DNA from: Paramacrobiotus metropolitanus
Taxonomy: Eukaryota > Tardigrada > Eutardigrada > Parachela > Macrobiotidae
Length of the DNA stretch: 64,000 nucleotides
NCBI RefSeq assembly: GCF_019649055.1
Contig: NW_026570224.1
Span: forward strand, 2,356,001-2,420,000
Direction of reading: 5' to 3'
Part shown: positions 1 to 64,000 of the stretch, in pieces
Position numbering within the stretch: position 1 is the first letter of the stretch
Layout: the number at the start of each line of letters is the position of its first letter
Notes under the pieces: generated by a model
Seen by the model: the letters and a program-made list of their open reading frames with translations, nothing else
The model's database searches: none
What the model was told of the DNA's origin: nothing
Translations under genes and position numbers: made by a program

Positions 1-44
1 AACGCTTTCGTATATATTTAACTATAAATAGTTTTATTTTTCAG

Positions 45-1912
45 AGAGGTTTATCTGCATTCAATTATCCGTGATGCTCATGGTCGGAAAATGAGCAAAT
101 CCTTGGGTAATGTAATCGATCCCCTGGATGTTATACAAGGAATACCGTTAGAAGAACTGCATAAACAGCTCCTCACCAGTAATTTGGACCCGAGCGAAGT
201 GGAAAAGGCGAAGTAAATATGAATGTTTAGTATAACAAAAGACAGAAAGTAACTTTTATTATTGTTTTAGTTCATCCTTAATTTGTTTCGTTATCCACAG
301 AGCCGGTCAAAAACAGGACTTTCCGGAGGGCATACCAGAGTGTGGTACGGATGCGTTACGTTTTGCTTTATGCTCATTTCTTACGGAAGGTAGGTCGAAT
401 CGATCTTATGGGTATAATACTTGCACGAATGCGTGCAATAATCGATTTATGAATTTAATCAGGTCGCGACATCAATCTGGATGTGCTGCGCATCCAGGGT
501 TACCGCTTTTTTTGCAACAAGCTATGGAACGCCTTGCGCTTTTCTATGATGCAACTGGGGGAGAATTTTCTGCCACTAAATAATTGTGCAGAGATTACAA
601 AGGCGGCAAATGAATTGGATCTGTGGATACTCAGTCGGGCAGCTTTTGCTATTCAGGAGTGTAATGCTGGATTCAGGTGCTTGCCTTCATGTGCAGTAAA
701 TGTTTTCTTTGTGGGATTTAAAAATGTAATTTTATATCTGCGCGCTTTTTACTATCACAGTTGTAATTGTTTTATCTCAAAAACGTTATTTGGTGCGTTA
801 TTGTTAAGGAGTTACATGTAGAAGTACCCTTAAGTCTACTATTTAGTGCAGTTTCTGCTCTTCCATACATGGATTACTTACTGAAATTCGATTCATGTGT
901 TTTAGAGAATATAACTTTCCTCGCATTACAACAGCTTGCTACAATTTTTGGCTGTACGAATTATGCGATGTGTATTTGGAATGCACGAAAGTTGTGTTTG
1001 CCGGATCGGAAGAATCGGCAAAGGACACTTGTCGGTAATTTACTGTTTTATGAGAATCTACCGTTGAGATGTGTTCTTACGATGCCACTTTGCGTGCAGA
1101 CAAGTTCTATACACTGCACTGGACGTTGGTCTACGGTTGATATCGCCTTTTATGCCCTTCATATCGGAAGAATTGTATCAACGTCTGCCGCGCCGCTCAC
1201 AGACTGCTCCACCCAGCATTTGTATAACGCCATATCCTCGACCTGAGGATGCGACGCATTGGGGAAATAAGGATCTTGAGAACCGCATTGATTTGATGAT
1301 GCAGGTGGTTCGTGCTGCACGGTCGCTGCGAGCCGACTACAATTTAGCTAAGAGCAAGACACCGTTGTTTGTGTTGTGTCAAAGTGCGGATATTCAACAA
1401 ATTCTGGAGCCAATAACGGTACAGTAAATTTAGTTTTAAAGATATAATGTGTTAGCATTCGCGAAATTGTCGCTGAAGTAGCAGTGCCGCGCACTAGCGC
1501 AAAGACTTAGCTACAGAAATGACTCATTCATCGCTCATTAGTACAATCAGTTCTTTTATTGTAGCTCTATACGAAAACTCTGACCAATTCGAGCGACGTG
1601 ACTATATCGTCATCCGATGCTGCCGTCCCAAAAGGTTGTGGAATGTTGTCTGTCCGGCATGACTGTTCCGTATATTTGTCATTGGAGGGATTCATAGATG
1701 TTAAGAAAGAAATGGAGCGTCTCACTGATAAACAGGACAAATTGTTCAGTATGATAGAACGGCTGAAAAAGGCGACGAGTATTGAGGGCTATTTGGAAAA
1801 AGTTCCGCCGGAAGTGCGCCAGCAAAATGCAGAGCGTCTAGCACAGCAGGAAGCGGAAAAGCAGAAACTGGAAGAGACACTTGCCACTTTGAAAACTTTG
1901 ACGTTAAGCTAA
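45..1912 (+). CDS. VARS1: Valyl-tRNA synthetase, cytosolic, C-terminal part (5' end outside window)
   Basis: Class I aminoacyl-tRNA synthetase that charges tRNA-Val with valine. Exons read as 45-212, 301-389, 463-676, 906-1034, 1100-1423 and 1594-1912; all phases join. The first exon encodes [18 protein letters not shown], the KMSKS loop that binds ATP. Next come ECGTDALRF and GRDINLDV, the helical anticodon-binding domain ([37 protein letters not shown]), and a C-terminal coiled coil starting at [15 protein letters not shown] that ends at the stop. Order and spacing match animal cytosolic ValRS. The HIGH motif and editing domain must lie before base 1. The acceptor of the last exon (TTCGAG before 1594) was chosen because it restores the frame; it is not a strong consensus site, so that boundary is the weakest part. 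An open frame to the stop and intact motifs suggest a working gene. Confidence 0.95.
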
Positions 1913-2966
1913 ATCAAGCTTCTTTTCTCAGAAATTTTTTGTCTGTTGTTCCGTTTTTTTATTGTCTTGTTGCTTAAATAATAATTATCATTTCGACGGA
2001 GTGATGGTAAAGCGAATCAGAGGTTGAAAGTTGAAATAGTCAGTTTGATTTGTCCGTTCGCTGTTGCTGATGCAGCAGCTGAAATTTTTGTAATCAGTTT
2101 TCATGAACGTTTTAAAATGAGTATCGATATCCGCAGATCGTACTGGGGTTATTATATTAGAGTATATTCGTGTGCGGCACACTTACCCACATGGGCCAAA
2201 TCGATAGTATCAATGGAAGTATTAGCAAATATTTTTATAAATAAACCGCTTCTTCCTGTTGTGAAAATGCATTCATAACACAAAACAATAATAATTCGTT
2301 TTGCATCACAAAACATGGCGTCTATATCTTCGCAGGATAAGAAAAATAAAACTGAAAACGCATTTAAATGTTGTCAGATAATCGCCTAACAATAAGCTAT
2401 ATGCGCGATGTATCTGCATAAACTACTCGTACTATTTCAAAAACTGCGGCATTGTTGACTGGCTTTGCGGTTGTGCGCAAGCAGCACGCATTGCTATCTG
2501 CAGATACAAAGCTTAAAATAAACAGTACAAATACAAATTATAAAGCTAACTTATTGGTTTACGAAGAAGTGAAATAGATAAATAACTAATAACAGAATTC
2601 CAGTTATACTTGTTAGATCACTCTTTGAAGGTTGTAAGCGCCTCTGGGCTCGCTGCTAAACTGCGCACAGAGAATAGCGTAATTTCGTTTGCCATACTTT
2701 ATATAAGTTCCTCTTTTCTGGAAAGCTTGGTCATCTGTACATCGATTCCACCTGGTTTCGCAATACTTGGAATTGTTCTGCAATTAGATTCTATTAAAAT
2801 AGACGGTAAAATGTCTGAATGTTTAAGTTTAGCAGAGCTGTGGAGCTTTTTGGCGTCCGAAACAAACGCAAAACAAACGTGCATGCAAGCATTTTTACTA
2901 CTAGTTTCACCGGTAAAAAAGGTGAAACCGATCTTGAGGAGAGCATTCTAAAAATCTGATGCTTAC
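1913..2966. other. Intergenic region between convergent genes
   Basis: AT-rich DNA between the stop of the ValRS gene and the last recognisable exon of the KIAA0513 homologue on the other strand. The terminal exon of that minus-strand gene must lie here but could not be identified: the last exon seen ends in mid-codon at 2967. Nothing else is supported. Confidence 0.5.
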
Positions 2967-5563
2967 CTGAAGTAATGTTGTTACTTTGCTTCCTCAAGAA
3001 CTCCGACACCGCTTCTTTTGATACTTGAAATGCTCGCATATTATTTAAGAAATCTTTCAACGTTCGGAAGATGAAATCATCCTCAGCGTATTCTCTAGAC
3101 GATCGATTGTCATCTCCACTGCTGGTCCACTGTTCTCTGTATAAAATTTTGTTAAAAACAACTGTAATTAAACCTCTAAGCTGCAGTAAATTTTCGTTTT
3201 TGTATTTTTTATCTATATATATACATCTAATAATACAAGTAATATCCATGCCATCTTTTGCCTTTGCAACAGGAACAAGTGCAGCAGCCCTTCAAAGGTC
3301 ACTATGTGGTGTGCTTATTATGGTGTACGGAATTACTACGTACATTTTGCTGTTTTCTTTGTTTCGGAAGCATACAGACACATTGCTTGCATTGGCGGTA
3401 ATTAAAGTTGCGGTACAGATATGATTATTGATAATACTGTATAATCGGGTATCGTAGCCCGGTTCAATCTGTCTGGCTGATTAATATTACGCCGCATGCC
3501 AGTTCCGGTTGCGATTCGAGACAAGATTACTTCGATAATTACTTAAGCATCGAATGGGAATGTACCTCTGAGCTCTTTTTGCTCTTTCCGCCTGCGTGGC
3601 GTCAAAGTAAGCCGCATTCCAGAATTTCAGTGAGTGCCATATGGCCTGCTTGCGCAAATGGTGGTAAAGGAACTCCCTGCGCACCTTACGCGATGGCCCA
3701 TGGGGAACTGCAAATGAAAGGCAGCACTGACGGGAATAGATTGGACCTTTGTTACACATATATGAGTATCTTGAAATATAATTTGGAGATGATAGGGTAT
3801 AAATCAAGTAGCATTTGTGTTGCAGCCAGATTGTATCTCTTACCTTCCTTATAGAACGTAAAGCAGATATTCATTAGTATCTTGGCTGCTCCATAATCCT
3901 CCTCTTGATAGCACTCAAACAAAACGATGGCACAATATTGTACCAGTCGATAAAACGTGCCTTCGTCCACTTTGCTACCGTAATTTATCCTCTGCAAATC
4001 AATATGTATATCAAGCAAACATGATCGGAAACGACAACGGGACAGGAGAAAAACAAAAATCGATATATGCGGTTGCGCAGTTTGTTGTCGGGGGCAGCGC
4101 CGTGGCGGCACAATGTTTCAGAAATGTGCATGTTAATGAAATTTTCGGCTCTGAGACTTGCCTGCGAATTGATGAAGCGAGCAAACCATAATCTTCCAGA
4201 TTCCGTTCTGACGTACTCGCCGAATGTGTTTTTCTCATTCTGATCGGGTGTCTTGCTGCAAATACAGACAGCCATATAAGGTGTAAATAGATTACGTCCT
4301 TTTCCGGTGCTGTCCCGTGTGGGCAGCTTTAATGTGATTTTCAGCGACGTTAATTGGTTGATCGTTAGGAATACTGACGGCGCAATGCCCAGCAAAATTG
4401 ACAAGCACCATACAGTACACCAAATTCGCTGAACAGCTGGAGTGCACAATATAAATATCATTAGAGCGAAAAACATTATGACAACAATGTTGAGCTTTAA
4501 ATAGAACCGGGAAGGAAATCCCCAATTATCAGGCTTTGTATGAACGAAGGTATAAACACTGTACAGGCTTATTATGTTCCTCATTTTGTGACTAAAATAG
4601 CGCTGCTTTTCCTCATACATATGCGCAATGACCTTAAAATAAACAGATCAATAATATGGCTAGTCGCTGCGTTCGTATGCAGCGGCATTCCTGTACAGCT
4701 GAACGCTATCATGTGCGTAATTTGTATTTATTGTACCTGCCTGTCTTATTTATTTTTTTTAACAGATTGGCTACACGCATAAAGTTAGCGCTTACAACTG
4801 CAAATAAACTGTCGCCTATTGTGTAGCATGTTTACCGGCATCTTTCCATGCATTAAATCGTAAAACGAATACAACCTCCTTCTTACGTGCTTATAAAAAA
4901 GACTTAGTTGCACCAAAAATGTGAGTGCTTCCTACTGTACATTAACAAAACATTGACATACCTAGCTTGAAAGATCTGTTCCACAAACTGGCGCATAAAC
5001 ATAACCAGATCATCATCGGTGTGCGCTTCATCCGGACTGTCTGGACCACTGGTATCCGATCCGCGATCGGAGCGCGTCGAGGCGCGATCCACATCCTGAT
5101 CCAGGGCGTCGTTGTCATCGGGCGGATCCGTCGTTCCACTGCTGTGGTCATCCGGCCGGTTATCTGCAGCGGCAGCGTACACTCGCGGACTGTGCGAAGC
5201 GGTTTGACCGCGGCTGCGGTCCGGTCCATTGTCGCCACCGCCGCCGCCGCGTTGCTCTCCGCGCGTCCCGGCTCCAAAATCCAGCTCATCGAAACTGATC
5301 CGTTTGGGCGGAAAGGACAAACTCCTTCCGCTCGACGAAGCACGCGAGGGGCTGGATGCATTGCTGGATGCACGCGATGATTTGCGTTCGGAGCTGCGAG
5401 GTGATGACGGCCGGTTGCCGAATAGGGCGTTCAACAAACCGCCACCGCTGGCTAACGACGAAGGCTTGCTTTGGCGCTGTGCAGCGGCTTCCGTAGCATT
5501 GTCCTCGTCGTTTTGACCAGCTGGCTGCTGGTGGAATTTGTTGCGCATAAGAAAAAAGGTCAT
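2967..5563 (-). CDS. KIAA0513: KIAA0513-like protein with SBF2-type domain (last exon not found)
   Basis: Homologue of vertebrate KIAA0513, a cytoplasmic protein of poorly known function with the domain shared with SBF2/MTMR13. Exons in transcript order: 5548 (or 5563) down to 4962, 4255-4162, 3991-3844, 3746-3566, 3136-2967; phases agree. The N-terminal ~180 residues are Ser/Arg/Asp/Gly-rich and disordered, encoded by GC-richer DNA. Recognisable family blocks follow: [95 protein letters not shown] and [19 protein letters not shown]. The intron after the second exon begins GC (CAG|GCAAGT) and must be spliced as GC-AG to keep phase. The start is either the Met at 5563 or at 5548. About 393 residues are accounted for, close to the ~411 of the human protein, so only a short C-terminal exon is missing. 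Confidence 0.85.
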
Positions 5564-7742
5564 GGCGAAAAAGCGGGTTATAAATTTGCAGTCCTTAAAA
5601 TAAGCCGAGGCTATTAAACATAAATGCATATACTGCTCAGAATAAATTCCAGATGGGCGCTGCCGAATAAAGCTCCGCGCGACAATAAAAGGTTTTTGCT
5701 CACTGCAGCAACCAGATCGAGATGATGCTGCAATCCATTAACGCAAACTGTTAGTGCAATCTTTTATGACTGCAGCGTGTATTACGACTTGCTGGGAGGA
5801 ATGGCTCGATATTATGAAGCCAACGTTGTCGTGCGTGGGATGAACAACGGCGCCGGGGAAGAGAGCACCGGAATGAGGGTGGGTTAAGGTTGCTAATGCA
5901 CTTGTACTGATCACGGCACGAAGCTGTGTTGCAGCCTTTTGGTTACATGTATGCAGCGCCCGACGGGGAAGCACACTGTGGATGCACTTCCCTGCATCGC
6001 CCTGTCGCACATTTCCCACACCAGAACGCGGATCGATCAAGTACTTCAATGCGAGAGCTTTATCTTACAAAAAGATCGCATCGCAACCTCTATCGATTTT
6101 TTATAGGGATTTTGTTAAAGGGTTATAAGGATGAACTGTATGCAAGTCTGTGCTCAGGGCGAGAGTAAAAACGATTTAGAAAATATAGTGGCACGATTTA
6201 ATAAGCATTACCGTTTTATAGTTGTCGACATGTACATTGTAAAAGCACATGCCAAATTGATATTAATTGCAGAAGAATTCAAATTCCTTTTCCACCAAAA
6301 ACAATTTATGCATTTTACCACTGCATGCCCTTCATTGTTATATTTGTATTACCGCTGCATGCAAATAGGTGGCCGCAATGTTATACCAATTAACATATCC
6401 TCACTTGCGAAGTTGTGACATTCTTACGAGAACTATCGTCAGCGTCGTTTTTTTATATGAAAAGTAAAGGCCATCGTTGAAATGCTGTAAATTAAATACA
6501 TCTTTCACATGCTGTAAATTAATCGTAAATACATACATAAATTAAATACGTACATAAATTAAATACATGCAATTTGTTATCAAATTTTTTATTAGTTAAA
6601 GTAATTACCGCGAAAAATGTGTGTTTTCGTCTGCGGCAACTACTTTAAAGTAATTATTCTGCAGTGATTATACTGCTGCGTAATTATACTGCAGTTCAAT
6701 CTGTTACCCGTTTGTTTAGTGAAATTGAACTAAAAAGAAATTGGTAGCAAATTTGAACTGCCGTATACAGTAATTACCGCAAACGGTACACTTCGTTAAC
6801 GAGCAGTGGTAAACTGATTTTCTTAATTCAGTTAATATTATTCACGTCTTAATGGGAAAAAGGAAAACAAAACGATTGCAGCAGCTTTTACCTATTCAAG
6901 TTCCGTCGGCAGCATGTTTCCGACACAATATAACGTTCACGATTACCTTCAGGAGGCTTGTGTAAGCATTATGTACCCGGAATGTATGCATACACAGTGA
7001 TACACTATTTCACAGCACGCTATATTACGAAATTATTGCGTAGTTTTATAATTAGTGCGTTTGTGCAATACGTGTACAAAGAAAGTTGCAGCTTACTACC
7101 AGGAATAATGGTACAAATTTAGCACTTTTCTCTGTTTATGTCTAGAGTAGACATTCTACAAAGGGCACACCAAAAGTATGTAAGTTTGTACTTTGTAACT
7201 ATGTACTAATATTGTTCATGTGTTAAGTATATTGAACTTTCGGTATTCGTACAGTTTTTCACACTCTCACTAAAATCGTCAGAACTGGAACGTGCTTCGA
7301 TTTACATGCAAATGCAGACATGTGCCGTCGAATTTACAAAATATAATAATGTATTAAACCAAAGTATTTTTATTTATTAAAGCACCATTTATTCTACGTA
7401 CTCTCTCGACCAGAAAAAAATTGAAGATGGTGCCAATAAATTTCATTATTATTCAGAAGATATATTATATCACTTATTTTGGCTACCAGATTTGTTAACT
7501 AAAAGAAAAATTTGGATTTTAACTTCCATAAAATGCTGAGGGTAAGAATGTGCTGTCCCGATGTGCTGATGCAGTGGGACGCTGGGATCGTCTGCCGAGT
7601 GCCCAGCACTCGGACGGCTGCTTAAAAACTGTGAAGTTAATAAGTAAATAAGCGTTTTGACTTTCAGCAACCAAGAAACTGGTGCAATGATGGCAACTTT
7701 AGGCACGGTTCTGACCTTTGTCTATAAGTTGAAGAAGCCGAT
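5564..7742. other. Upstream region without recognisable genes
   Basis: About 2.2 kb 5' of the KIAA0513-like gene. Likely holds its promoter and 5' exon(s). The sequence becomes AT-rich beyond about 6060 and contains short repeats of TAAATTAAATACATACATAAA type around 6490-6570 and several CAGTAATTAC-like words around 6600-6780. No convincing coding exon, tRNA or transposon end was seen. Confidence 0.4.
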
Positions 7743-8275
7743 ATGGTTTCTTCGTTGACCTTTGAGGAACTCCAGTATTTCCTCGAGCAAATGGGTAGGG
7801 CGAACTTCCCACAAGGATACATATGTCGCCGTCGACGTCTAGCCGCATGGCATTATTTCTTCACTCGTTACACAACCTTTTCCTCGCAAACTAATTCTGT
7901 AGATGACATCCTTATTATCCTTATGTATATGGCATTATCCGCTAGCGGCAACATATATCGGCCAGACTTCTGACCACCCTGGCGCTGCTGCGGAAGCCGC
8001 TGAAATTCGAAAACTGGGAAAATATGAGAAGTTAAGGGATCGATACAGTGTCCAGCCTTTTGCTTTCGAACTATGGGATGCTGTGGACCAAGTACCAGTG
8101 GTTTTATTTCGGATTTGGCCAAACGTATTCGGGAGCAGACTGGAGAAAGCCGTGCGAAACAGTTTTTGTTGCAGCGTTTCAGTTTAGAAATACAACGGGG
8201 CAATGCTGCCTGTGTTCTTGGTACAGTTGAGTGCAGTCGCAGTCTTGATGAACTGTTTTTGGTTTTCTAGAAGTT
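7743..8275 (+). mobile_element. LINE 3' fragment: C-terminal tail of a non-LTR retrotransposon ORF
   Basis: The conceptual protein in this stretch carries the C-terminal block that follows the reverse transcriptase in a family of zinc-finger non-LTR elements: KYEKLRDRYS..PFAFEL, then LAKRIREQTGESRAKQFLL, then QRFSLEIQRGNAACVLGTV, ending at a stop. The parts fall in two frames (change near 8090-8105), so this copy is decayed. Reverse transcriptase motifs are absent, so it is truncated at its 5' side, as is usual for LINEs. It is probably from the same or a sister family as the minus-strand copy at 10049-11604, but it lies on the opposite strand, so it is either a separate insertion or a rearranged piece. 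Confidence 0.65.
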
Positions 8276-8700
8276 TATGTATTGTCTTATTCGGCAGCCG
8301 GATCTATAATAATTACGATGTATTATCTATGTATTACTGCATGTAAACGTTGTGTTTTGCTGTTAATCTTGAATCTCTGTAATACTAATCAGCAGAAGCT
8401 TTGTTGCTCATTGAGCAACCGCATTTAAACGTTTGTTGGAGAGCACTGTCACTGCCAAAACCTAATACACACCTTCAAATCTAAAAGAAGTGGTTTAAAA
8501 GCAAACGGTGGTAATGAGTGGGAAGTCATAAGTTGAAATAGATCCAGTGCATACCATTAACCGATAACAGTAACGAGTTTTCTAGGTGCATTACAACATG
8601 ATGAGAACTGGAAACTTCTACCGTGTTGAACATTACATACGTTTTGCCTGCTTGATGACCTTTGAGTTACGTCATGGTACTTAAATTTGGATTTATATGG

Positions 8701-8944
8701 TATAACGCGGGGCCATATGGGCGCCACGCGTATCCTCGACAGCGAACAGCGTGAACCCGGATGAGGCTTTATTGCCGAATCTAATGCGCACCGTGGCGCA
8801 GCAACACCAAAACTAATGAGGAAGGATCCTGCAGCCAGTGCAACTGTGCTGCAGGTCCGTCAAAACAGCGCAGCAATGTGCGGGGGGGAAATCCCCAGAA
8901 ACAGCGAATAGCTACTCAGGAGGGCGGGGCGTCCCGCCCTTACA
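8701..8944. repeat. Left 244-bp direct repeat
   Basis: Left terminal repeat of the element at 8701-10017. It begins TATAACGCGGGGCCATATGG and ends GGGCGGGGCGTCCCGCCCTT followed by ACA. The GC-rich end contains a strong self-complementary stretch (GGGCGGGGCGTCCCGCCC) that could fold as a hairpin. Confidence 0.85.
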
Positions 8945-9773
8945 CCCCTTTTGCAGGCATCGCTACGTCCTCGGAGCGAAATCTCCCAGGATTCGGAGGA
9001 TCCGCACCCCCCGCCGGTTCGGCTCATGTTGGGTTCCGGGTCAGTTCGGTCCGGTTCGGGCGGTTAATCCGGTCGGCTCGGTTCCAGTTTGGTCGGCTCA
9101 AATCCGGTTCGGCTCAGGTTGGGTTCCGGGTCAGGTCGGCTCCGGTTCGGTCCGAGTCAACCGTCTGGGTCAACGCACTGTCGCGCCAGATCCAGGGTCC
9201 AACCCGGAAACGGGTGAATTCCGTAGTTTCTTCAGCAAGGGAAAGGTCACGTTCTGGGGAAATTTGGGCAGGGGTTTGGGGTCTATGTGGCCGGTGACCC
9301 CTGCAAAAAAACAAAGCACGCAAATCCGCGGTGAAATCCACTGCTCCGTCCGGGGGGATGTCGCCGTCCCAGGAAGTTCGGGCAGTGTTTTGGTGGGGGA
9401 ATTCTTCGGCGTGGTGCTGGTGGTCGATCCGTGCCGTTGGGATCGGAGTTGGTGCTGCTGTTGGCGGTGTATCCGTTATGGTTTCCCGCTGGTCCGGGTC
9501 GCGTTCGCCGTCGGCATCGCAGGAGGCAATTCTCGCTCCACGGCATCGCAGGAGGCGTTTCTCGCTCCGCGGCATCTCCGTCCAGTTTGGGAGGCATGTC
9601 GTCGCGGGGAGGCGTCCATCTCCGTCAGTTGGGAGAGGAATCCGTCACGTTCCGCGAGAATGGGGGGGCGTTTGTAGCTCCACACCCAGGGGTTAAATTG
9701 GCTCAAATAATCAGAGGAGCCGTGCGCGCGGGCAGCGTGCACGGCCTGGCTCGTAACCAACGATCTGCTACCA

Positions 9774-10017
9774 TATAACGCGGGGCCATATGGGCGCCAC
9801 GCGTATCCTCGACAGCGAACAGCGTGAACCCGGATGAGGCTTTATTGCCGAATCTAATGCGCACCGTGGCGCAGCAACACCAAAACTAATGAGGAAGGAT
9901 CCTGCAGCCAGTGCAACTGTGCTGCAGGTCCGTCAAAACAGCGCAGCAAGGTGCGGGGGGGAAATCCCCAGAAACAGCGAATAGCTACTCAGGAGGGCGG
10001 GGCGTCCCGCCCTTACA
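9774..10017. repeat. Right 244-bp direct repeat
   Basis: Right terminal repeat of the same element, almost identical to the left one and in the same orientation. It is followed at once by ATGG, the same word that precedes the left repeat. Confidence 0.85.
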
Positions 10018-10048
10018 ATGGCAAATTTTCCGTATTTTCCGTATAAAC

Positions 10049-11604
10049 CTAAGATAAGCCCAACAGGAAAAGATTATCTGGATTCAACTGGATCATTGTT
10101 GGCCATATTTCCAACAAAGGCTTACCCGCATCCGCAGCTGAATTGATGAGGTAGAACTCGCATTTGTTGAAATTCAATTCAAGGCCCATCTTCTTCCCTT
10201 TTTCTTCAATATTTTTTATCGCGGCGATCACTTTCTCCATGGTACCGGCCAGAGTAACATCATCAAGAAAGCCCAGAAACAGCTCGCAATCCAGTCCATC
10301 GAAGAGCGGTAGCGATGTGAGGCTGTAGCCGAAGGGGCCACTTGGATCGCCCTGCTGCACCCCCCGGGCGGACGACAAGACTTCTTCCCCACAAACCAAA
10401 TGGCTCGCGTAACGATAAGATTGCCAGAAATAGCCGTAATAACTGGGAAAATGCTGTCTTACGGCTTCCAATAACGCGTCTCGTCTCAAAAGGTTAAATG
10501 CGTTTTTAAAATCCAGCTTTACCAGTACTCGCTCTCCGTCGTGTGTAGCTTCCAGGTACGAGCGGACCCCGTGGATAATTGCTTCGGCTCCGCCTTTCGT
10601 GCCACAGCCATACTGCACAGTGCCGCATAACTCCTTCATCTTGTCAGAACAACGCTGGGTTATTATTTTAGAGACCAAACGGCGAAACGTTTCCCCAACT
10701 GCAATTGGCCGAATTCCTCCGTCTTTTTTGGCAAGGGGGATTAGCCTTGCTCCAAAGAAAAACGGTCTAATGTCCTCTGGAACGCCTCTCTGCAAAACAT
10801 GATTAACAAAATCAGCCAGAACACAGCACAACTCGCTTTCTTCGGCTTGCGGGCCGCCTAGGAGGTCTTTCAGATGTTGTGGGCGTAGATCCGAAAAGCC
10901 ACCGGTAGAACCCGAAGGAAGCTCATGACTGCTTGTAGCACTTCGGCAGGTGCTACTAAGGGCGGTACGTTAGACTGGTCGGGAGGAGGGGGATACAAAC
11001 TATCCGCTGGTTCGCAAGGGTGTTTGTTGCGCAGCTCTTTAAGGGTTTCAGCATTTACTGGCGCTACTGAATCGTCGCCCATTACCAGCCCAATGGCGCG
11101 TCTGATGTTGTTGTCCTGCAACATCGATGTGGCAAGGGCTGACATGCGCTCGCTCGATAGCTCACCCTGCTGAGTTCGTGGAGGAGCATGTTGACGTGGA
11201 GGATGTTGATGGCGAGACAAATCCGACAAATTTTTGCGTATTATGGAGGACAGGGATTCTTTGCGGAGGGTTTTGGTGGCGGGCAAGCAGAGGGCTCTTG
11301 ATCCAAACAACAGCAAATCAGCCCAGCTCGCCGATGTGTTTTCTCTGATGCATGTACGGAGGACTTCTGTCAGGGACTGAGCACACAGGCGTCGGACAGA
11401 CTTCGGCACTCTTTTAGGGACGGCGTAATGCTTCCCGGCCAAAAAGGATTGAAGGGGTTGTTGGTCGGGTGGAGAGGACGTGGAACCAGGAGCTTGTGTA
11501 GGTGCTTTCTTGGCGCAGGCTTTAACATGGTTGGAGAGCCCAGCGCCTTTAGTGAAGGGCTTTCCACATATGTGGCAAGGCTCTTTTGGCTGGTCTCCTG
11601 GCAT
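10049..11604 (-). mobile_element. Non-LTR retrotransposon (LINE) with N-terminal C2H2 finger and reverse transcriptase
   Basis: On the minus strand the protein begins at 11604 with a C2H2 finger (CHICGKPFTKGAGLSNHVKAC), then a basic/proline-rich spacer, then a reverse transcriptase. RT landmarks: ARLIPLAKKDGGIRPIAVGE (motifs 1-2), VKLDFKNAFN with the first catalytic Asp (motif A), GVQQGDPSGP (motif B) and FLDDVTLAG with the catalytic Asp pair (motif C). No APE-type endonuclease precedes the RT, so the layout resembles zinc-finger, restriction-like-endonuclease LINEs (R2/NeSL-like); the exact clade is uncertain. The frame changes near 10920 (AVMSF to PSGSTGG), a one-base indel, and the protein stops after motif C at 10049 with the C-terminal tail and endonuclease missing. 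The copy is therefore truncated and inactive. The break lies just beyond the end of the 244-bp repeat at 10017, so the neighbouring element may have inserted there. Confidence 0.85.
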
Positions 11605-13689
11605 AGTTAGAAGCTACAAAAGAAGTCCGCAAGCCAGCAAACAGAGCAGAGAAAACGAGTGCCGTTTAACGATGTGAAACGACATACCCGCATTACCTGG
11701 GGTTCACAAAAGTTTCCCCCAAGTAATCTGTGCAACAGCCCAATTGTCATTCCGACGTCGATATTGTCAATCCACAAAACAGTCCGTGCTAATTGTCAAT
11801 CCATAAAATCCACCAAATCATTACAACGGAACTAAGCTTCCCCATTACAACTGTATTTTAGAATTAGCGATATTGAGCAAATTTTGGGGCAACAGTTTCT
11901 GCAACACCTTTGTGGCTAAAGTCATTTTATCACGTGCTCGAAGAGGGAAAAACGAAACCGAATGTACCAAATTGGTTTAGTACCAATATAAGAACTTGAA
12001 TATCAGCTGTGCGTTGCGAACGAGGCGCTGCCATTGTAGCGCATCGAGGTCAGCAAAACCGCAAAACAACCGAAATGCAGTGCCAAAGGTTCTGCTTGTT
12101 GACTGAGCCAAAGCCAATGAAGGTTGCGAGCAGAATGTTCATTCAAAACTTCGAATTCAGTTTTTTAACGCAGAAACAGACGGCTAACTTAGTGTTTCAT
12201 TTTTGCAAAGTACAAAAGATTGTTTTTCAAACACATGTGCAGTGCATATCATCAGCATTCACACAAAACGCTTGCAGTTGGGGGAAATCGCATTACGCGG
12301 CGGCGTGTACGATCAGTGAATAGGTTTAGTGACAAAAATATTTCTAGAAGCGTTATTTAACTTGCAAAGGTTGTGCATATCTATATATGGGTGAAAGGTA
12401 TACCAAGAAGGACTATCATGCACCGTACTGATTATTTGGAAAGGTCACCACCATGCATGAAATTTTTTCTAGCTTTAAGGCGTTGGTACTTTCGTAAGAC
12501 GAACAAATGTTTATACCTGTAAATAACAGGTCGCACTAGCCTACCCGCATTTTTACATATATTTTATTTTTTGTTATTTATTGTTTTTTGTTATTTTATT
12601 GTTATTTTATTGTTGCGCCCACTCGACGACAACTGTATATACGAGTATAGACATATAAAAAATCGTTGGTCACCACCAGCACGGCTGCGGAAATTAAACA
12701 TTTTCTGAAAATAGTGATTGCTTTACTCTTACTTATTTAAAATAAAAGTGCATAGACTACCTCACACGTTCGCCGAGCTTTTTTCTTAGTTGGTTTTACT
12801 GTTTCGCACATTAATATTTCTTTGCATATTAAGTTACGGTTATATAGTATTATGCTATTTAGTACCGTTAGTTTTTTTTCCGCAATTTGCCAGTTGTATT
12901 GTAATGTACCAGTTGAGTACGATACTACGAAGTGATCAGTATCAAACTAGCAGCTAGTCAAAAGGCCCTAAATCGATTGTCCAGTACGGTAACGACCGCT
13001 TGAAAACGATGAAAAGCTTTTTTCACTATGAACTGGACATCGGCGCTTATAGTATTGATTCATGATTCATTTTGTGATTATGGACCTTTTTCGTCATAGA
13101 TGTTACAACTGCGGTAACTTGAACCACAGTTAGCAAGGCTTCAAAGTTATTGGATACAGCCTACAGGTACAGTACCTACGTAACCTATGACTGCTTTAGT
13201 GACCGGTTTAATGCAGCAGTGCTTCAAAAAGGAGCAACCAGAAGTGTTGCATTGTTCGACATGCGATTCGTCGATGATGAATGATGATGCGTATTTAAAC
13301 ATAAGTAATTGATCAGCTGGTGACGTTAGAATCTGGAAAAAACCACGCTCGAATTCGGTAAACAATCACACATCACGCCGGTCCAACAGATAGAGTGGCA
13401 TATCCTGCTGTAGTAGAAGGACGTTTACGATGGCTGTAGGATTTGCGTCACAACATTTGCATGCAAATTGAAAGCTGTAAAACAAATCCCGTTGTGCTAC
13501 ACACACTGCGTGCTAAACGACAAATCAGCGTGTGCGACGGGCTGTTGTTGTATTTTCCGTTTGGCTCCATCCCTGCGCGTCATGCACAGAGTTTTAAGCA
13601 TCCAGAATCGTAAACATTCCTTATCGTGGATCGTCGTCGCTGGTATGCAACCGTGTGCTGATTTATCTTTAACATTTTCCCCACGATTA
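11605..13689. other. Intergenic, no gene recognised
   Basis: Lies upstream of the minus-strand LINE and upstream of ARMT1. It includes a T-rich low-complexity run near 12555-12615 built of TTTATTGTTATTTT words. Short open frames exist but none has a domain, a splice pattern or similarity I recognise. The last few hundred bases should contain the ARMT1 promoter. Confidence 0.4.
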
Positions 13690-16600
13690 ATGCCGTCAAA
13701 GCATCCCAATCTTATGGCTTCGGATCTGCACATTGTCAATCCCCGCGATGCATCGCTGCCGCCGCCGCTGTCTGCGGTGTTCACAGAGTAAACCGCAGCA
13801 CCTTGCAGATTCACTAAGGTTGTGTTTTCAGTTGTACATTTAACGCTATTTTCTGCTGCTTTGCAGCTCTTATGCCTACAAGACAGTTCAGAACAGGATG
13901 CCAGTGATTCTGACGAAAATCGTTGACCATCTGAGTCGTCATAAATCTGAAGTCTACGACGGGGAAGAAGCTAGCAACCATCTGGGAACTCATGGAACCG
14001 CGGCTCAAGAGGCTTGGAACGCGCACCGTAAAGTACTTGACTTTTTTTTTAATTGCAGCTTAATGTTTTTTTTGTTGTACAGAAACTTTGAAATTCGGGA
14101 ATTTTTTGGGAATCGGTAATCAGCTTAGCTTAGTACATCAGTAAACTAAAATTTGCGATTTAGTAAAAGCTAAAAGAAGATACAATAATTTTGTTAATTT
14201 GTGCGAAAATTTGCAGTCATTGTATTTTTTTGCATCGTTGCGTTATGTGCGTGCGTATTTGTGTACAGCTATGGTAAAGTGAGTGGATACAATAGCTCAA
14301 ACTGTGGTATTTTACGAGCTTCATTAAACGTGCTATTCTAAACATGGTGTTAAACGTGGCGTTTCGTTTTCTGTGGTATTTTACGAGTTTTTCGAGTTTC
14401 GTGGTGTGGTTTCTGTGCTGTTTTAATGTGGTATTTTCGAAAGTGCTTAATTACGAAGAGTGTAACTCCCACATGTTTTATGCATCGGTTTCGGGAGTGC
14501 CGACGGCGACAACCAAGTATCGAAAAGGTTTAATATTTAGAATATTGATCGCGATGGTAAAACAGATATGTACTACTGTTCAGCACCATAATCGACGCAA
14601 CAGTTTTAAAAGTACGCTGCAAAATCCTGATGTTTTGCCGGCATTTCCAATGTATGTAAGTGATTTTTGCCAACGCTTGTGGGAATCGAAGTATCCTTGC
14701 TCTGCTTACATCGGTTTCATTGCTTTTTAAGATTGTGCTGATGCACTTCTTCCTGTTACGTTTTTTATTGTTTTTTCCCTTATGGGAAACACAGTTATTT
14801 TCGTTTTTGTGGATTCCTTGAGTTTGTACATCAAAGCTGCAATAGTATTCTGATTTTATCTGTGTTTATAGTCGTCCTTAAGTATCGGAGTTTATTTCTG
14901 CTTGTTGTAGTTAAGGTTAAACTAAACTATGGGCTAGGAAATAGTATACAGCGACGCAATAACAAGGATTCTTTTTGATATGGAAACTGTAGGAAGCCGA
15001 AGAGGAACTGAAGGAAATCATCGGCGCCATTGCCAAGTTGCGTAATGAACTGCAAACCAATAAGCCCATTACTCCGCTTCCGTTGGCTGCGTCAGCGGAT
15101 GCATTGCCGTTGGGTGGTGATGATATTCCTGAATGGAATGACGCATTGGATTCCCCGTTAGCCCGCAATCTCCTGAACCCCACCGATAAGCCCAAATGGT
15201 TTGAATCGGCATGGTTATTTGTGGAATCCTACATGTACCGTCGCGTAATGTGGTGCATCCAACGAACGTAAGTGGGCCGCGGTTAATTGTCAAGATTCGG
15301 GGATATTTACAATTGTTATGCTGAATATCGATCAGCATGACGTTCATTTCGTTATGGCTTCGCGGTTGTAAATAGCTGGGGGTGAAGAGATTAATAGGCT
15401 GTACAGATTCCATTTGGTAACCATCACTTACCTCTTTATAAATCATCTTTATTCGGCTTTCCTGTGCATCAGGCTAATTACAGACGTTTCTGGTATCTGA
15501 ACAAGTCAAGAATTTTGTTAGTTTTTCTTTAAATAAGCGCAAACATTTGTGCTCACTGAAAGAAAAACGAGCAAAATTATTGACTTGTTACAACTGAGAC
15601 GTTGCATCGATTTTACACCATGTTACTTCTTTGCAGAAAACATTTGCACGATTTGGACCCATTTAAATGGCAGAAAGCAGATTCTATCAAAGATAACACG
15701 CAAAATATCCATGGAATTTTGGATTATCTTGATAGCACATTGGAAATTGTAGCAGAACTTGAAGGGAAATTTTCTGATGGAGTGAAGGAAAATTTTGAAA
15801 ATTTGTTAAGGGTAAATGCGATTTTGGTAGTCACTAGAACGACGTGCTTGCAAAATTAATCAACTGTCATGGTGATTTTATGTTTTCAAAAGTTTTACCC
15901 TAGCCAACTGGCAAATTTTGAATTTACTGATTTTTGATTGTTGCAGCTGTCCTTATGGGGAAATAAAGGGGATCTGTCGCATTCGGCTGGAAAGGAACCA
16001 ACCGAGACCAAAGAGCACGATCCTCATGAAGTTCAGCAGAAAATGAGCGAAGTATTAGTTGTGGACGAAAGCGCCACCGTCTGGCAATACTTAGTTCGCA
16101 TCAACAACCGCCAACCACAGTCTCCTATCAGGATTGATATTATCTGTGATAATTACGGTCTGGAACTGATTACCGACTTGGTACTGGGTGAATTCTTAAT
16201 TGTTTCCGGCTTAGCCTCACAGATCCGCTACCACGTCAAACGAATGCCCTGGTTTGTGTCTGACACTACCATTCCTGACTTCAACCGGACCCTCGATCTC
16301 ATCAACGAGCATGATGGGAAATTTGGAGATAAATGGATGAAATATATCGAAGAAGGCAAATTTCTCGTTCTCAGTGACCCGTTCTGGTCGCTACCGTATG
16401 AATATGATTATATGTTAGAAAAGGCGCCGGATTTGTACAGAGCACTGGAGAAGTCTACTCTGATAATTCTGAAAGGGGATCTTAATTATCGCAAACTGGT
16501 GGGAGATTTAGCATGGTCACCGGTGACGACAATGCAGACAGCGGTGAGGAGATTTTTTCCCTCTTCACTATGCGTGTTGCGGGGTCTTAAAGCGGAAACG

Positions 16601-16708
16601 GTGGTCGGATTAAGAGATGGGCTATCCGAAGAAATGGCTAAACTGGAAACGGATTGGATGTCGTCCGGGAATTTCGCTGTAATACAGTTTTTAGAGAAAT
16701 CGTCTTGA
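13690..16708 (+). CDS. ARMT1: ARMT1 homologue: DUF89 damage-control phosphatase / acidic-residue methyltransferase 1
   Basis: Family members are metal-dependent; human ARMT1 (C6orf211) is described as a protein-glutamate O-methyltransferase with fructose-1-phosphate phosphatase activity. Exons 13690-13787, 13867-14032, 14993-15267, 15637-15811 and 15947-16708 join in phase to about 491 residues (human 441). Collinear landmarks: SYAYKTVQNRMPVILTKIVD, the linker before LRNELQTNKPITPL, WFESAWLFVESYMYRRV, LSLWGNKGDLS, then the DUF89 core with IDIICDNYGLELITDLVLGE (metal-site Asp-Asn), MPWFVSDTTIPDFNRTLD, LKGDLNYRKL and LCVLRGLKAETVVGL. The start is the Met at 13690 or the in-frame Met at 13714; the latter better matches the short N-terminus of the family. 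The second intron (about 960 bp) is the longest. The gene looks intact. The receptor gene starts only ~720 bp downstream in the same direction. Confidence 0.95.
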
Positions 16709-17427
16709 GATTTCATGGTTCACCCTTTTTCGGATTGCCTGGTAGTATTGAGCCTTATTTTGCACTCCCTTTTTCACTGTCTTGCTTGACAGTTTTGGTT
16801 TTTGGCAAAACTTGATTGTGTAAGCACTTCGCTCTTTAATTGTTGTCAGTGAGAAAACCTTGAAAAGTACCGAATTGAAAAGTTGGTGTAAGTTCAGAGT
16901 GGAAACCTAACCTAGACTGGAAATACTGAAATTGGAAATGACAGCGGTAATGCGAGATTTCAGCGTAGCTTTATTTTTAACAGGAAATTTTTAGGACAAA
17001 GTATCATGTAGAAAGATGCGCTTTGGTGCCCGAATGACGGTGAGGGATACGGATTAAATTTTCGACTTGCTCGTTGCATTGCAAAGCAAACATGCTCGAT
17101 TAAGAGACGATTAACAGCTTGTCGATGCTGAGTATTTTTACCATACGTTCCAGAACACAGTGTGCTGGAGACACCACTCAGCTAACTGATATGTTTGCAG
17201 AGGGTTATTTTTAAATATTAAAACATACATGCGCTATTTGCTGCTGCTGCGAATAAGTTGTCACAAATATCAATTAAACCAACTTCTTGTTGACGGATGC
17301 CGGTTAAAATCCTCTGAGATCTCCACACCGGATGTGGCCGCGCTCATTTGGTGTGTTGCAAACTGTGACGAGAATCTGGTGCAGGTTTCATTTCGTCCCC
17401 ATTTTTTTCTGTTGATATTTGTACACG

Positions 17428-20400
17428 ATGTGGTTCACGACTGCAAAATGGACCATAGTTATTATGATATTTGTATACATGACCGCAGGTATTGTGTAAA
17501 TTGGCGGATCGAGCAGACATTGTAATTCCCGGAGAACAAGTAATTATTTTTTTGCAGGACTCGCATCAGATGCGCAGCAGCGTCTGATTAAGGAACTGTT
17601 TTTATCCAGAGATTACGACGCACTCAGTCGACCGGTCGAGCATGAAAACGAAACCGTAAACGTCACTTTTGCCCTTATTCTCAACATTCTCGTTTTTGTG
17701 GTACGAAAATCTTTGAAGATGAATTTATTTTGTTGACGTGTAGTATGCATAAAATGTTCGATTCCTGGAAGTGAAAAATCCGATTTTGATAAATTACTTA
17801 CGGTTACTACTGTTTTTGCGAAAGCGTAGAGAGTAGAAACATATGAAAGGCGGCCCTTATTGTATCGAAATCCTACTGTTTGCCATACGAGCGTACGATG
17901 GCAAACTAAAAAATTATTATTATAAGTAAGCTGTACCATAGTTACCTTACCCAGCTTATCCAAGCAATATCGTCAAGATTTCATTTGTCTGTTGTTTGAT
18001 TTTTAATACAGAAGAAATTATTTTTTGATGATATTAGCAAAATTTCGGTACGGCGTGTCGACTACTGTGTAATAATTTAAGCATGATATCGCAGAGTGAT
18101 CAAGATCAAGTTATGAAAACCAACGGATATTTGGATTTGGTAAGCCCATGCGAAGTTAATACACTAACCTTTAATTCAGAAACATTTTCTTACTAACAAT
18201 TAGAGCTGGAAGGATTTGCGGCTAACGTGGAATCCTGAAGAATATGACGGAATATCGATTCTTCGCTTACCTCCGGACAAACTGTGGCAACCAGATATTG
18301 CTTTAACAAATACGTATGCATATGCATTTGCCCCTAAATAATTTAAATCTAACTAACTCTGATGCTCTATTTGAATACTCGTAACTATAGTACTCCCTTC
18401 GGAAAGAAGCACTAATTAATTAATTTTCCGTATATATCTTGGACAGCGCCCACACCTCTCATTCAGTTTGTACTAATTTATTAGAAGTACTAATTTTATG
18501 ACCCCGTTGCAACTTATTGAATCAAGTTTTCCAGATATTATTTTCTGCAGCGTTGATAAGCAGTTTCTTCCGAACTACAAAAGCAATGCCTTAATCTCGT
18601 CTGACGGCTCTGTGCAATGGTGAGCGAGTTAAAACCAAAAATTTTTGAGCTGCGTTATTTAAAGGTATTGCAGCTGTTGTATTGTCGCTTAAAATATTGC
18701 AGGGTACCGCCGTTTATTTTTAAAAGTGGCTGCGACACCAATCCCTATTTTTTCCCCTTTGACGTAAGATCTAGAACTGATGTTGCAGATAAATTTTCTT
18801 TTATCAGGCAGGAATACAGTACTTAGTCAATGTACCGATGTACGAGTAGACAATGCTTGTATCGTCGAGGGATATATCTTGCAGTAAATAATTTTTGGTA
18901 CACTGCTTTTAAATCTTTGTTGACCTAAATTTATCTAAAGGTCATTCCTCATGAGCTTGCTGTTGTTATAGGTTATAGTTTATACGTATAGTACTTACAT
19001 GTAATCCTGTATTTATTTGGTTATCTAAATTATGTTTATTTTATTGGATACTCATACAGAATATTTTAGAATCGGAGAGCGTTATCTTAAATCTTTTGCG
19101 TGCTTTGCAGCGACAACTTTGCAACATGGTTTTTCGATCTTTGACATACAGTTCCGCCGAAGTGGATCTCATTACCGACAAATACATGACACTCAAAGAT
19201 TACGAAGGTCAGCCGAGTGGAAGCTGGAACATAAGTGAGTACTCTAATCTTTGCGATTAAGTTTGCTGCCATTTGTAACAAATCTGTTGTACCGCCCTGA
19301 ATTCATGATCATTTTACATTTTCTTGCGAAGCTCGCGCCCGTATAATTACAGTAACTAAGTGGTCTTTTCAAAATTTCAGTACGAGTAATTTTCTCACTG
19401 TATTTGCAGCCGAGGTACCATTGTTCAAATGGTATCGCACGCATTACCGAAAGTACGGAGCCGTTCCGTACGTTTCGGTGCAGCTGGACATGATGGTGGC
19501 CCGGAAATCACAGTTTTACGTCCTAACGTTCTTATTGCCTTGTGTGTGTATTGCCTTTTTGACGGTGTTCGTTTTTTATCTGCCAATTGCATCGGGTGAA
19601 AAGCTGTGTTTAGCTATTTCCATCCTTTTCTCCATCGTTATCTTTCTCTTGATTCTCATCGACATCTTACCGCCTTCTGATTCACTGCCGCTAATGACAA
19701 AATTCTTGGTTTTTTGCTTTGTCTGCAATCTGATTTCGGCATTTTTAACTACGATCACAGTCAACTTCAGCTTCCGCTCGGTTAAAACTCACATCATGGT
19801 GCGCTGGATTAGGATGATCTTAATGGAGAAAATCCCGCAGTTGCTGCGCATTGTGCAGCCGGAAAAGGGCAAGAAGAAGAAGCTTTTCGCCACAGTGCAA
19901 GTACCTAGTCCGGCATCTTCATCGAAGAAATCCTCACTGAAAGCGAAACCAACTAAGGATGCTGATAAGCGATTGTCAGTGCGCTTTAGCAATCCAAAAC
20001 CGGACATCAAAGAACGTTATATGAATGGGAATTTTGCCGATGACCTTTGGGTGCCCACACCGCCCAAGCGTGCTCCGCCATACGGAAGTATAGCGTTCCA
20101 CAATCCTGGGTTTGTCTCTTCATCAGAAAGTAATAAAGAGCTGATCTGGCGGGAGCTGCAGCATTTGGGAGAATATCTGCAGCAGTTTCCCGGTTATTCA
20201 ACTGCGCTGGATAACGTGGCATATATCGCCCAGAATATGGAGGAACAAGACGAAGAAGGAGATGTAAGTCGTGGCGGCATTAGTGAAATCAGAGAAACAA
20301 TTTGTAAGAAGGATTTCGTAGGTGTCGGATGACTGGAAATTTGTGGCGTTAGCAGCGGACAGGTTTCTTTTGTGGATCTTTTTAATCGGAAATCTGATGG

Positions 20401-20474
20401 GGACTCTCAGCATCTTGCTCAATTCACCGTATTTGTTTGAACGCATGCCTGATCCCGCGCAAAATCCAACATGA
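17428..20474 (+). CDS. Nicotinic acetylcholine receptor-like (Cys-loop) subunit, non-alpha type
   Basis: Pentameric ligand-gated cation channel subunit of the plasma membrane. Exons 17428-17488, 17558-17700, 18095-18139, 18204-18313, 18551-18619, 18703-18763, 19111-19234, 19410-20263 and 20322-20474 are all in phase, giving about 539 residues. The first exon supplies a signal peptide ([20 protein letters not shown]). The extracellular domain shows [47 protein letters not shown] and a canonical Cys-loop, [15 protein letters not shown] (C-x13-C). TM1 to TM3 start near [35 protein letters not shown] and [20 protein letters not shown]4 is in the last exon ([19 protein letters not shown]). The Glu-Lys before TM2 fits a cation-selective pore. 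Loop C ([16 protein letters not shown]) has no vicinal Cys pair, so this should be a structural, non-alpha subunit needing a partner to bind agonist. The TM3-TM4 loop is long and basic. Confidence 0.95.
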
Positions 20475-21027
20475 AATTTCACTTTCTCTCCAGCAATAAA
20501 CTGATTATTCTGTGCTGTACTGTTGTTAAACATAAGCCGTAGAGTTTTCAAATTTCTAACGTCGAAAAAATTTTGCATGGCTCTCAGTCTCAGATCACTA
20601 ACACAATACAGACCAGTTGGCAATTTACACAAAGTCCAATGCAAACTGCAAAACCATGCCACATTGATGCCTTCCCTAAAATTTAATGCCTGTACACTGT
20701 TTACATCATAATATAATTATCAGATTACAAACAAAATTAATACAAACAAACAAGACTATATAAGTGCCAGCTGAAATACTGGAAAATCATGTAAAGCGTG
20801 CCACAAACAATATACAAAAGCGAATGCGTAACTGATTTTTGAATATTTACGTATTATTAACTGCACAACGGGAAAAAGGGTTACATTAGTCTTCCACATT
20901 AGTTTTATAAGTTTGGCTAACACAGAGCTAACATGATGATTCGACTTTGGTTTCTTCGTGCTACGGTTTGTACATCATCGTCCATGGTCATATTTGTTAT
21001 TTTTCACGACTTCCGGCTGTCAGCATA
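20475..21027. other. Short intergenic region between convergent genes
   Basis: About 550 bp between the receptor stop and the GADD45-like stop, presumably both 3' untranslated regions. Nothing else seen. Confidence 0.4.
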
Positions 21028-22435
21028 TCAGCATCTCTCGGATACCGTCTCAAAAAATTTCGGGAATATGGGCGGCAGAATGAAAGGCAGTAAGGCGCCG
21101 GATGTGGTTGACATCGTGTCGTACAAATGCTGTAACTGCACATCTTCCACGCATGCGCAGGAAGCAGTCTGCAGCACATACCTATTCAACTTTGTTAGTG
21201 TTGTTACAACTTATATTTACACACAAAGCTGCTATAACCAAATATATAGATATTTTTATGTAATACTTATAATATTCAGCTGCTAAAAAGTAATAAGGTG
21301 CTTGTTGGCTATGAAACATAATATCGACGCGGTACCTCAATAATGAGCAAATCGCCAGTTTCGGCTGGAGGCGGCACCTCATAAGGACTGCGAGACCACT
21401 GCATTCGCTGGGCCATCTTCAACAACCCACAGAATCCATCCATATCGGTGACCTTTACAAGGCAAAACTTGTTAAAATTTGTAGCTTAAGAGGAGCTAAT
21501 TTTACAAGTAACTAGAAGTAAGTATTCACTTTTACAGAACGGATGGAGTGTTCTTTGCAGAAAGCTTCCACGAGTAGAACGTGCATATGCTTCAGTGGAT
21601 CCTGCTTGTGCTCGAGATGTGGTAAAAGGCACAGCACAACCCCCAGCGGATTTCTGAAAACAGAGACGGTATATCTCTCTTCGATTTGCATATTAATACT
21701 TACGGCTTATGCAAAAATATGGAATCGGGAGCGATACGATAAAATGCCGCAAAGATCCAGAAGGTTTCCTTTCCGCAGACGATTAATGAATGTGAATTAT
21801 ATAGATATATGCGAAGTTACACCTAACTGATACTGTACTTGTACATACTTAATATATATAATTAATATATATTCTGTGCAATACAGTAAGAAGTTTAAAA
21901 CAAATACCAACTATATACCAATATATTCTATATTTGTTTAATTTTTTAAGTCTGTTATAATTACACTTAAATCCAGGGATGACTTATCCAACGGCATTAG
22001 AACATATTCTTACCCTTAGCAAGAAAAACGTATTGTATGTACTCGAACTGTCGAACAGATACGTAGTACCGTAACTATATCCAAAACTTATCCATCCGAT
22101 TTCGTCGTGAGAGGTTTTAAGAATGTTAGCGCTATAGTCCTGCGGCTCCTGCCTTCTTTGCAAGTTATCATGGATTTATGCTATTTTACAATTTATGCTT
22201 ACACATCCAAAAGGGCAAATGATTCGCATAGCCCGACGCGAACTCGTCCATTTTGCAAAGCCCGATTAAAGCTTGCGATTACTGCACAAGGCAGTTCATG
22301 AAGCAACCCGTTACACCGCTGATTCCGAGCGTCGCTGTTATCATCTGTATCTGGTTCCTTGCAGGTACCATTGTTCACCAATGATGTGTTAAATTTACAG
22401 GCTATTGCTTTATTATCAGTTTTTGCTAGAGCCAT
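21028..22435 (-). CDS. GADD45: GADD45-like stress-response protein
   Basis: Minus-strand exons 22435-22203, 21653-21536, 21452-21336 and 21168-21028 join in phase to about 202 residues. GADD45 proteins are small nuclear/cytoplasmic proteins with a ribosomal L7Ae-like fold that bind MTK1/MEKK4, p21 and PCNA in the response to DNA damage. The match is to the whole fold: VIASFNRALQNGRVRVGLCE, ALLDV then NPLGVVLCLLPHLEHKQD, the helix HMHVLLVEAFCKEHSIR, DMDGFCGLLKMAQRMQW, and the C-terminal PFILPPIFPKFF in place of the family's WVPVINLPER. The N-terminal ~55 residues are longer than in vertebrates and Asn/Asp-rich. The acceptor of the last exon (CTGCAG before 21168) was chosen to keep phase; a competing AG lies about 13 bases upstream. 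Identification rests on motif order and not on strong identity, so a divergent L7Ae-fold relative is possible. Confidence 0.78.
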
Positions 22436-23500
22436 CCCAAATTTTTGTGCACCGCAGTTTTTTTGAAAATCGAATTACTACCGCACATCAGCACAACTGG
22501 TGACGCAGTTCGTCAAAGACGTTAAGACACGGAGCAGTCTCGCATGGCATGTAACGATGAAAGAATTTTCATAAACTGCAAGGATAAAGCAGCCGACTGT
22601 CGCGCTCTCGGCTGGTGGAGAGAATTTCTGGGAAATGCAGACGAAAACCAAACTATCGCGAGGAAGCATACGTAACTGCGGTCCAGTGTGTCTAGTCTAC
22701 TGTCTTTACGATTAACAAAGTACCGTTGTACATACTTGTTAAACCGTATGCGGTGTGTATGCAATCTTCATATGCAAGCATCAAGCATTTGTGGTCGAAG
22801 ATTGCAATTGTCTTGACTCTTTCTTGGATAATCGTATGACTCATGTCTGGCGGCTCTCCAGTGTCCGGTGTTTCAGGAAGTCTGTGCACTTATACACCTG
22901 ACCATAAAAGAAACGGTAAACGGACTGGACTGACTGCTGTGTCTGGCAGCGAAATGTTAAGTGATTATCAGGTTATCCATTAGATACACTGGGATCTGAA
23001 CTGAACAAACTTCTTTGAAACTTTTATTCCTTATTGTTTAAAAATACTTTGGTAAATAATTTGTTCTCTTAGACGTAACAAGAATTTCTATAGTTATAAT
23101 TATTATTTCAACAAGCAACAGGTGCCGTACAGGCTAACCGCTACCGGTAGCGGTCCGGTGCTTTATTTAAAACTATGTCATAAGAGCGCTGTTGTCTGAT
23201 GATACGTACTTACCGTAATTGATATTCAGAGACAGAGGTTGTTTTTTTAATATTTGTATAGATATTTTAAATTTTAACTGTCTAAACGTGTACGTAGAAG
23301 CGCTTACTATTTTTGTTAATTGCCTGGCTATCACCAATAAAACTGATTGATATTCTGATTCTCTGGAATTGGAAAACCTAATTTACATTTTACGCCCCTA
23401 CTAGTATTTTAGCTGAAAAAGAGCAAAAACTCTGTGCTTACTGTTTTGTCCACATAATGCACAATTTGTTTGCAAAAAAAAACGACATGAGCTCTCGTTA
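22436..23500. other. Upstream of GADD45-like gene, no gene recognised
   Basis: Probably holds the promoter of the minus-strand GADD45-like gene. Short open frames on both strands overlap one another and show no recognisable domain or splice pattern. Confidence 0.4.
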
Positions 23501-24120
23501 CAGTAAGCCACTGTAAATCAACGTAAATGCAACGTAAAAGGCTGTTAATTCACCGTTAAGTCCCTGAAAATCCATGTTTGGCAATGTGCACATAAAGTAA
23601 ATCAACGTAAATGTAATGTAAAAGGCTGTTAATTCACCGTTAAGTCCCTGAAAATCCATGTTTGGCAATGTGCACATAACGTAAGTCAAAGTAAATGCAA
23701 TGTAAAAGGCTGTTAATTCACCGTTAAGTCCCTGAAAATCCATGTTTGGCAATGTGCACATAACGTAAGTCAAAGTAAATGCAATGTAAAAGGCTGTTAA
23801 TTCACCGTTAAGTCCCTGAAAATCCATGTTTGGCAATGTGCACATAACGTAAATCAACGTAAATGTAATGTAAAAGGCTGTTAACTCTCTGTTAAGTCCC
23901 TGAAAATCCATGTTCGGCACTGTGCACGTAACGTAAATCAACGTAAATGTAATGTAAAATTGCTGTTAACTCTCTGTTAAGTCCCTGAAAATCCATGTTC
24001 GGCACTGTGCACATAACGTAAACCAACGAAAATGTAATGTAAAATTGCTGTTAACTCTCTCTTAAGTCCCTGAAAATCCATATCCGACACTGTACACATA
24101 AAGTAAAATAAAAAGATTTA
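23501..24120 (-). repeat. 84-bp tandem repeat array, short (about 7 copies)
   Basis: Tandem copies with an 84-bp period; the word CCATGTTTGGCAATGTGCAC starts at 23572 and 23656 and recurs near 23740. On the minus strand each unit reads as 28 residues (VMCTLPNMDFQGLNGELTAF plus FYIAFTLTY), and because 84 is a multiple of three a single frame stays open over several units. Copies decay toward 24120. The array starts at CAGTAAGCCACTGTAAATCA (23501), which also ends, as its reverse complement, the long array near 50141-50156. Open frames are expected from the period alone and are not evidence of a protein. It looks like the minisatellite part of a dispersed element. Confidence 0.9.
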
Positions 24121-24731
24121 ACGTAAATACCATGTAAATCAACGAAAATCAACAGAAACACCGTGTTTGGAAACTTTAATCAACGTAAGCAAATTAAATC
24201 AACTTTAATGTAACGTAAAGGTGATGAACCAATGTTAAATTCTGTCAACACAGCCATGTCTGTGTCCGGCAAAAAATTCATTAGAAATCACCATGATTGC
24301 ACGCAGAATTGATAACAACTATTTGTTATGCCGCATCACCTTTATGGTGTCTGCGTAAACCAATATCAAGCAGCGGAAGTAATCATAAATGTGGCCTAAA
24401 AGCGTCGGTTACCATAAAGTACATTCGGCTATACAATCAACCGTTGTTGTTTGCAGAAGTAGCGATCAGAAGGTTCTGCGCAGTTTTCCGACCGCGGCGT
24501 TTGTGTTGTGCTGCTTTGTTGGAGGATCCTGGAAATAAAATAAAATAGGAAAATATTGTTGCTGCATAGTAAAATTTCCGAAATTTACGTCGTCGTAAAA
24601 TCATTACAATTTAAAAGAAGTCAGTTTCCCCAAGACCTTTTTAAATGCTATGTCATAAAATTTATGCAGTAAATAAAGCTGTGCGTTATATGGATTTCCG
24701 AATCTAGAATCAGTAGTGTGCTGCCAATATC
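24121..24731. other. Degenerate flank of the 84-bp array and 3' region of the JmjC gene
   Basis: The first ~120 bp hold scattered ACGTAAAT/CAACGTAA words that look like worn copies of the array. The rest is presumably the 3' untranslated region of the minus-strand JmjC gene. Confidence 0.4.
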
Positions 24732-27700
24732 CTAACCTATGCGATGGAAGGCGTTTTGATGATATTTCAGGGATTGTGGAGTGGTAAACACAGGCTTTTC
24801 GAAACAATCGCTGCACACGTATCGCATTTTGTGTATGCCGCGTTGATGTAGTAGCAAAGCCGCTCTTGACTGGAAAACTTTGTTGCAAGAATGAGTAGTG
24901 CAGACGTGAAGGTGAAGCAAATCGCTAGTTTGGTCTGGGCGGCCTATGGAGACGGTCTTTCTTTTTTTCTGTCTTGTTTGGTTTTCAGGTTTGACAGAAA
25001 CGTGGGACAAGAAACCACGGAACACATCATCATATATTAGTTCCACTGAGAAGTTGACTGACGGCAAATCACGTATTCGGCATAGCGTTTCTTGAAGAAA
25101 AACCCCGGGATGCATTTTTAAAAACTTTGTAGTTGGTAGTTTCCATGACGTGCATTTTTTCCCAACTTTTGGAGGAAAACGTATGGAGTTTATGTATCTT
25201 ATATCAGCTACGGTTGTTGCTAAAAGACGGTCTCGCAGGAGCTGGCTCCACTGATGCAAGGCTGCCGTAGTTTCGTCCCTTTTCATCTTTCGGCACTTGA
25301 ATAGACAAAACAAATACATTAAAACCGTTATGAGAATAAAGTACACGCTTACCCGGTTTCTTAGTGCCAAAGAAGCGTTTGTAACAGCTAACCAGTGTTC
25401 GTCAACAAAGTTGCGCGCCTGTGATGCAGAGCCTCCCAGATTGTACACGCTATGTAGAATTCCCGGACCCAGGTACACTACTGTATTTGGGTGTTGGATG
25501 AAAAAATGTGGTTGGATTTTGAACTTGGCGAACAGAGCTCGAGTGCAGGAAAAATTCTTGAAGCGATACTCGTGTCCACAAGCGGTGGAGCCTACAAAGG
25601 TTATAAAAAATTTGGGAAAATTAGCAGTGAAATGCTACATACCATCTTTGGAGGCAATATTCAGCGAATCCAAGTAGGCATAAAGGAGCACCATGTTACG
25701 GGTCTGAAAACCTGGTACAACGATCCATATTTTCCAACCCGGTCCTAATGAAGTTAAAGGATGTAAAAAATAATTCTGCTCATTGAAATTTATTATGCGT
25801 TTTAAAAATTAGTGGGAAACGGTACCAAGACGCTAGTGAATAAGGTTGGAAGCGCAGAAACAGGGGAAAGTTTTTTAGACAGTGGTTGTCTATCCAAATG
25901 CAGCGGGGAAAGGCAATATGTGTTGTGGGTAAAATCCCCGAGCAAGATAGCTTATGAAGAAGTGCTTTAAATTTCATTTTTAATACCCAGTATGTAGTTA
26001 CATGTTATCCAGAATCAGATCTATATTGCCACGAATGGGATACATCAGAGCCGGCAAACCAGAAACGAATGACGAAAATCAATATTATTTCTGAAAGCCC
26101 GTAGTCGAAAACCCGGCCAGATAGAATTCATGTCTTTCTAAACCTATCCCGCTTCGAACGCCAAAGCGGAAGAGTTTGACTATCTTCACCAACTAAATTA
26201 TTAAAATAATAATTATCGTCGTGGTATGTTTTATAGCCAGGCAGTGTTGCCAGGTAAATCAACTAAAATACAATTAAAATATGAAAGTATTTTCCACTAA
26301 TTAAAATATCAGAATGAACTTATTAGCAGACCGTTATTATGGTAAGAACCTCTTCATATCTAACGCTGTCATCGAGGACATTCATTTCTAAAAAAGTGCC
26401 GGCCGAGCAGCTATCGCTACACCATCCTACTGCGATTGTGTGATTGTCTGTTCAATCAGTGATAGACAGGACTACCGTCACTGTTCAGTGCACAAACCCG
26501 TTAGTTCAGCGAGTGACCGAAATATCACTATATCTGGGTTAAAATAGCCAACTAAGACAGTGAGTGACCGAACTACCACTATGTAAAGCTATGTGAGCGG
26601 TTGACCGAGCTGTCATTACTATCCGATACACAAAGCCCGGTGGGTGAGCGGGTAAGCGAGCTACCACTGCTGTCCGGCGCAGAAACCCCGTTAGGTAAAC
26701 TAGTGACCTAGCTACCACTACTGTCAGTGCACAGAACCCGATAGGTGAGCGGCTGACCGAGCTGTCACTAATGTTCAGTGTACAGAGCCCATTAGGGAAC
26801 GAGTGACTGAACTACCACTGCCGTCCGTGCAAATAGCTGACCGAGCTTCCACTACTGACCGGTGTAGAGAGCCCGGTAGGTGAGCGGGTGACCGCGGTGT
26901 CATTAATACGGGAGAGAAAGTCCGTTATGTGAGCGGCCGACCGAGCTACACCTATTGTCCCTGCACAAAGTCCGTTAGGTGAGCGGGTGACCAGGCTGTC
27001 ACTACTGACCAGTGCAGAGAGCCCGGTAGGTAAGCAGGTGACCGCGCTGTCACTACTGACCGGTGGAGAGAGCCCGGTAGGTTAGTGGGTGACCGCGATG
27101 TACTAAAACGGAAGAGAAAGTCCGTTAGGTGAGCGGGCGACCGAGCTACAACTAATGTCCATGCACAAAGCCCGGTAGGTGAGCGGCTGACCGAGCTGCC
27201 AATGCTGTCCGGCGCAGAAACCCGCGCGGTGAATGAGTGACTGAACTACCACTGCTATCCGGCGCAGAGAGCCCGTTCGGTGAACGAGCGACCGAGCTAC
27301 CACTACTGTCCGGTTCACAGAGCCCGATATGTGATGCGAGTGACTGAGTTTTCACTGCTGTCCAGCGCAGAAAGTCCGTTAGGTGAGCGGGTGACCGAGC
27401 TGTCACTACTGACCGGTGCAGAGCCCGGTAGGTGGGCGGGTGACCGCGATGTCACTAATGTTCAGTGTACAAAGCCCATTAGGAGATACGAGTGACCGAG
27501 ATTTAACTCCTGTCCGGCGCAGAAGCCCGTTCGGTGAACGAGTGACCGACCTGCCACTGCTGCCCAACGCAGAAACCCGTTCGGTGAACGTTTGACTGTT
27601 TGACTGAGCTATCACTACTGTCCGGTGCACAGAGCCCGTTAGGTGATACGGGTGAGTCGGGGTGACTGAGTTTTCTCTAGTGCATGGCGTACAAAACCGG

Positions 27701-30700
27701 GGAGGTAAGCAAGTAATCGAGGTACCACTACTGACCGGACGTACACTACCGGGCACACACCACTTTCCAGTGAAAAGAGCCAGTGAAGTGACGAGTCACC
27801 AAAATACCCGTAGTGATCCAGTGCACAGTCAGTGGTTTGAATTTCTATTTCGGCTTTCTTTTTGGGTAGGAAATATCGTACAAATTATCTGTATGTACAG
27901 CCAAAGGGAATGCTTTCAAGGTTGAGAAAACCATGAACTGATGTTCATATAAAATTCGTGTTTGCCCTATCGCATGTACCGATCATGTTTCGACGAAATA
28001 TAGATGTTATTCTAATATATATTTATTCAACTTCAAATACATGTAAAATGGCCATGGTCCAAAGAAACGCGGAGGCGAAGCCGAGGCTGCTTCTTGTACT
28101 TAATAATGTTACATAGTGTGTACAAAAATTATATAACACAAACGTACCGAAATTAACAGAAATGCTGCAGAACAGTTCGTCCTCAACGTGTTCTGCAGCA
28201 GTACTGTTGGTTGGAGCAATCAATAACCAAGGCAATGATAATCCCTCCCCTTCTCCCATGAAATTACTGAAAACAGCCTCAAATGCGGTATGGCAGTAGT
28301 TGATATTTGGTACGTCCTCCAGGATGCAGCTGTCTTCAAAAACTGTGGGCGTTAACGAGTAGGCTAGAGCTTGAGGGTAGATGACGCTTTTGCCGGAAAT
28401 CGATTCGACATAATTCCAAATTTCTGCGGAATCATCGGCAATTTTATTCATCCATTCGAGATCTTCAGCTCTAAAAAAACAGTCAAAACAGAGCTGCTAA
28501 ATATGTGGTTATTATGAAATATGGTCAAGATGAATGCCAAATGGCTAAGGTTTACTGTAATGGAAAAGTAGTGCCAATTGAGAGCAAGCGTTTTTCACCG
28601 GAATTATTATTACCGACTCAGGTACACGACTTTAGCATCCCCACATTTACGTTATGGGGTGGTCAACGTTAACAATGACCGCTCAAAATTTAAAGATATC
28701 AATCACTTCTGGTCTTTTATCATACGGTCGACAGCAAACTTTAGTATGCGGTTATTAAGTTTTTGACATTTTCTTTCTGCATTTAGGCCGGCTTTCAGTT
28801 CAGCTGGAGAACGAATGCTTGTAACGGTAAATAGTCTATTTAAATTTCTTACGTAGCAGCAAAATAGCAGCATTGTAATTTAAATACTTAAGCTTATGCC
28901 AGACTTTTATTTTCACCATAGCGCGCTCAAATGTAAAACCTATAATAATACAATTCCCTTATAAATACATTTTAATAAACCCTATAAATGTAGTTGTAAA
29001 CAATTATTTTTTGCAGTGAATTATTCTTGACTTATTTTTTATGCGCATTTTGCGCGGGGTCACCTACTTTAATTTTACGAATTGGCTATGCGCTTCGACA
29101 ATCGAGGCGAAAGTAAATCGGCTGTGCGCCCCGCACACCGAGCGCAAAGTTAATTGGCTAAAGAGCCTGAAATCTTCAAAATTTACGTGAACGCATTTAA
29201 TTTTTTCAAGAGATGGGTATTTTTTTAAATTTGAATTGTAGGTGGAAATTCTACCGCTTGGGCATTGACAATATACTATACGTAAGGTGTGAGGAAAGTA
29301 GTTGCCGGTGCGACGCCAAATAAATTTTGTTGTACACAACGTCGTGGCCACTTGGTTTACTCCAATCAACATGGCTTTGGTAGCTGTTTACAAGAGTTAG
29401 TTTTTTAAATTAATTCATCATGATAAGATTTGTGGCTGAATTTATAATAAAAAAAAATTGTGATTTCCGGTCGGTGTATGCTGGGCTGCGCTAGCTTACA
29501 TGTGCCCAAAACCGATCACAGTCAGCCATATATAGGTCTGGCTGCTTCGATCACAACGTCGTTTTATTGTTTTGCTCCTATTACGGATGAAGAAAACAAT
29601 GTGATACAATCAAAAAAATGTTTGTTACTATTTTAGCTATAACGGAAGCACTCAGATGTCGTCAATTGCTATGTATCCACTGTCAATGATGAGGCTTGGC
29701 TGCTTACCTAGCGTGCAACGGCTGAAATATATCAAGGGTGCGGCTTTGATGACAGTGCCTGTTCAGGCAACCTGTTAATCTCCTACGCCAATGCCCAAGC
29801 GGTGGATTTTCCACCAGCTGTTTTGAAAATGCACAGTTTTTTATACAAGAGCTGTAGAATTTCGACGGATACTGAAATTGTTAGATACTCACATAAAGTT
29901 ATCACTGATTTAATTTCAAATTTCTGCCATGACTGCCAATTTACATACACTTCGTAGAACTTCACGTTATTTTTTGAATGTTTTGTGAGCGATGTGGCTC
30001 TGTTATGGTGTGTTTTACCAAAAAACGAAAATTCACTGGGCAAAGAGTTATCTTTGCTTTATCTAATGCATGTGTTGTTCCGGGAATGACGATAGGTCTA
30101 GCGTTTTAAAAATTGCGATTTTTACTGGTGGTTTTCCATCTAGAAAACGCTGCCGGGTTAACTTATAAATCTAACGCGAGGTCTATTTTCCACAGCTGCA
30201 CGGTTCTGGTGCGAACGCAAGTTGGAAATAGAGAGTGCGAAGCAACGAACGAGAAATATAAAAAATAAGACGCAGGCAAGAAAAGAATAAGAAATAAGAA
30301 TAAGAAATACGAAATACGAAAACGAAATGCGGGAAAGAAATACGAAAAAGAAATAAAGATAAGAAATACGAAAGCGAAATGCGGGAAAGAAATAAGAAAA
30401 AGAAATGAGAATAAGAAGTACGAAACCGAAATGCGGGAAAGAAATACGAAAAAGAAATAAGAATAAGAAATGAGAGTACCAAATAAGAAAACACAAGAAA
30501 ACAAAAGATCTAAGAATAAGAAATAAGAATAAGAAATGAGAGTACGAAATAAGAAAACGTAAGAAAACAAAAGATATAAGAATAAGAAATAAGAATAAGA
30601 AACGAGAGTACGAAATAAGAAAACATAAGAAAACATAAGAAAACATAAGAAAACATAAGAAAACATAAGAACTAAGTATACTAAAAAGATGACAATTCCT

Positions 30701-31293
30701 CGATTAAGGCGCATGGACTGATAATTAAAACATCAATTTTTTGAATTCTGTTAAATGCGTATGTGTGGAAAACATTGCAATTTTTCAATCAAGCAAAATA
30801 AAATAAAAAAAGAATAAAAAAAACAAAATAGAATAAAATAAAATCAAATAAAATAGAAAAAACATTGACTGATAGGAAAATAAGTACGCACGATTACAAT
30901 CAATAAAAGAATCCCGACTTACGAGACGTGTAGATTTTGGGCTGCCAGGGAAGACACGTTTTTCCTTGTCGCTGCCGTGTCACCTTCTTCAATAATGGTC
31001 CATCCGCAATTATGAGAAAGGTTAATGCGCCGGTGCGCGTCCTGAGCACCCACTGGATAAGGGACATCACCCAAAGTCGAACCCTTTTTCATGGCATTCT
31101 TTAGCCCGCTGGTTTCAAAGTATGTGTTCCACTGTGATGGGACGGCATTAAAATCGATCAAGAATGCTCCAATTTTTTCGAGCCAGATTGCACAATCTTT
31201 CTCACGAGAAAGTGTGCCGAAACACTGTTTATAAGCATTGCAAAATTCTTCTCTGGTCAAGTTCAAACGGGGGCCTTCGATAAGCTCCGCCAT
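24732..31293 (-). CDS. JmjC-domain protein with C-terminal C2H2 zinc fingers
   Basis: Likely Fe(II)/2-oxoglutarate-dependent histone lysine demethylase or related nuclear oxygenase. Exons in transcript order 31293-30923, 28817-28707, 28470-28148, 25744-25643, 25591-25353 and 25295-24732 join in phase to about 569 residues. The JmjC core is split across three exons: LLIAPTNSTAAEHVEDELFC gives the H-x-E iron ligands in the KDM4-like context, then PGWKIWIVVPG, and then VVYLGPGILHSVYNLG with the distal His, followed by ARNFVDEHW. A lysine/arginine-rich tail leads to C2H2-like fingers (CNKVFQSRAALLLHQRGIH and CSDCFEKPVFTTPQSLKYHQ). The first exon (MAELIEGPRLNLTREEF) is cysteine-poor and of unknown fold. 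The small second exon rests on phase fit only. No JmjN domain is obvious, so I do not assign a KDM subfamily. Introns carry a ~1.85-kb repeat element and an A/G-rich array. Confidence 0.8.
26253..28105 (+). mobile_element. Dispersed element with internal minisatellite, copy 1 (in JmjC intron)
   Basis: Starts near AATCAACTAAAATACAATTA, with the shared left block CACTAATTAAAATATCAGAA, continues through about 1.4 kb of degenerate ~50-60-bp repeats (26440-27830; words such as GTGACCGAGCTACCACTACT and CAGAGCCCGTTAGGTGA), and ends with a unique tail: CCTATCGCATGTACCGATCA at about 27965 and AAGAAACGCGGAGGCGAAGC near 28065. Copy 2 at 32097-33510 has the same left and right flanks in the same orientation but fewer repeats. 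Unique-repeat-unique structure and dispersal mark it as a mobile element, reminiscent in layout of VNTR-containing composite retroposons. No protein domain or terminal inverted repeat was recognised. Confidence 0.75.
29064..29372 (-). other. Unassigned open frame within JmjC intron 1
   Basis: An uninterrupted frame of about 100 residues (motifs FIWRRTGNYFPHTLRIVYCQ and LTLRSVCGAHSRF) with evenly spread Cys, Trp and basic residues. It reads more like a protein fragment than random AT-rich sequence. It is not in phase with the host exons. I do not recognise it; a fragment of a transposon-encoded protein is possible. Confidence 0.25.
30240..30680. repeat. A/G-rich minisatellite in JmjC intron 1
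   Basis: Purine-rich low-complexity array built from AAGAAATAAGAATAAGAA, ACGAAATGCGGGAAAGAA and AAGAAAACATAAGAAAACAT units, with almost no pyrimidine blocks on the plus strand. Several ~60-bp higher-order repeats are visible (30300-30470). The minus strand reads as Phe/Leu/Ser-rich open frames, an artefact of composition. It sits about 240 bp 3' of exon 1 of the JmjC gene. Confidence 0.9.
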
Positions 31294-32096
31294 GGTTCGA
31301 ATTAATTGCAACTTTTTTCGCACAACGACTGTTTACTAATATGGACTGTTTCTGCTAAGAGACGATAGCCACTGCTTGCGCTTTTGGCAGATGAAGAAGT
31401 GAGCCGGGAAGTGCAATGTTGGACTTCTTTGTCTGAAACAGTCTCACTGTGCTTTGCGATTTAGATCCAGTCATCGCCTATCTAGCCAGAGCTGTTACAT
31501 TGAGAGCAATTATAGCGATATTAAAATGCAGAAGAGAGCTGTTTGTACGCCTTCCTATCTTTTCCATAGCATCTTACAAACGAACGACTGCGTAAGAGGC
31601 TAAAAGGCTATCAGTGCAGTTATAACAAGCCAGGCTCTGGAAACTGAATCCATACATCAGAACCATCAAAATCTTTCCGTGTGGCAGAGCGACATTGTGA
31701 AGAACTGCTGCCGCTTGTCGTAGGTGGGAATTTGCTGATCATTGTATTGTCTTATTTCCTATTTTGTCATTTGCGCGTGCTCTTTATTTTGGTTCTTACC
31801 AGGGCACCATTAAAATCTTAGTTTTTGCAGAAACAGTGCACCATCGCAATATAATTAAAAACCAATTTCATCTGCTGAAGGTAAAAAAAGCGTGGCCAAA
31901 CAAAATTAATCTGAGTAGATAGTATTGCATACAGTATACTAATACAATAGGCAGACTTTGTACATTTTGCAGTTCGCTTGTTTTCTTTCTTTCTTCCCTC
32001 AAACGCGTCATATATGGAATAAAATTACTTTTTAAACGTGCTACATTAGTAAATCTGCCAAAAACCAGATTTTTTCGTACTGTTTTTTCGTACTAA
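31294..32096. other. Upstream of JmjC gene, no gene recognised
   Basis: Contains the putative promoter of the minus-strand JmjC gene. No coding exon or RNA gene was supported. Confidence 0.4.
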
Positions 32097-33510
32097 CGTA
32101 AACCAACTAAAATACTATACTGAAGTATTTCCCACTAATTAAAATATCAGAATGAATTTAATTAGCAGACCGTTATTACGACAAAAACGACTAAGTACAT
32201 ATCTAACGTCTGTCTGTTCCATCAATGATAGACCAAACTACCGCCACTGTTCAGGGCACAAAGCGCTTTTTCAGAGAGTGACCGAAATACCACTATATTC
32301 TAGTTTGAATAGCCGCTAAGCCAGTGAGCGACCGAACTACCACTAGCTATGTGAGCGGTTGACCGAGCTGTCATTACTTTCCAGTGTACAAAGCCGTTAC
32401 GGAACGAGTGACCGAGCTGTCATTACTTTCCAGTGTACAAAGCCGTTACGGAACGAGTGACCGAGCTGTCATTATTGTACAGTGTACCTGAGATACCGAT
32501 CCACCAGTCTACCACTGTAGTCGAGTTGACAAAGCCAAAAGGAACGAATAAAAACGATGAAAACAGAAATTCGAATCGACCGCCCGTGGACAACAAGAAA
32601 CGCAGAGGCGAAGCCTAGGTGATCGAGGTACCACTACTATCCCGTGCAGAAAGCGCATAGGTAAACTGGTGCACAGAGCCCGGTAGGTGAGCGGGTGACC
32701 GAGCTACCACTGCTGTCTGGCGCAAAAAGTCCGTTAGGCGAGCAGGTGACCGAGCTAACACTGCTGTCCGACGCATAAACCCCGTTAAGTGAATTAGTGA
32801 CCGAGCTACCACTAGTGTCCGTGCAGAGAGCCCGGTAGGTGAGCGGGTGACCCAGCTAACATTGCTGTCCGGCGCAGAAAGCCCGTTCGGCGAACGAGGG
32901 ACTAAGCTACCACTACTGTCCGTGCATAGAACCTACGAGGTGAGCGGGTGACCGAGCTGTCACTACTGTCCAGTGGACAAAGTCTGTTAGGGAACGAGTG
33001 CGGAAGGTATCACTACTGTCCAGCGCAGAAACCCAGTTAGGTGAACTAGTGACCGAGCTATCACTACTGTCCGTCGAACAGAACCGTTAGGTAAGCAAGT
33101 AATCGAGTTACCACTAGTGACCGGACATACACTGCCGGACAGACACCACTTTCCAGTAAACAGAGCTAGAGAAGTGACGAGTCACCGAGCTAGTGATCCA
33201 GTGCACTATAACTGTTTCGAGTTTCATACTTTATAGACTGATATTTCGGGTTTCTTTTCGGGTAGGGAATTTTTATATCGTAAAAATTATCTATAAGTAC
33301 AGCCAGAGGGAATGCTTTCAAGGTTGAGAAAATCATTAAATGATTATCAATTTTTTCATATAAAATTCGTGTTTGCCCTATTGCATGTACCGATCATGTT
33401 TCGTTTCGTTTCATGTTATTCTAATAAATATTCATTCAAATTCAAATAAAATGGCCCTGGACCACAAGAAACGCGGAGGCAAAGCCGATGCTGTTTCTTG
33501 TACTAGAATA
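32097..33510 (+). mobile_element. Dispersed element with internal minisatellite, copy 2
   Basis: Second copy of the element at 26253-28105, same strand. Left flank (CACTAATTAAAATATCAGAA, TTAGCAGACCGTTATTA), ~1 kb of degenerate 50-60-bp repeats (32230-33190), and the unique right tail (ATGCTTTCAAGGTTGAGAAA, GCATGTACCGATCATGTTTC, AAGAAACGCGGAGGC) all align in order with copy 1. Near 32588 a copy of the right-end word (AAGAAACGCAGAGGCGAAGC) lies inside the repeat field, which suggests an internal duplication or a nested, truncated copy. An exact CATTACTTTCCAGTGTACAA duplication sits at 32371-32450. Confidence 0.75.
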
Positions 33511-33909
33511 TTGCACTGCAAAATTTTAAACTTATACCGCTTTATGAGTACTTTGTGCAAAAAATGATATCGCCTGTAGAATGCTGTCTCTATACTAAAA
33601 AAAACTTATTGTCGTTTATCGTAAAACGTACTTGTAGAAAACGCATTAAGTTTCAAGATTTAAGTGAGGACGAATTTCTAATTGTTTTATCGTAACAGTT
33701 CAAGTTTATTGATCGGTTAAGTTAACAAACCAAAAAAGGATACAATCAAAATTTGATAATAAAAAAATACAGCAATACAGAGTTAACACCACAATAAGAA
33801 CGTTAATCGGCATGGCAATATTATCAAACGCATAAAACATTAACCAGAAAACATATAAAGACATGATTATACGTTTTCACCGTACATACATTCCATTTTG
33901 CATATGCAA

Positions 33910-35162
33910 CTACGGCGTTCCAGTCAGATCGTTGACCATTTCTTCCATCGAAAACCCGGTGCCATGACGCATTTCTTGCTGTCCAAAATGTGACGCCAAG
34001 AGTTCGTGACGGCGCAGACGATGGTTACCTTCGTCTAACGGCAAAAAACAGGGACGTTTTGCGGCCATTCGTGGTTCTCGCGGGGCAGATTCGCCAGTTT
34101 CCAACATTGGTTTGCTAACTGCACCGGCGTTAACTTGGATGCCGGACGCGGGATTTTCGTTCAACGGTGTCAATTGGGTAGAATATCCATGATTCACTTG
34201 GTGTGAGCGCTTAGTCAGCGTTCCGGCCGATGTTGCCGCCTCAGAGACATTTTCTTGCGCGACAGCTTCTTGGGAGGAACCTGGATTTCCCTCCTGGTTA
34301 TTCGGCATAACGTTTGTAATAGCAGGTGGTACAAACGGCGGTGCATTCACCGCTTCGCTCATGTTGAAACTATAAGCCGTGACACCGATGACGAGGAACG
34401 GTACCAATCGCCATCGGTTCTTAATCCTCACGTTGTTGGTCATCTCCGGTATGTTCGTCGCAAATTCATAAAATTTAAATTGCTACAAAAAGCACAGTCA
34501 TTAACAAAAATTCGATTTTTGTGTTACATTAATTTTTAAATACATAAATTGTAGAAACAACTTTTACCCCGATGAAAAAATCGTCCTTCGCAAGTGTTTT
34601 GAATGTCGGTGAACATTGACGATCCAGAAAATAGCTTCAGCTCTAAGTACTCGTAGCGACGTTTCAGCTTAGGAGGCTGAGGCGATAGATTGGATACCAC
34701 GTAATGCCCCCCGCCACATTTGACCTTGTAATCATCCGTCATCTATTAAAATATCAACCGTGTAAAACCAAAAACTTTCAGCCAATATTGAAAACAAATC
34801 TAACTACAAAAGCATACATTAATAGGATTGCCGGCCCTAACTAAGGCTGAAAGTAAAGCAGTCTTGGGTTTATGATATTTTAATACAATGCACATAAAAA
34901 GTATAGTGTAAACGCTTACCCATCGTATGTAGTCGACTATTTCTTTCTCGCTGTAGAGTGCAAAATGGCGGTTGATGTCCATTAGGAAACACTGGACGTG
35001 GATACTCTGCCCGAGAAGCAAAATATTTTCCATTGTCCTAACCAAGTGGCGGTGAATCAGGAAGCGTGAAGTGTTCACAGATTGAACGTTTCCAAAAAAA
35101 TGCGCACGTTCGAGTAGCAGCTGAATTAAATAACAGGATCGCGGTACGTTCGACAAAACCAA
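33910..35162 (-). CDS. Unrecognised multi-exon gene
   Basis: Three coding blocks on the minus strand: upstream block to 34920 (up from 35162), 34742-34568, and 34482-33910 ending at a stop. The first junction (TGG|GTAAGC to TAG|ATGACG) is in phase; the second looks one base out of phase with the visible sites, so either that boundary is wrong or the copy is damaged. The first block is rich in hydrophobic and His residues (FLIHRHLVRTMENILLLG, FLMDINRHFALYSEKEIVDY); the middle one has KRRYEYLELKLFSGSSMF; the last starts QFKFYEFATNIPEMTNNVR, passes a short hydrophobic stretch (LVPFLVIGVTAY) and becomes a disordered Asn/Glu/Pro-rich tail ending MEEMVNDLTGTP. I do not recognise the family. A 5' exon may lie above 35162. 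Confidence 0.4.
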
Positions 35163-37160
35163 GAGGAAAGCAATATATGTGCTTCATTTTCCATTTCTAA
35201 CTTGCACGTTAAATGGCTGATATAGAAAGACTTTAAGAACTAGATGCATGACCTTCTGAGTGCCGATCAACAGTCCCTGTGAATTTTTGCAGTCAAATGC
35301 ACTATTTCGCAAATGACGGGGTCAAAATGTCGTACGTGCCGTCACATTGCAATTGCTTAAAAACGACTGTTTTTATCGTCTAAAGCACATTATCTGTTTG
35401 ATAGCTGAACCGTGTGCTGACTTAGTCTAAAGCGTTCTCTTCTCACTAACGTTGAATAAGGACATTTAACTTCAACTTCAACTTCGAAGTAACTGCGATC
35501 ATGCAAAACCAGGCTTTTGATTTACAGTTTAGTTAAAGAAGGTATTTCATTTTTGGTACTGCAGACCTTATTATTCTTTTCGGTAACAACGAGTTAATAT
35601 TTAGAAAATTCAATGAAACTGTTATAAGTTGATCATACATAGTAAACAGAGGTTACAATTTTACAGAGTTACAGAGGTTACAAAGGAAACAGTGGTAATT
35701 TGCAATCTAGGATAGATGACAATACCGGCTTTCACGACGATGATGAATGGCACCCGGCTATTTTACGACATCGCACCTTGCAGTAAATGACTTGGTCAGG
35801 ACGTTTTGAGTTCTAAAGCGCGATAGTCATAATACCATTTTTTAAACTATACCATGCATCTGGCTCTGTCAGATGAATAAATTAAATTACTTGCTGCCTG
35901 CAAGGCAAAATACGGCTTATCACAATTTTAACTTCTGCTGTGGTTAGCCTTTGGGACTCGCGCTCCAAACGGAAGCACTTTTTATCAATAAGGTGAATGT
36001 GGGCTGCTTCCGAAGGTTAGGTGTTAATAACAAGGACATTGGCTTGTTTGCTGCATGTGATCTTTTGCTAAACTAGACAATCTAGCTTCTAAATTTGTTG
36101 CACTGACCTTATCTTCGGTTGGGACCGCTCTCGTTTCTTTCCGTACAAGCAAGCACAATTAATTTGCAATTTTAAGTTTTAGTACTGAAAACTTTAGATC
36201 CTCTTTTAGAAACCAAATTATTTGTAAAAATTGATATGTGGAGCGCTCATTTTTGTGTTTAAATAGCGCAAATTCCTTGAAAGGGGTGAACTGTTTTCTT
36301 TCTTCCATTGCGAACATCACAGGAAAACATATTGCAGAAATTCGTAACTCTTCGATTATTTTTAACGTGACTTTTGGTAAGTATTTCTTAGTACTGCATG
36401 CACTAATATGCATTAGCTGATAAAATTTTGCTATGTACGGTACTACAAAATTTACAGTAAACTCAACACCCGTTTGTAAACTCCATGCACTCAGCCGAGC
36501 CCCGTGTGTATTCAAAAGGTCACCCGTGCACACAGCCGTAATGTAAAATTAAAGTGACAATGTTCAGGATATAAGCGGTCTGGCGGAGAAAAAGACACAT
36601 AATCGAACTGCTTTACAAGCTTGCGCTTTGAAAACTACTGCGCATCAGTTGCGTAATTATTAGCGTTTGACATGTTTTTCAAAGTATCTCGATGCCTAAC
36701 GTGATTTTGTTTAAAGCTCCTACGGTTTACAGTTATTGAAACGCCGTTGTTTATGACATTTTGTATCCCGTAAAAGGATGCATGTTATGTTTTAACTTAG
36801 AAAGTTTGCAAAACGCACTATAGAGGGGTGATCAAAACTGCTTGCGTACAAAAGGCAAAGTAATTTGTCTCGCTCAGAAAAACAATTGCGCTAAAATATA
36901 ATCGTTCCGGCCGAATTTTATTAATCAAAATCAATCAGTGGGAAAGCAATATATGGCCGAAAACCAGCCATATAAACCATAATATTAGCCGATTTTAAAA
37001 GGTGTTACATTTATTCAGGGTAAATCCCGTGAATGTTCAGCACACAAAATTTCAGAAATACACTGGCGACATTGGCAAATTAAAAAAGTATGAACGAACA
37101 TACGCCGGATACAATAACGTAAATAAACGATAGGGCGGGCGGTTGCCAACAGCATGTTGC
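35163..37160. other. Intergenic, no gene recognised
   Basis: About 2 kb of AT-rich DNA. It includes a small AACTTC microrepeat at about 35470-35490 and a TTACAGAG(TTACAGAGG) duplication near 35660-35680. No exon with family similarity, tRNA or transposon terminus was found. Confidence 0.4.
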
Positions 37161-38021
37161 TTAGATGGAATCCTGTTCAAAACGTTCCACGAACTGGGTG
37201 TTGCCTGAAATTAATTCGCATGTTAAACCGCACGCAAGTTCTTAAAAACGTTTTGCAAATTAGATAATAGTCCAGAGCAGCTGTTACACTGCATCTTGAT
37301 CAGCTAGTAAAATGCTTCAAAATGAATGGTAATAAAATAAGTCATTGTTTAACACTAACAAAAGCAAAAAAAAATGCATTTCCTTTGGCTCTCACCTTTT
37401 TTACGACGACTAAGGATTGCCGCGACGCCCATGCAGACAACTGCTCCCGTCACGCTTTCAATGCTAAGGTACACTATATAAATCGTAGTGGAGCGGTTAT
37501 CTTCTGGCAAAAAAGTTGGTGCGATAAAGGTCGTGGTCCCTTTTGTCGAGTTCTCTGGCACGCTTTTCTGGGGGATAACCGTGGACTGTGTTGCTGGCAC
37601 ACTGTTGTCTGTAGTAGAGACTTCCGCAGGGATTGAGTAAAAAGTATCCTTCACGACTCCTTGGGATCCAGATCCGCTTTCGTATGCACTGTTGGCAATC
37701 GCTCCTGAGACCGCACCAATTACTGCACTGCCGATAGCAACTCCAGCTCCAGCCTTCAAAGCTTGTCCGAGCATAGGGACGTTGGTCGCAAAATCTTTTA
37801 AACCGACATACTATCGGCTTTCTCTGCCGTCCTGCCAGGTTCTTGCCCACGTTGTTCAGTAAAGGACTTCCGGGCCCGGCTGGCTGGGGTACAGGGCGAA
37901 AGGGGTTCCGTAACTGAGGAAATTTTGGCATTCTCCAACCCATCGGCATTCCAAAACCACATGCACTGGAGATAATCCAAGAACTTAACACAGCAGCCAT
38001 TACGAAGTATTTCAAATCCAT
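37161..38021 (-). CDS. Small type I membrane protein, unknown family
   Basis: Exons 38021-37812, 37753-37396 and 37204-37161 join in phase to about 203 residues. The Met at 38021 gives a clear signal peptide (MDLKYFVMAAVLSSWIISSA) ending near ACGFG. A Pro/Phe/Arg-rich segment follows (MPKFPQLRNPFRPVPQPAGP), then a Gly/Ala-rich amphipathic stretch (AGAGVAIGSAVIGAVSGAIA), a Ser/Thr/Pro-rich ectodomain (possible O-glycosylation; NNSVPATQ- and ENSTKG-type sites), one membrane helix (YIVYLSIESVTGAVVCMGVA), a basic stop-transfer RRKK, and a short cytoplasmic tail ending QFVERFEQDSI. The first intron would be only 58 nt with a GAAG acceptor, chosen because it restores phase 0. An in-frame Met lies 29 codons upstream at 38108 but would mask the signal peptide. 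No homologue recognised; likely lineage-specific. Confidence 0.6.
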
Positions 38022-38108
38022 TTTTTTCAACACGAAACGTACGACCACCGTGCAACAAAGGTCAAACAGAAAAAGGTCAACTGATTCGCTCTTGTCAAAA
38101 AATATCAT

Positions 38109-39355
38109 GAAGGAACAAATAACCTAACGTTACTGTTTATGCTTACATTGTAACCAATCATTAAAAGGCCTCCCGTTAAAAGAGTTCTTAAAATGCAATA
38201 AGAAGTACCGATATCAAAAAAACAAGCCAATCCGCGCAAATTCGAGTTTGCGTCATGGTAAATTGATAGTGACTCATAAACTGGTACTACGTATTTTTAT
38301 ACTAGACTCCGGTTTCCGGACCAATAAACGCACCGGAAGTATTACTTGTTTATGGACCAACCATGAAACGGTATTATTTCAATATACGATTGTTACGTTA
38401 TTATTCATTCTAGCATTACTTCAATTCACTAGTACCAGCTAAACCTAAAAGCCCCATTTATTACATCCATTCCTTTTCGCACCGTGTTTGTAAGAGGCAT
38501 CCTTTTAGAAATAATATGGTGTATGTTATTAGACAACGTAATATTTTTTGCATACTCCAACATTAATATCTGACTAGTAGACCCCGCGCAGTTTGCGTGG
38601 AATAAATAGGCGTGATTGAATACAAAAATAAAATCAAAACTACGAATAGTAAATAGTTTATCATTACTTTTCGTCAGCAGAGCGTAAAACAACATATTTA
38701 GACCACCTTCGACTTGGAAACATAAAATTTTTACTCCCTGAAACGTGCCGTCTGATTTTGTTGAGAAAAATGTTGTATTATATCTTTTGGTGCGTTGCAG
38801 TCTGCAAAGGCAATTTTAAATTTAATGGAAAGGAAAGCATGCCGTTTATATGTGTGCCTGTGTTATAAAAAAACCCCTTGGACAAAAAATCTCTAAATCA
38901 TTTTAAAACATAGCTTATTCCGACTTGTCTGTACTGAAAATACTGTACATGCCCTTTTCCCACCGAAAAATTTCCACAGGGCTCAGTGTCTCGTTTATAT
39001 TGCTACTTCGCAAGCTCCGCTAGCGCCGCAGCTTGGCGTCGCCTGCGCCTTCTATTTAACTGACAAACCCTATTTCAGTTTTCTAAAAATCTCGTTGTAT
39101 TTGGAAAACGACACATTTGCCCATGATTCGCACCACAACTTAGCCACACTTGATATTTTGGTCTACTGCTACCGAGAAACGGCTCCTCGATGATTGTAAA
39201 CAGTCTGCCGTATCAATCACGAAGTTGTAGGACCCTGCATGCTATTTAAAAATTAAATAAAACCCTAACACAACATGTCGGTGCTTTCTGTTTTCTGAAA
39301 AAATTGGTCTGTGTCCACTGTGAACGCAAGCTAAATGCTCAGACTAAAACGTTTT
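38109..39355. other. Intergenic, no gene recognised
   Basis: AT-rich. A GC-richer patch at 39008-39052 (CTCCGCTAGCGCCGCAGCTT) contains small inverted words and may be a repeat fragment. No supported gene. Confidence 0.35.
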
Positions 39356-39550
39356 TTAATTCGGCATCAGCCGGAGAATATGATCATGCCAGCGCATGGT
39401 CAATTCAGTGGGCATAAAAAAATCAGAAGTCATCAGCATGGAATCCGGTGATGGTACGGTTTGCCGCCGCTGCAAGTTGAAATCGAAATCGTGCCGCTGA
39501 ACCTTTACGACAGCGATTTCTCTGATGTCGTAGTGGTAAAACGGATGCTG
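39356..39550 (-). CDS. Possible terminal exon of an unidentified gene
   Basis: After a good acceptor (TCTTACTTGCAG) the minus strand reads HPFYHYDIREIAVVKVQRHD, a short run to MTSDFFMPTELTMRWHDHIL, and a stop at 39356. Composition is protein-like and the acceptor is strong, but I could not find the preceding exon or recognise the family. Confidence 0.25.
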   Translation of the reverse strand, partial: QHPFYHYDIREIAVVKVQRHDFDFNLQRRQTVPSPDSMLMTSDFFMPTELTMRWHDHILRLMPN

Positions 39551-39679
39551 CAAGTAAGACAGTGAGCGGCATCTTTTCGTATATGCGCAAAAAGGGACTT
39601 GAGGAGAGTTAAATGGTCTTGCAGGTCCAGGCGACCTTACCCATTGCAATCCCGAAGCGCAGGAAGTAAGGTGCATACA

Positions 39680-40516
39680 GAACTAACAAAAGATATAACA
39701 GCAGGAACGGAATGTACGGCTCTCAAATGCTGTACGGCTCTCACCAGTTCGTACTGTTGCACAAAATGGCTGTCCTTTTATGGGTTAAAAAATCTCATGT
39801 ACTTACATCGGCACCAGAAAAAATTATTGTACTACATATTATCAGAATCTATCGTATATCATATCAATCACAAAAATGCTTATAATAAAAAGGGTGCGAA
39901 AAGGGGAGTCCAGAATATAGGGGGGTTTTAGGGGTTGTCTGTAAGAGTACCCTTAAGTTATACGTGGAAAGAAACAGAATTTTGTCCACAAAATGTCTTG
40001 GACTTTCAAGTCGGGTTGCTAATTTGAATTTCAGGCGCTGTTGTTTGATATTTCACCTTCAACATTTTTTCACAAAAAAAATTTGCGATCTTTTTGTGTG
40101 TTATTGCATGAAGCAAATTGCACTCTTACTTGAGGTATTTAGATTGTTGAATTGTTTTGTTCTGTACGACAATTTCACATTCGCATTCGGTAATTGTGGA
40201 CATCATTTATTTTAAATTGATTTACACCACATTATTACCCGACATGGTTTCAATCCCAGAACAAAAAAAGAAAACCAGTAATATGTAAGTTAATAATATA
40301 TCAATGAATATCAGTGAATAAAAACATGTCAATCAGTATGAACGAACATGAGTCGAATGAAATGCAGGAAGAAAAAATCCACAGCAGACAAATTTTACGC
40401 AGATAAAATAAAAGTTAATTGCGTTTGCCAAAAGATGCCAAAACATTTTGAATTGGGCAAGTGCAAATATGACCGTAGTCAACAAACATGTTGCTACTCG
40501 CAGGTGACACGTAATT
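39680..40516. other. Intergenic, no gene recognised
   Basis: AT-rich DNA 3' of the PHD-finger gene. Nothing supported. Confidence 0.35.
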
Positions 40517-41438
40517 TTAAAGAATTTTCCGGCAAGAATTGCACAGCCGAGTCTGACATTTTGTACGCTCAGGCCAAAAAACCGGATGGGTCACCTGACA
40601 CTTCATATGGTAAGATTGTTGACACTGCTTGCATTTGTAAACCGGTAAAGGTTTTCCGGCTTCCTCAAATCCCTTGCACTCCGGACAACATGGTGACTTT
40701 TTCGGTTTGTGTCGCTTCGGGGCCATACCGTCTGAACTAACTGCCACGTCCAATAATCCGTCAACTTCTTTCGATCCCGCTGGAATCCGTGAAAGAACCG
40801 GCTCTAGCCGCACAAAATAATTGGAATTTGATAGGGTAAGAACACCTCAGATTACACACCTGAAGATACCCTAAATGTAGCATTCATTTCGCTGGTTTCC
40901 CCGCTCTGACTGAATAACGATCGGGAGCCCACGCTTAAACCAGGTGGAGGAGCCTGCAAACAATATTCAAACATTTTTAAATTTTAGTCTCACCGAATTG
41001 TACAAAACGTTTTTACCATTTCGTCGTTGCGGTCCGGACTTTTCTCGTCGTCGAGTGTTTCCATACCCTCTTGGATTGCTGGTTCCTGTGGCTGCGTTTT
41101 TATTAAAATCGTGATTCCGGGCTATTTTTGCTTATAATACTTACTTCAGAAGGCGTTGAACCAGAATCACTAGCAATTGCTGATACATCTGGTAATATTA
41201 CTTGTCTGGATTGAATATCCTGAAAAGCAATGGTTTTATTCGTACGGTTTCTTCACGTTCGGCTCAAGAATTTATGAGCCATCTCGTGTTTTTTATTGTC
41301 GACAATTACCGTTTGCGTTCCTTCATAAAGATTTTCGAGTTGGGTTGACGTGTGAGACGGAATAAACGTTGCCGGCAGTCGGGTTGCCTGAGCGGATTTA
41401 AACGGAGATTGGACAGCCTTTTTTCCCAGTCGTGCCAT
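40517..41438 (-). CDS. Small PHD-type zinc-finger protein
   Basis: Five exons, 41438-41310, 41219-41145, 41091-41017, 40953-40860 and 40803-40517, join in phase to about 219 residues starting MARLGKKAVQSPFKSAQATR. The N-terminal two thirds are Ser/Glu/Pro-rich and look disordered (SDSGSTPSE, GMETLDDEKSPDRNDEM, MAPKRHKPKKS). The C-terminus holds a Cys4-His-Cys3 array: CPEC, then KCKQC, then the His in SYHMKC, then CNSC just before the stop. This is the PHD/RING-like cross-brace order; PHD fingers commonly read histone H3 tails. The usual aromatic residue before the last Cys pair is not obvious and the finger runs to the protein end. Likely nuclear; family unknown. It could be a host gene or an accessory gene of the neighbouring mobile region. 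Confidence 0.65.
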
Positions 41439-41696
41439 GCTCGCTGTAAATAAGTCACGTATTTCACAAGGTGACCAAGGTCGCCAGCAATAAACGCATT
41501 CTATTGCTATTTATTGACAACCGCTCTTTATTGCTATCATTTTTGAGTCTACATTAATACCTAGAACGTTATTAACAACAAAGCAGCTGCTGAAAGAACT
41601 ATGTAATCATAAACCCGTTCAAAGTTAGCGCTAAACCCTTATGCTAGCATCTTACCTACACTTACGTTAGAACAAAACACTGTTTATTTTGTTTAT

Positions 41697-43972
41697 TTAA
41701 AAAAATCTATCTCTTCCTAGAAATTTAATTATTTCTAGCATAATTAGGATTTGCTTTGGAAGGATTATATTCCGTAAGTAATTAGCGTTTGCCCCGTTAA
41801 TTTTACCCATCACTGCTCCCGGAAGTGAACTAGTTCTTGCCGATAAAAATTCTAGCTCTTCGTCCGTAAAATGTGATTTCAGGACACAAATGGCGCGTTG
41901 AACTTTGCCAGATATTCCCACGGGATGAGAGTTAACGGTGCCTGGTAATTTTTTCAAATCCGAAAAATCAAATGCACAGCTATCCGCGTGAACATTCATC
42001 AGTGGAGTAAAGTCTTGCTCCCTAAAGGCCACATACGGCAGACTGCTGGTAACCGCGAAGCATTTCTTTAACTAAAAAAGCAAACAATTGTGTCTAAAAC
42101 GAGTCTAGTCAAAGATAGTAATAAACACATTTAAAGGATATTAGTTGAGTTTATGCCGTTTTGTAATCCATACCTCATCAGGAGCTGCTCCCCGAATTTT
42201 GTGTATTACTTCACAAATCCTAGCTTGCAAGGCCCTATCCAAAATAGCCAGCGATGGCCCAATTGTGGTTTCGGCAGTGTATTCATAGTAATACTGCGCA
42301 ACAGGAAGTAGTTGTTGCATTACGAAACCTTCAATTTTAGTTGCCCACACATCCCATCCGCATTTTTTCACAAACTAAAGAAACAACATTAACAGCAACA
42401 AAATCTGTATTTTTGGTCATCAGTTAGTCCTACCATTTCTGTTGCTGCCACTAACATAGCATAACCGTCGACAATACGATTATGGCTGTCCGTCAGGATC
42501 GGCATTGCCGCTTTAATTGGATATCGAAGCTCATGCATGCGCTGCATGAGCTCTTCGATATCGTGGTTGGTCAGGTTTAAGATGGCCTCAAAGAACTGCG
42601 AAGCTGTTTCTCTCCCGTGTGCAATTTGGCGGAATTCTTCGCGCGTGGCACTTTTGAATTCCACAAGCATCGGTATCACTACTGCTCGGCTCAGTGATGC
42701 GAAGCTTAAAAAAGTATTGTACATTATGAAGCGCATATATCTAGATGCTCATGGTGGAACTCACTTTTTGCGAAGCATGGAAATGGTTTTTTCATTACAG
42801 GTGAACCAAATTGTTGTCCCAGGAGTCTGATTCGAGTTATGTTTTAGCACTGGTCGCGCTTCGTAGCACTCCATGAGTGCGGTTGCGACGAGGCTTTCGT
42901 CTTCAGCGTCATGAACGATTATTGGGAAGTGGTCTTCGGTGTAACGCTCCCGGAGCCTTGTCAACGTCATATCTTTGTAAATGCAGATTTGCTGAGCGTT
43001 TGCTCCGCAAAATGATGTCGAAACGTTGGCGTTTAAGCTTTTCCCTGTGTTTCGGGGCCCACACAAAAGGAGTGCTGGAACGTGACCAACGGTTTTCACA
43101 AGAAGCCGGTAATGCAAACTGATGATGGAGGTGTGGCCTACAACATCCGATTCGAATTTCAGTTAATCTCGAAACACCACTTCTTCAGTATCAAAGACCT
43201 ACCGCAGGTTAACAAGAAGTTCAAAAACACATCGGGCATGCCATCTCTTTCCAGCTTTTCTCGAACCACTTCAAGAAGATGGCACGGTTCTGTTCCGGAA
43301 TAGATTTGCAACGGGATGACATTAGTCAGCTTCGAATAATGCGACACCCAAACGTATTCTGATTGATCCGCGGAAATCCGTTCCACTTTTCCAGCATTTC
43401 GTTTGTAATGCAGATTAGGCCCAAAAATATAGGTTTCCCGTCATCTTGAAGGTTACGGTGTTCTGCCGGAGGCTTATCTGGAGTCAGCTTCCGTTGGGAG
43501 CAACGCCTTAAGTAGTAATCGTAGGCAAAATTAAAGTATACCAAGAATAACTTGGTGTGCTGATTAGTTACTTCAGCTGTATACTGTCACGAAAACTGAT
43601 CCACTGGATCCTAGAGTTATGACCATTTTAAACCACAACCTTTCTGCTAATTTAAGTTCATGATTCCGTAACTCCGATCGTGTAAATAATTCAATATTAA
43701 ATATATGTTTTTCCTGAACCAGCAAGCAATAAAACCGCATTTAATATTTCGGATTTCGATAAAAAATGAACACTAAACCTTATACCATTTAATTATGCTG
43801 ACCAAGCTTATTCTCTTACTTGTCGTATTGGGTTCGCTTCCAAACAATATATGAATTAAGCTTGTCCCCATTCAGCGATGGCGCGAGTAACGGCGGCATG
43901 CCGGGAGTGCTTTGGATGTCTGACAAAAAACGCTGAACACTTTTGAAGCCGGACGTTGTCAAGTAGCAAGAC
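41697..43972 (-). CDS. P-loop ATPase gene of unknown family
   Basis: Coding segments on one strand, with splice-like borders: 43972-43820, about 43550-43203, 43137-42765, 42704-42434, 42374-42174 and 42071-41697. The segment at 43137 carries a Walker A loop (LLLCGPRNTGKSLNANVS), a Walker B-like strand ending in acidic residues (HFPIIVHDAEDES) and a sensor-like strand ending in Asn (TTIWFTCNE), the order seen in SF3-type and related AAA helicases. The next segment (SLSRAVVIPMLVEF, RIVDGYAMLVAATEM) resembles the region after the ATPase core in such proteins. The last segment ends at a stop at 41697. I cannot name the family. It may be a host gene, or may derive from a DNA transposon or virus-like source; it lies head to head with the KDZ transposase at 44798. 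I treat the segments as one locus without claiming an exact protein. Confidence 0.5.
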
Positions 43973-44797
43973 CTAAACAAATTTTCATAACTCTGAATGC
44001 CTTCAAAAAGACGAAATATTTGCACAACTCAGATTTACCGTTCACAAAACTAGAAAGATCAAGCTAACGTAGCCAACCTCTGTCGTAAAATTTTTATTTG
44101 AACATGATTGCCTTTGTTTATCGCAACTTACCTCCCATTTTGAAGGTTGCAGGTTTTATTTCACACAACCAACCACTTTCTAGAGATTCCCTTTGCACAC
44201 ACCTTGAGTAATTCTCAAAGTAAACCCAAGAACAAAGGAAGTCTTTGAGTCATGCTTATCCTTCTCGCCGTAATATGTGCAATGATCTTTTCATACCAGT
44301 CAGTTGTTCCTTTAAAAAAACTTAGCGCCATTTTTTAAACAAATTGAAAGGTTAAGCAGTTAACGGCATCTTCAACTGAAACTCGAGCACAGTTAACCGC
44401 TCGCCTTTTCTAGATATGTAAAATGATGTATGCATCAAAAGCTTATAAGTCATGCGATGACCGAAGATATCATATTGCCGGTTGGTTTAATAATGCATAT
44501 GGAATGCTATCTTGCGTTCACAATTTTCCTGATTCGCTGTTCAGTACAAAATAAAGACGTACGTTGTGAGCTGCAGGCTTGCCTTAGTAACGCAGAAGCT
44601 ACGTTTTTTCGGCTACTAGAGCGCTATGTTTGAACATTTTGCAGTATATTCTGCAACATGCTTTTGCCCAGTAATGAGATTTGTTGAACGATGAAAATCC
44701 TTCTATAAAATCCGTTGAGCGGCAGTTTTAACTGCTTTCAGAAAGCGTTGTTTGTAACACTCCTGTGTAACTTTTTTCTCAATACTCCTAATTAATT
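43973..44797. other. Spacer between divergent ATPase gene and KDZ transposase
   Basis: About 800 bp, presumably containing both promoters. A short open frame at 44430-44633 has no recognisable domain. Confidence 0.4.
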
Positions 44798-47124
44798 ATG
44801 GCTTCTTTGCATTCACTAATACCTGCACTCAGAGATGTTCCGAAGGAGATGCCTGTTGAAGCAATCGCTTTTGTATGTAGTTCGGTTAATCATACTCAAT
44901 ATTATTTTGCATTGTTATTCTTTTCTTTAGATGCTGGCGAAAACTTTTAACGTAGATGAAAAATCTGCGTTGGCAGCTTTGAACGAAAAAAACTGCGATG
45001 TTACTACCATATTCTGCAACAAAGATTCTGCGCAGTTTGTGCTTTGCCCGCCCTTGTACCAATGCCTAAGCAGATGCGATCCTTTGAGTTTTAAAATAAC
45101 TCAGGGAACAAAGGTCAGTGCTTCTCAGGTACCTACGTACCTACGGTTTCTACGACAAACTTATTGAACACAAGTTTAATCAAATATGTTTTGGTACCTC
45201 AACATATACAAAACTGGTATATCAGACTGAATACCTGTAATGATATTATGTTGGTTTCTGATTCCATTAGGTTATATTGTACTCGATTGACGAACACCCG
45301 TCCGCATGCACCCATTTCATATTTTACTGTACAAAATGCGGCAACAGATACTCTTATAACACTTATTACGTGAAATCTTATGGAAATCGGTTTCTTTATC
45401 CGGAAGCTCGGCTTTTCCTACAAGTTACGGGAAAAGTGTTCTGGAACAGGAAACTTGTCGATCTCTTGATTAACTCCGTGTAAGATCTCCTCGCTCTGTT
45501 ATAATTATCAGGCTGTCAGGCTGCAAATTTTGGTTTTCTAGTCTGCATGGCCACGTAACTTTCGAATCCTTTGCCGAAATCTGCCGCACAACTTTTCGAT
45601 TCCCGTTCGGTATGAAATTGAACTGAAACATCTGAACTGGAAAACCGTCTTTACTTAAACGGTGTTATTTCAGCGTTCAAGAAAAAAATTGTGTCCAAGG
45701 CGTTTTTTGTGAATGAAACTGAACTTGACTTGCGCGAGCGGTGTTTGACTTTTGCTTTTCCTGACACTAAACTGGACATACTGGAGGTCAAACAGTTTCT
45801 TGATGGTATCCGACAAAAAGAGTTGTATCCACACAGCTGTTCGGCTACTGGAAAACGTCGTGGATGCCCGTTCCTGGTTGTGTTCGATGGCATTTGGAAG
45901 ATTGCGCACCGACACTGCGCGATGGTAATGAAGGTAATTTTTTTTTCAAAAAAAAGGAATGAGGAAATAAACTGACACGTTTAGCTCCTAAAGATGTCAT
46001 TTGTAGAACTCCATCAATATTGCCCATGTCAGGTTGCCTTCCGTTTGTCCAAATGAACCTAAATGGGGGCAACTGTATTGCGACGATCATGCTGATCTAG
46101 CAAAAAGCCATAACTTGCCAATAACTCGGAACGGCAAACTTTTGGAAATGGCTGGAGATAGCATTGTGCAGCTTGCTCTGGCTTGTAATCCTGATAATAA
46201 TCCACCTTTCGGAGAAATTTTCAATGAAACTGATTCACAGACGGCAATTGTGCAGAAAGAAGTGTTGAGTAATGAATTTTATAACGACTCTCCATTGCTA
46301 ACCGGCCCTCACAAAGGTTGCGGTAATGCCAAGGTCGCGCTGCCATGGTGCCGAAAAAATCACGGCGAACGAAAACTGGCGTACACTACAGTCGTGGGTA
46401 CTTAGTGTTCGTGCACGCTTGCGGTGCTGTTTCCAGTTTTTCGCCACTATACAAGTAAGTACAATTTTTCAAAACTTCATAGTTTGCCGACGGAGACTGC
46501 TAAGACAGTTCATAACTAACGTACATAAAGTAAACGCGATGGCATATTATTTTTCTAGGTCTGAATCTTTGAGCCAGGTGTTTGTTGCGGCCACAGAGTG
46601 GCTTTCAAAGTATGTCCTGAAACTTGAATCTGGTGACCGGGAAAAGCTGTTCCTATGCTATGATAACATGTAAGTATCGCACATCACCATTATTTTTACA
46701 ATAAACCCATTTGCAATAACAATAAAGCCATTTGCAGGTGCAACTTTGCCAGGCTCAAGGCCATGTCTGAACCTTTACCGGAACCGTTTCCTTGCGATTT
46801 GTGGAAAACGTCAACAAAATCATCGATAAGCTGCATATTCAAAATCACTGTCGGGAACAGTGTCGGTCAACTTTCAATCCAGATCAGTTCCTTACTCATC
46901 ATCCAACGTGCGATAAATTCAATACCATGGCGGCAGAACAGACGTTTGCTTGGTTAGGGAAATATAAGAAGCAAATGAATTCAATGTCCAAAGAAAATCA
47001 AGCTTTCTTCCTACATCGCCTCATTAAGCGCAAAAACGAGTACAACGAATCTTGCTTGAAAAATAATGTGACACCATTGTTTGCTGGTAGGCGTACTGAG
47101 CTTGCCCGTCTTGGCCTTGCCTAA
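44798..47124 (+). mobile_element. KDZ-type DNA transposase (intron-containing, degenerate copy)
   Basis: Exon-like blocks 44798-44872, 44931-45113, 45271-45479, 45542-45609, 45674-45933, 46007-46454, 46559-46669 and 46738-47124. Features of Kyakuja-Dileera-Zisupton transposases appear in order: a Cys-cluster region (FYCTKCGNRYSYNTYY, then FLQVTGKVFWNRKLVDLL), the first catalytic Asp (FLVVFDGIWKIAHRHCAMVM), a Cys/His knuckle (CPNEPKWGQLYCDDH), VFVHACGAVSSFSPLYKSES, the second Asp (LFLCYDNMCNF), KLHIQNHC, and the C-terminal Glu region (NTMAAEQTFAWLGKYKKQM). Most junctions join in phase, but the frame changes twice: near 46310-46345 and near 46803-46810 (an AAAA run). The copy is therefore probably inactive, or the sequence has small errors. 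No terminal inverted repeats were delimited. Introns in a transposase of this class are unusual enough to allow past domestication. Confidence 0.75.
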
Positions 47125-47560
47125 CTTGTTCAACCGCATTTCATTGCACGTAATTTAAATGGGGCGTTTGATCCTCCAAAGACCGCCACCGAATTTAAAC
47201 TGCAATGAAAATCTTATAAAAATCATTATTTCGAAAACTTTATCGCTATTTTGTTCTCTTATGTTTTTTTAATTTTTTATGTTTTCTTATGTTTTTCATG
47301 CTTTCATATGTTTTTTTGGTTTTCTTTGTCGATAATTACTTTTCCTCAATGTTACGCCGTTGTCGTGTTTTGCTGGGGTGTTGTGAATAAACTTGGCATG
47401 TGGAAACCATCGGAATTAGGATAAGACTTACAATAAAAATATCAGCAATTCGCCAGAAGGAAACCTAATATATAAATTATATAGAACCTTATCTTTTTTG
47501 CTAACTCAACCTACATAGAGTTGACATGCTTGAGGATGCAGAACTGTCATCCTGAACTTA
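47125..47560. other. Region between transposase and 84-bp array
   Basis: AT-rich with a T-rich low-complexity run near 47260-47320 (TTATGTTTTCTTATGTTTTT). May include the 3' end of the transposon. No inverted terminal repeat recognised. Confidence 0.4.
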
Positions 47561-50156
47561 CGTTGATTTCCGTTATGTGCACATTGCGGAACATGGATTT
47601 TCAGGGACTTAACAGAGAGTTAACAGCAATTTTACATTACATTTACGTTGAGTTACGTTATGTGCACAGTTTCGGACATGGATTTTCAGGGACTTAACGG
47701 TGGATTAACAGCCTTTTACGTTGCATTTACTTTGACTTACGTTATGTGCACAGTGCCGAACATGGATTTTCAGGGACTTAACAGAGAGTTAACAGCAATT
47801 TTACATTACATTTACGTTGATTTACGTTATGTGCACAGTTTCGGACATGGATTTTCAGGGACTTAACGGTGGATTAACAGCCTTTTACGTTGCATTTACT
47901 TTGACTTACGTTATGTGCACAGTGCCGAACATGGATTTTCAGGGACTTAACAGAGAGTTAACAGCAATTTTACATTGCATTTACTTTGACTTACGTTAGG
48001 TGCACAGTGCCGAACATGGATTTTCAGGGACTTAACAGCCTTTTACATTACATTTACGTTGATTTACGTTATGTGCACATTGCCAAACATGGATTTTCAG
48101 GGACTTAACGGTGGATTAACAGTCTTTATATTACATTTACGTTGATTTACTTTATGTGCACAGTGCCGAACATGGATTTTCAGGGACTTAACAGAGAGTT
48201 AACAGCCTTTACATTGCATTTACTTTGACTTACGTTATGTGCACAGTGCCGAACATGGATTTTCAGGACTTAACGGTGAATTAACAGCCTTTACATTACA
48301 TTTACGTTGATTTACGTTACGTGCACAGTGCCGAACATGGATTTCCAGGGACTTAACGGTGGATAAACAGCCTTTTATATTACATTTACGTTGATTTACT
48401 TTATGTGCACATTGCCAAACATGGATTTTCAGGGACTTAACAGAGAGTTAACAGCAACTTTACATTACATTTACGTTGATTTACGTTATGTGCACAGTTC
48501 CGGACATGGATTTTCAGGGACTTAACGGTGGATTAACAGCATTTTACGTTGCATTTACTTTGATTTACGTTATGTGCACAGTGCCGAACATGGATTTTCA
48601 GGACTTAACAGAGTTAACAGCAATTTTACGTTACATTTACTTTGACTTACGTTATGTGCACAGTTTCGGACATGGATTTTCAGGACTTAACGGTGGATTA
48701 ACAGCCTTTACGTTACATTTACTTTGACTTACGTTATGTGCACAGTGCCGAACATGGATTTTCAGGACTTAACAGAGAGTTAACAGCAATTTTACATTAC
48801 ATTTACGTTGATTTACGTTATGTGCACAGTTCCGGACATGGATTTTCAGGGACTTAACGGTGGATTAACAGCCTTTACGTTGCATTTACTTTGACTTACG
48901 TTATGTGCACAGTTCCGGACATGGATTTTCAGGACTAACGGTGAATTAACAGCCTTTACATTACATTTACGTTGATTTACGTTATGTGCATATTGCCGAA
49001 CATGGATTTTCAGGACTTAACAGAGAGTTAACAGCAATTTTACATTGCATTTACGTTGATTACGTTATGTGCACAGTTCCGGACATGGATTTTCAGGGAC
49101 TTAACGGTGGATTAACAGCCTTTTACGTTGCATTTACTTTGACTTACGTTATGTGCACAGTTCCGGACATGGATTTTCAGGACTAACGGTGAATTAACAG
49201 CCTTTTACATTACATTTACGTTGATTTACGTTTTGTGCATATTGCCAAACATGGATTTTCAGGGACTTAACGGTGAATTAACAGCCTTTTACATTGCATT
49301 TACTTTGACTTACGTTATGTGCACAGTGCCGAACATGGATTTTCAGGACTTAACGGTGAATTAACAGCCTTTTACATTACATTTACGTTGATTTACGTTA
49401 TGTGCACAGTTCCGGACATGGATTTTCAGGGACTTAACGGTGGATTAACAGCCTTTTACGTTGCATTTACTTTGACTTACGTTATGTGCACAGTTCCGGA
49501 CATGGATTTTCAGGACTAACGGTGAATTAACAGCCTTTTACATTACATTTACGTTGATTTACGTTATGTGCATATTGCCAAACATGGATTTTCAGGGACT
49601 TAACGGTGAATTAACAGCCTTTTACATTGCATTTACTTTGACTTACGTTATGTGCACAGTGCCGAACATGGATTTTCAGGGACTTAACGGTGGATTAACA
49701 GCCTTTTACGTTGCATTTACTTTGACTTACGTTATGTGCACAGTTCCGGACACGGATTTTCAGGACTAACGGTGAATTAACAGCCTTTACATTACATTTA
49801 CGTTGATTTACGTTATGTGCATATTGCCAAACATGGATTTTCAGGGACTTAACGGTGAATTAACAGCCTTTTACATTACATTTACGTTGATTTACGTTAT
49901 GTACAGTTCCGGACATGGATTTTCAGGGACTTAACGGTGGATTAACAGCCTTTACGTTGCATTTACTTTGACTTACGTTATGTGCACAGTTCCGGACATG
50001 GATTTTCAAGGACTTAACGGTGGATTAACAGCCTTTTACGTTGCATTTAATTTGACTTACGTTATGTGCACAGTTCCGGACATGGATTTTCAGGACTCAA
50101 CGGTGAATTAACAGCCTTTTACATTGCCTTTACGTTCAGTTACAGTGGCTTACTGT
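47560..50156 (+). repeat. 84-bp tandem repeat array, long (about 30 copies)
   Basis: About 2.6 kb of units with the core ACATGGATTTTCAGGGACTT, each unit also holding GTTATGTGCACAGT and a TTTACGTTGA/TTTACTTTGA block. Unit variants alternate (AACAGAGAGTTAACAGCAAT versus AACGGTGGATTAACAGCC), giving a two-unit higher-order pattern, and some units are 1-3 bases shorter (FQD variants with GGACTAACGG). It is the same family as the array at 23501-24120 but inverted. It ends TTACAGTGGCTTACTGTA (50140-50157), the reverse complement of the start of the other array. On the plus strand many units stay open in one frame (28 residues each), interrupted where unit length changes. Confidence 0.92.
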
Positions 50157-50299
50157 ATCCAGAACGCGCATCTATTTTTTCCCTAAACAAATCGTGCCCT
50201 ATCTAGTTTTGTCTGCTTACCATTAGCCTTAAACGTATTCGGACGTACTTAATAGGGTTTTCTGAATGCTCAAGTGTGGCGTAATGGATACCCTACAAT

Positions 50300-50615
50300 A
50301 ATCAAGCGAGCGAGCGAAGCGAGCGAAGCGTTTTTAATTTAAAGTGTAACGGGGCGAACCGGAGAACCGGGTTCCCGGGGTCCAGGGGCGAAGCCCTGGC
50401 TGGGTTTGGGAGCCCCAATATGCAGGGGCGCAGCCCCCCGCTGAAGCAATTGAGAAGGTAGTTTAAAATCGTGAACCTAACCGGGTTCCCGGGGTCCAGG
50501 GGCGAAGCCCCTGGCCGGGGTTTGGGGCGGAGCCCCAATAAGCAGGGGGTGCGGGGGGCTGCGCCCCCCGCTGAAGCAATTGAGAAGGTAGTTTAAAATC
50601 GTGAACCTAACCGGG
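50300..50615. repeat. GC-rich paired repeats with AGCGAGCGAAGCG and GGGGCGAAGCCCC motifs
   Basis: After AATCAAGCGAGCGAGCGAAG (50301) come two related ~110-120-bp units (about 50357-50480 and 50481-50615), each with GGGTTCCCGGGGTCCAGGGG, the palindromic GGGGCGAAGCCCC type core, and the same closing block TGAAGCAATTGAGAAGGTAG followed by TTTAAAATCGTGAACCTAAC. GC content is far above the surroundings. Such GCGAAGC words occur as dispersed repeats in animal genomes; here I only see their structure. Confidence 0.8.
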
Positions 50616-51440
50616 TTATAATTGACGGACCCAATGGGGAAATGTGTGTTCCACCGTAAATTTGGACCCAGGTGCAAACGCGTAGACCGGGTCGGGTGGT
50701 GGCATTTTGGGGAACCGTAACGTAAACTATAACCGGGTCATTATTGACGAACCCGCCGTAGTAATATACGGAAGGTCCGGAAATTTGGACCCGGTCCGGA
50801 TTTTTTTAGCGGACCCGGGTGGAGCAGTTTTGGGGAACCGTAACGTAAATTATAACCGGGTCATTATTGACGAACCCGCCGTAGTAATATACGGAAGGTC
50901 CGGAAATTTGGACCCGGTCCGGATTTTTTTAGCGGACCCGGGTGGAGCAGTTTTGGGGAACCGTAACGTAAATTATAACCGGGTCATTATTGACGAACCC
51001 GCCGTAGTAATATACGGGAGGTCCGGAAATTTGGACCCGGTCCGGATTTTTTTTGCGCCCCCGGGTGGTGCAGTTTTGGGGAACCGTAACGTAAATTATA
51101 ACCCGGTCATTATTGACGAACCCGCCGTAGTAATAAACGGGGGGTCCGGAAATTTGGACCCGCTCCGGATTTTTTTAGCGGCCCCGGGTGGAGCAGTTTT
51201 GGGGAACCGTAACGTAAATTATACCGGGTCATTATTGACGAACCGGCCGTAGTGATATACGGGGGGTCCAGAAATTTGGACCCGGTCCGAATTTTTTTAG
51301 GCTAGGAACAGTTTTCGGGAACCGCAACGGTAAATGTGACTGGGTCAGTATTGACGAACCCAGCGATATACGGGTGGTAAAATTTGTACCCGGGAATGAT
51401 TTTTTTGCGGCATTGTTTGGTTGGCGTGTTGGGAACCGAC
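50616..51440 (+). repeat. 123-bp tandem repeat array (5-6 good copies plus diverged ends)
   Basis: GGGGAACCGTAACGTAAA starts at 50709, 50832, 50955, 51078 and 51201, an exact 123-bp period. Each unit also has TCATTATTGACGAACCCGCC and GGAAATTTGGACCCGGTCCG. Because 123 = 3 x 41, one frame remains open for about 180 residues on the plus strand (VNYNRVIIDEPAVVIYGRSG repeated). Diverged units flank the core at 50616-50708 and 51300-51440. Near-identity of the central units suggests recent expansion. A protein is not supported: no Met context, splice site or known domain, and the minus strand is also largely open. Confidence 0.9.
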
Positions 51441-54212
51441 GTTTTGGGAAATATTTATTCACTTTTCAGGATTCCGCCGTGCAATTGTATAAGTAGCCCG
51501 ATTTATGAACCTTGTCCGATCATTTTACCCGGTGTTGGTGGTGGAATTTTTATGTTTGCAAATCCCGTAACAGGTTACTTTTATCGTGAAAGTTCCTGCA
51601 ACCATTTCTAAATACTATCAATAAAATTACCGTACCCGCAATACGTTACTTTAGCAGGGGAGTACTGTTACCATAACAGATTACTTTTTATGCAACGGAT
51701 GGTTATTACTGAATTTCTGTAATAATAAAACTTAGCGTAACGGGTTACCGTTACCACAAACTGTTATTTAACGGATTACTATGGCGGGATACTGTTACTG
51801 TTACCGTTACCGTAATAGATTACCGTGCATATTTTTTTCATCGTTTCGGGTCACCGTAACCGTTAATGCTTACTTTTAGCATCGCCAGTTGTCCCAATGG
51901 GTTGCTGTTACTTTAATACTTGACCTTTTCGATAAGAAAGATTAGGGCGACGCAAGGCTGCACCGCGAACAACCAAATGATTATTGCTTCAAAAAAAGGA
52001 TGTAAAAATCTTAAAAAAAGCTTATCTGAATTGGATTTAGAATTACTAACACGGGTTATCCTATTAATCACGGATTAACTACGGAAATTCGCGATCACGA
52101 AGGCTGTGAGTTATAACTTTATTTGAAGGGGTACGCTTAAAAAGCGCATATTCAAGAATTTGTAAATTTATAAACAAAATTCGAAGGATTCTGAGCCTTT
52201 TGTGCAGTTGTTGGAAATATGTTTTAAAACGTTGCCATAGCAAAACATTTCTTTAATAACGTCAGCATTAAGCAAGCGCAGTGCAACATGCGAGCAGCAA
52301 GCAAGACGAGGGGATTCTATTGTCCTATTATTCTCAAAAGATTCTTCTTACAGTTCCGCTTGAACTTTTCGTTATTGTGTTGATACGGCAGCGTGCTATC
52401 ATTTCTGCTAAAACCGAATACGAAATCGAAGGCGACGCAAATCTGCGCCGAGACAAGCGCCCCGAAGCGAGCGGACCAGCAAGTAAAACAAGAACATTCC
52501 GTTGTTCTTTTTATTAAAAAGATAACTTTCACGGATAAACTTTCCGTTAACGTTATCATATTCGGTAGCGAAGTATCGTTGCGAGGAAAACCGAGGGCTA
52601 AGCAAAGCGGGTGAGCAATTGAAGCATCAAGTAGAACGAAACATTTACTTTTTTCACTTCAAACCTTTTTCAATAAATATTACAAAATCTTAACAAATTC
52701 TGCATGAAATTGCAGATACCAGTTTTTCAAATGAAAAAGAAATTATTTGACTGCTGGAACAAAGTTTCTCGCCCTGGGCTGCAACTCCCTATTTCAAATT
52801 TACAACAGGCTCATTTCTGAAGGTTTATATAAATCTGAAAACAAAAGAACAAAAACAATAAACCTCAGCGTTTAACGTTCATGTTTTTTGCGGAGAAAAA
52901 GAAAGGAGATCTACCTCAAAGGTCTTTACAATTACATACACCACTGTTCACAGAAATTTAATCTCGTGGCCTTGCCATCGCGAGCATTGCGTATATTGGA
53001 CAAGGTTCAACGTAGTAAGTAAAGTGGTGAAATTTCCTGATTTTGAAACGACTTTTAACAAAATTCTTAAATTTTAAAAGACTTTCGAGGAAATTGTTGT
53101 AGAAATTTTTTGAAGCTAATCACGCGATCCATGAACTTTATTGTAAACCGAAGATTCTGGTAAGCTTAGTCAAATCAATACCAAAGCACTAAAACTTTTT
53201 CGCGTCAGTTCAAGTTGAGTTAGTACGATGAGAAAAAAACGACCGCGGATTACCAGCCACAGTCATATGCGGGAAACGGGCACTTGGTGTTCAAAACCAT
53301 GGTAAGTATGAGTTACTCGACCGCTGTTTTGCTTTAGAATAAATTCAACCGAATAAAACAAAACCATAGAAAAACATATATCCTTTACCCAAGAAAGTAA
53401 TCCATTTAGTAACCGCTACTGCGTTATTGTTACGTTGCCGCTGCCAACAGACATCGAATAAGGTGTTGAACCGATAAATCGTTTGGGCAATAAATTAAGC
53501 CAAACCACGGTTTGCGAAAACATTGAACTCTAAAACAGAAATGTGTGCGGGCGCTTCTCGGATTCTGTGTGATTAAATCGGCATACGCGATTTGTATAAG
53601 CCAGTGTGTTAATTCATCTGCAGCAAAACAATCTTTCCGTGAATTTGAAAATACTAGGATTTAAATGGCTAAAACTTCTATGCTTCTAGCAACCAACTGA
53701 AAAAATTAAAACAAGGAGTCTTTTTTGGGTTGTTGACTACCGGCGGAGAATCGTTAACTCAGTTGAGAAACAGAAGGCGAGAAGTTGCGGAATAGTGACT
53801 GCATAGTCAGATATTTGCGCTAAAAAGGGCTTTTCTGCCAATAAACGAAACGATGCGGCAGCTTTCCAGGTAAGCAATGCCATCGAGTTCTAGCCAACTG
53901 CCAATCTAGCGAAAATTTAAAAATCTGAAGCGGAACATGTTTTCTGCTTTTCCGTGGACCACCAGCACGAAAAGTAATATTTCTAAGCTTATAATTTACC
54001 ACCAAAAATTGGTTTTATAGACCGTCACGAACTGTTAGAGTATTTTGCAGAGAATCACTGATTTACGGTTAGTCATCGACTGCGGTGCAGCGTGAATGGC
54101 GAATCAAGGCCGCCAGAAGTGTAGTGACGTGGACCATGTTTAGTACAGCCGTCTGTTTAGTGAATTGAACTGCCAAACCATTTTGCATAGTTCGCTCTTA
54201 ATTGCGGTTGCG
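51441..54212. other. Long gene-free stretch
   Basis: At 51580-51900 there are many degenerate GTTACCGTTACCGTAA words (CCGTAACGGGTTACC type), a simple-repeat decay zone next to the 123-bp array. 52430-52620 is a GC-richer patch with GCGAAGCGAG words. The rest is AT-rich without recognisable exons, RNA genes or transposon proteins. Confidence 0.4.
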
Positions 54213-54699
54213 TTAGGAAATCTCTTCAATTAGCAGGTTATGTTTTGTTTTTTTTCTCTGCAAGCGGTAGGTTTGGAAATTCAACCTGTGCAAACGATTG
54301 TACTTGACGGGTAACGGCCTGGGTTGCGCTTGTTGAACAGGCTCTAAGTCCTTCGGTCCAATATAAGCGTAAAACTTGAACGTAGCCAATAAATCGGCTC
54401 TGTTGGCGATTTGCATAAAGGTTTTTACAAATTTAGAGCAACGACCAGTATCCTAAAATAAAGAATCTGGTGCGAAATGGACGGCTATGGGCGATAGGGT
54501 ATTTATATTAGTAGTGCCCGCGTCGCATTGGCTTGCGTGGGCACATCTGATCGTCTTGCAGTGCTTCTGTGTGACCCGCTGGGTCGTTATTATCATTTAG
54601 ATCAGCATTATCATCCATATTACGGAATAAGATGTCGCGTGCGGGAGCACGGAGAAACCTAGACAGACTGGTGGATAGCGGTAAACTCATGCCAGTCAA
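54213..54699 (-). CDS. Possible small gene, unrecognised (two open blocks)
   Basis: Minus-strand block 54699-54508 opens MTGMSLPLSTSLSRFLRAPA, a basic, Ser/Leu-rich start that could be a mitochondrial presequence, followed by an Asp/Asn-rich stretch and a stop. A second block, 54447-54213, follows a good acceptor (TTTATTTTAG) and reads DTGRCSKFVKTFMQIANRAD, then LLATFKFYAYIGPKDLEPVQ, ending in a basic tail. No donor site links the two blocks convincingly. They may be two exons of one small mitochondrial protein gene or unrelated. Family unknown. Confidence 0.25.
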
Positions 54700-55880
54700 T
54701 CACGCCGACTGTCGACTCACAATCGCCTCTAAAATGGCGAGCGTAGCCGCAAAAAATATTTCGGCCAACACACAAATCTGAAATGCCTTTGGCTTGGTTA
54801 GCTCAAGCGTCTCAACCTCCCCCCCCCCTCCTGCGTAGTGCCCAAAAAATTTAAATTTTTAATTTTTAGAATTAATTTTTACGTGAAAAGTTAATTAGAA
54901 GAAATTTACGCGTTATAAAAATACATCTTTTATCTTTTTACACGCAATTTTCAGCCAACCAGAAACCATTTCATCTTACGAAATTCGGAATTTAGTTTCT
55001 TGGAACGCATGCATCAGTACGAAGCTCAAAGAATATTATACTTTTTTTAACGGAATCAAAAATGAAAAACATTCAAAAATAACATTTTGTATTGGCATAA
55101 TTCCGCAAACGGCATAAAAGTAATGATATCATATCGGCATCGTAGCGGTGGCAAAAACTGATATCTGAGCAGCTCTGGTGATAAGCCTTACACAGCATAT
55201 GCAACAGCTACAAAAAAAGAGTAAACTCAACTACTCCTGTTCCAGTGACGCAGTCTTACCCAACCGAGTTTTTTACAACAAGAAAAATTTACACGCTTGC
55301 TCGCTTGCACTAAGGGCGGTTACGACCTTTATACTAGTTATTAATTATTACTCATCATCCCAAAAAATACCACCATTCAGCGAAACGGCGTCTCTGAAAA
55401 CAGGGTAGTGCCACTGTAAGTACTAAGCGCTTAGCCAATCAAGCGAGCGAAGCGAGTTTGCACGTATGGTAGTACTGTAATGAATTAGCAATTGAGCACG
55501 CATAAAGTGCTGTATGTACTGTACTGTAAATCCGAACAGCTGATCGGTGCCACAAGGAAAAATATTGTATGTGAGTTAGCTTAAAAGTTAAAATAAATGG
55601 TAACTTGTAAGTGACTTCTGGTACACCCGTTTTTCCGGGCAGTGTCTATCACAGCCTTTTCTTCCCCTGCAGGAGTTTTATAGTTCGCGAAAGTAGGAGA
55701 GCAAGGTACAAGTAGCAATATTTGACAATCCCTCAGTTTTGGCTGATTGCATTTGTAAGATGAGCTCGTATAACTATTACTTGTGATTTTTTCCCTTTTG
55801 ACTGCCTCGAATGTAGACTTAAATTGAAAGTCTGCAACGATTACCGAAATGCAGTACCTTTGACTGTGGTGTTTCTGTAG
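54700..55880. other. Upstream of PCCA, no gene recognised
   Basis: Includes a C-run (CCTCCCCCCCCCTCC, about 54818) and another AATCAAGCGAGCGAAGCGAG word at 55437, matching the one at 50301. The proximal part should hold the PCCA promoter. Confidence 0.4.
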
Positions 55881-58800
55881 ATGTATCCCCTGCAACTGCG
55901 AAATGTGGCACGATTTGTGCGCAGTTCTTCTGCCCGATCCCTCCTTCCACCGAACAGGTCTTCCACCGTGCTCCATATTCCCCTACGTGCATTTTCACTG
56001 TACTTCAACGATCGCTATGACACAAAAGAGCCACTGTTCGACAAGGTTCTCATTGCAAATCGCGGGGAAATTGCATGCCGGATCATTAAGACATGCAAAG
56101 TGAGAAGCGAAGAAGTTTTTCTCGTGTCGTGGGGTTCTTCACTTTTTTTGTGGATATACGCAGGCGCTGGGCATCAAGACCGTGGCGGTGCACAGCGATA
56201 TCGATTCCTTATCGATGCACGTGCAGATGGCCGACGAAGCGATCTGCATAGGAACAGCGCAGACGGCCGACAGCTATCTAAGATGGGAGCGGATCATCCA
56301 GGCGTGCAGAGACACTGGTGCGCAAGCTGTGCATCCGGGCTACGGTTTCCTTTCGGAAAACACCGGTAGGCTTCCCTGGGCAGAGGAATTTTAACATTTT
56401 TGTTTTTTGCGTATCAGATAATTTTTACCGCTTCTTGTGGCTTGGTAGAAAGCGCCTGTTAAACATGTCTGATGAAAGGTTTTCTTTTGTTTTATTTACT
56501 TTTGCGTTTTTGTCTCGATAATGGTAACTACAGTTACGTTTTAAGTTTACGATGTTCTGTTACTGCAACGTCAGTACCACCTACTTACGAACTTAACTGT
56601 GGAAGTACTTTTGATTTTATTTAGAATTTGCTGCTCACCTCGAGAAGGAAAAAATTGCATTTGTTGGTCCCAACAGTTATGCAATTAACGCTTTGGGAGA
56701 TAAAATTCACAGCAAAGAACTGGCCGTGAAGGCCAAAGTCAGCACTATTCCGGGTTACAAAGGGGAAGTTAAAGTACGGAATTTCGGATACTCAGAACTG
56801 TCCGTTTGGAACAGCATAGCCTTGTGGGTTTTTTTAAAAATGGATTGTTCCAGGATGCTGATCACTGCGTGCAGTTGGCTCGAGACATCGGCTATCCGGT
56901 GATGATCAAAGCGTCAGCGGGTGGTGGAGGGAAAGGCATGCGCATTGCCCGCAACGATGCTGAAACACGAGACGGTTACCGTCTCTCGCAACAGGAAGCC
57001 AAATCCAGTTTCGGTGATGACCGGATGTTGATCGAAAAGTACATTGAGGAGCCGCGACACATCGAGATTCAGGTTTGCTTTCACTGTTACAGCCTGTACT
57101 TTCCCAAAATATCTTGGATTTATCCGGCTGAGCCTGTTAAACAACTACAAAATAATTCTTCTGAATGTAGAATTGTCGCTTGAGCTGATTTATAAAGCCT
57201 GAATTTTTTATTTGCTTGTACTTTTCTGTCAGGAAGAAAAACCCTTAGTTGTTTAAATTTTTATTTAATAGTATGCGTTCGGCTGGTATCGGCTTTGAAA
57301 GTAGCCGATACCAGCCGTCAAGTGTAACGAGTGTTTCCCGGTCTTTTCTACCGAAGTTTTAGCTAAACCGTTTGTTTTAAAACATTACAAACTGTACCTG
57401 ATCGATTAAAAACACCGCAGTATAATGGATGCAATAGCTGTCAGCCATTAGATTATTTATATTATACTCTGTTCTCAGTTTATACTTGTGGGAAGTCTTC
57501 TGCTGTAACTTTTTTGTTAATTGTGAAGTCTCTCGTTACTTTGCAGTGTTTTCACTGGGAGAGGTACGGAGTACTCTTTTTATGGAAGTATAATTAATTT
57601 CGATGCGTATTTTATAACGCACACTCTAGAGCGCTTTCGGTCATCACATATCTGCAAGACCGCAGCCATATGAGTTCAAAGTGAAGCGGAATGTATTTTT
57701 TGAATTTTATTTGAGTATTATGGGAAAAGAGGGGGGATAATAGGAAAGGAATTTTATTATTGGCTTGTTAAGATAATTGGCTGTTGTTATAGAACTTTTA
57801 ATTATGCCATTACATATCGTATTTGTGGCTTATGTAGCAAGTTACGGTAGTGAGTAGCAACTATCAACCTGCATTTGTTCTGTATTTATGGAAAAGTACA
57901 AGTTCTAATGCGAATTATGCAAATCGTTTTCAGTTGATCGGCGACAAGCATGGCAGTGCAGTTTATCTCAACGAACGCGAGTGCTCCATTCAGCGACGCA
58001 ACCAGAAAGTAATTGAAGAAGCCCCAAGCCCTTTTGTAGACCCTGACCTCCGTCGTCGCATGGGGGAGCAAGCGGTGTCCTTGGCCAAAGCAGTGGGCTA
58101 TGACTCAGCGGGAACCATCGAATTTCTTGTGGATAAGCACAAGAATTTTTACTTTCTGGAAATGAATACCCGCCTTCAAGTGGAGCACCCCATTACCGAG
58201 TCCATCACGGGAGTGGACATTGTCTACCATATGCTGCGCAGTGCCAAAGGCTATCCATTGCGATTTAAGCAGAGTGATATCGGGATCACTGGCTGGTCCT
58301 TTGAGGCGCGAGTGTACGCCGAAGATCCCTTTAAAGCTTTTGGTCTGCCATCCGTGGGCCGATTGAAAGTGTATAAAGAGCCGCAGAATGAGGCGGTAGG
58401 TGCGGTGCCTTCTGACGGTTATGTGCGTTGCGACACGGGAATTAGCGAGGGCTCGGAGATTAGTCTGTATTATGATCCGATGATTTGCAAGCTGATTACG
58501 GTGGGCCGGGATCGGCAGCATGCCCTGAATTTGCTGGCGGATTCATTAGATAAATATGTCATTCGTGGGGTGACGCACAATATCCCCTTGTTGCGAGACA
58601 TCGTTACGGAAGAAAGGTATTGGTAATAAGATTTCATCTACCTCTGATTGTAATTTAGCTTTTCTGTAATTATTATGGCCTCAAACTTCGATAAAATACC
58701 AAGCTGCCGATGAAATAGTTTTAATAAAAGTAGACTGCTTTATAAAAAAGCACAGTGTTAAGGCGTTTCCGATGTTAAGCATTATTTTATTAGATTTCGA

Positions 58801-60063
58801 CAACTAGTGATATTTTCCCATTGCGCACACTTAATAGAGCAGATGCTGTTGTTTCCATTTTAGATTTGTGAAAGGTGATGTAAATACTGCATACCTGCCA
58901 ACGGTTTATCCAGAAGGATTTCAAGGGAAAAAACTAACTTGTGAAGAAAAGAACCTATTAGGTGCCGTGGCTGGATGCATATTTCTCAAAGACAGACTGC
59001 GAGATAGAAGATTTTTGAATTCGGTGCAAGGATCGGAGCACAGTTACGATGAATCTACTCATAATTTGCACGTATGTGTACCGACTTGAAATTTTTGACA
59101 TTCTTTTGCTGTTGTCATTCTCCAAATACCTTAGGGCGGAAATTGATGATGATATGAGTTCTTTCCGTTAAATATAGGTGAAGGGTTCCGGATTCGAAGA
59201 GGCGGTTGTTGTAAATTATGAACCAAAAGCTGGAGTCTTCCAAGTCCAGATTGGTGGTCAGAAATTTACTGTCAGCGACACCATCAATCTGGCTGACAAT
59301 GTTGTAACTGTGGACGTGAACGGCCAAAAACATATCCTCCAACTGGTAAATAAATCCCCGGTCGGGAAGATTGATTTGCAGTATATGGGATCGGTTTTTC
59401 CTCTACACGTATTCCGCGAGGATGTGTTCAAGTTTCTGCATTTAATGCCGGCTTTGAAAGTAGCCGATACCAGCCGTCAAGTGTAAGGAGTGTTTCCCGG
59501 TCTTTTCTACCGAAGTTTTAGCTAAAAGCGTTTGGTTTAAAAAGTTTATACAGTTGTTCGTTAAATGTTAAGTTCCTTAATTTTTTGCTTATTGAATTGA
59601 ATAACTGGATGGGTTGTTGTTGATATACTTATTTACTTGTCGTACAATTAGTGTGGTACACTGTTATGCTTCCGTTTGGCATTGCAGATTAGCTCCTATG
59701 CCCGGTTTAGTTAAATCAATTGCGGTCCAAATTGGCAGCATGGTATCGGAGGGAATGGAAGTTTGCGTAATCGAGGCTATGAAAATGCAGAATAGTTTGA
59801 CAGCCGCTGTAACCGGAAAGGTTTGGTCCTGTCATTTTTAATTGATATAATGTCCATAATTTCATACGGGTAACGAATATTAGTCGCTTCCCGTATTTTG
59901 ATTTTAATGTGGGCCACACTGAATGATGCGAGATATTAATAAAAGGGCCTGATAGAATCAGTTTTCCATCTTTCATAATATGGCTTACTTGTAGGTAAAG
60001 AAAATCAATTTTAAGCCTGGTGAAACAGTCGGGGAGCAAGATGTTATCGTGGAGATTGAATGA
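55881..60063 (+). CDS. PCCA: Propionyl-CoA carboxylase alpha subunit, mitochondrial
   Basis: Biotin-dependent carboxylase alpha chain; with PCCB it converts propionyl-CoA to D-methylmalonyl-CoA in the mitochondrial matrix. Exons 55881-56099, 56164-56365, 56625-56773, 56854-57072, 57934-58616, 58864-59071, 59178-59482, 59688-59820 and 59995-60063 join in phase to 728 residues, the length of the human protein. The N-terminus ([20 protein letters not shown]) is a basic mitochondrial presequence. Biotin carboxylase domain: [33 protein letters not shown]-grasp loop [54 protein letters not shown], and NYVIRG-type [11 protein letters not shown]. The BT linker follows, then the biotinyl domain with APMPGLV and the biotin-acceptor lysine in [13 protein letters not shown]. 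Everything expected is present, so the gene is intact. Intron 4 (~860 bp) contains a copy of the exon 7/intron 7 junction. Confidence 0.98.
57280..57367. repeat. Perfect hairpin plus duplicated PCCA exon 7/intron 7 junction, in PCCA intron 4
   Basis: 57291-57367 repeats 59450-59526 (77 bp, one difference seen at the C/G after GTGTAA), i.e. the last ~33 bases of PCCA exon 7 and the first ~44 of intron 7, in the same orientation. In addition 57280-57294 is the exact reverse complement of 57303-57317 (15-bp arms, 8-base loop TTGAAAGT); this perfect hairpin does not exist at the source locus. Confidence 0.92.
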
Positions 60064-60604
60064 GAAGGCTACGAACTGTTCCTGTTTGCAGAGAAATCTC
60101 AGGCTTCTTGGAGACCACAACTTAAAGCTCAGTTTGTTTCGGTTTTAATGTTTGATTTTAATATATTACTGTATACGGACAAGGATGTCGGTCAGCTGTA
60201 AAACAGTATTTTACCAGATTTTATTTTAACAAATGTGGGTGGATCGCGAGAGTGGAACATCCGAGGAGAAAAAATTCACCTTAATTAAAAAGTTTATCCG
60301 GCTTTTTCGTTTGAATGTCGCCATTTACGCACGAAAGTGGGTGGACGAGAACGTAATCTGTGGTTTATTATTACAACGTACCAAAAATTAAAGATTAAGG
60401 AATAATCTTTTTGAGACTTTGCGGTATTTAACGCTTTTGGCACACTGCATTCGAAATATTCGATGGCGATGGTGCACCAAACAGCAGCTGGCGCGTGAAA
60501 CGAACATTTATTTCTAGGTTTCCATACTTTGCTCCGTTGCGCAATACTGTGTTGGATTCCGGTGATTGTTTTTACCATCGCGTTCTTGCTTATTTTGTTC
60601 TAAA
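60064..60604. other. Spacer between PCCA and the prepropeptide gene
   Basis: About 540 bp holding the PCCA 3' untranslated region and the upstream region of the next gene. Nothing else seen. Confidence 0.4.
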
Positions 60605-61384
60605 ATGGGTTCTCGGTTTGTGATATTTTCCTTGACCTTATCCAGTTTGTTGTGCTTGTACATTGTTTTTGCGGAACCCGCTGCCGGTGGTCCGGTAATT
60701 GGACGTAAGTAACGCCGTCTGCAGATATCATAGTCTACCATGGAAATACATAGTTACTACAAAATATAAAAATGACTTCGCCATAGTGTTGTGTATTAAC
60801 AGAAAATTTCAAACACCGGATATTTTTTTGCATAGTGACGGCCTCGAGGTTACTTTGAACAATTTTACTGAAACACAGTTGTATTCATGCATATTACCAT
60901 AGTATTAGGTTGTTTACAGATAGCAATCTGATACGACTATAATATGTTTGAAATGACTATTCACTCTTCTGTACATTCATGAAAAATAAGTCGTATTTCG
61001 GTAGAAGTAACCTGTAGATTAGTTAAATTAGTTATACTTTATACATACTTTATTTGCACAGCATAACGGATATCGCTAATATTGTGACGTTGTGTAGAGA
61101 GTTCTATTACACTGACGTTTAAATTTGCTGTTTTAATTGCAGGAAAGTTGCAAATGTCGCAGTTGACTTGCAAAGGCTGCAAACCGGAAGTCCAGGCGTT
61201 AATAAAAAAGCTGTCGGCGTACAAGCAGAAACAACTGCAGGGAGCGCTGTTAGTAGAAGGGAAGAAGGACGAAGAACTGCTTCCGCCTGATGCAGCTTGG
61301 TACCTGGGAAAGCGCAGTGCTCCCGTTGTGGCCGAATTCCCGGGCAATTACGATGTCGATAGCTTTAGGCCAATGTGGTTGTGA
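60605..61384 (+). CDS. Secreted prepropeptide, candidate neuropeptide precursor
   Basis: Exons 60605-60704 and 61143-61384 join in phase to 113 residues. A strong signal peptide (MGSRFVIFSLTLSSLLCLYI, cleavage near VFA|EPAAGG) is followed by a C-x2-C segment (MSQLTCKGCKPEVQALIKKL), a Lys/Gln-rich stretch, and two dibasic sites: GKK, then GKR. The part between them, DEELLPPDAAWYL, is followed by Gly-Lys-Arg, the classic signal for cleavage and C-terminal amidation, so a DEELLPPDAAWYL-amide could be released, leaving a C-terminal peptide starting SAPVVAEFPGNYDVDSF. I do not recognise a known neuropeptide family. Alternatives are a small secreted protein whose GKR is not processed, or an antimicrobial-like peptide. 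The signal peptide, donor GAC|GTAAGT and acceptor TTGCAG are strong, so the gene itself is likely real. Confidence 0.65.
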
Positions 61385-62736
61385 ATTGCCACCCTACCCG
61401 TACATTTACTCCAGTCACGTTAATTTTTGCTAATGTTGATTTTTCAAAGAGCATTCAGCATGGGCTATTCACATGCAGTATATTAAACCTTACATTTAAA
61501 ACTTGCTGAAAATCTATGCGAGGTTTTTTAATTTATTAGCCAATGTTCATGCATTATTCGTACACATAGGCTGATAACGCTTAAGATTTGAAGTTTTCTT
61601 TGTGTCGGTTGTACCGCTCTGGCTGATTTTGCCGCACTGTTTTTATTGCACTGCAACAAACTTGGAAAAACATGATAGCACTGACCTTTCGAATTTATTA
61701 ATTTTCTATCCGAAAACGCACACTGCATCGGAATATATAATATGTAACTCGTTGTTTATCTGCAATGCTTCAAGAATAAAAGCAGCAAAATTAGTTGTTG
61801 CGAAACTTTTGGGATCGCCACTAAGTAAAGTATTGTTTCTCTGAATTAAATCCAGGCGACGGTTTTCAAAAAACTGCAAAATGATCCTCTTATCTTGTCC
61901 TGACTGTATGTAGTGTTTCTCCTATGCATACACATGTACAATATATTGTATATGCCGGGCGGCACGCCTGATCTTTATATTTGGATTTTTTGCGGGTACT
62001 GCAGCATTGCGACTTTGTGCCATGTCATAAAGTTTTAATCAAGTTTTGTGTTCTGTGCATGAATTGATTACACATTGTCAAATTATTTTTAATTTTGTAT
62101 TCTATCTCTGCAACTGGTATGTCTGGGTGAAATGTATTAAAATCAGGAACAAGTACTTGGTGGATGTTTGTTCAAAACAGTGCGGGTGTAAAAATCACCA
62201 TCCATTTAGCAGCAAGTGCAACTAATCGTGAAGTCTCCATTAATCCACTGCATCGCGAACGTATGATACAAAAAATACTCGTACTATCCGCCGCTAACTT
62301 TAATAAAGTAAATTATGAAATACTGCTGTCCACAAAGGCCACGGATAAACTTTCCACAAAATTCACGTAAAACAACTGCACACAAACAATTAAATGCAGT
62401 CACGACTAATAACACGTTGGAGAAACATGTTTTCCAGAAACATAAGTCAAAATGAAGCCAAAAACCAGAATGCTATGATGAGGGCTTGAAAATGAAAAAA
62501 TCAAAACCAATTGAAAACCTCTGGTCTATACAACATCCGTACTCGTAGATTCGGACACAAAACCAGCAACATAACGTTCAACCATTGTACTGTATAAAAA
62601 TAACTCATTTATTATAACTATGGTATTTACTTGGCAAAGTTAGTGCACGGTAATTCTTTTGTGACAAGAACGTCTGGGACGAGAAAATTAACAACAAAAT
62701 GTGACACATTCTTGGGAGATTCAGAAATTACTAACA
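61385..62736. other. Intergenic between convergent genes
   Basis: AT-rich; 3' regions of the prepropeptide gene and of the minus-strand PIAS gene. The word CGGATAAACTTTCC (about 62343) also occurs at about 52533, possibly a small shared repeat. No gene supported. Confidence 0.4.
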
Positions 62737-64000
62737 TCATTCGATGATTATGACGCTTTGGTCAGATTTCTCGCCAGTGGCTGACATACCGGCTAAATCT
62801 GCAAAAGTAGAGTTGTTCTCGATAATGCCAAACTACTGTTTATAATATCTTGATAGTGATCCTTACCAAACGAATCATCAACAAATTTTCATAAAAAGGT
62901 CCTAAATAATTTGTTTTAAACTTTAGCGCGACTGCCATTAACTCACAGAATCCCTGCATGAGAAACGAACACCGCACTGTTTACATTAAATTATAAGTAT
63001 GGGCATACCTACAGTACTTATACGGATAAAGTATACTGTAATAGAAAGCCATTATTTCAAGTTAAAATATTCTTACTCTTCGTAAGATCCACAACAGTCT
63101 TCTTCGCTGCATCACATTCTCGAATCGTAAAACTCTCACTATCCTGAACGATTTCAACTCGATCATTTCCGGTGAAGGACAAAACTTCCAGAACAAACCT
63201 AGCATGGAACCCTCTACAAAGCTGCTGTGATTACTGTTAACAGTTATTTTTGTACACTTACTGGTCAACTACCAGATCCTGAGGAACAACAGTCTTGGGA
63301 CACAGAGGGCAGCAAAATTTTGCTTTCGGTCCAATATTCATGAACAGAAAGCTTTCCGCATCGAAACACTGCATATGGCGACACTCCACACCGCGCACCG
63401 GAACAACAATACGCTTTTTGGAAATAGGACAGAACAAATTCATTGTGCGCGTTCCAGCCATGATATCCTGATCTGCATTTCCGCGGGCACTTTCTACGCC
63501 GCATAAACTAATTAACAAAACAGTTGTCACATTTTCAAGAACTGCGCATACCTTGTGCCAGACTTTTCGCTACCGATAAAACATTAGTTTGGACATGACG
63601 GACGATGGCCGGGAGAGGTCTCCTTCTGGCCAAATAAACATGGACGCAGTAATCCTACAACGACCAGCATCTGAATCATAACCACAGAAGCGTGCTAGAG
63701 GACAACCTGTCTTAAATAAATATTCTTAAAAAATTAAAATCTAATTTGGTGTTACGGTGGTAAATAAACTTACTGCAACACAATTAGGTAACGATTCGCT
63801 CCAAGAGATAACCAGGCTATTTTCATGGCGCAGTTCAGCAATGGGCATTTCCAGGGGAATTTGCGGATAGGGAGGCTGTTCTTTGACCTTATTAATAATC
63901 TGCAAGTTCACAAAACTGACACCCTGCTCCACGCTTGTGCCGCCTTATAAATTAAGAACAGCAAATGGGTTTAGTACTTTTCGCGCTGGTTGGTCATTCA
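62737..64000 (-). CDS. PIAS: PIAS-type E3 SUMO-protein ligase, C-terminal part (continues past right edge)
   Basis: PIAS proteins stimulate SUMO transfer from UBC9 to nuclear targets. Visible exons in transcript order: 63943-63774, an unresolved exon, 63507-63262, 63198-63077 and 62798-62737 (stop). The first holds the end of the PINIT domain (VNLQIINKVKEQPPYPQIPL, NSLVISWSESLPNC). The second is the SP-RING: FCPISKKRIVVPVRGVECRH, MQCFDAESFLFMN, FCCPLCPKTVVPQDLVVDQ, with the Cys-x-His-x2-Cys and Cys-x2-Cys zinc ligands. Next is FVLEVLSFTGNDRVEIVQDS, the conserved strand after the RING. The tail contains VVDLT and ends SVIIIE, hydrophobic runs beside acidic residues that fit SUMO-interacting motifs. 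Between 63508 and 63773 an exon of length 3n+2 is required by phase but could not be pinned down. The SAP domain and start lie beyond 64000. The tail is far shorter than in vertebrate PIAS proteins. Confidence 0.88.

What the first reader, a model, noticed from the sequence alone, without database searches (positions are those of the whole stretch)
23501..50156. Inverted pair of 84-bp repeat arrays sharing one terminus
The short array (23501-24120) and the long array (47560-50156) carry the same 84-bp unit in opposite orientation and both end at the same sequence: CAGTAAGCCACTGTAA in one, its reverse complement in the other, itself partly palindromic (TACAGT...ACTGTA). A shared terminus means these are not plain local satellites: they look like two insertions of one element whose body is a minisatellite, or two ends of a rearranged segment. 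I know of no described element with this layout.
Basis: seen in the sequence. Interest (0 to 1): 0.7.

Follow-up and report, generated by a model that had tools for sequence, protein, structure and literature searches.

The report
Giant jumping gene with minisatellite ends
The two mirrored repeat arrays are the two ends of a single 27-kilobase jumping gene in an animal-like genome, which carries a transposase gene, an ATPase gene and what looks like a histone-demethylase gene, and has a near-identical copy elsewhere in the same genome.

Summary
The arrays are real. They are neither two insertions nor a rearrangement, but the two ends of ONE transposon, window 23451-50205 (26,755 bp). A second copy on contig C50 is 99.5% identical over the 23.4-kb interior, with unrelated flanks, 24 instead of 31 right-hand units, and a 5-bp duplication; a paralogous uninterrupted site supports precise insertion there. 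Diverged relatives keep the plan (terminal motif plus minisatellite) with other repeat units; a 1.7-kb derivative is mostly inverted minisatellite. The element encodes a KDZ (Zisupton-type) transposase, assigned through relatives; a P-loop ATPase, divergent from it in all 20 of 29 places where both occur; and a KDM4-like JmjC-zinc-finger protein. Best reading: a giant, recently active KDZ cut-and-paste transposon of foldback form. That the arrays are repeated transposase-binding sites, and the JmjC protein an anti-silencing factor, is inferred. New variant of a known kind.

The parts
23443..23450 (.). left target-site duplication GTTTTGTC
   Evidence: identical 8 bp directly outside both ends
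23451..23500 (+). left outer terminus (CACATAATGCACAATTTGTTT...), non-repetitive part of the inverted repeat
   Evidence: C4/C50 identity begins at 23451; matches the right end
23501..24120 (+). left minisatellite arm, 7 units of 84 bp
24735..31332 (-). JmjC-C2H2 gene, exon candidates 30922-31332, 28026-28496 (HxE: EHVED), 25638-25808 (GPGWKIW), 24735-25634 (GPGILH and C2H2 fingers); splice sites not verified
   Evidence: JmjC piece 23.0 bits, just under the Pfam cut-off of 24
26602..27655 (+). internal 51-bp minisatellite (rows 26602-26831 and 26838-27655) between JmjC exon candidates
   Evidence: homologous repeats in the C14 derivative
32360..33073 (+). further internal minisatellites of the same kind, 32360-32487 (49-bp period) and 32677-33073 (51-bp period)
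41700..44028 (-). P-loop ATPase gene, exon candidates 44028-43819, 43440-43162, 43162-42764 (GPRNTGKS), 42748-42392, 42374-42144, 42071-41700; splice sites not verified
   Evidence: matches in the same order in C420; 64% aa identity of the P-loop exon
45271..47121 (+). KDZ-type transposase gene, exon candidates 45271-45480, 45474-45623, 45622-45972 (FDGIWKI), 46007-46402, 46302-46670 (CYDNM), 46771-47121 (DKLHIQNH, AEQTFAW); splice sites not verified
47558..50143 (-). right minisatellite arm, 31 units of 84 bp, inverted, with higher-order 166/249-bp periods
50144..50205 (-). right outer terminus (...CAAATCGTGCCCTATCTA)
50206..50213 (.). right target-site duplication GTTTTGTC

Best explanation
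The finding is one autonomous-looking DNA transposon of 26,755 bp whose inverted ends consist of a ~50-bp terminal motif followed by a minisatellite arm. SHOWN by sequence: the element boundaries, target duplications, a second near-identical insertion, a paralogous uninterrupted site, related families with the same kind of end, and conserved genes. INFERRED: the element-encoded KDZ-type DDE transposase binds the terminal motif and the repeated subterminal units, pairs the two inverted ends, excises the element and inserts it with a staggered cut that gives an 8-bp (sometimes 5-bp) duplication; the P-loop ATPase helps the transposase; the JmjC protein, tethered by its zinc fingers, removes repressive histone methylation from the element. 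The repeats grow and shrink by unequal exchange or slippage, which would explain 31 against 24 units between copies; internal deletion leaves short foldback derivatives with minisatellite arms. My own odds: transposon with minisatellite ends 0.97; KDZ transposase is its mover 0.85; arrays are multiple protein-binding sites 0.5; JmjC acts against silencing 0.45.
For: Second copy C50:399476-425676 with identity stopping at both ends and no match between 10-kb flanks; 8-bp duplications at 4 of the 6 insertions with both ends seen (C4, C14, C101, C108) and 5-bp at 2 of 6 (C25, C50); paralogous uninterrupted site for C50, gapless across the junction; interior 99.5% identical, 43 mismatches in 23.4 kb. 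Diverged subfamily with the same terminal motif and 10-bp and 73-bp arrays. Transposase exon finds 52 matches, and all 3 places that pass the Pfam KDZ cut-off in a separate search are among them; C-terminal exons of 2 of 6 relatives hit KDZ at E 3.4e-5 and 8.7e-4, below the bit cut-off. Of 29 merged P-loop places 20 have a KDZ match within 15 kb, 20 of 20 divergent (two of the 20 are C4 and C50); about 0.25 expected if places were spread evenly. Between the window and C420 dN is about 0.26 in stretches of two transposase exons and one ATPase exon, dS beyond what NG86 can compute. JmjC gene near the same end, in the same orientation, in C50, C108, C21 and C420, and deeper inside C14 and C25. 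Zisupton makes 8-bp duplications (PMC12730594 passages).
Against: The window's own transposase exons do not hit Pfam KDZ (up to E 1), nor do 4 of 6 relatives' C-terminal exons (up to E 5); the link is through relatives, and one of the three places over the cut-off, C515, has stops inside. Two of six insertions have 5-bp, not 8-bp, duplications. Nine of 29 P-loop places have no KDZ match within 15 kb. No expression, splice or binding data. The JmjC piece scores just under the Pfam cut-off in the window (23.0, cut-off 24) and just over it in C127 (24.6); the exon with the HxE pair has no Pfam hit in either. The JmjC gene is broken in frame in the C50 copy, and its matches in C108, C21, C420, C25 and C14 contain stops. 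The KDZ/ATPase pair is inverted in C420 relative to the window, and only one end of C420 is held. The middle part, about 31.4-41.7 kb, has no assigned genes. No empty allele of the C4 site exists in the assembly.
Confidence: 0.85

Rival explanations
1. Segmental duplication or inversion breakpoints: the arrays are two ends of a rearranged block.
For: Two copies of one long stretch exist in the genome.
Against: Identity stops abruptly at both ends, the 10-kb flanks do not match each other, an 8-bp duplication flanks C4, and a paralogous uninterrupted site exists for C50; four relatives at other loci show the same kind of ends with their own duplications.
Confidence: 0.02
2. Composite: two short foldback elements bracketing about 22 kb of captured host DNA that now move together.
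For: Short elements with similar terminal motifs exist (C14, C25, C101, C108), and foldback elements are known to mobilise DNA between them (passage in PMC6431247).
Against: No inner second terminus: in the window the terminal motif matches only the two outer ends, all else at E 0.26 or worse. JmjC, ATPase and KDZ genes recur together in a diverged relative, C420, that begins with such an end. C14 holds relics of the JmjC gene, the 51-bp repeat and the 84/73-bp unit, so it looks like a deletion derivative.
Confidence: 0.07
3. The KDZ gene is a passenger and the element is moved in trans by another transposase, for example Mutator-like, as proposed for several foldback elements.
For: Foldback elements are mostly assigned to Mutator (passage in PMC4079207), and duplications of about 8 bp are not unique to KDZ (Tetris 8-9 bp).
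Against: KDZ and ATPase are paired at 20 places and their exons are conserved at the protein level; no other transposase domain over a cut-off in the 28 of 214 ORFs scanned with Pfam.
Confidence: 0.08
4. An endogenous virus or Polinton-like element rather than a transposon.
For: Size, many genes, two ORF regions with signal-peptide- and membrane-like stretches near 33.9-34.5 and 37.4-38.1 kb (read by eye).
Against: No polymerase, integrase or capsid family over a cut-off among 28 of 214 ORFs scanned (one repeat-coded ORF gave a sub-cut-off match to a herpesvirus family, E 0.011, taken as chance); a scan of viral contigs with the ATPase exon found no relative; 8-bp rather than the 6-bp duplication of Polintons (recalled).
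Confidence: 0.03
5. The arrays have no function: neutral slippage products that survive because they lie in spacer DNA.
For: Unit number differs between copies (31/24); the interior also holds minisatellites, one between JmjC exon candidates; the repeat unit differs between subfamilies.
Against: Arrays sit next to the terminal motif, inverted, at both ends of the window element, and next to the motif in both subfamilies; the 84- and 73-bp units align at about 68-72% although the proteins of the two subfamilies differ at about a third of positions.
Confidence: 0.4

Closest known systems
Zisupton / KDZ (Kyakuja-Dileera-Zisupton) DNA transposons
   Same: KDZ transposase family through relatives' Pfam hits; multi-exon transposase; terminal inverted repeats; 8-bp duplications (PMC12730594 passages). 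Fungal KDZ elements carry a TET/JBP dioxygenase; this one carries a JmjC protein, also of the Fe/2-oxoglutarate dioxygenase class (class recalled).
   Different: 26.8 kb long, minisatellite ends, divergent P-loop ATPase partner, JmjC-C2H2 gene, some 5-bp duplications. In the held library no paper holds both JmjC and Zisupton. Zisupton-like elements of a nematode have inverted repeats but no duplications were detected there (PMC9297572 passages).
Galileo (Drosophila, P-element superfamily)
   Same: Long internally repetitive inverted ends; tandem repeats that vary in number in one subfamily; deletion derivatives; repeats proposed as secondary transposase-binding sites (PMC3573991 passages).
   Different: P-element transposase and 7-bp duplications; here KDZ and 8 (or 5) bp; Galileo is far shorter (recalled).
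Foldback elements (FB, Tetris, TFB1, Tm1)
   Same: Tandem-repeat arms in inverted orientation; 8-9-bp duplications in complete Tetris copies (PMC4079207 passages); copies without coding capacity.
   Different: Tetris lacks a transposase; most foldbacks are assigned to Mutator; here a full-length copy with genes is present and its transposase is KDZ-like.
Giant eukaryotic transposons (Polintons, Teratorn, Starships, Terminons)
   Same: Large, multi-gene mobile units.
   Different: Different movers (names recalled). The review PMC6431247 holds neither the word KDZ nor Zisupton (term search of its text).

Membership tests
KDZ (Kyakuja-Dileera-Zisupton) superfamily | transposase with KDZ domain (PF18758) | tested here: met
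   Met through relatives, not by the window's own exons: 3 of 3 genome places over the cut-off overlap hits of the window exon on the same strand; 2 of 6 relatives' C-terminal exons at E 3.4e-5 and 8.7e-4, below the bit cut-off; window exons none
KDZ (Kyakuja-Dileera-Zisupton) superfamily | 8-bp target duplication (as in Zisupton) | tested here: inconclusive
   met in 4 of 6 insertions including the window; 2 of 6 have only 5 bp
KDZ (Kyakuja-Dileera-Zisupton) superfamily | terminal inverted repeats | tested here: met
KDZ (Kyakuja-Dileera-Zisupton) superfamily | DDE catalytic residues in an RNase H fold | tested here: inconclusive
   conserved D and E candidates in alignment A1 and FDGIWKI in another exon; assignment recalled, no structure made
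Foldback-type elements (structural class) | long inverted ends built of tandem repeats | tested here: met
Foldback-type elements (structural class) | Mutator-like transposase (commonly assigned, not defining) | tested here: inconclusive
   no such Pfam hit in 28 of 214 ORFs; the rest were not scanned; KDZ instead
Galileo / P-element superfamily | P-element (THAP) transposase | tested here: inconclusive
   no such Pfam hit in 28 of 214 ORFs; the rest were not scanned
Polinton/Maverick | DNA polymerase B and retroviral-type integrase | tested here: inconclusive
   no hit in 28 of 214 ORFs scanned; the rest were not scanned
Segmental duplication | shared flanks without target duplication | tested here: not met
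JmjC histone demethylases (KDM4-like) | HxE...H iron-binding residues | tested here: inconclusive
   EHVED and GPGILH present in separate exon candidates, conserved with C127; splicing and activity not shown; KDM4A is the best PDB match of the C127 exon, E 0.0032

The most novel reading that the evidence does not exclude
Animals host a lineage of giant KDZ transposons that carry their own histone demethylase (JmjC-C2H2) to resist silencing, in parallel to the TET/JBP dioxygenases of fungal KDZ elements, and whose transposase works on expandable minisatellite arms, so that the same elements also seed new minisatellites in the host genome.
Probability: 0.35. Interest if true: 0.82.

Novelty: new variant of a known kind. 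Interest (0 to 1): 0.6.

Why it matters
For Tetris no transposase has been found, and foldback elements have mostly been assigned to Mutator, Galileo to P (passages). Here a full-length, apparently recently active element of foldback form is visible with its genes and short derivatives, and its transposase is KDZ-like. The JmjC gene would be a transposon-borne histone demethylase, the counterpart of the TET/JBP dioxygenases of fungal KDZ elements, which makes the question whether transposons carry anti-silencing enzymes testable in an animal.

Tried and rejected
Segmental duplication, two independent satellite insertions and rearrangement were rejected by boundaries, duplications and the paralogous uninterrupted site. 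A Tc1/mariner reading (TA next to CAGT...ACTG) was considered and dropped once the true ends were found 50 bp further out. The word TTACAGTAAGCCACTGTA as a genome-wide probe did not beat its control (9+5 against 7+5), nor did the degenerate motif taken as a whole (8+6 against 6+7), although its best-matching rows are true ends. PDB search with the transposase alignment gave nothing. Viral-contig scan with the ATPase exon gave no relative. No empty site for C4 in the assembly. I considered the C74:657642 motif as an end and dropped it: wrong orientation relative to the C74:653045 transposase exon. The host species was not identified; animal is inferred from a Cys-loop receptor membrane region. 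No structure prediction was run.
Full report
WHAT WAS CHECKED. The window is G000:C4:2356001-2420000 of a 169.8-Mb, 533-contig genome. Pfam finds a Cys-loop receptor membrane region, a biotin carboxylase and an ARMT1-like domain in the flanks, so the host is probably an animal (inference).

THE WHOLE UNIT IS ONE ELEMENT. A genome search with the short array found strong array matches at only one other locus, C50, in the opposite orientation. Alignment of the window with C50:380001-450000 gave one 26.2-kb block (window 23451-49562, 99.0%) and, through the right array, a block ending at 50206. Both copies run from CACATAATGC to ...GCCCTATCTA, and 10 kb of flank on each side of the two copies do not match each other. 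In the window the next 8 bp on both sides are GTTTTGTC, so the element is 23451-50205; base 50206 belongs to both duplications by chance. The outermost 70 bp of the two ends align, with a run of 18 identical bases at TACAGTAAGCCACTGTAA, and no third copy of the terminal motif is found in the window (next best E 0.26). The C50 copy (26,201 bp) has 7 left units like the window but 24 right units against 31. Nearest matches of the units suggest repeated triplets, that is, higher-order expansion. The interior differs by 43 mismatches and 63 gap bases in 23.4 kb, so the move was probably recent.

INSERTION SITES. C50 has GAATT on both sides, 5 bp. Its joined flanks match a continuous paralogous stretch at C50:440053-440482 at 73% with gaps elsewhere but none within about 40 bases around the junction, which supports precise insertion with 5 duplicated bases. 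The C4 joined flanks match only their own two halves, apart from 15 short (30-36 bp) repeat matches at one end. Four other insertions have both ends held: C14 CTACCCGA (8), C101 AAAAATCA (8), C108 AAAATATA (8), C25 TAGAC (5). So 4 of 6 have 8 bp and 2 of 6 have 5 bp; C21, C23, C150, C170 and C420 were left out because only one end is known. I cannot explain the two lengths.

RELATED FAMILIES. Three weak array matches (C108, C420, C21) proved to be a diverged subfamily: terminus CA(C/T)ATATGGCACAGATTGTTTAGGCGGAAAAACGGCAACG (the first bases of C420 are off its contig), a (ACCTAACGGA)n array, a second copy of the terminal motif, then an array of 73-bp units (found by Tandem Repeats Finder in C108 and C420; not in C21, where it is seen only by similarity) that align with the 84-bp unit at about 68-72%. 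Their other end type, GAGATATGGCACTGATTGTTTAGG, is found exactly at 6 places with no control hit. C101 (1,700 bp) is 62% tandem repeat by Tandem Repeats Finder and consists mostly of nested inverted minisatellites between perfect 8-bp duplications. C14 (6,156 bp) is 35% tandem repeat, with arms of 10-bp repeats about 77-84% alike when inverted, plus relics of the JmjC gene, of the 51-bp internal repeat and of an 84/73-bp unit, so it looks like a deletion derivative.

GENES. (1) Transposase: the exon 46771-47121 has 52 matches in the genome. A separate search with Pfam KDZ gave 3 places, all over the cut-off and all overlapping those matches; one, C515, has stops inside. C-terminal exons of 2 of 6 relatives hit KDZ at E 3.4e-5 and 8.7e-4, below the bit cut-off. 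The window's own exons do not. Seven aligned sequences keep D, HxxNH, AEQ-F-W and further columns. (2) P-loop ATPase: exon 42764-43162 with GPRNTGKS, 32 matches; Pfam gives only weak AAA similarity in C420 (E 0.04); an SF3-helicase-like motif order is my reading from memory. After merging fragments (52 to 49 and 32 to 29), 20 of 29 ATPase places have a transposase match within 15 kb and all 20 are divergent; 9 have none; two of the 20 are the C4 and C50 copies; about 0.25 such neighbours are expected for evenly spread places. (3) JmjC-C2H2: exon 24735-25634 gives JmjC at 23.0 bits (cut-off 24) and C2H2; the relative in C127 gives 24.6 bits and KDM4A as best PDB match, E 0.0032. The HxE pair and the distal H are conserved in separate exon candidates, though the HxE exon has no Pfam hit. 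The gene lies 1-2 kb inside the same end, pointing to it, in C108, C21 and C420, and further inside C14 and C25; all those matches contain stops in at least one piece and C50 has a frame break. Between the window and C420, NG86 dN is 0.262, 0.261 and 0.259 in stretches of 375, 306 and 138 bases (one ATPase exon, two transposase exons); dS could not be computed (returned -1, saturated) and the YN00 method failed. I take this as purifying selection. C420, of which only one end is held, has the JmjC gene in the same place, while the ATPase-KDZ pair is inverted there.

HOW IT PROBABLY WORKS. Cut-and-paste by the KDZ protein acting on the paired inverted ends (inferred from family, ends and duplications). 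The subterminal arrays are most simply read as multiplied binding sites for the transposase or an accessory factor, as proposed for Galileo (PMC3573991 passages); a neutral origin by slippage is not excluded. The ATPase may assist the transposase. The JmjC protein may counter chromatin silencing, in parallel to TET/JBP in fungal KDZ elements (PMC12730594 passages). None of these functions was tested.

COMPARISON AND NOVELTY. Zisupton makes 8-bp duplications (PMC12730594); Zisupton-like elements in a nematode have inverted repeats and many exons, and no duplication was detected there (PMC9297572 passages). Tandem-repeat arms are known from Galileo and Tetris. In the held library no paper holds both JmjC and Zisupton. 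The other listings seen (titles and abstract starts: 20 of 60 papers, 6 of 6, 20 of 21, 12 of 84, 9 of 9, 2 of 2, 12 of 25) showed no KDZ element with minisatellite arms or a JmjC gene that I could recognise. The library lacks most subscription papers; the first Zisupton paper and the KDZ paper were not read (recalled only). I therefore call it a new variant of a known kind.

LIMITS.

Noticed in passing
50693-51406: A 123-bp tandem array (5-6 copies, up to 95% matches) lies about 0.5 kb outside the right end of the element; between them, near 50294-50330, is a short repeat with dispersed copies.
   Followed up: no
30281-30671: Purine-rich minisatellite inside the element (several overlapping periods from 7 to 132 bp); similar short repeats are dispersed in the genome.
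   Followed up: no
33913-34482 and 37358-38123, minus strand: Two ORF regions with signal-peptide-like and transmembrane-like stretches (by eye) and no Pfam match; possibly membrane proteins of the element.
   Followed up: partly
C50 and C25 insertion sites: Target duplications of 5 bp instead of 8 bp, directly at both ends; the C50 case is supported by a paralogous uninterrupted site.
   Followed up: partly
L014:3785-4390 and L015:1-780: In the second subfamily the terminal motif occurs twice, once outside and once inside the 10-bp array, as if a new terminus plus array had been added outside an older end.
   Followed up: partly
L071:143-166 (C74:657642-657665): GGCACGATTTGTTTTAGAAAAAAC, a near match to the window's right terminus without a recognised partner.
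   Followed up: no
10049-10831: Reverse-transcriptase ORF (RVT_1, E 2.5e-19), probably a retrotransposon remnant, left of the element.
   Followed up: no
L057 (C74), minus-strand ORFs of up to 301 aa: A long array coding NYRDY/TTQTT-type repeats next to a KDZ exon in C74, another KDZ locus with a minisatellite.
   Followed up: no
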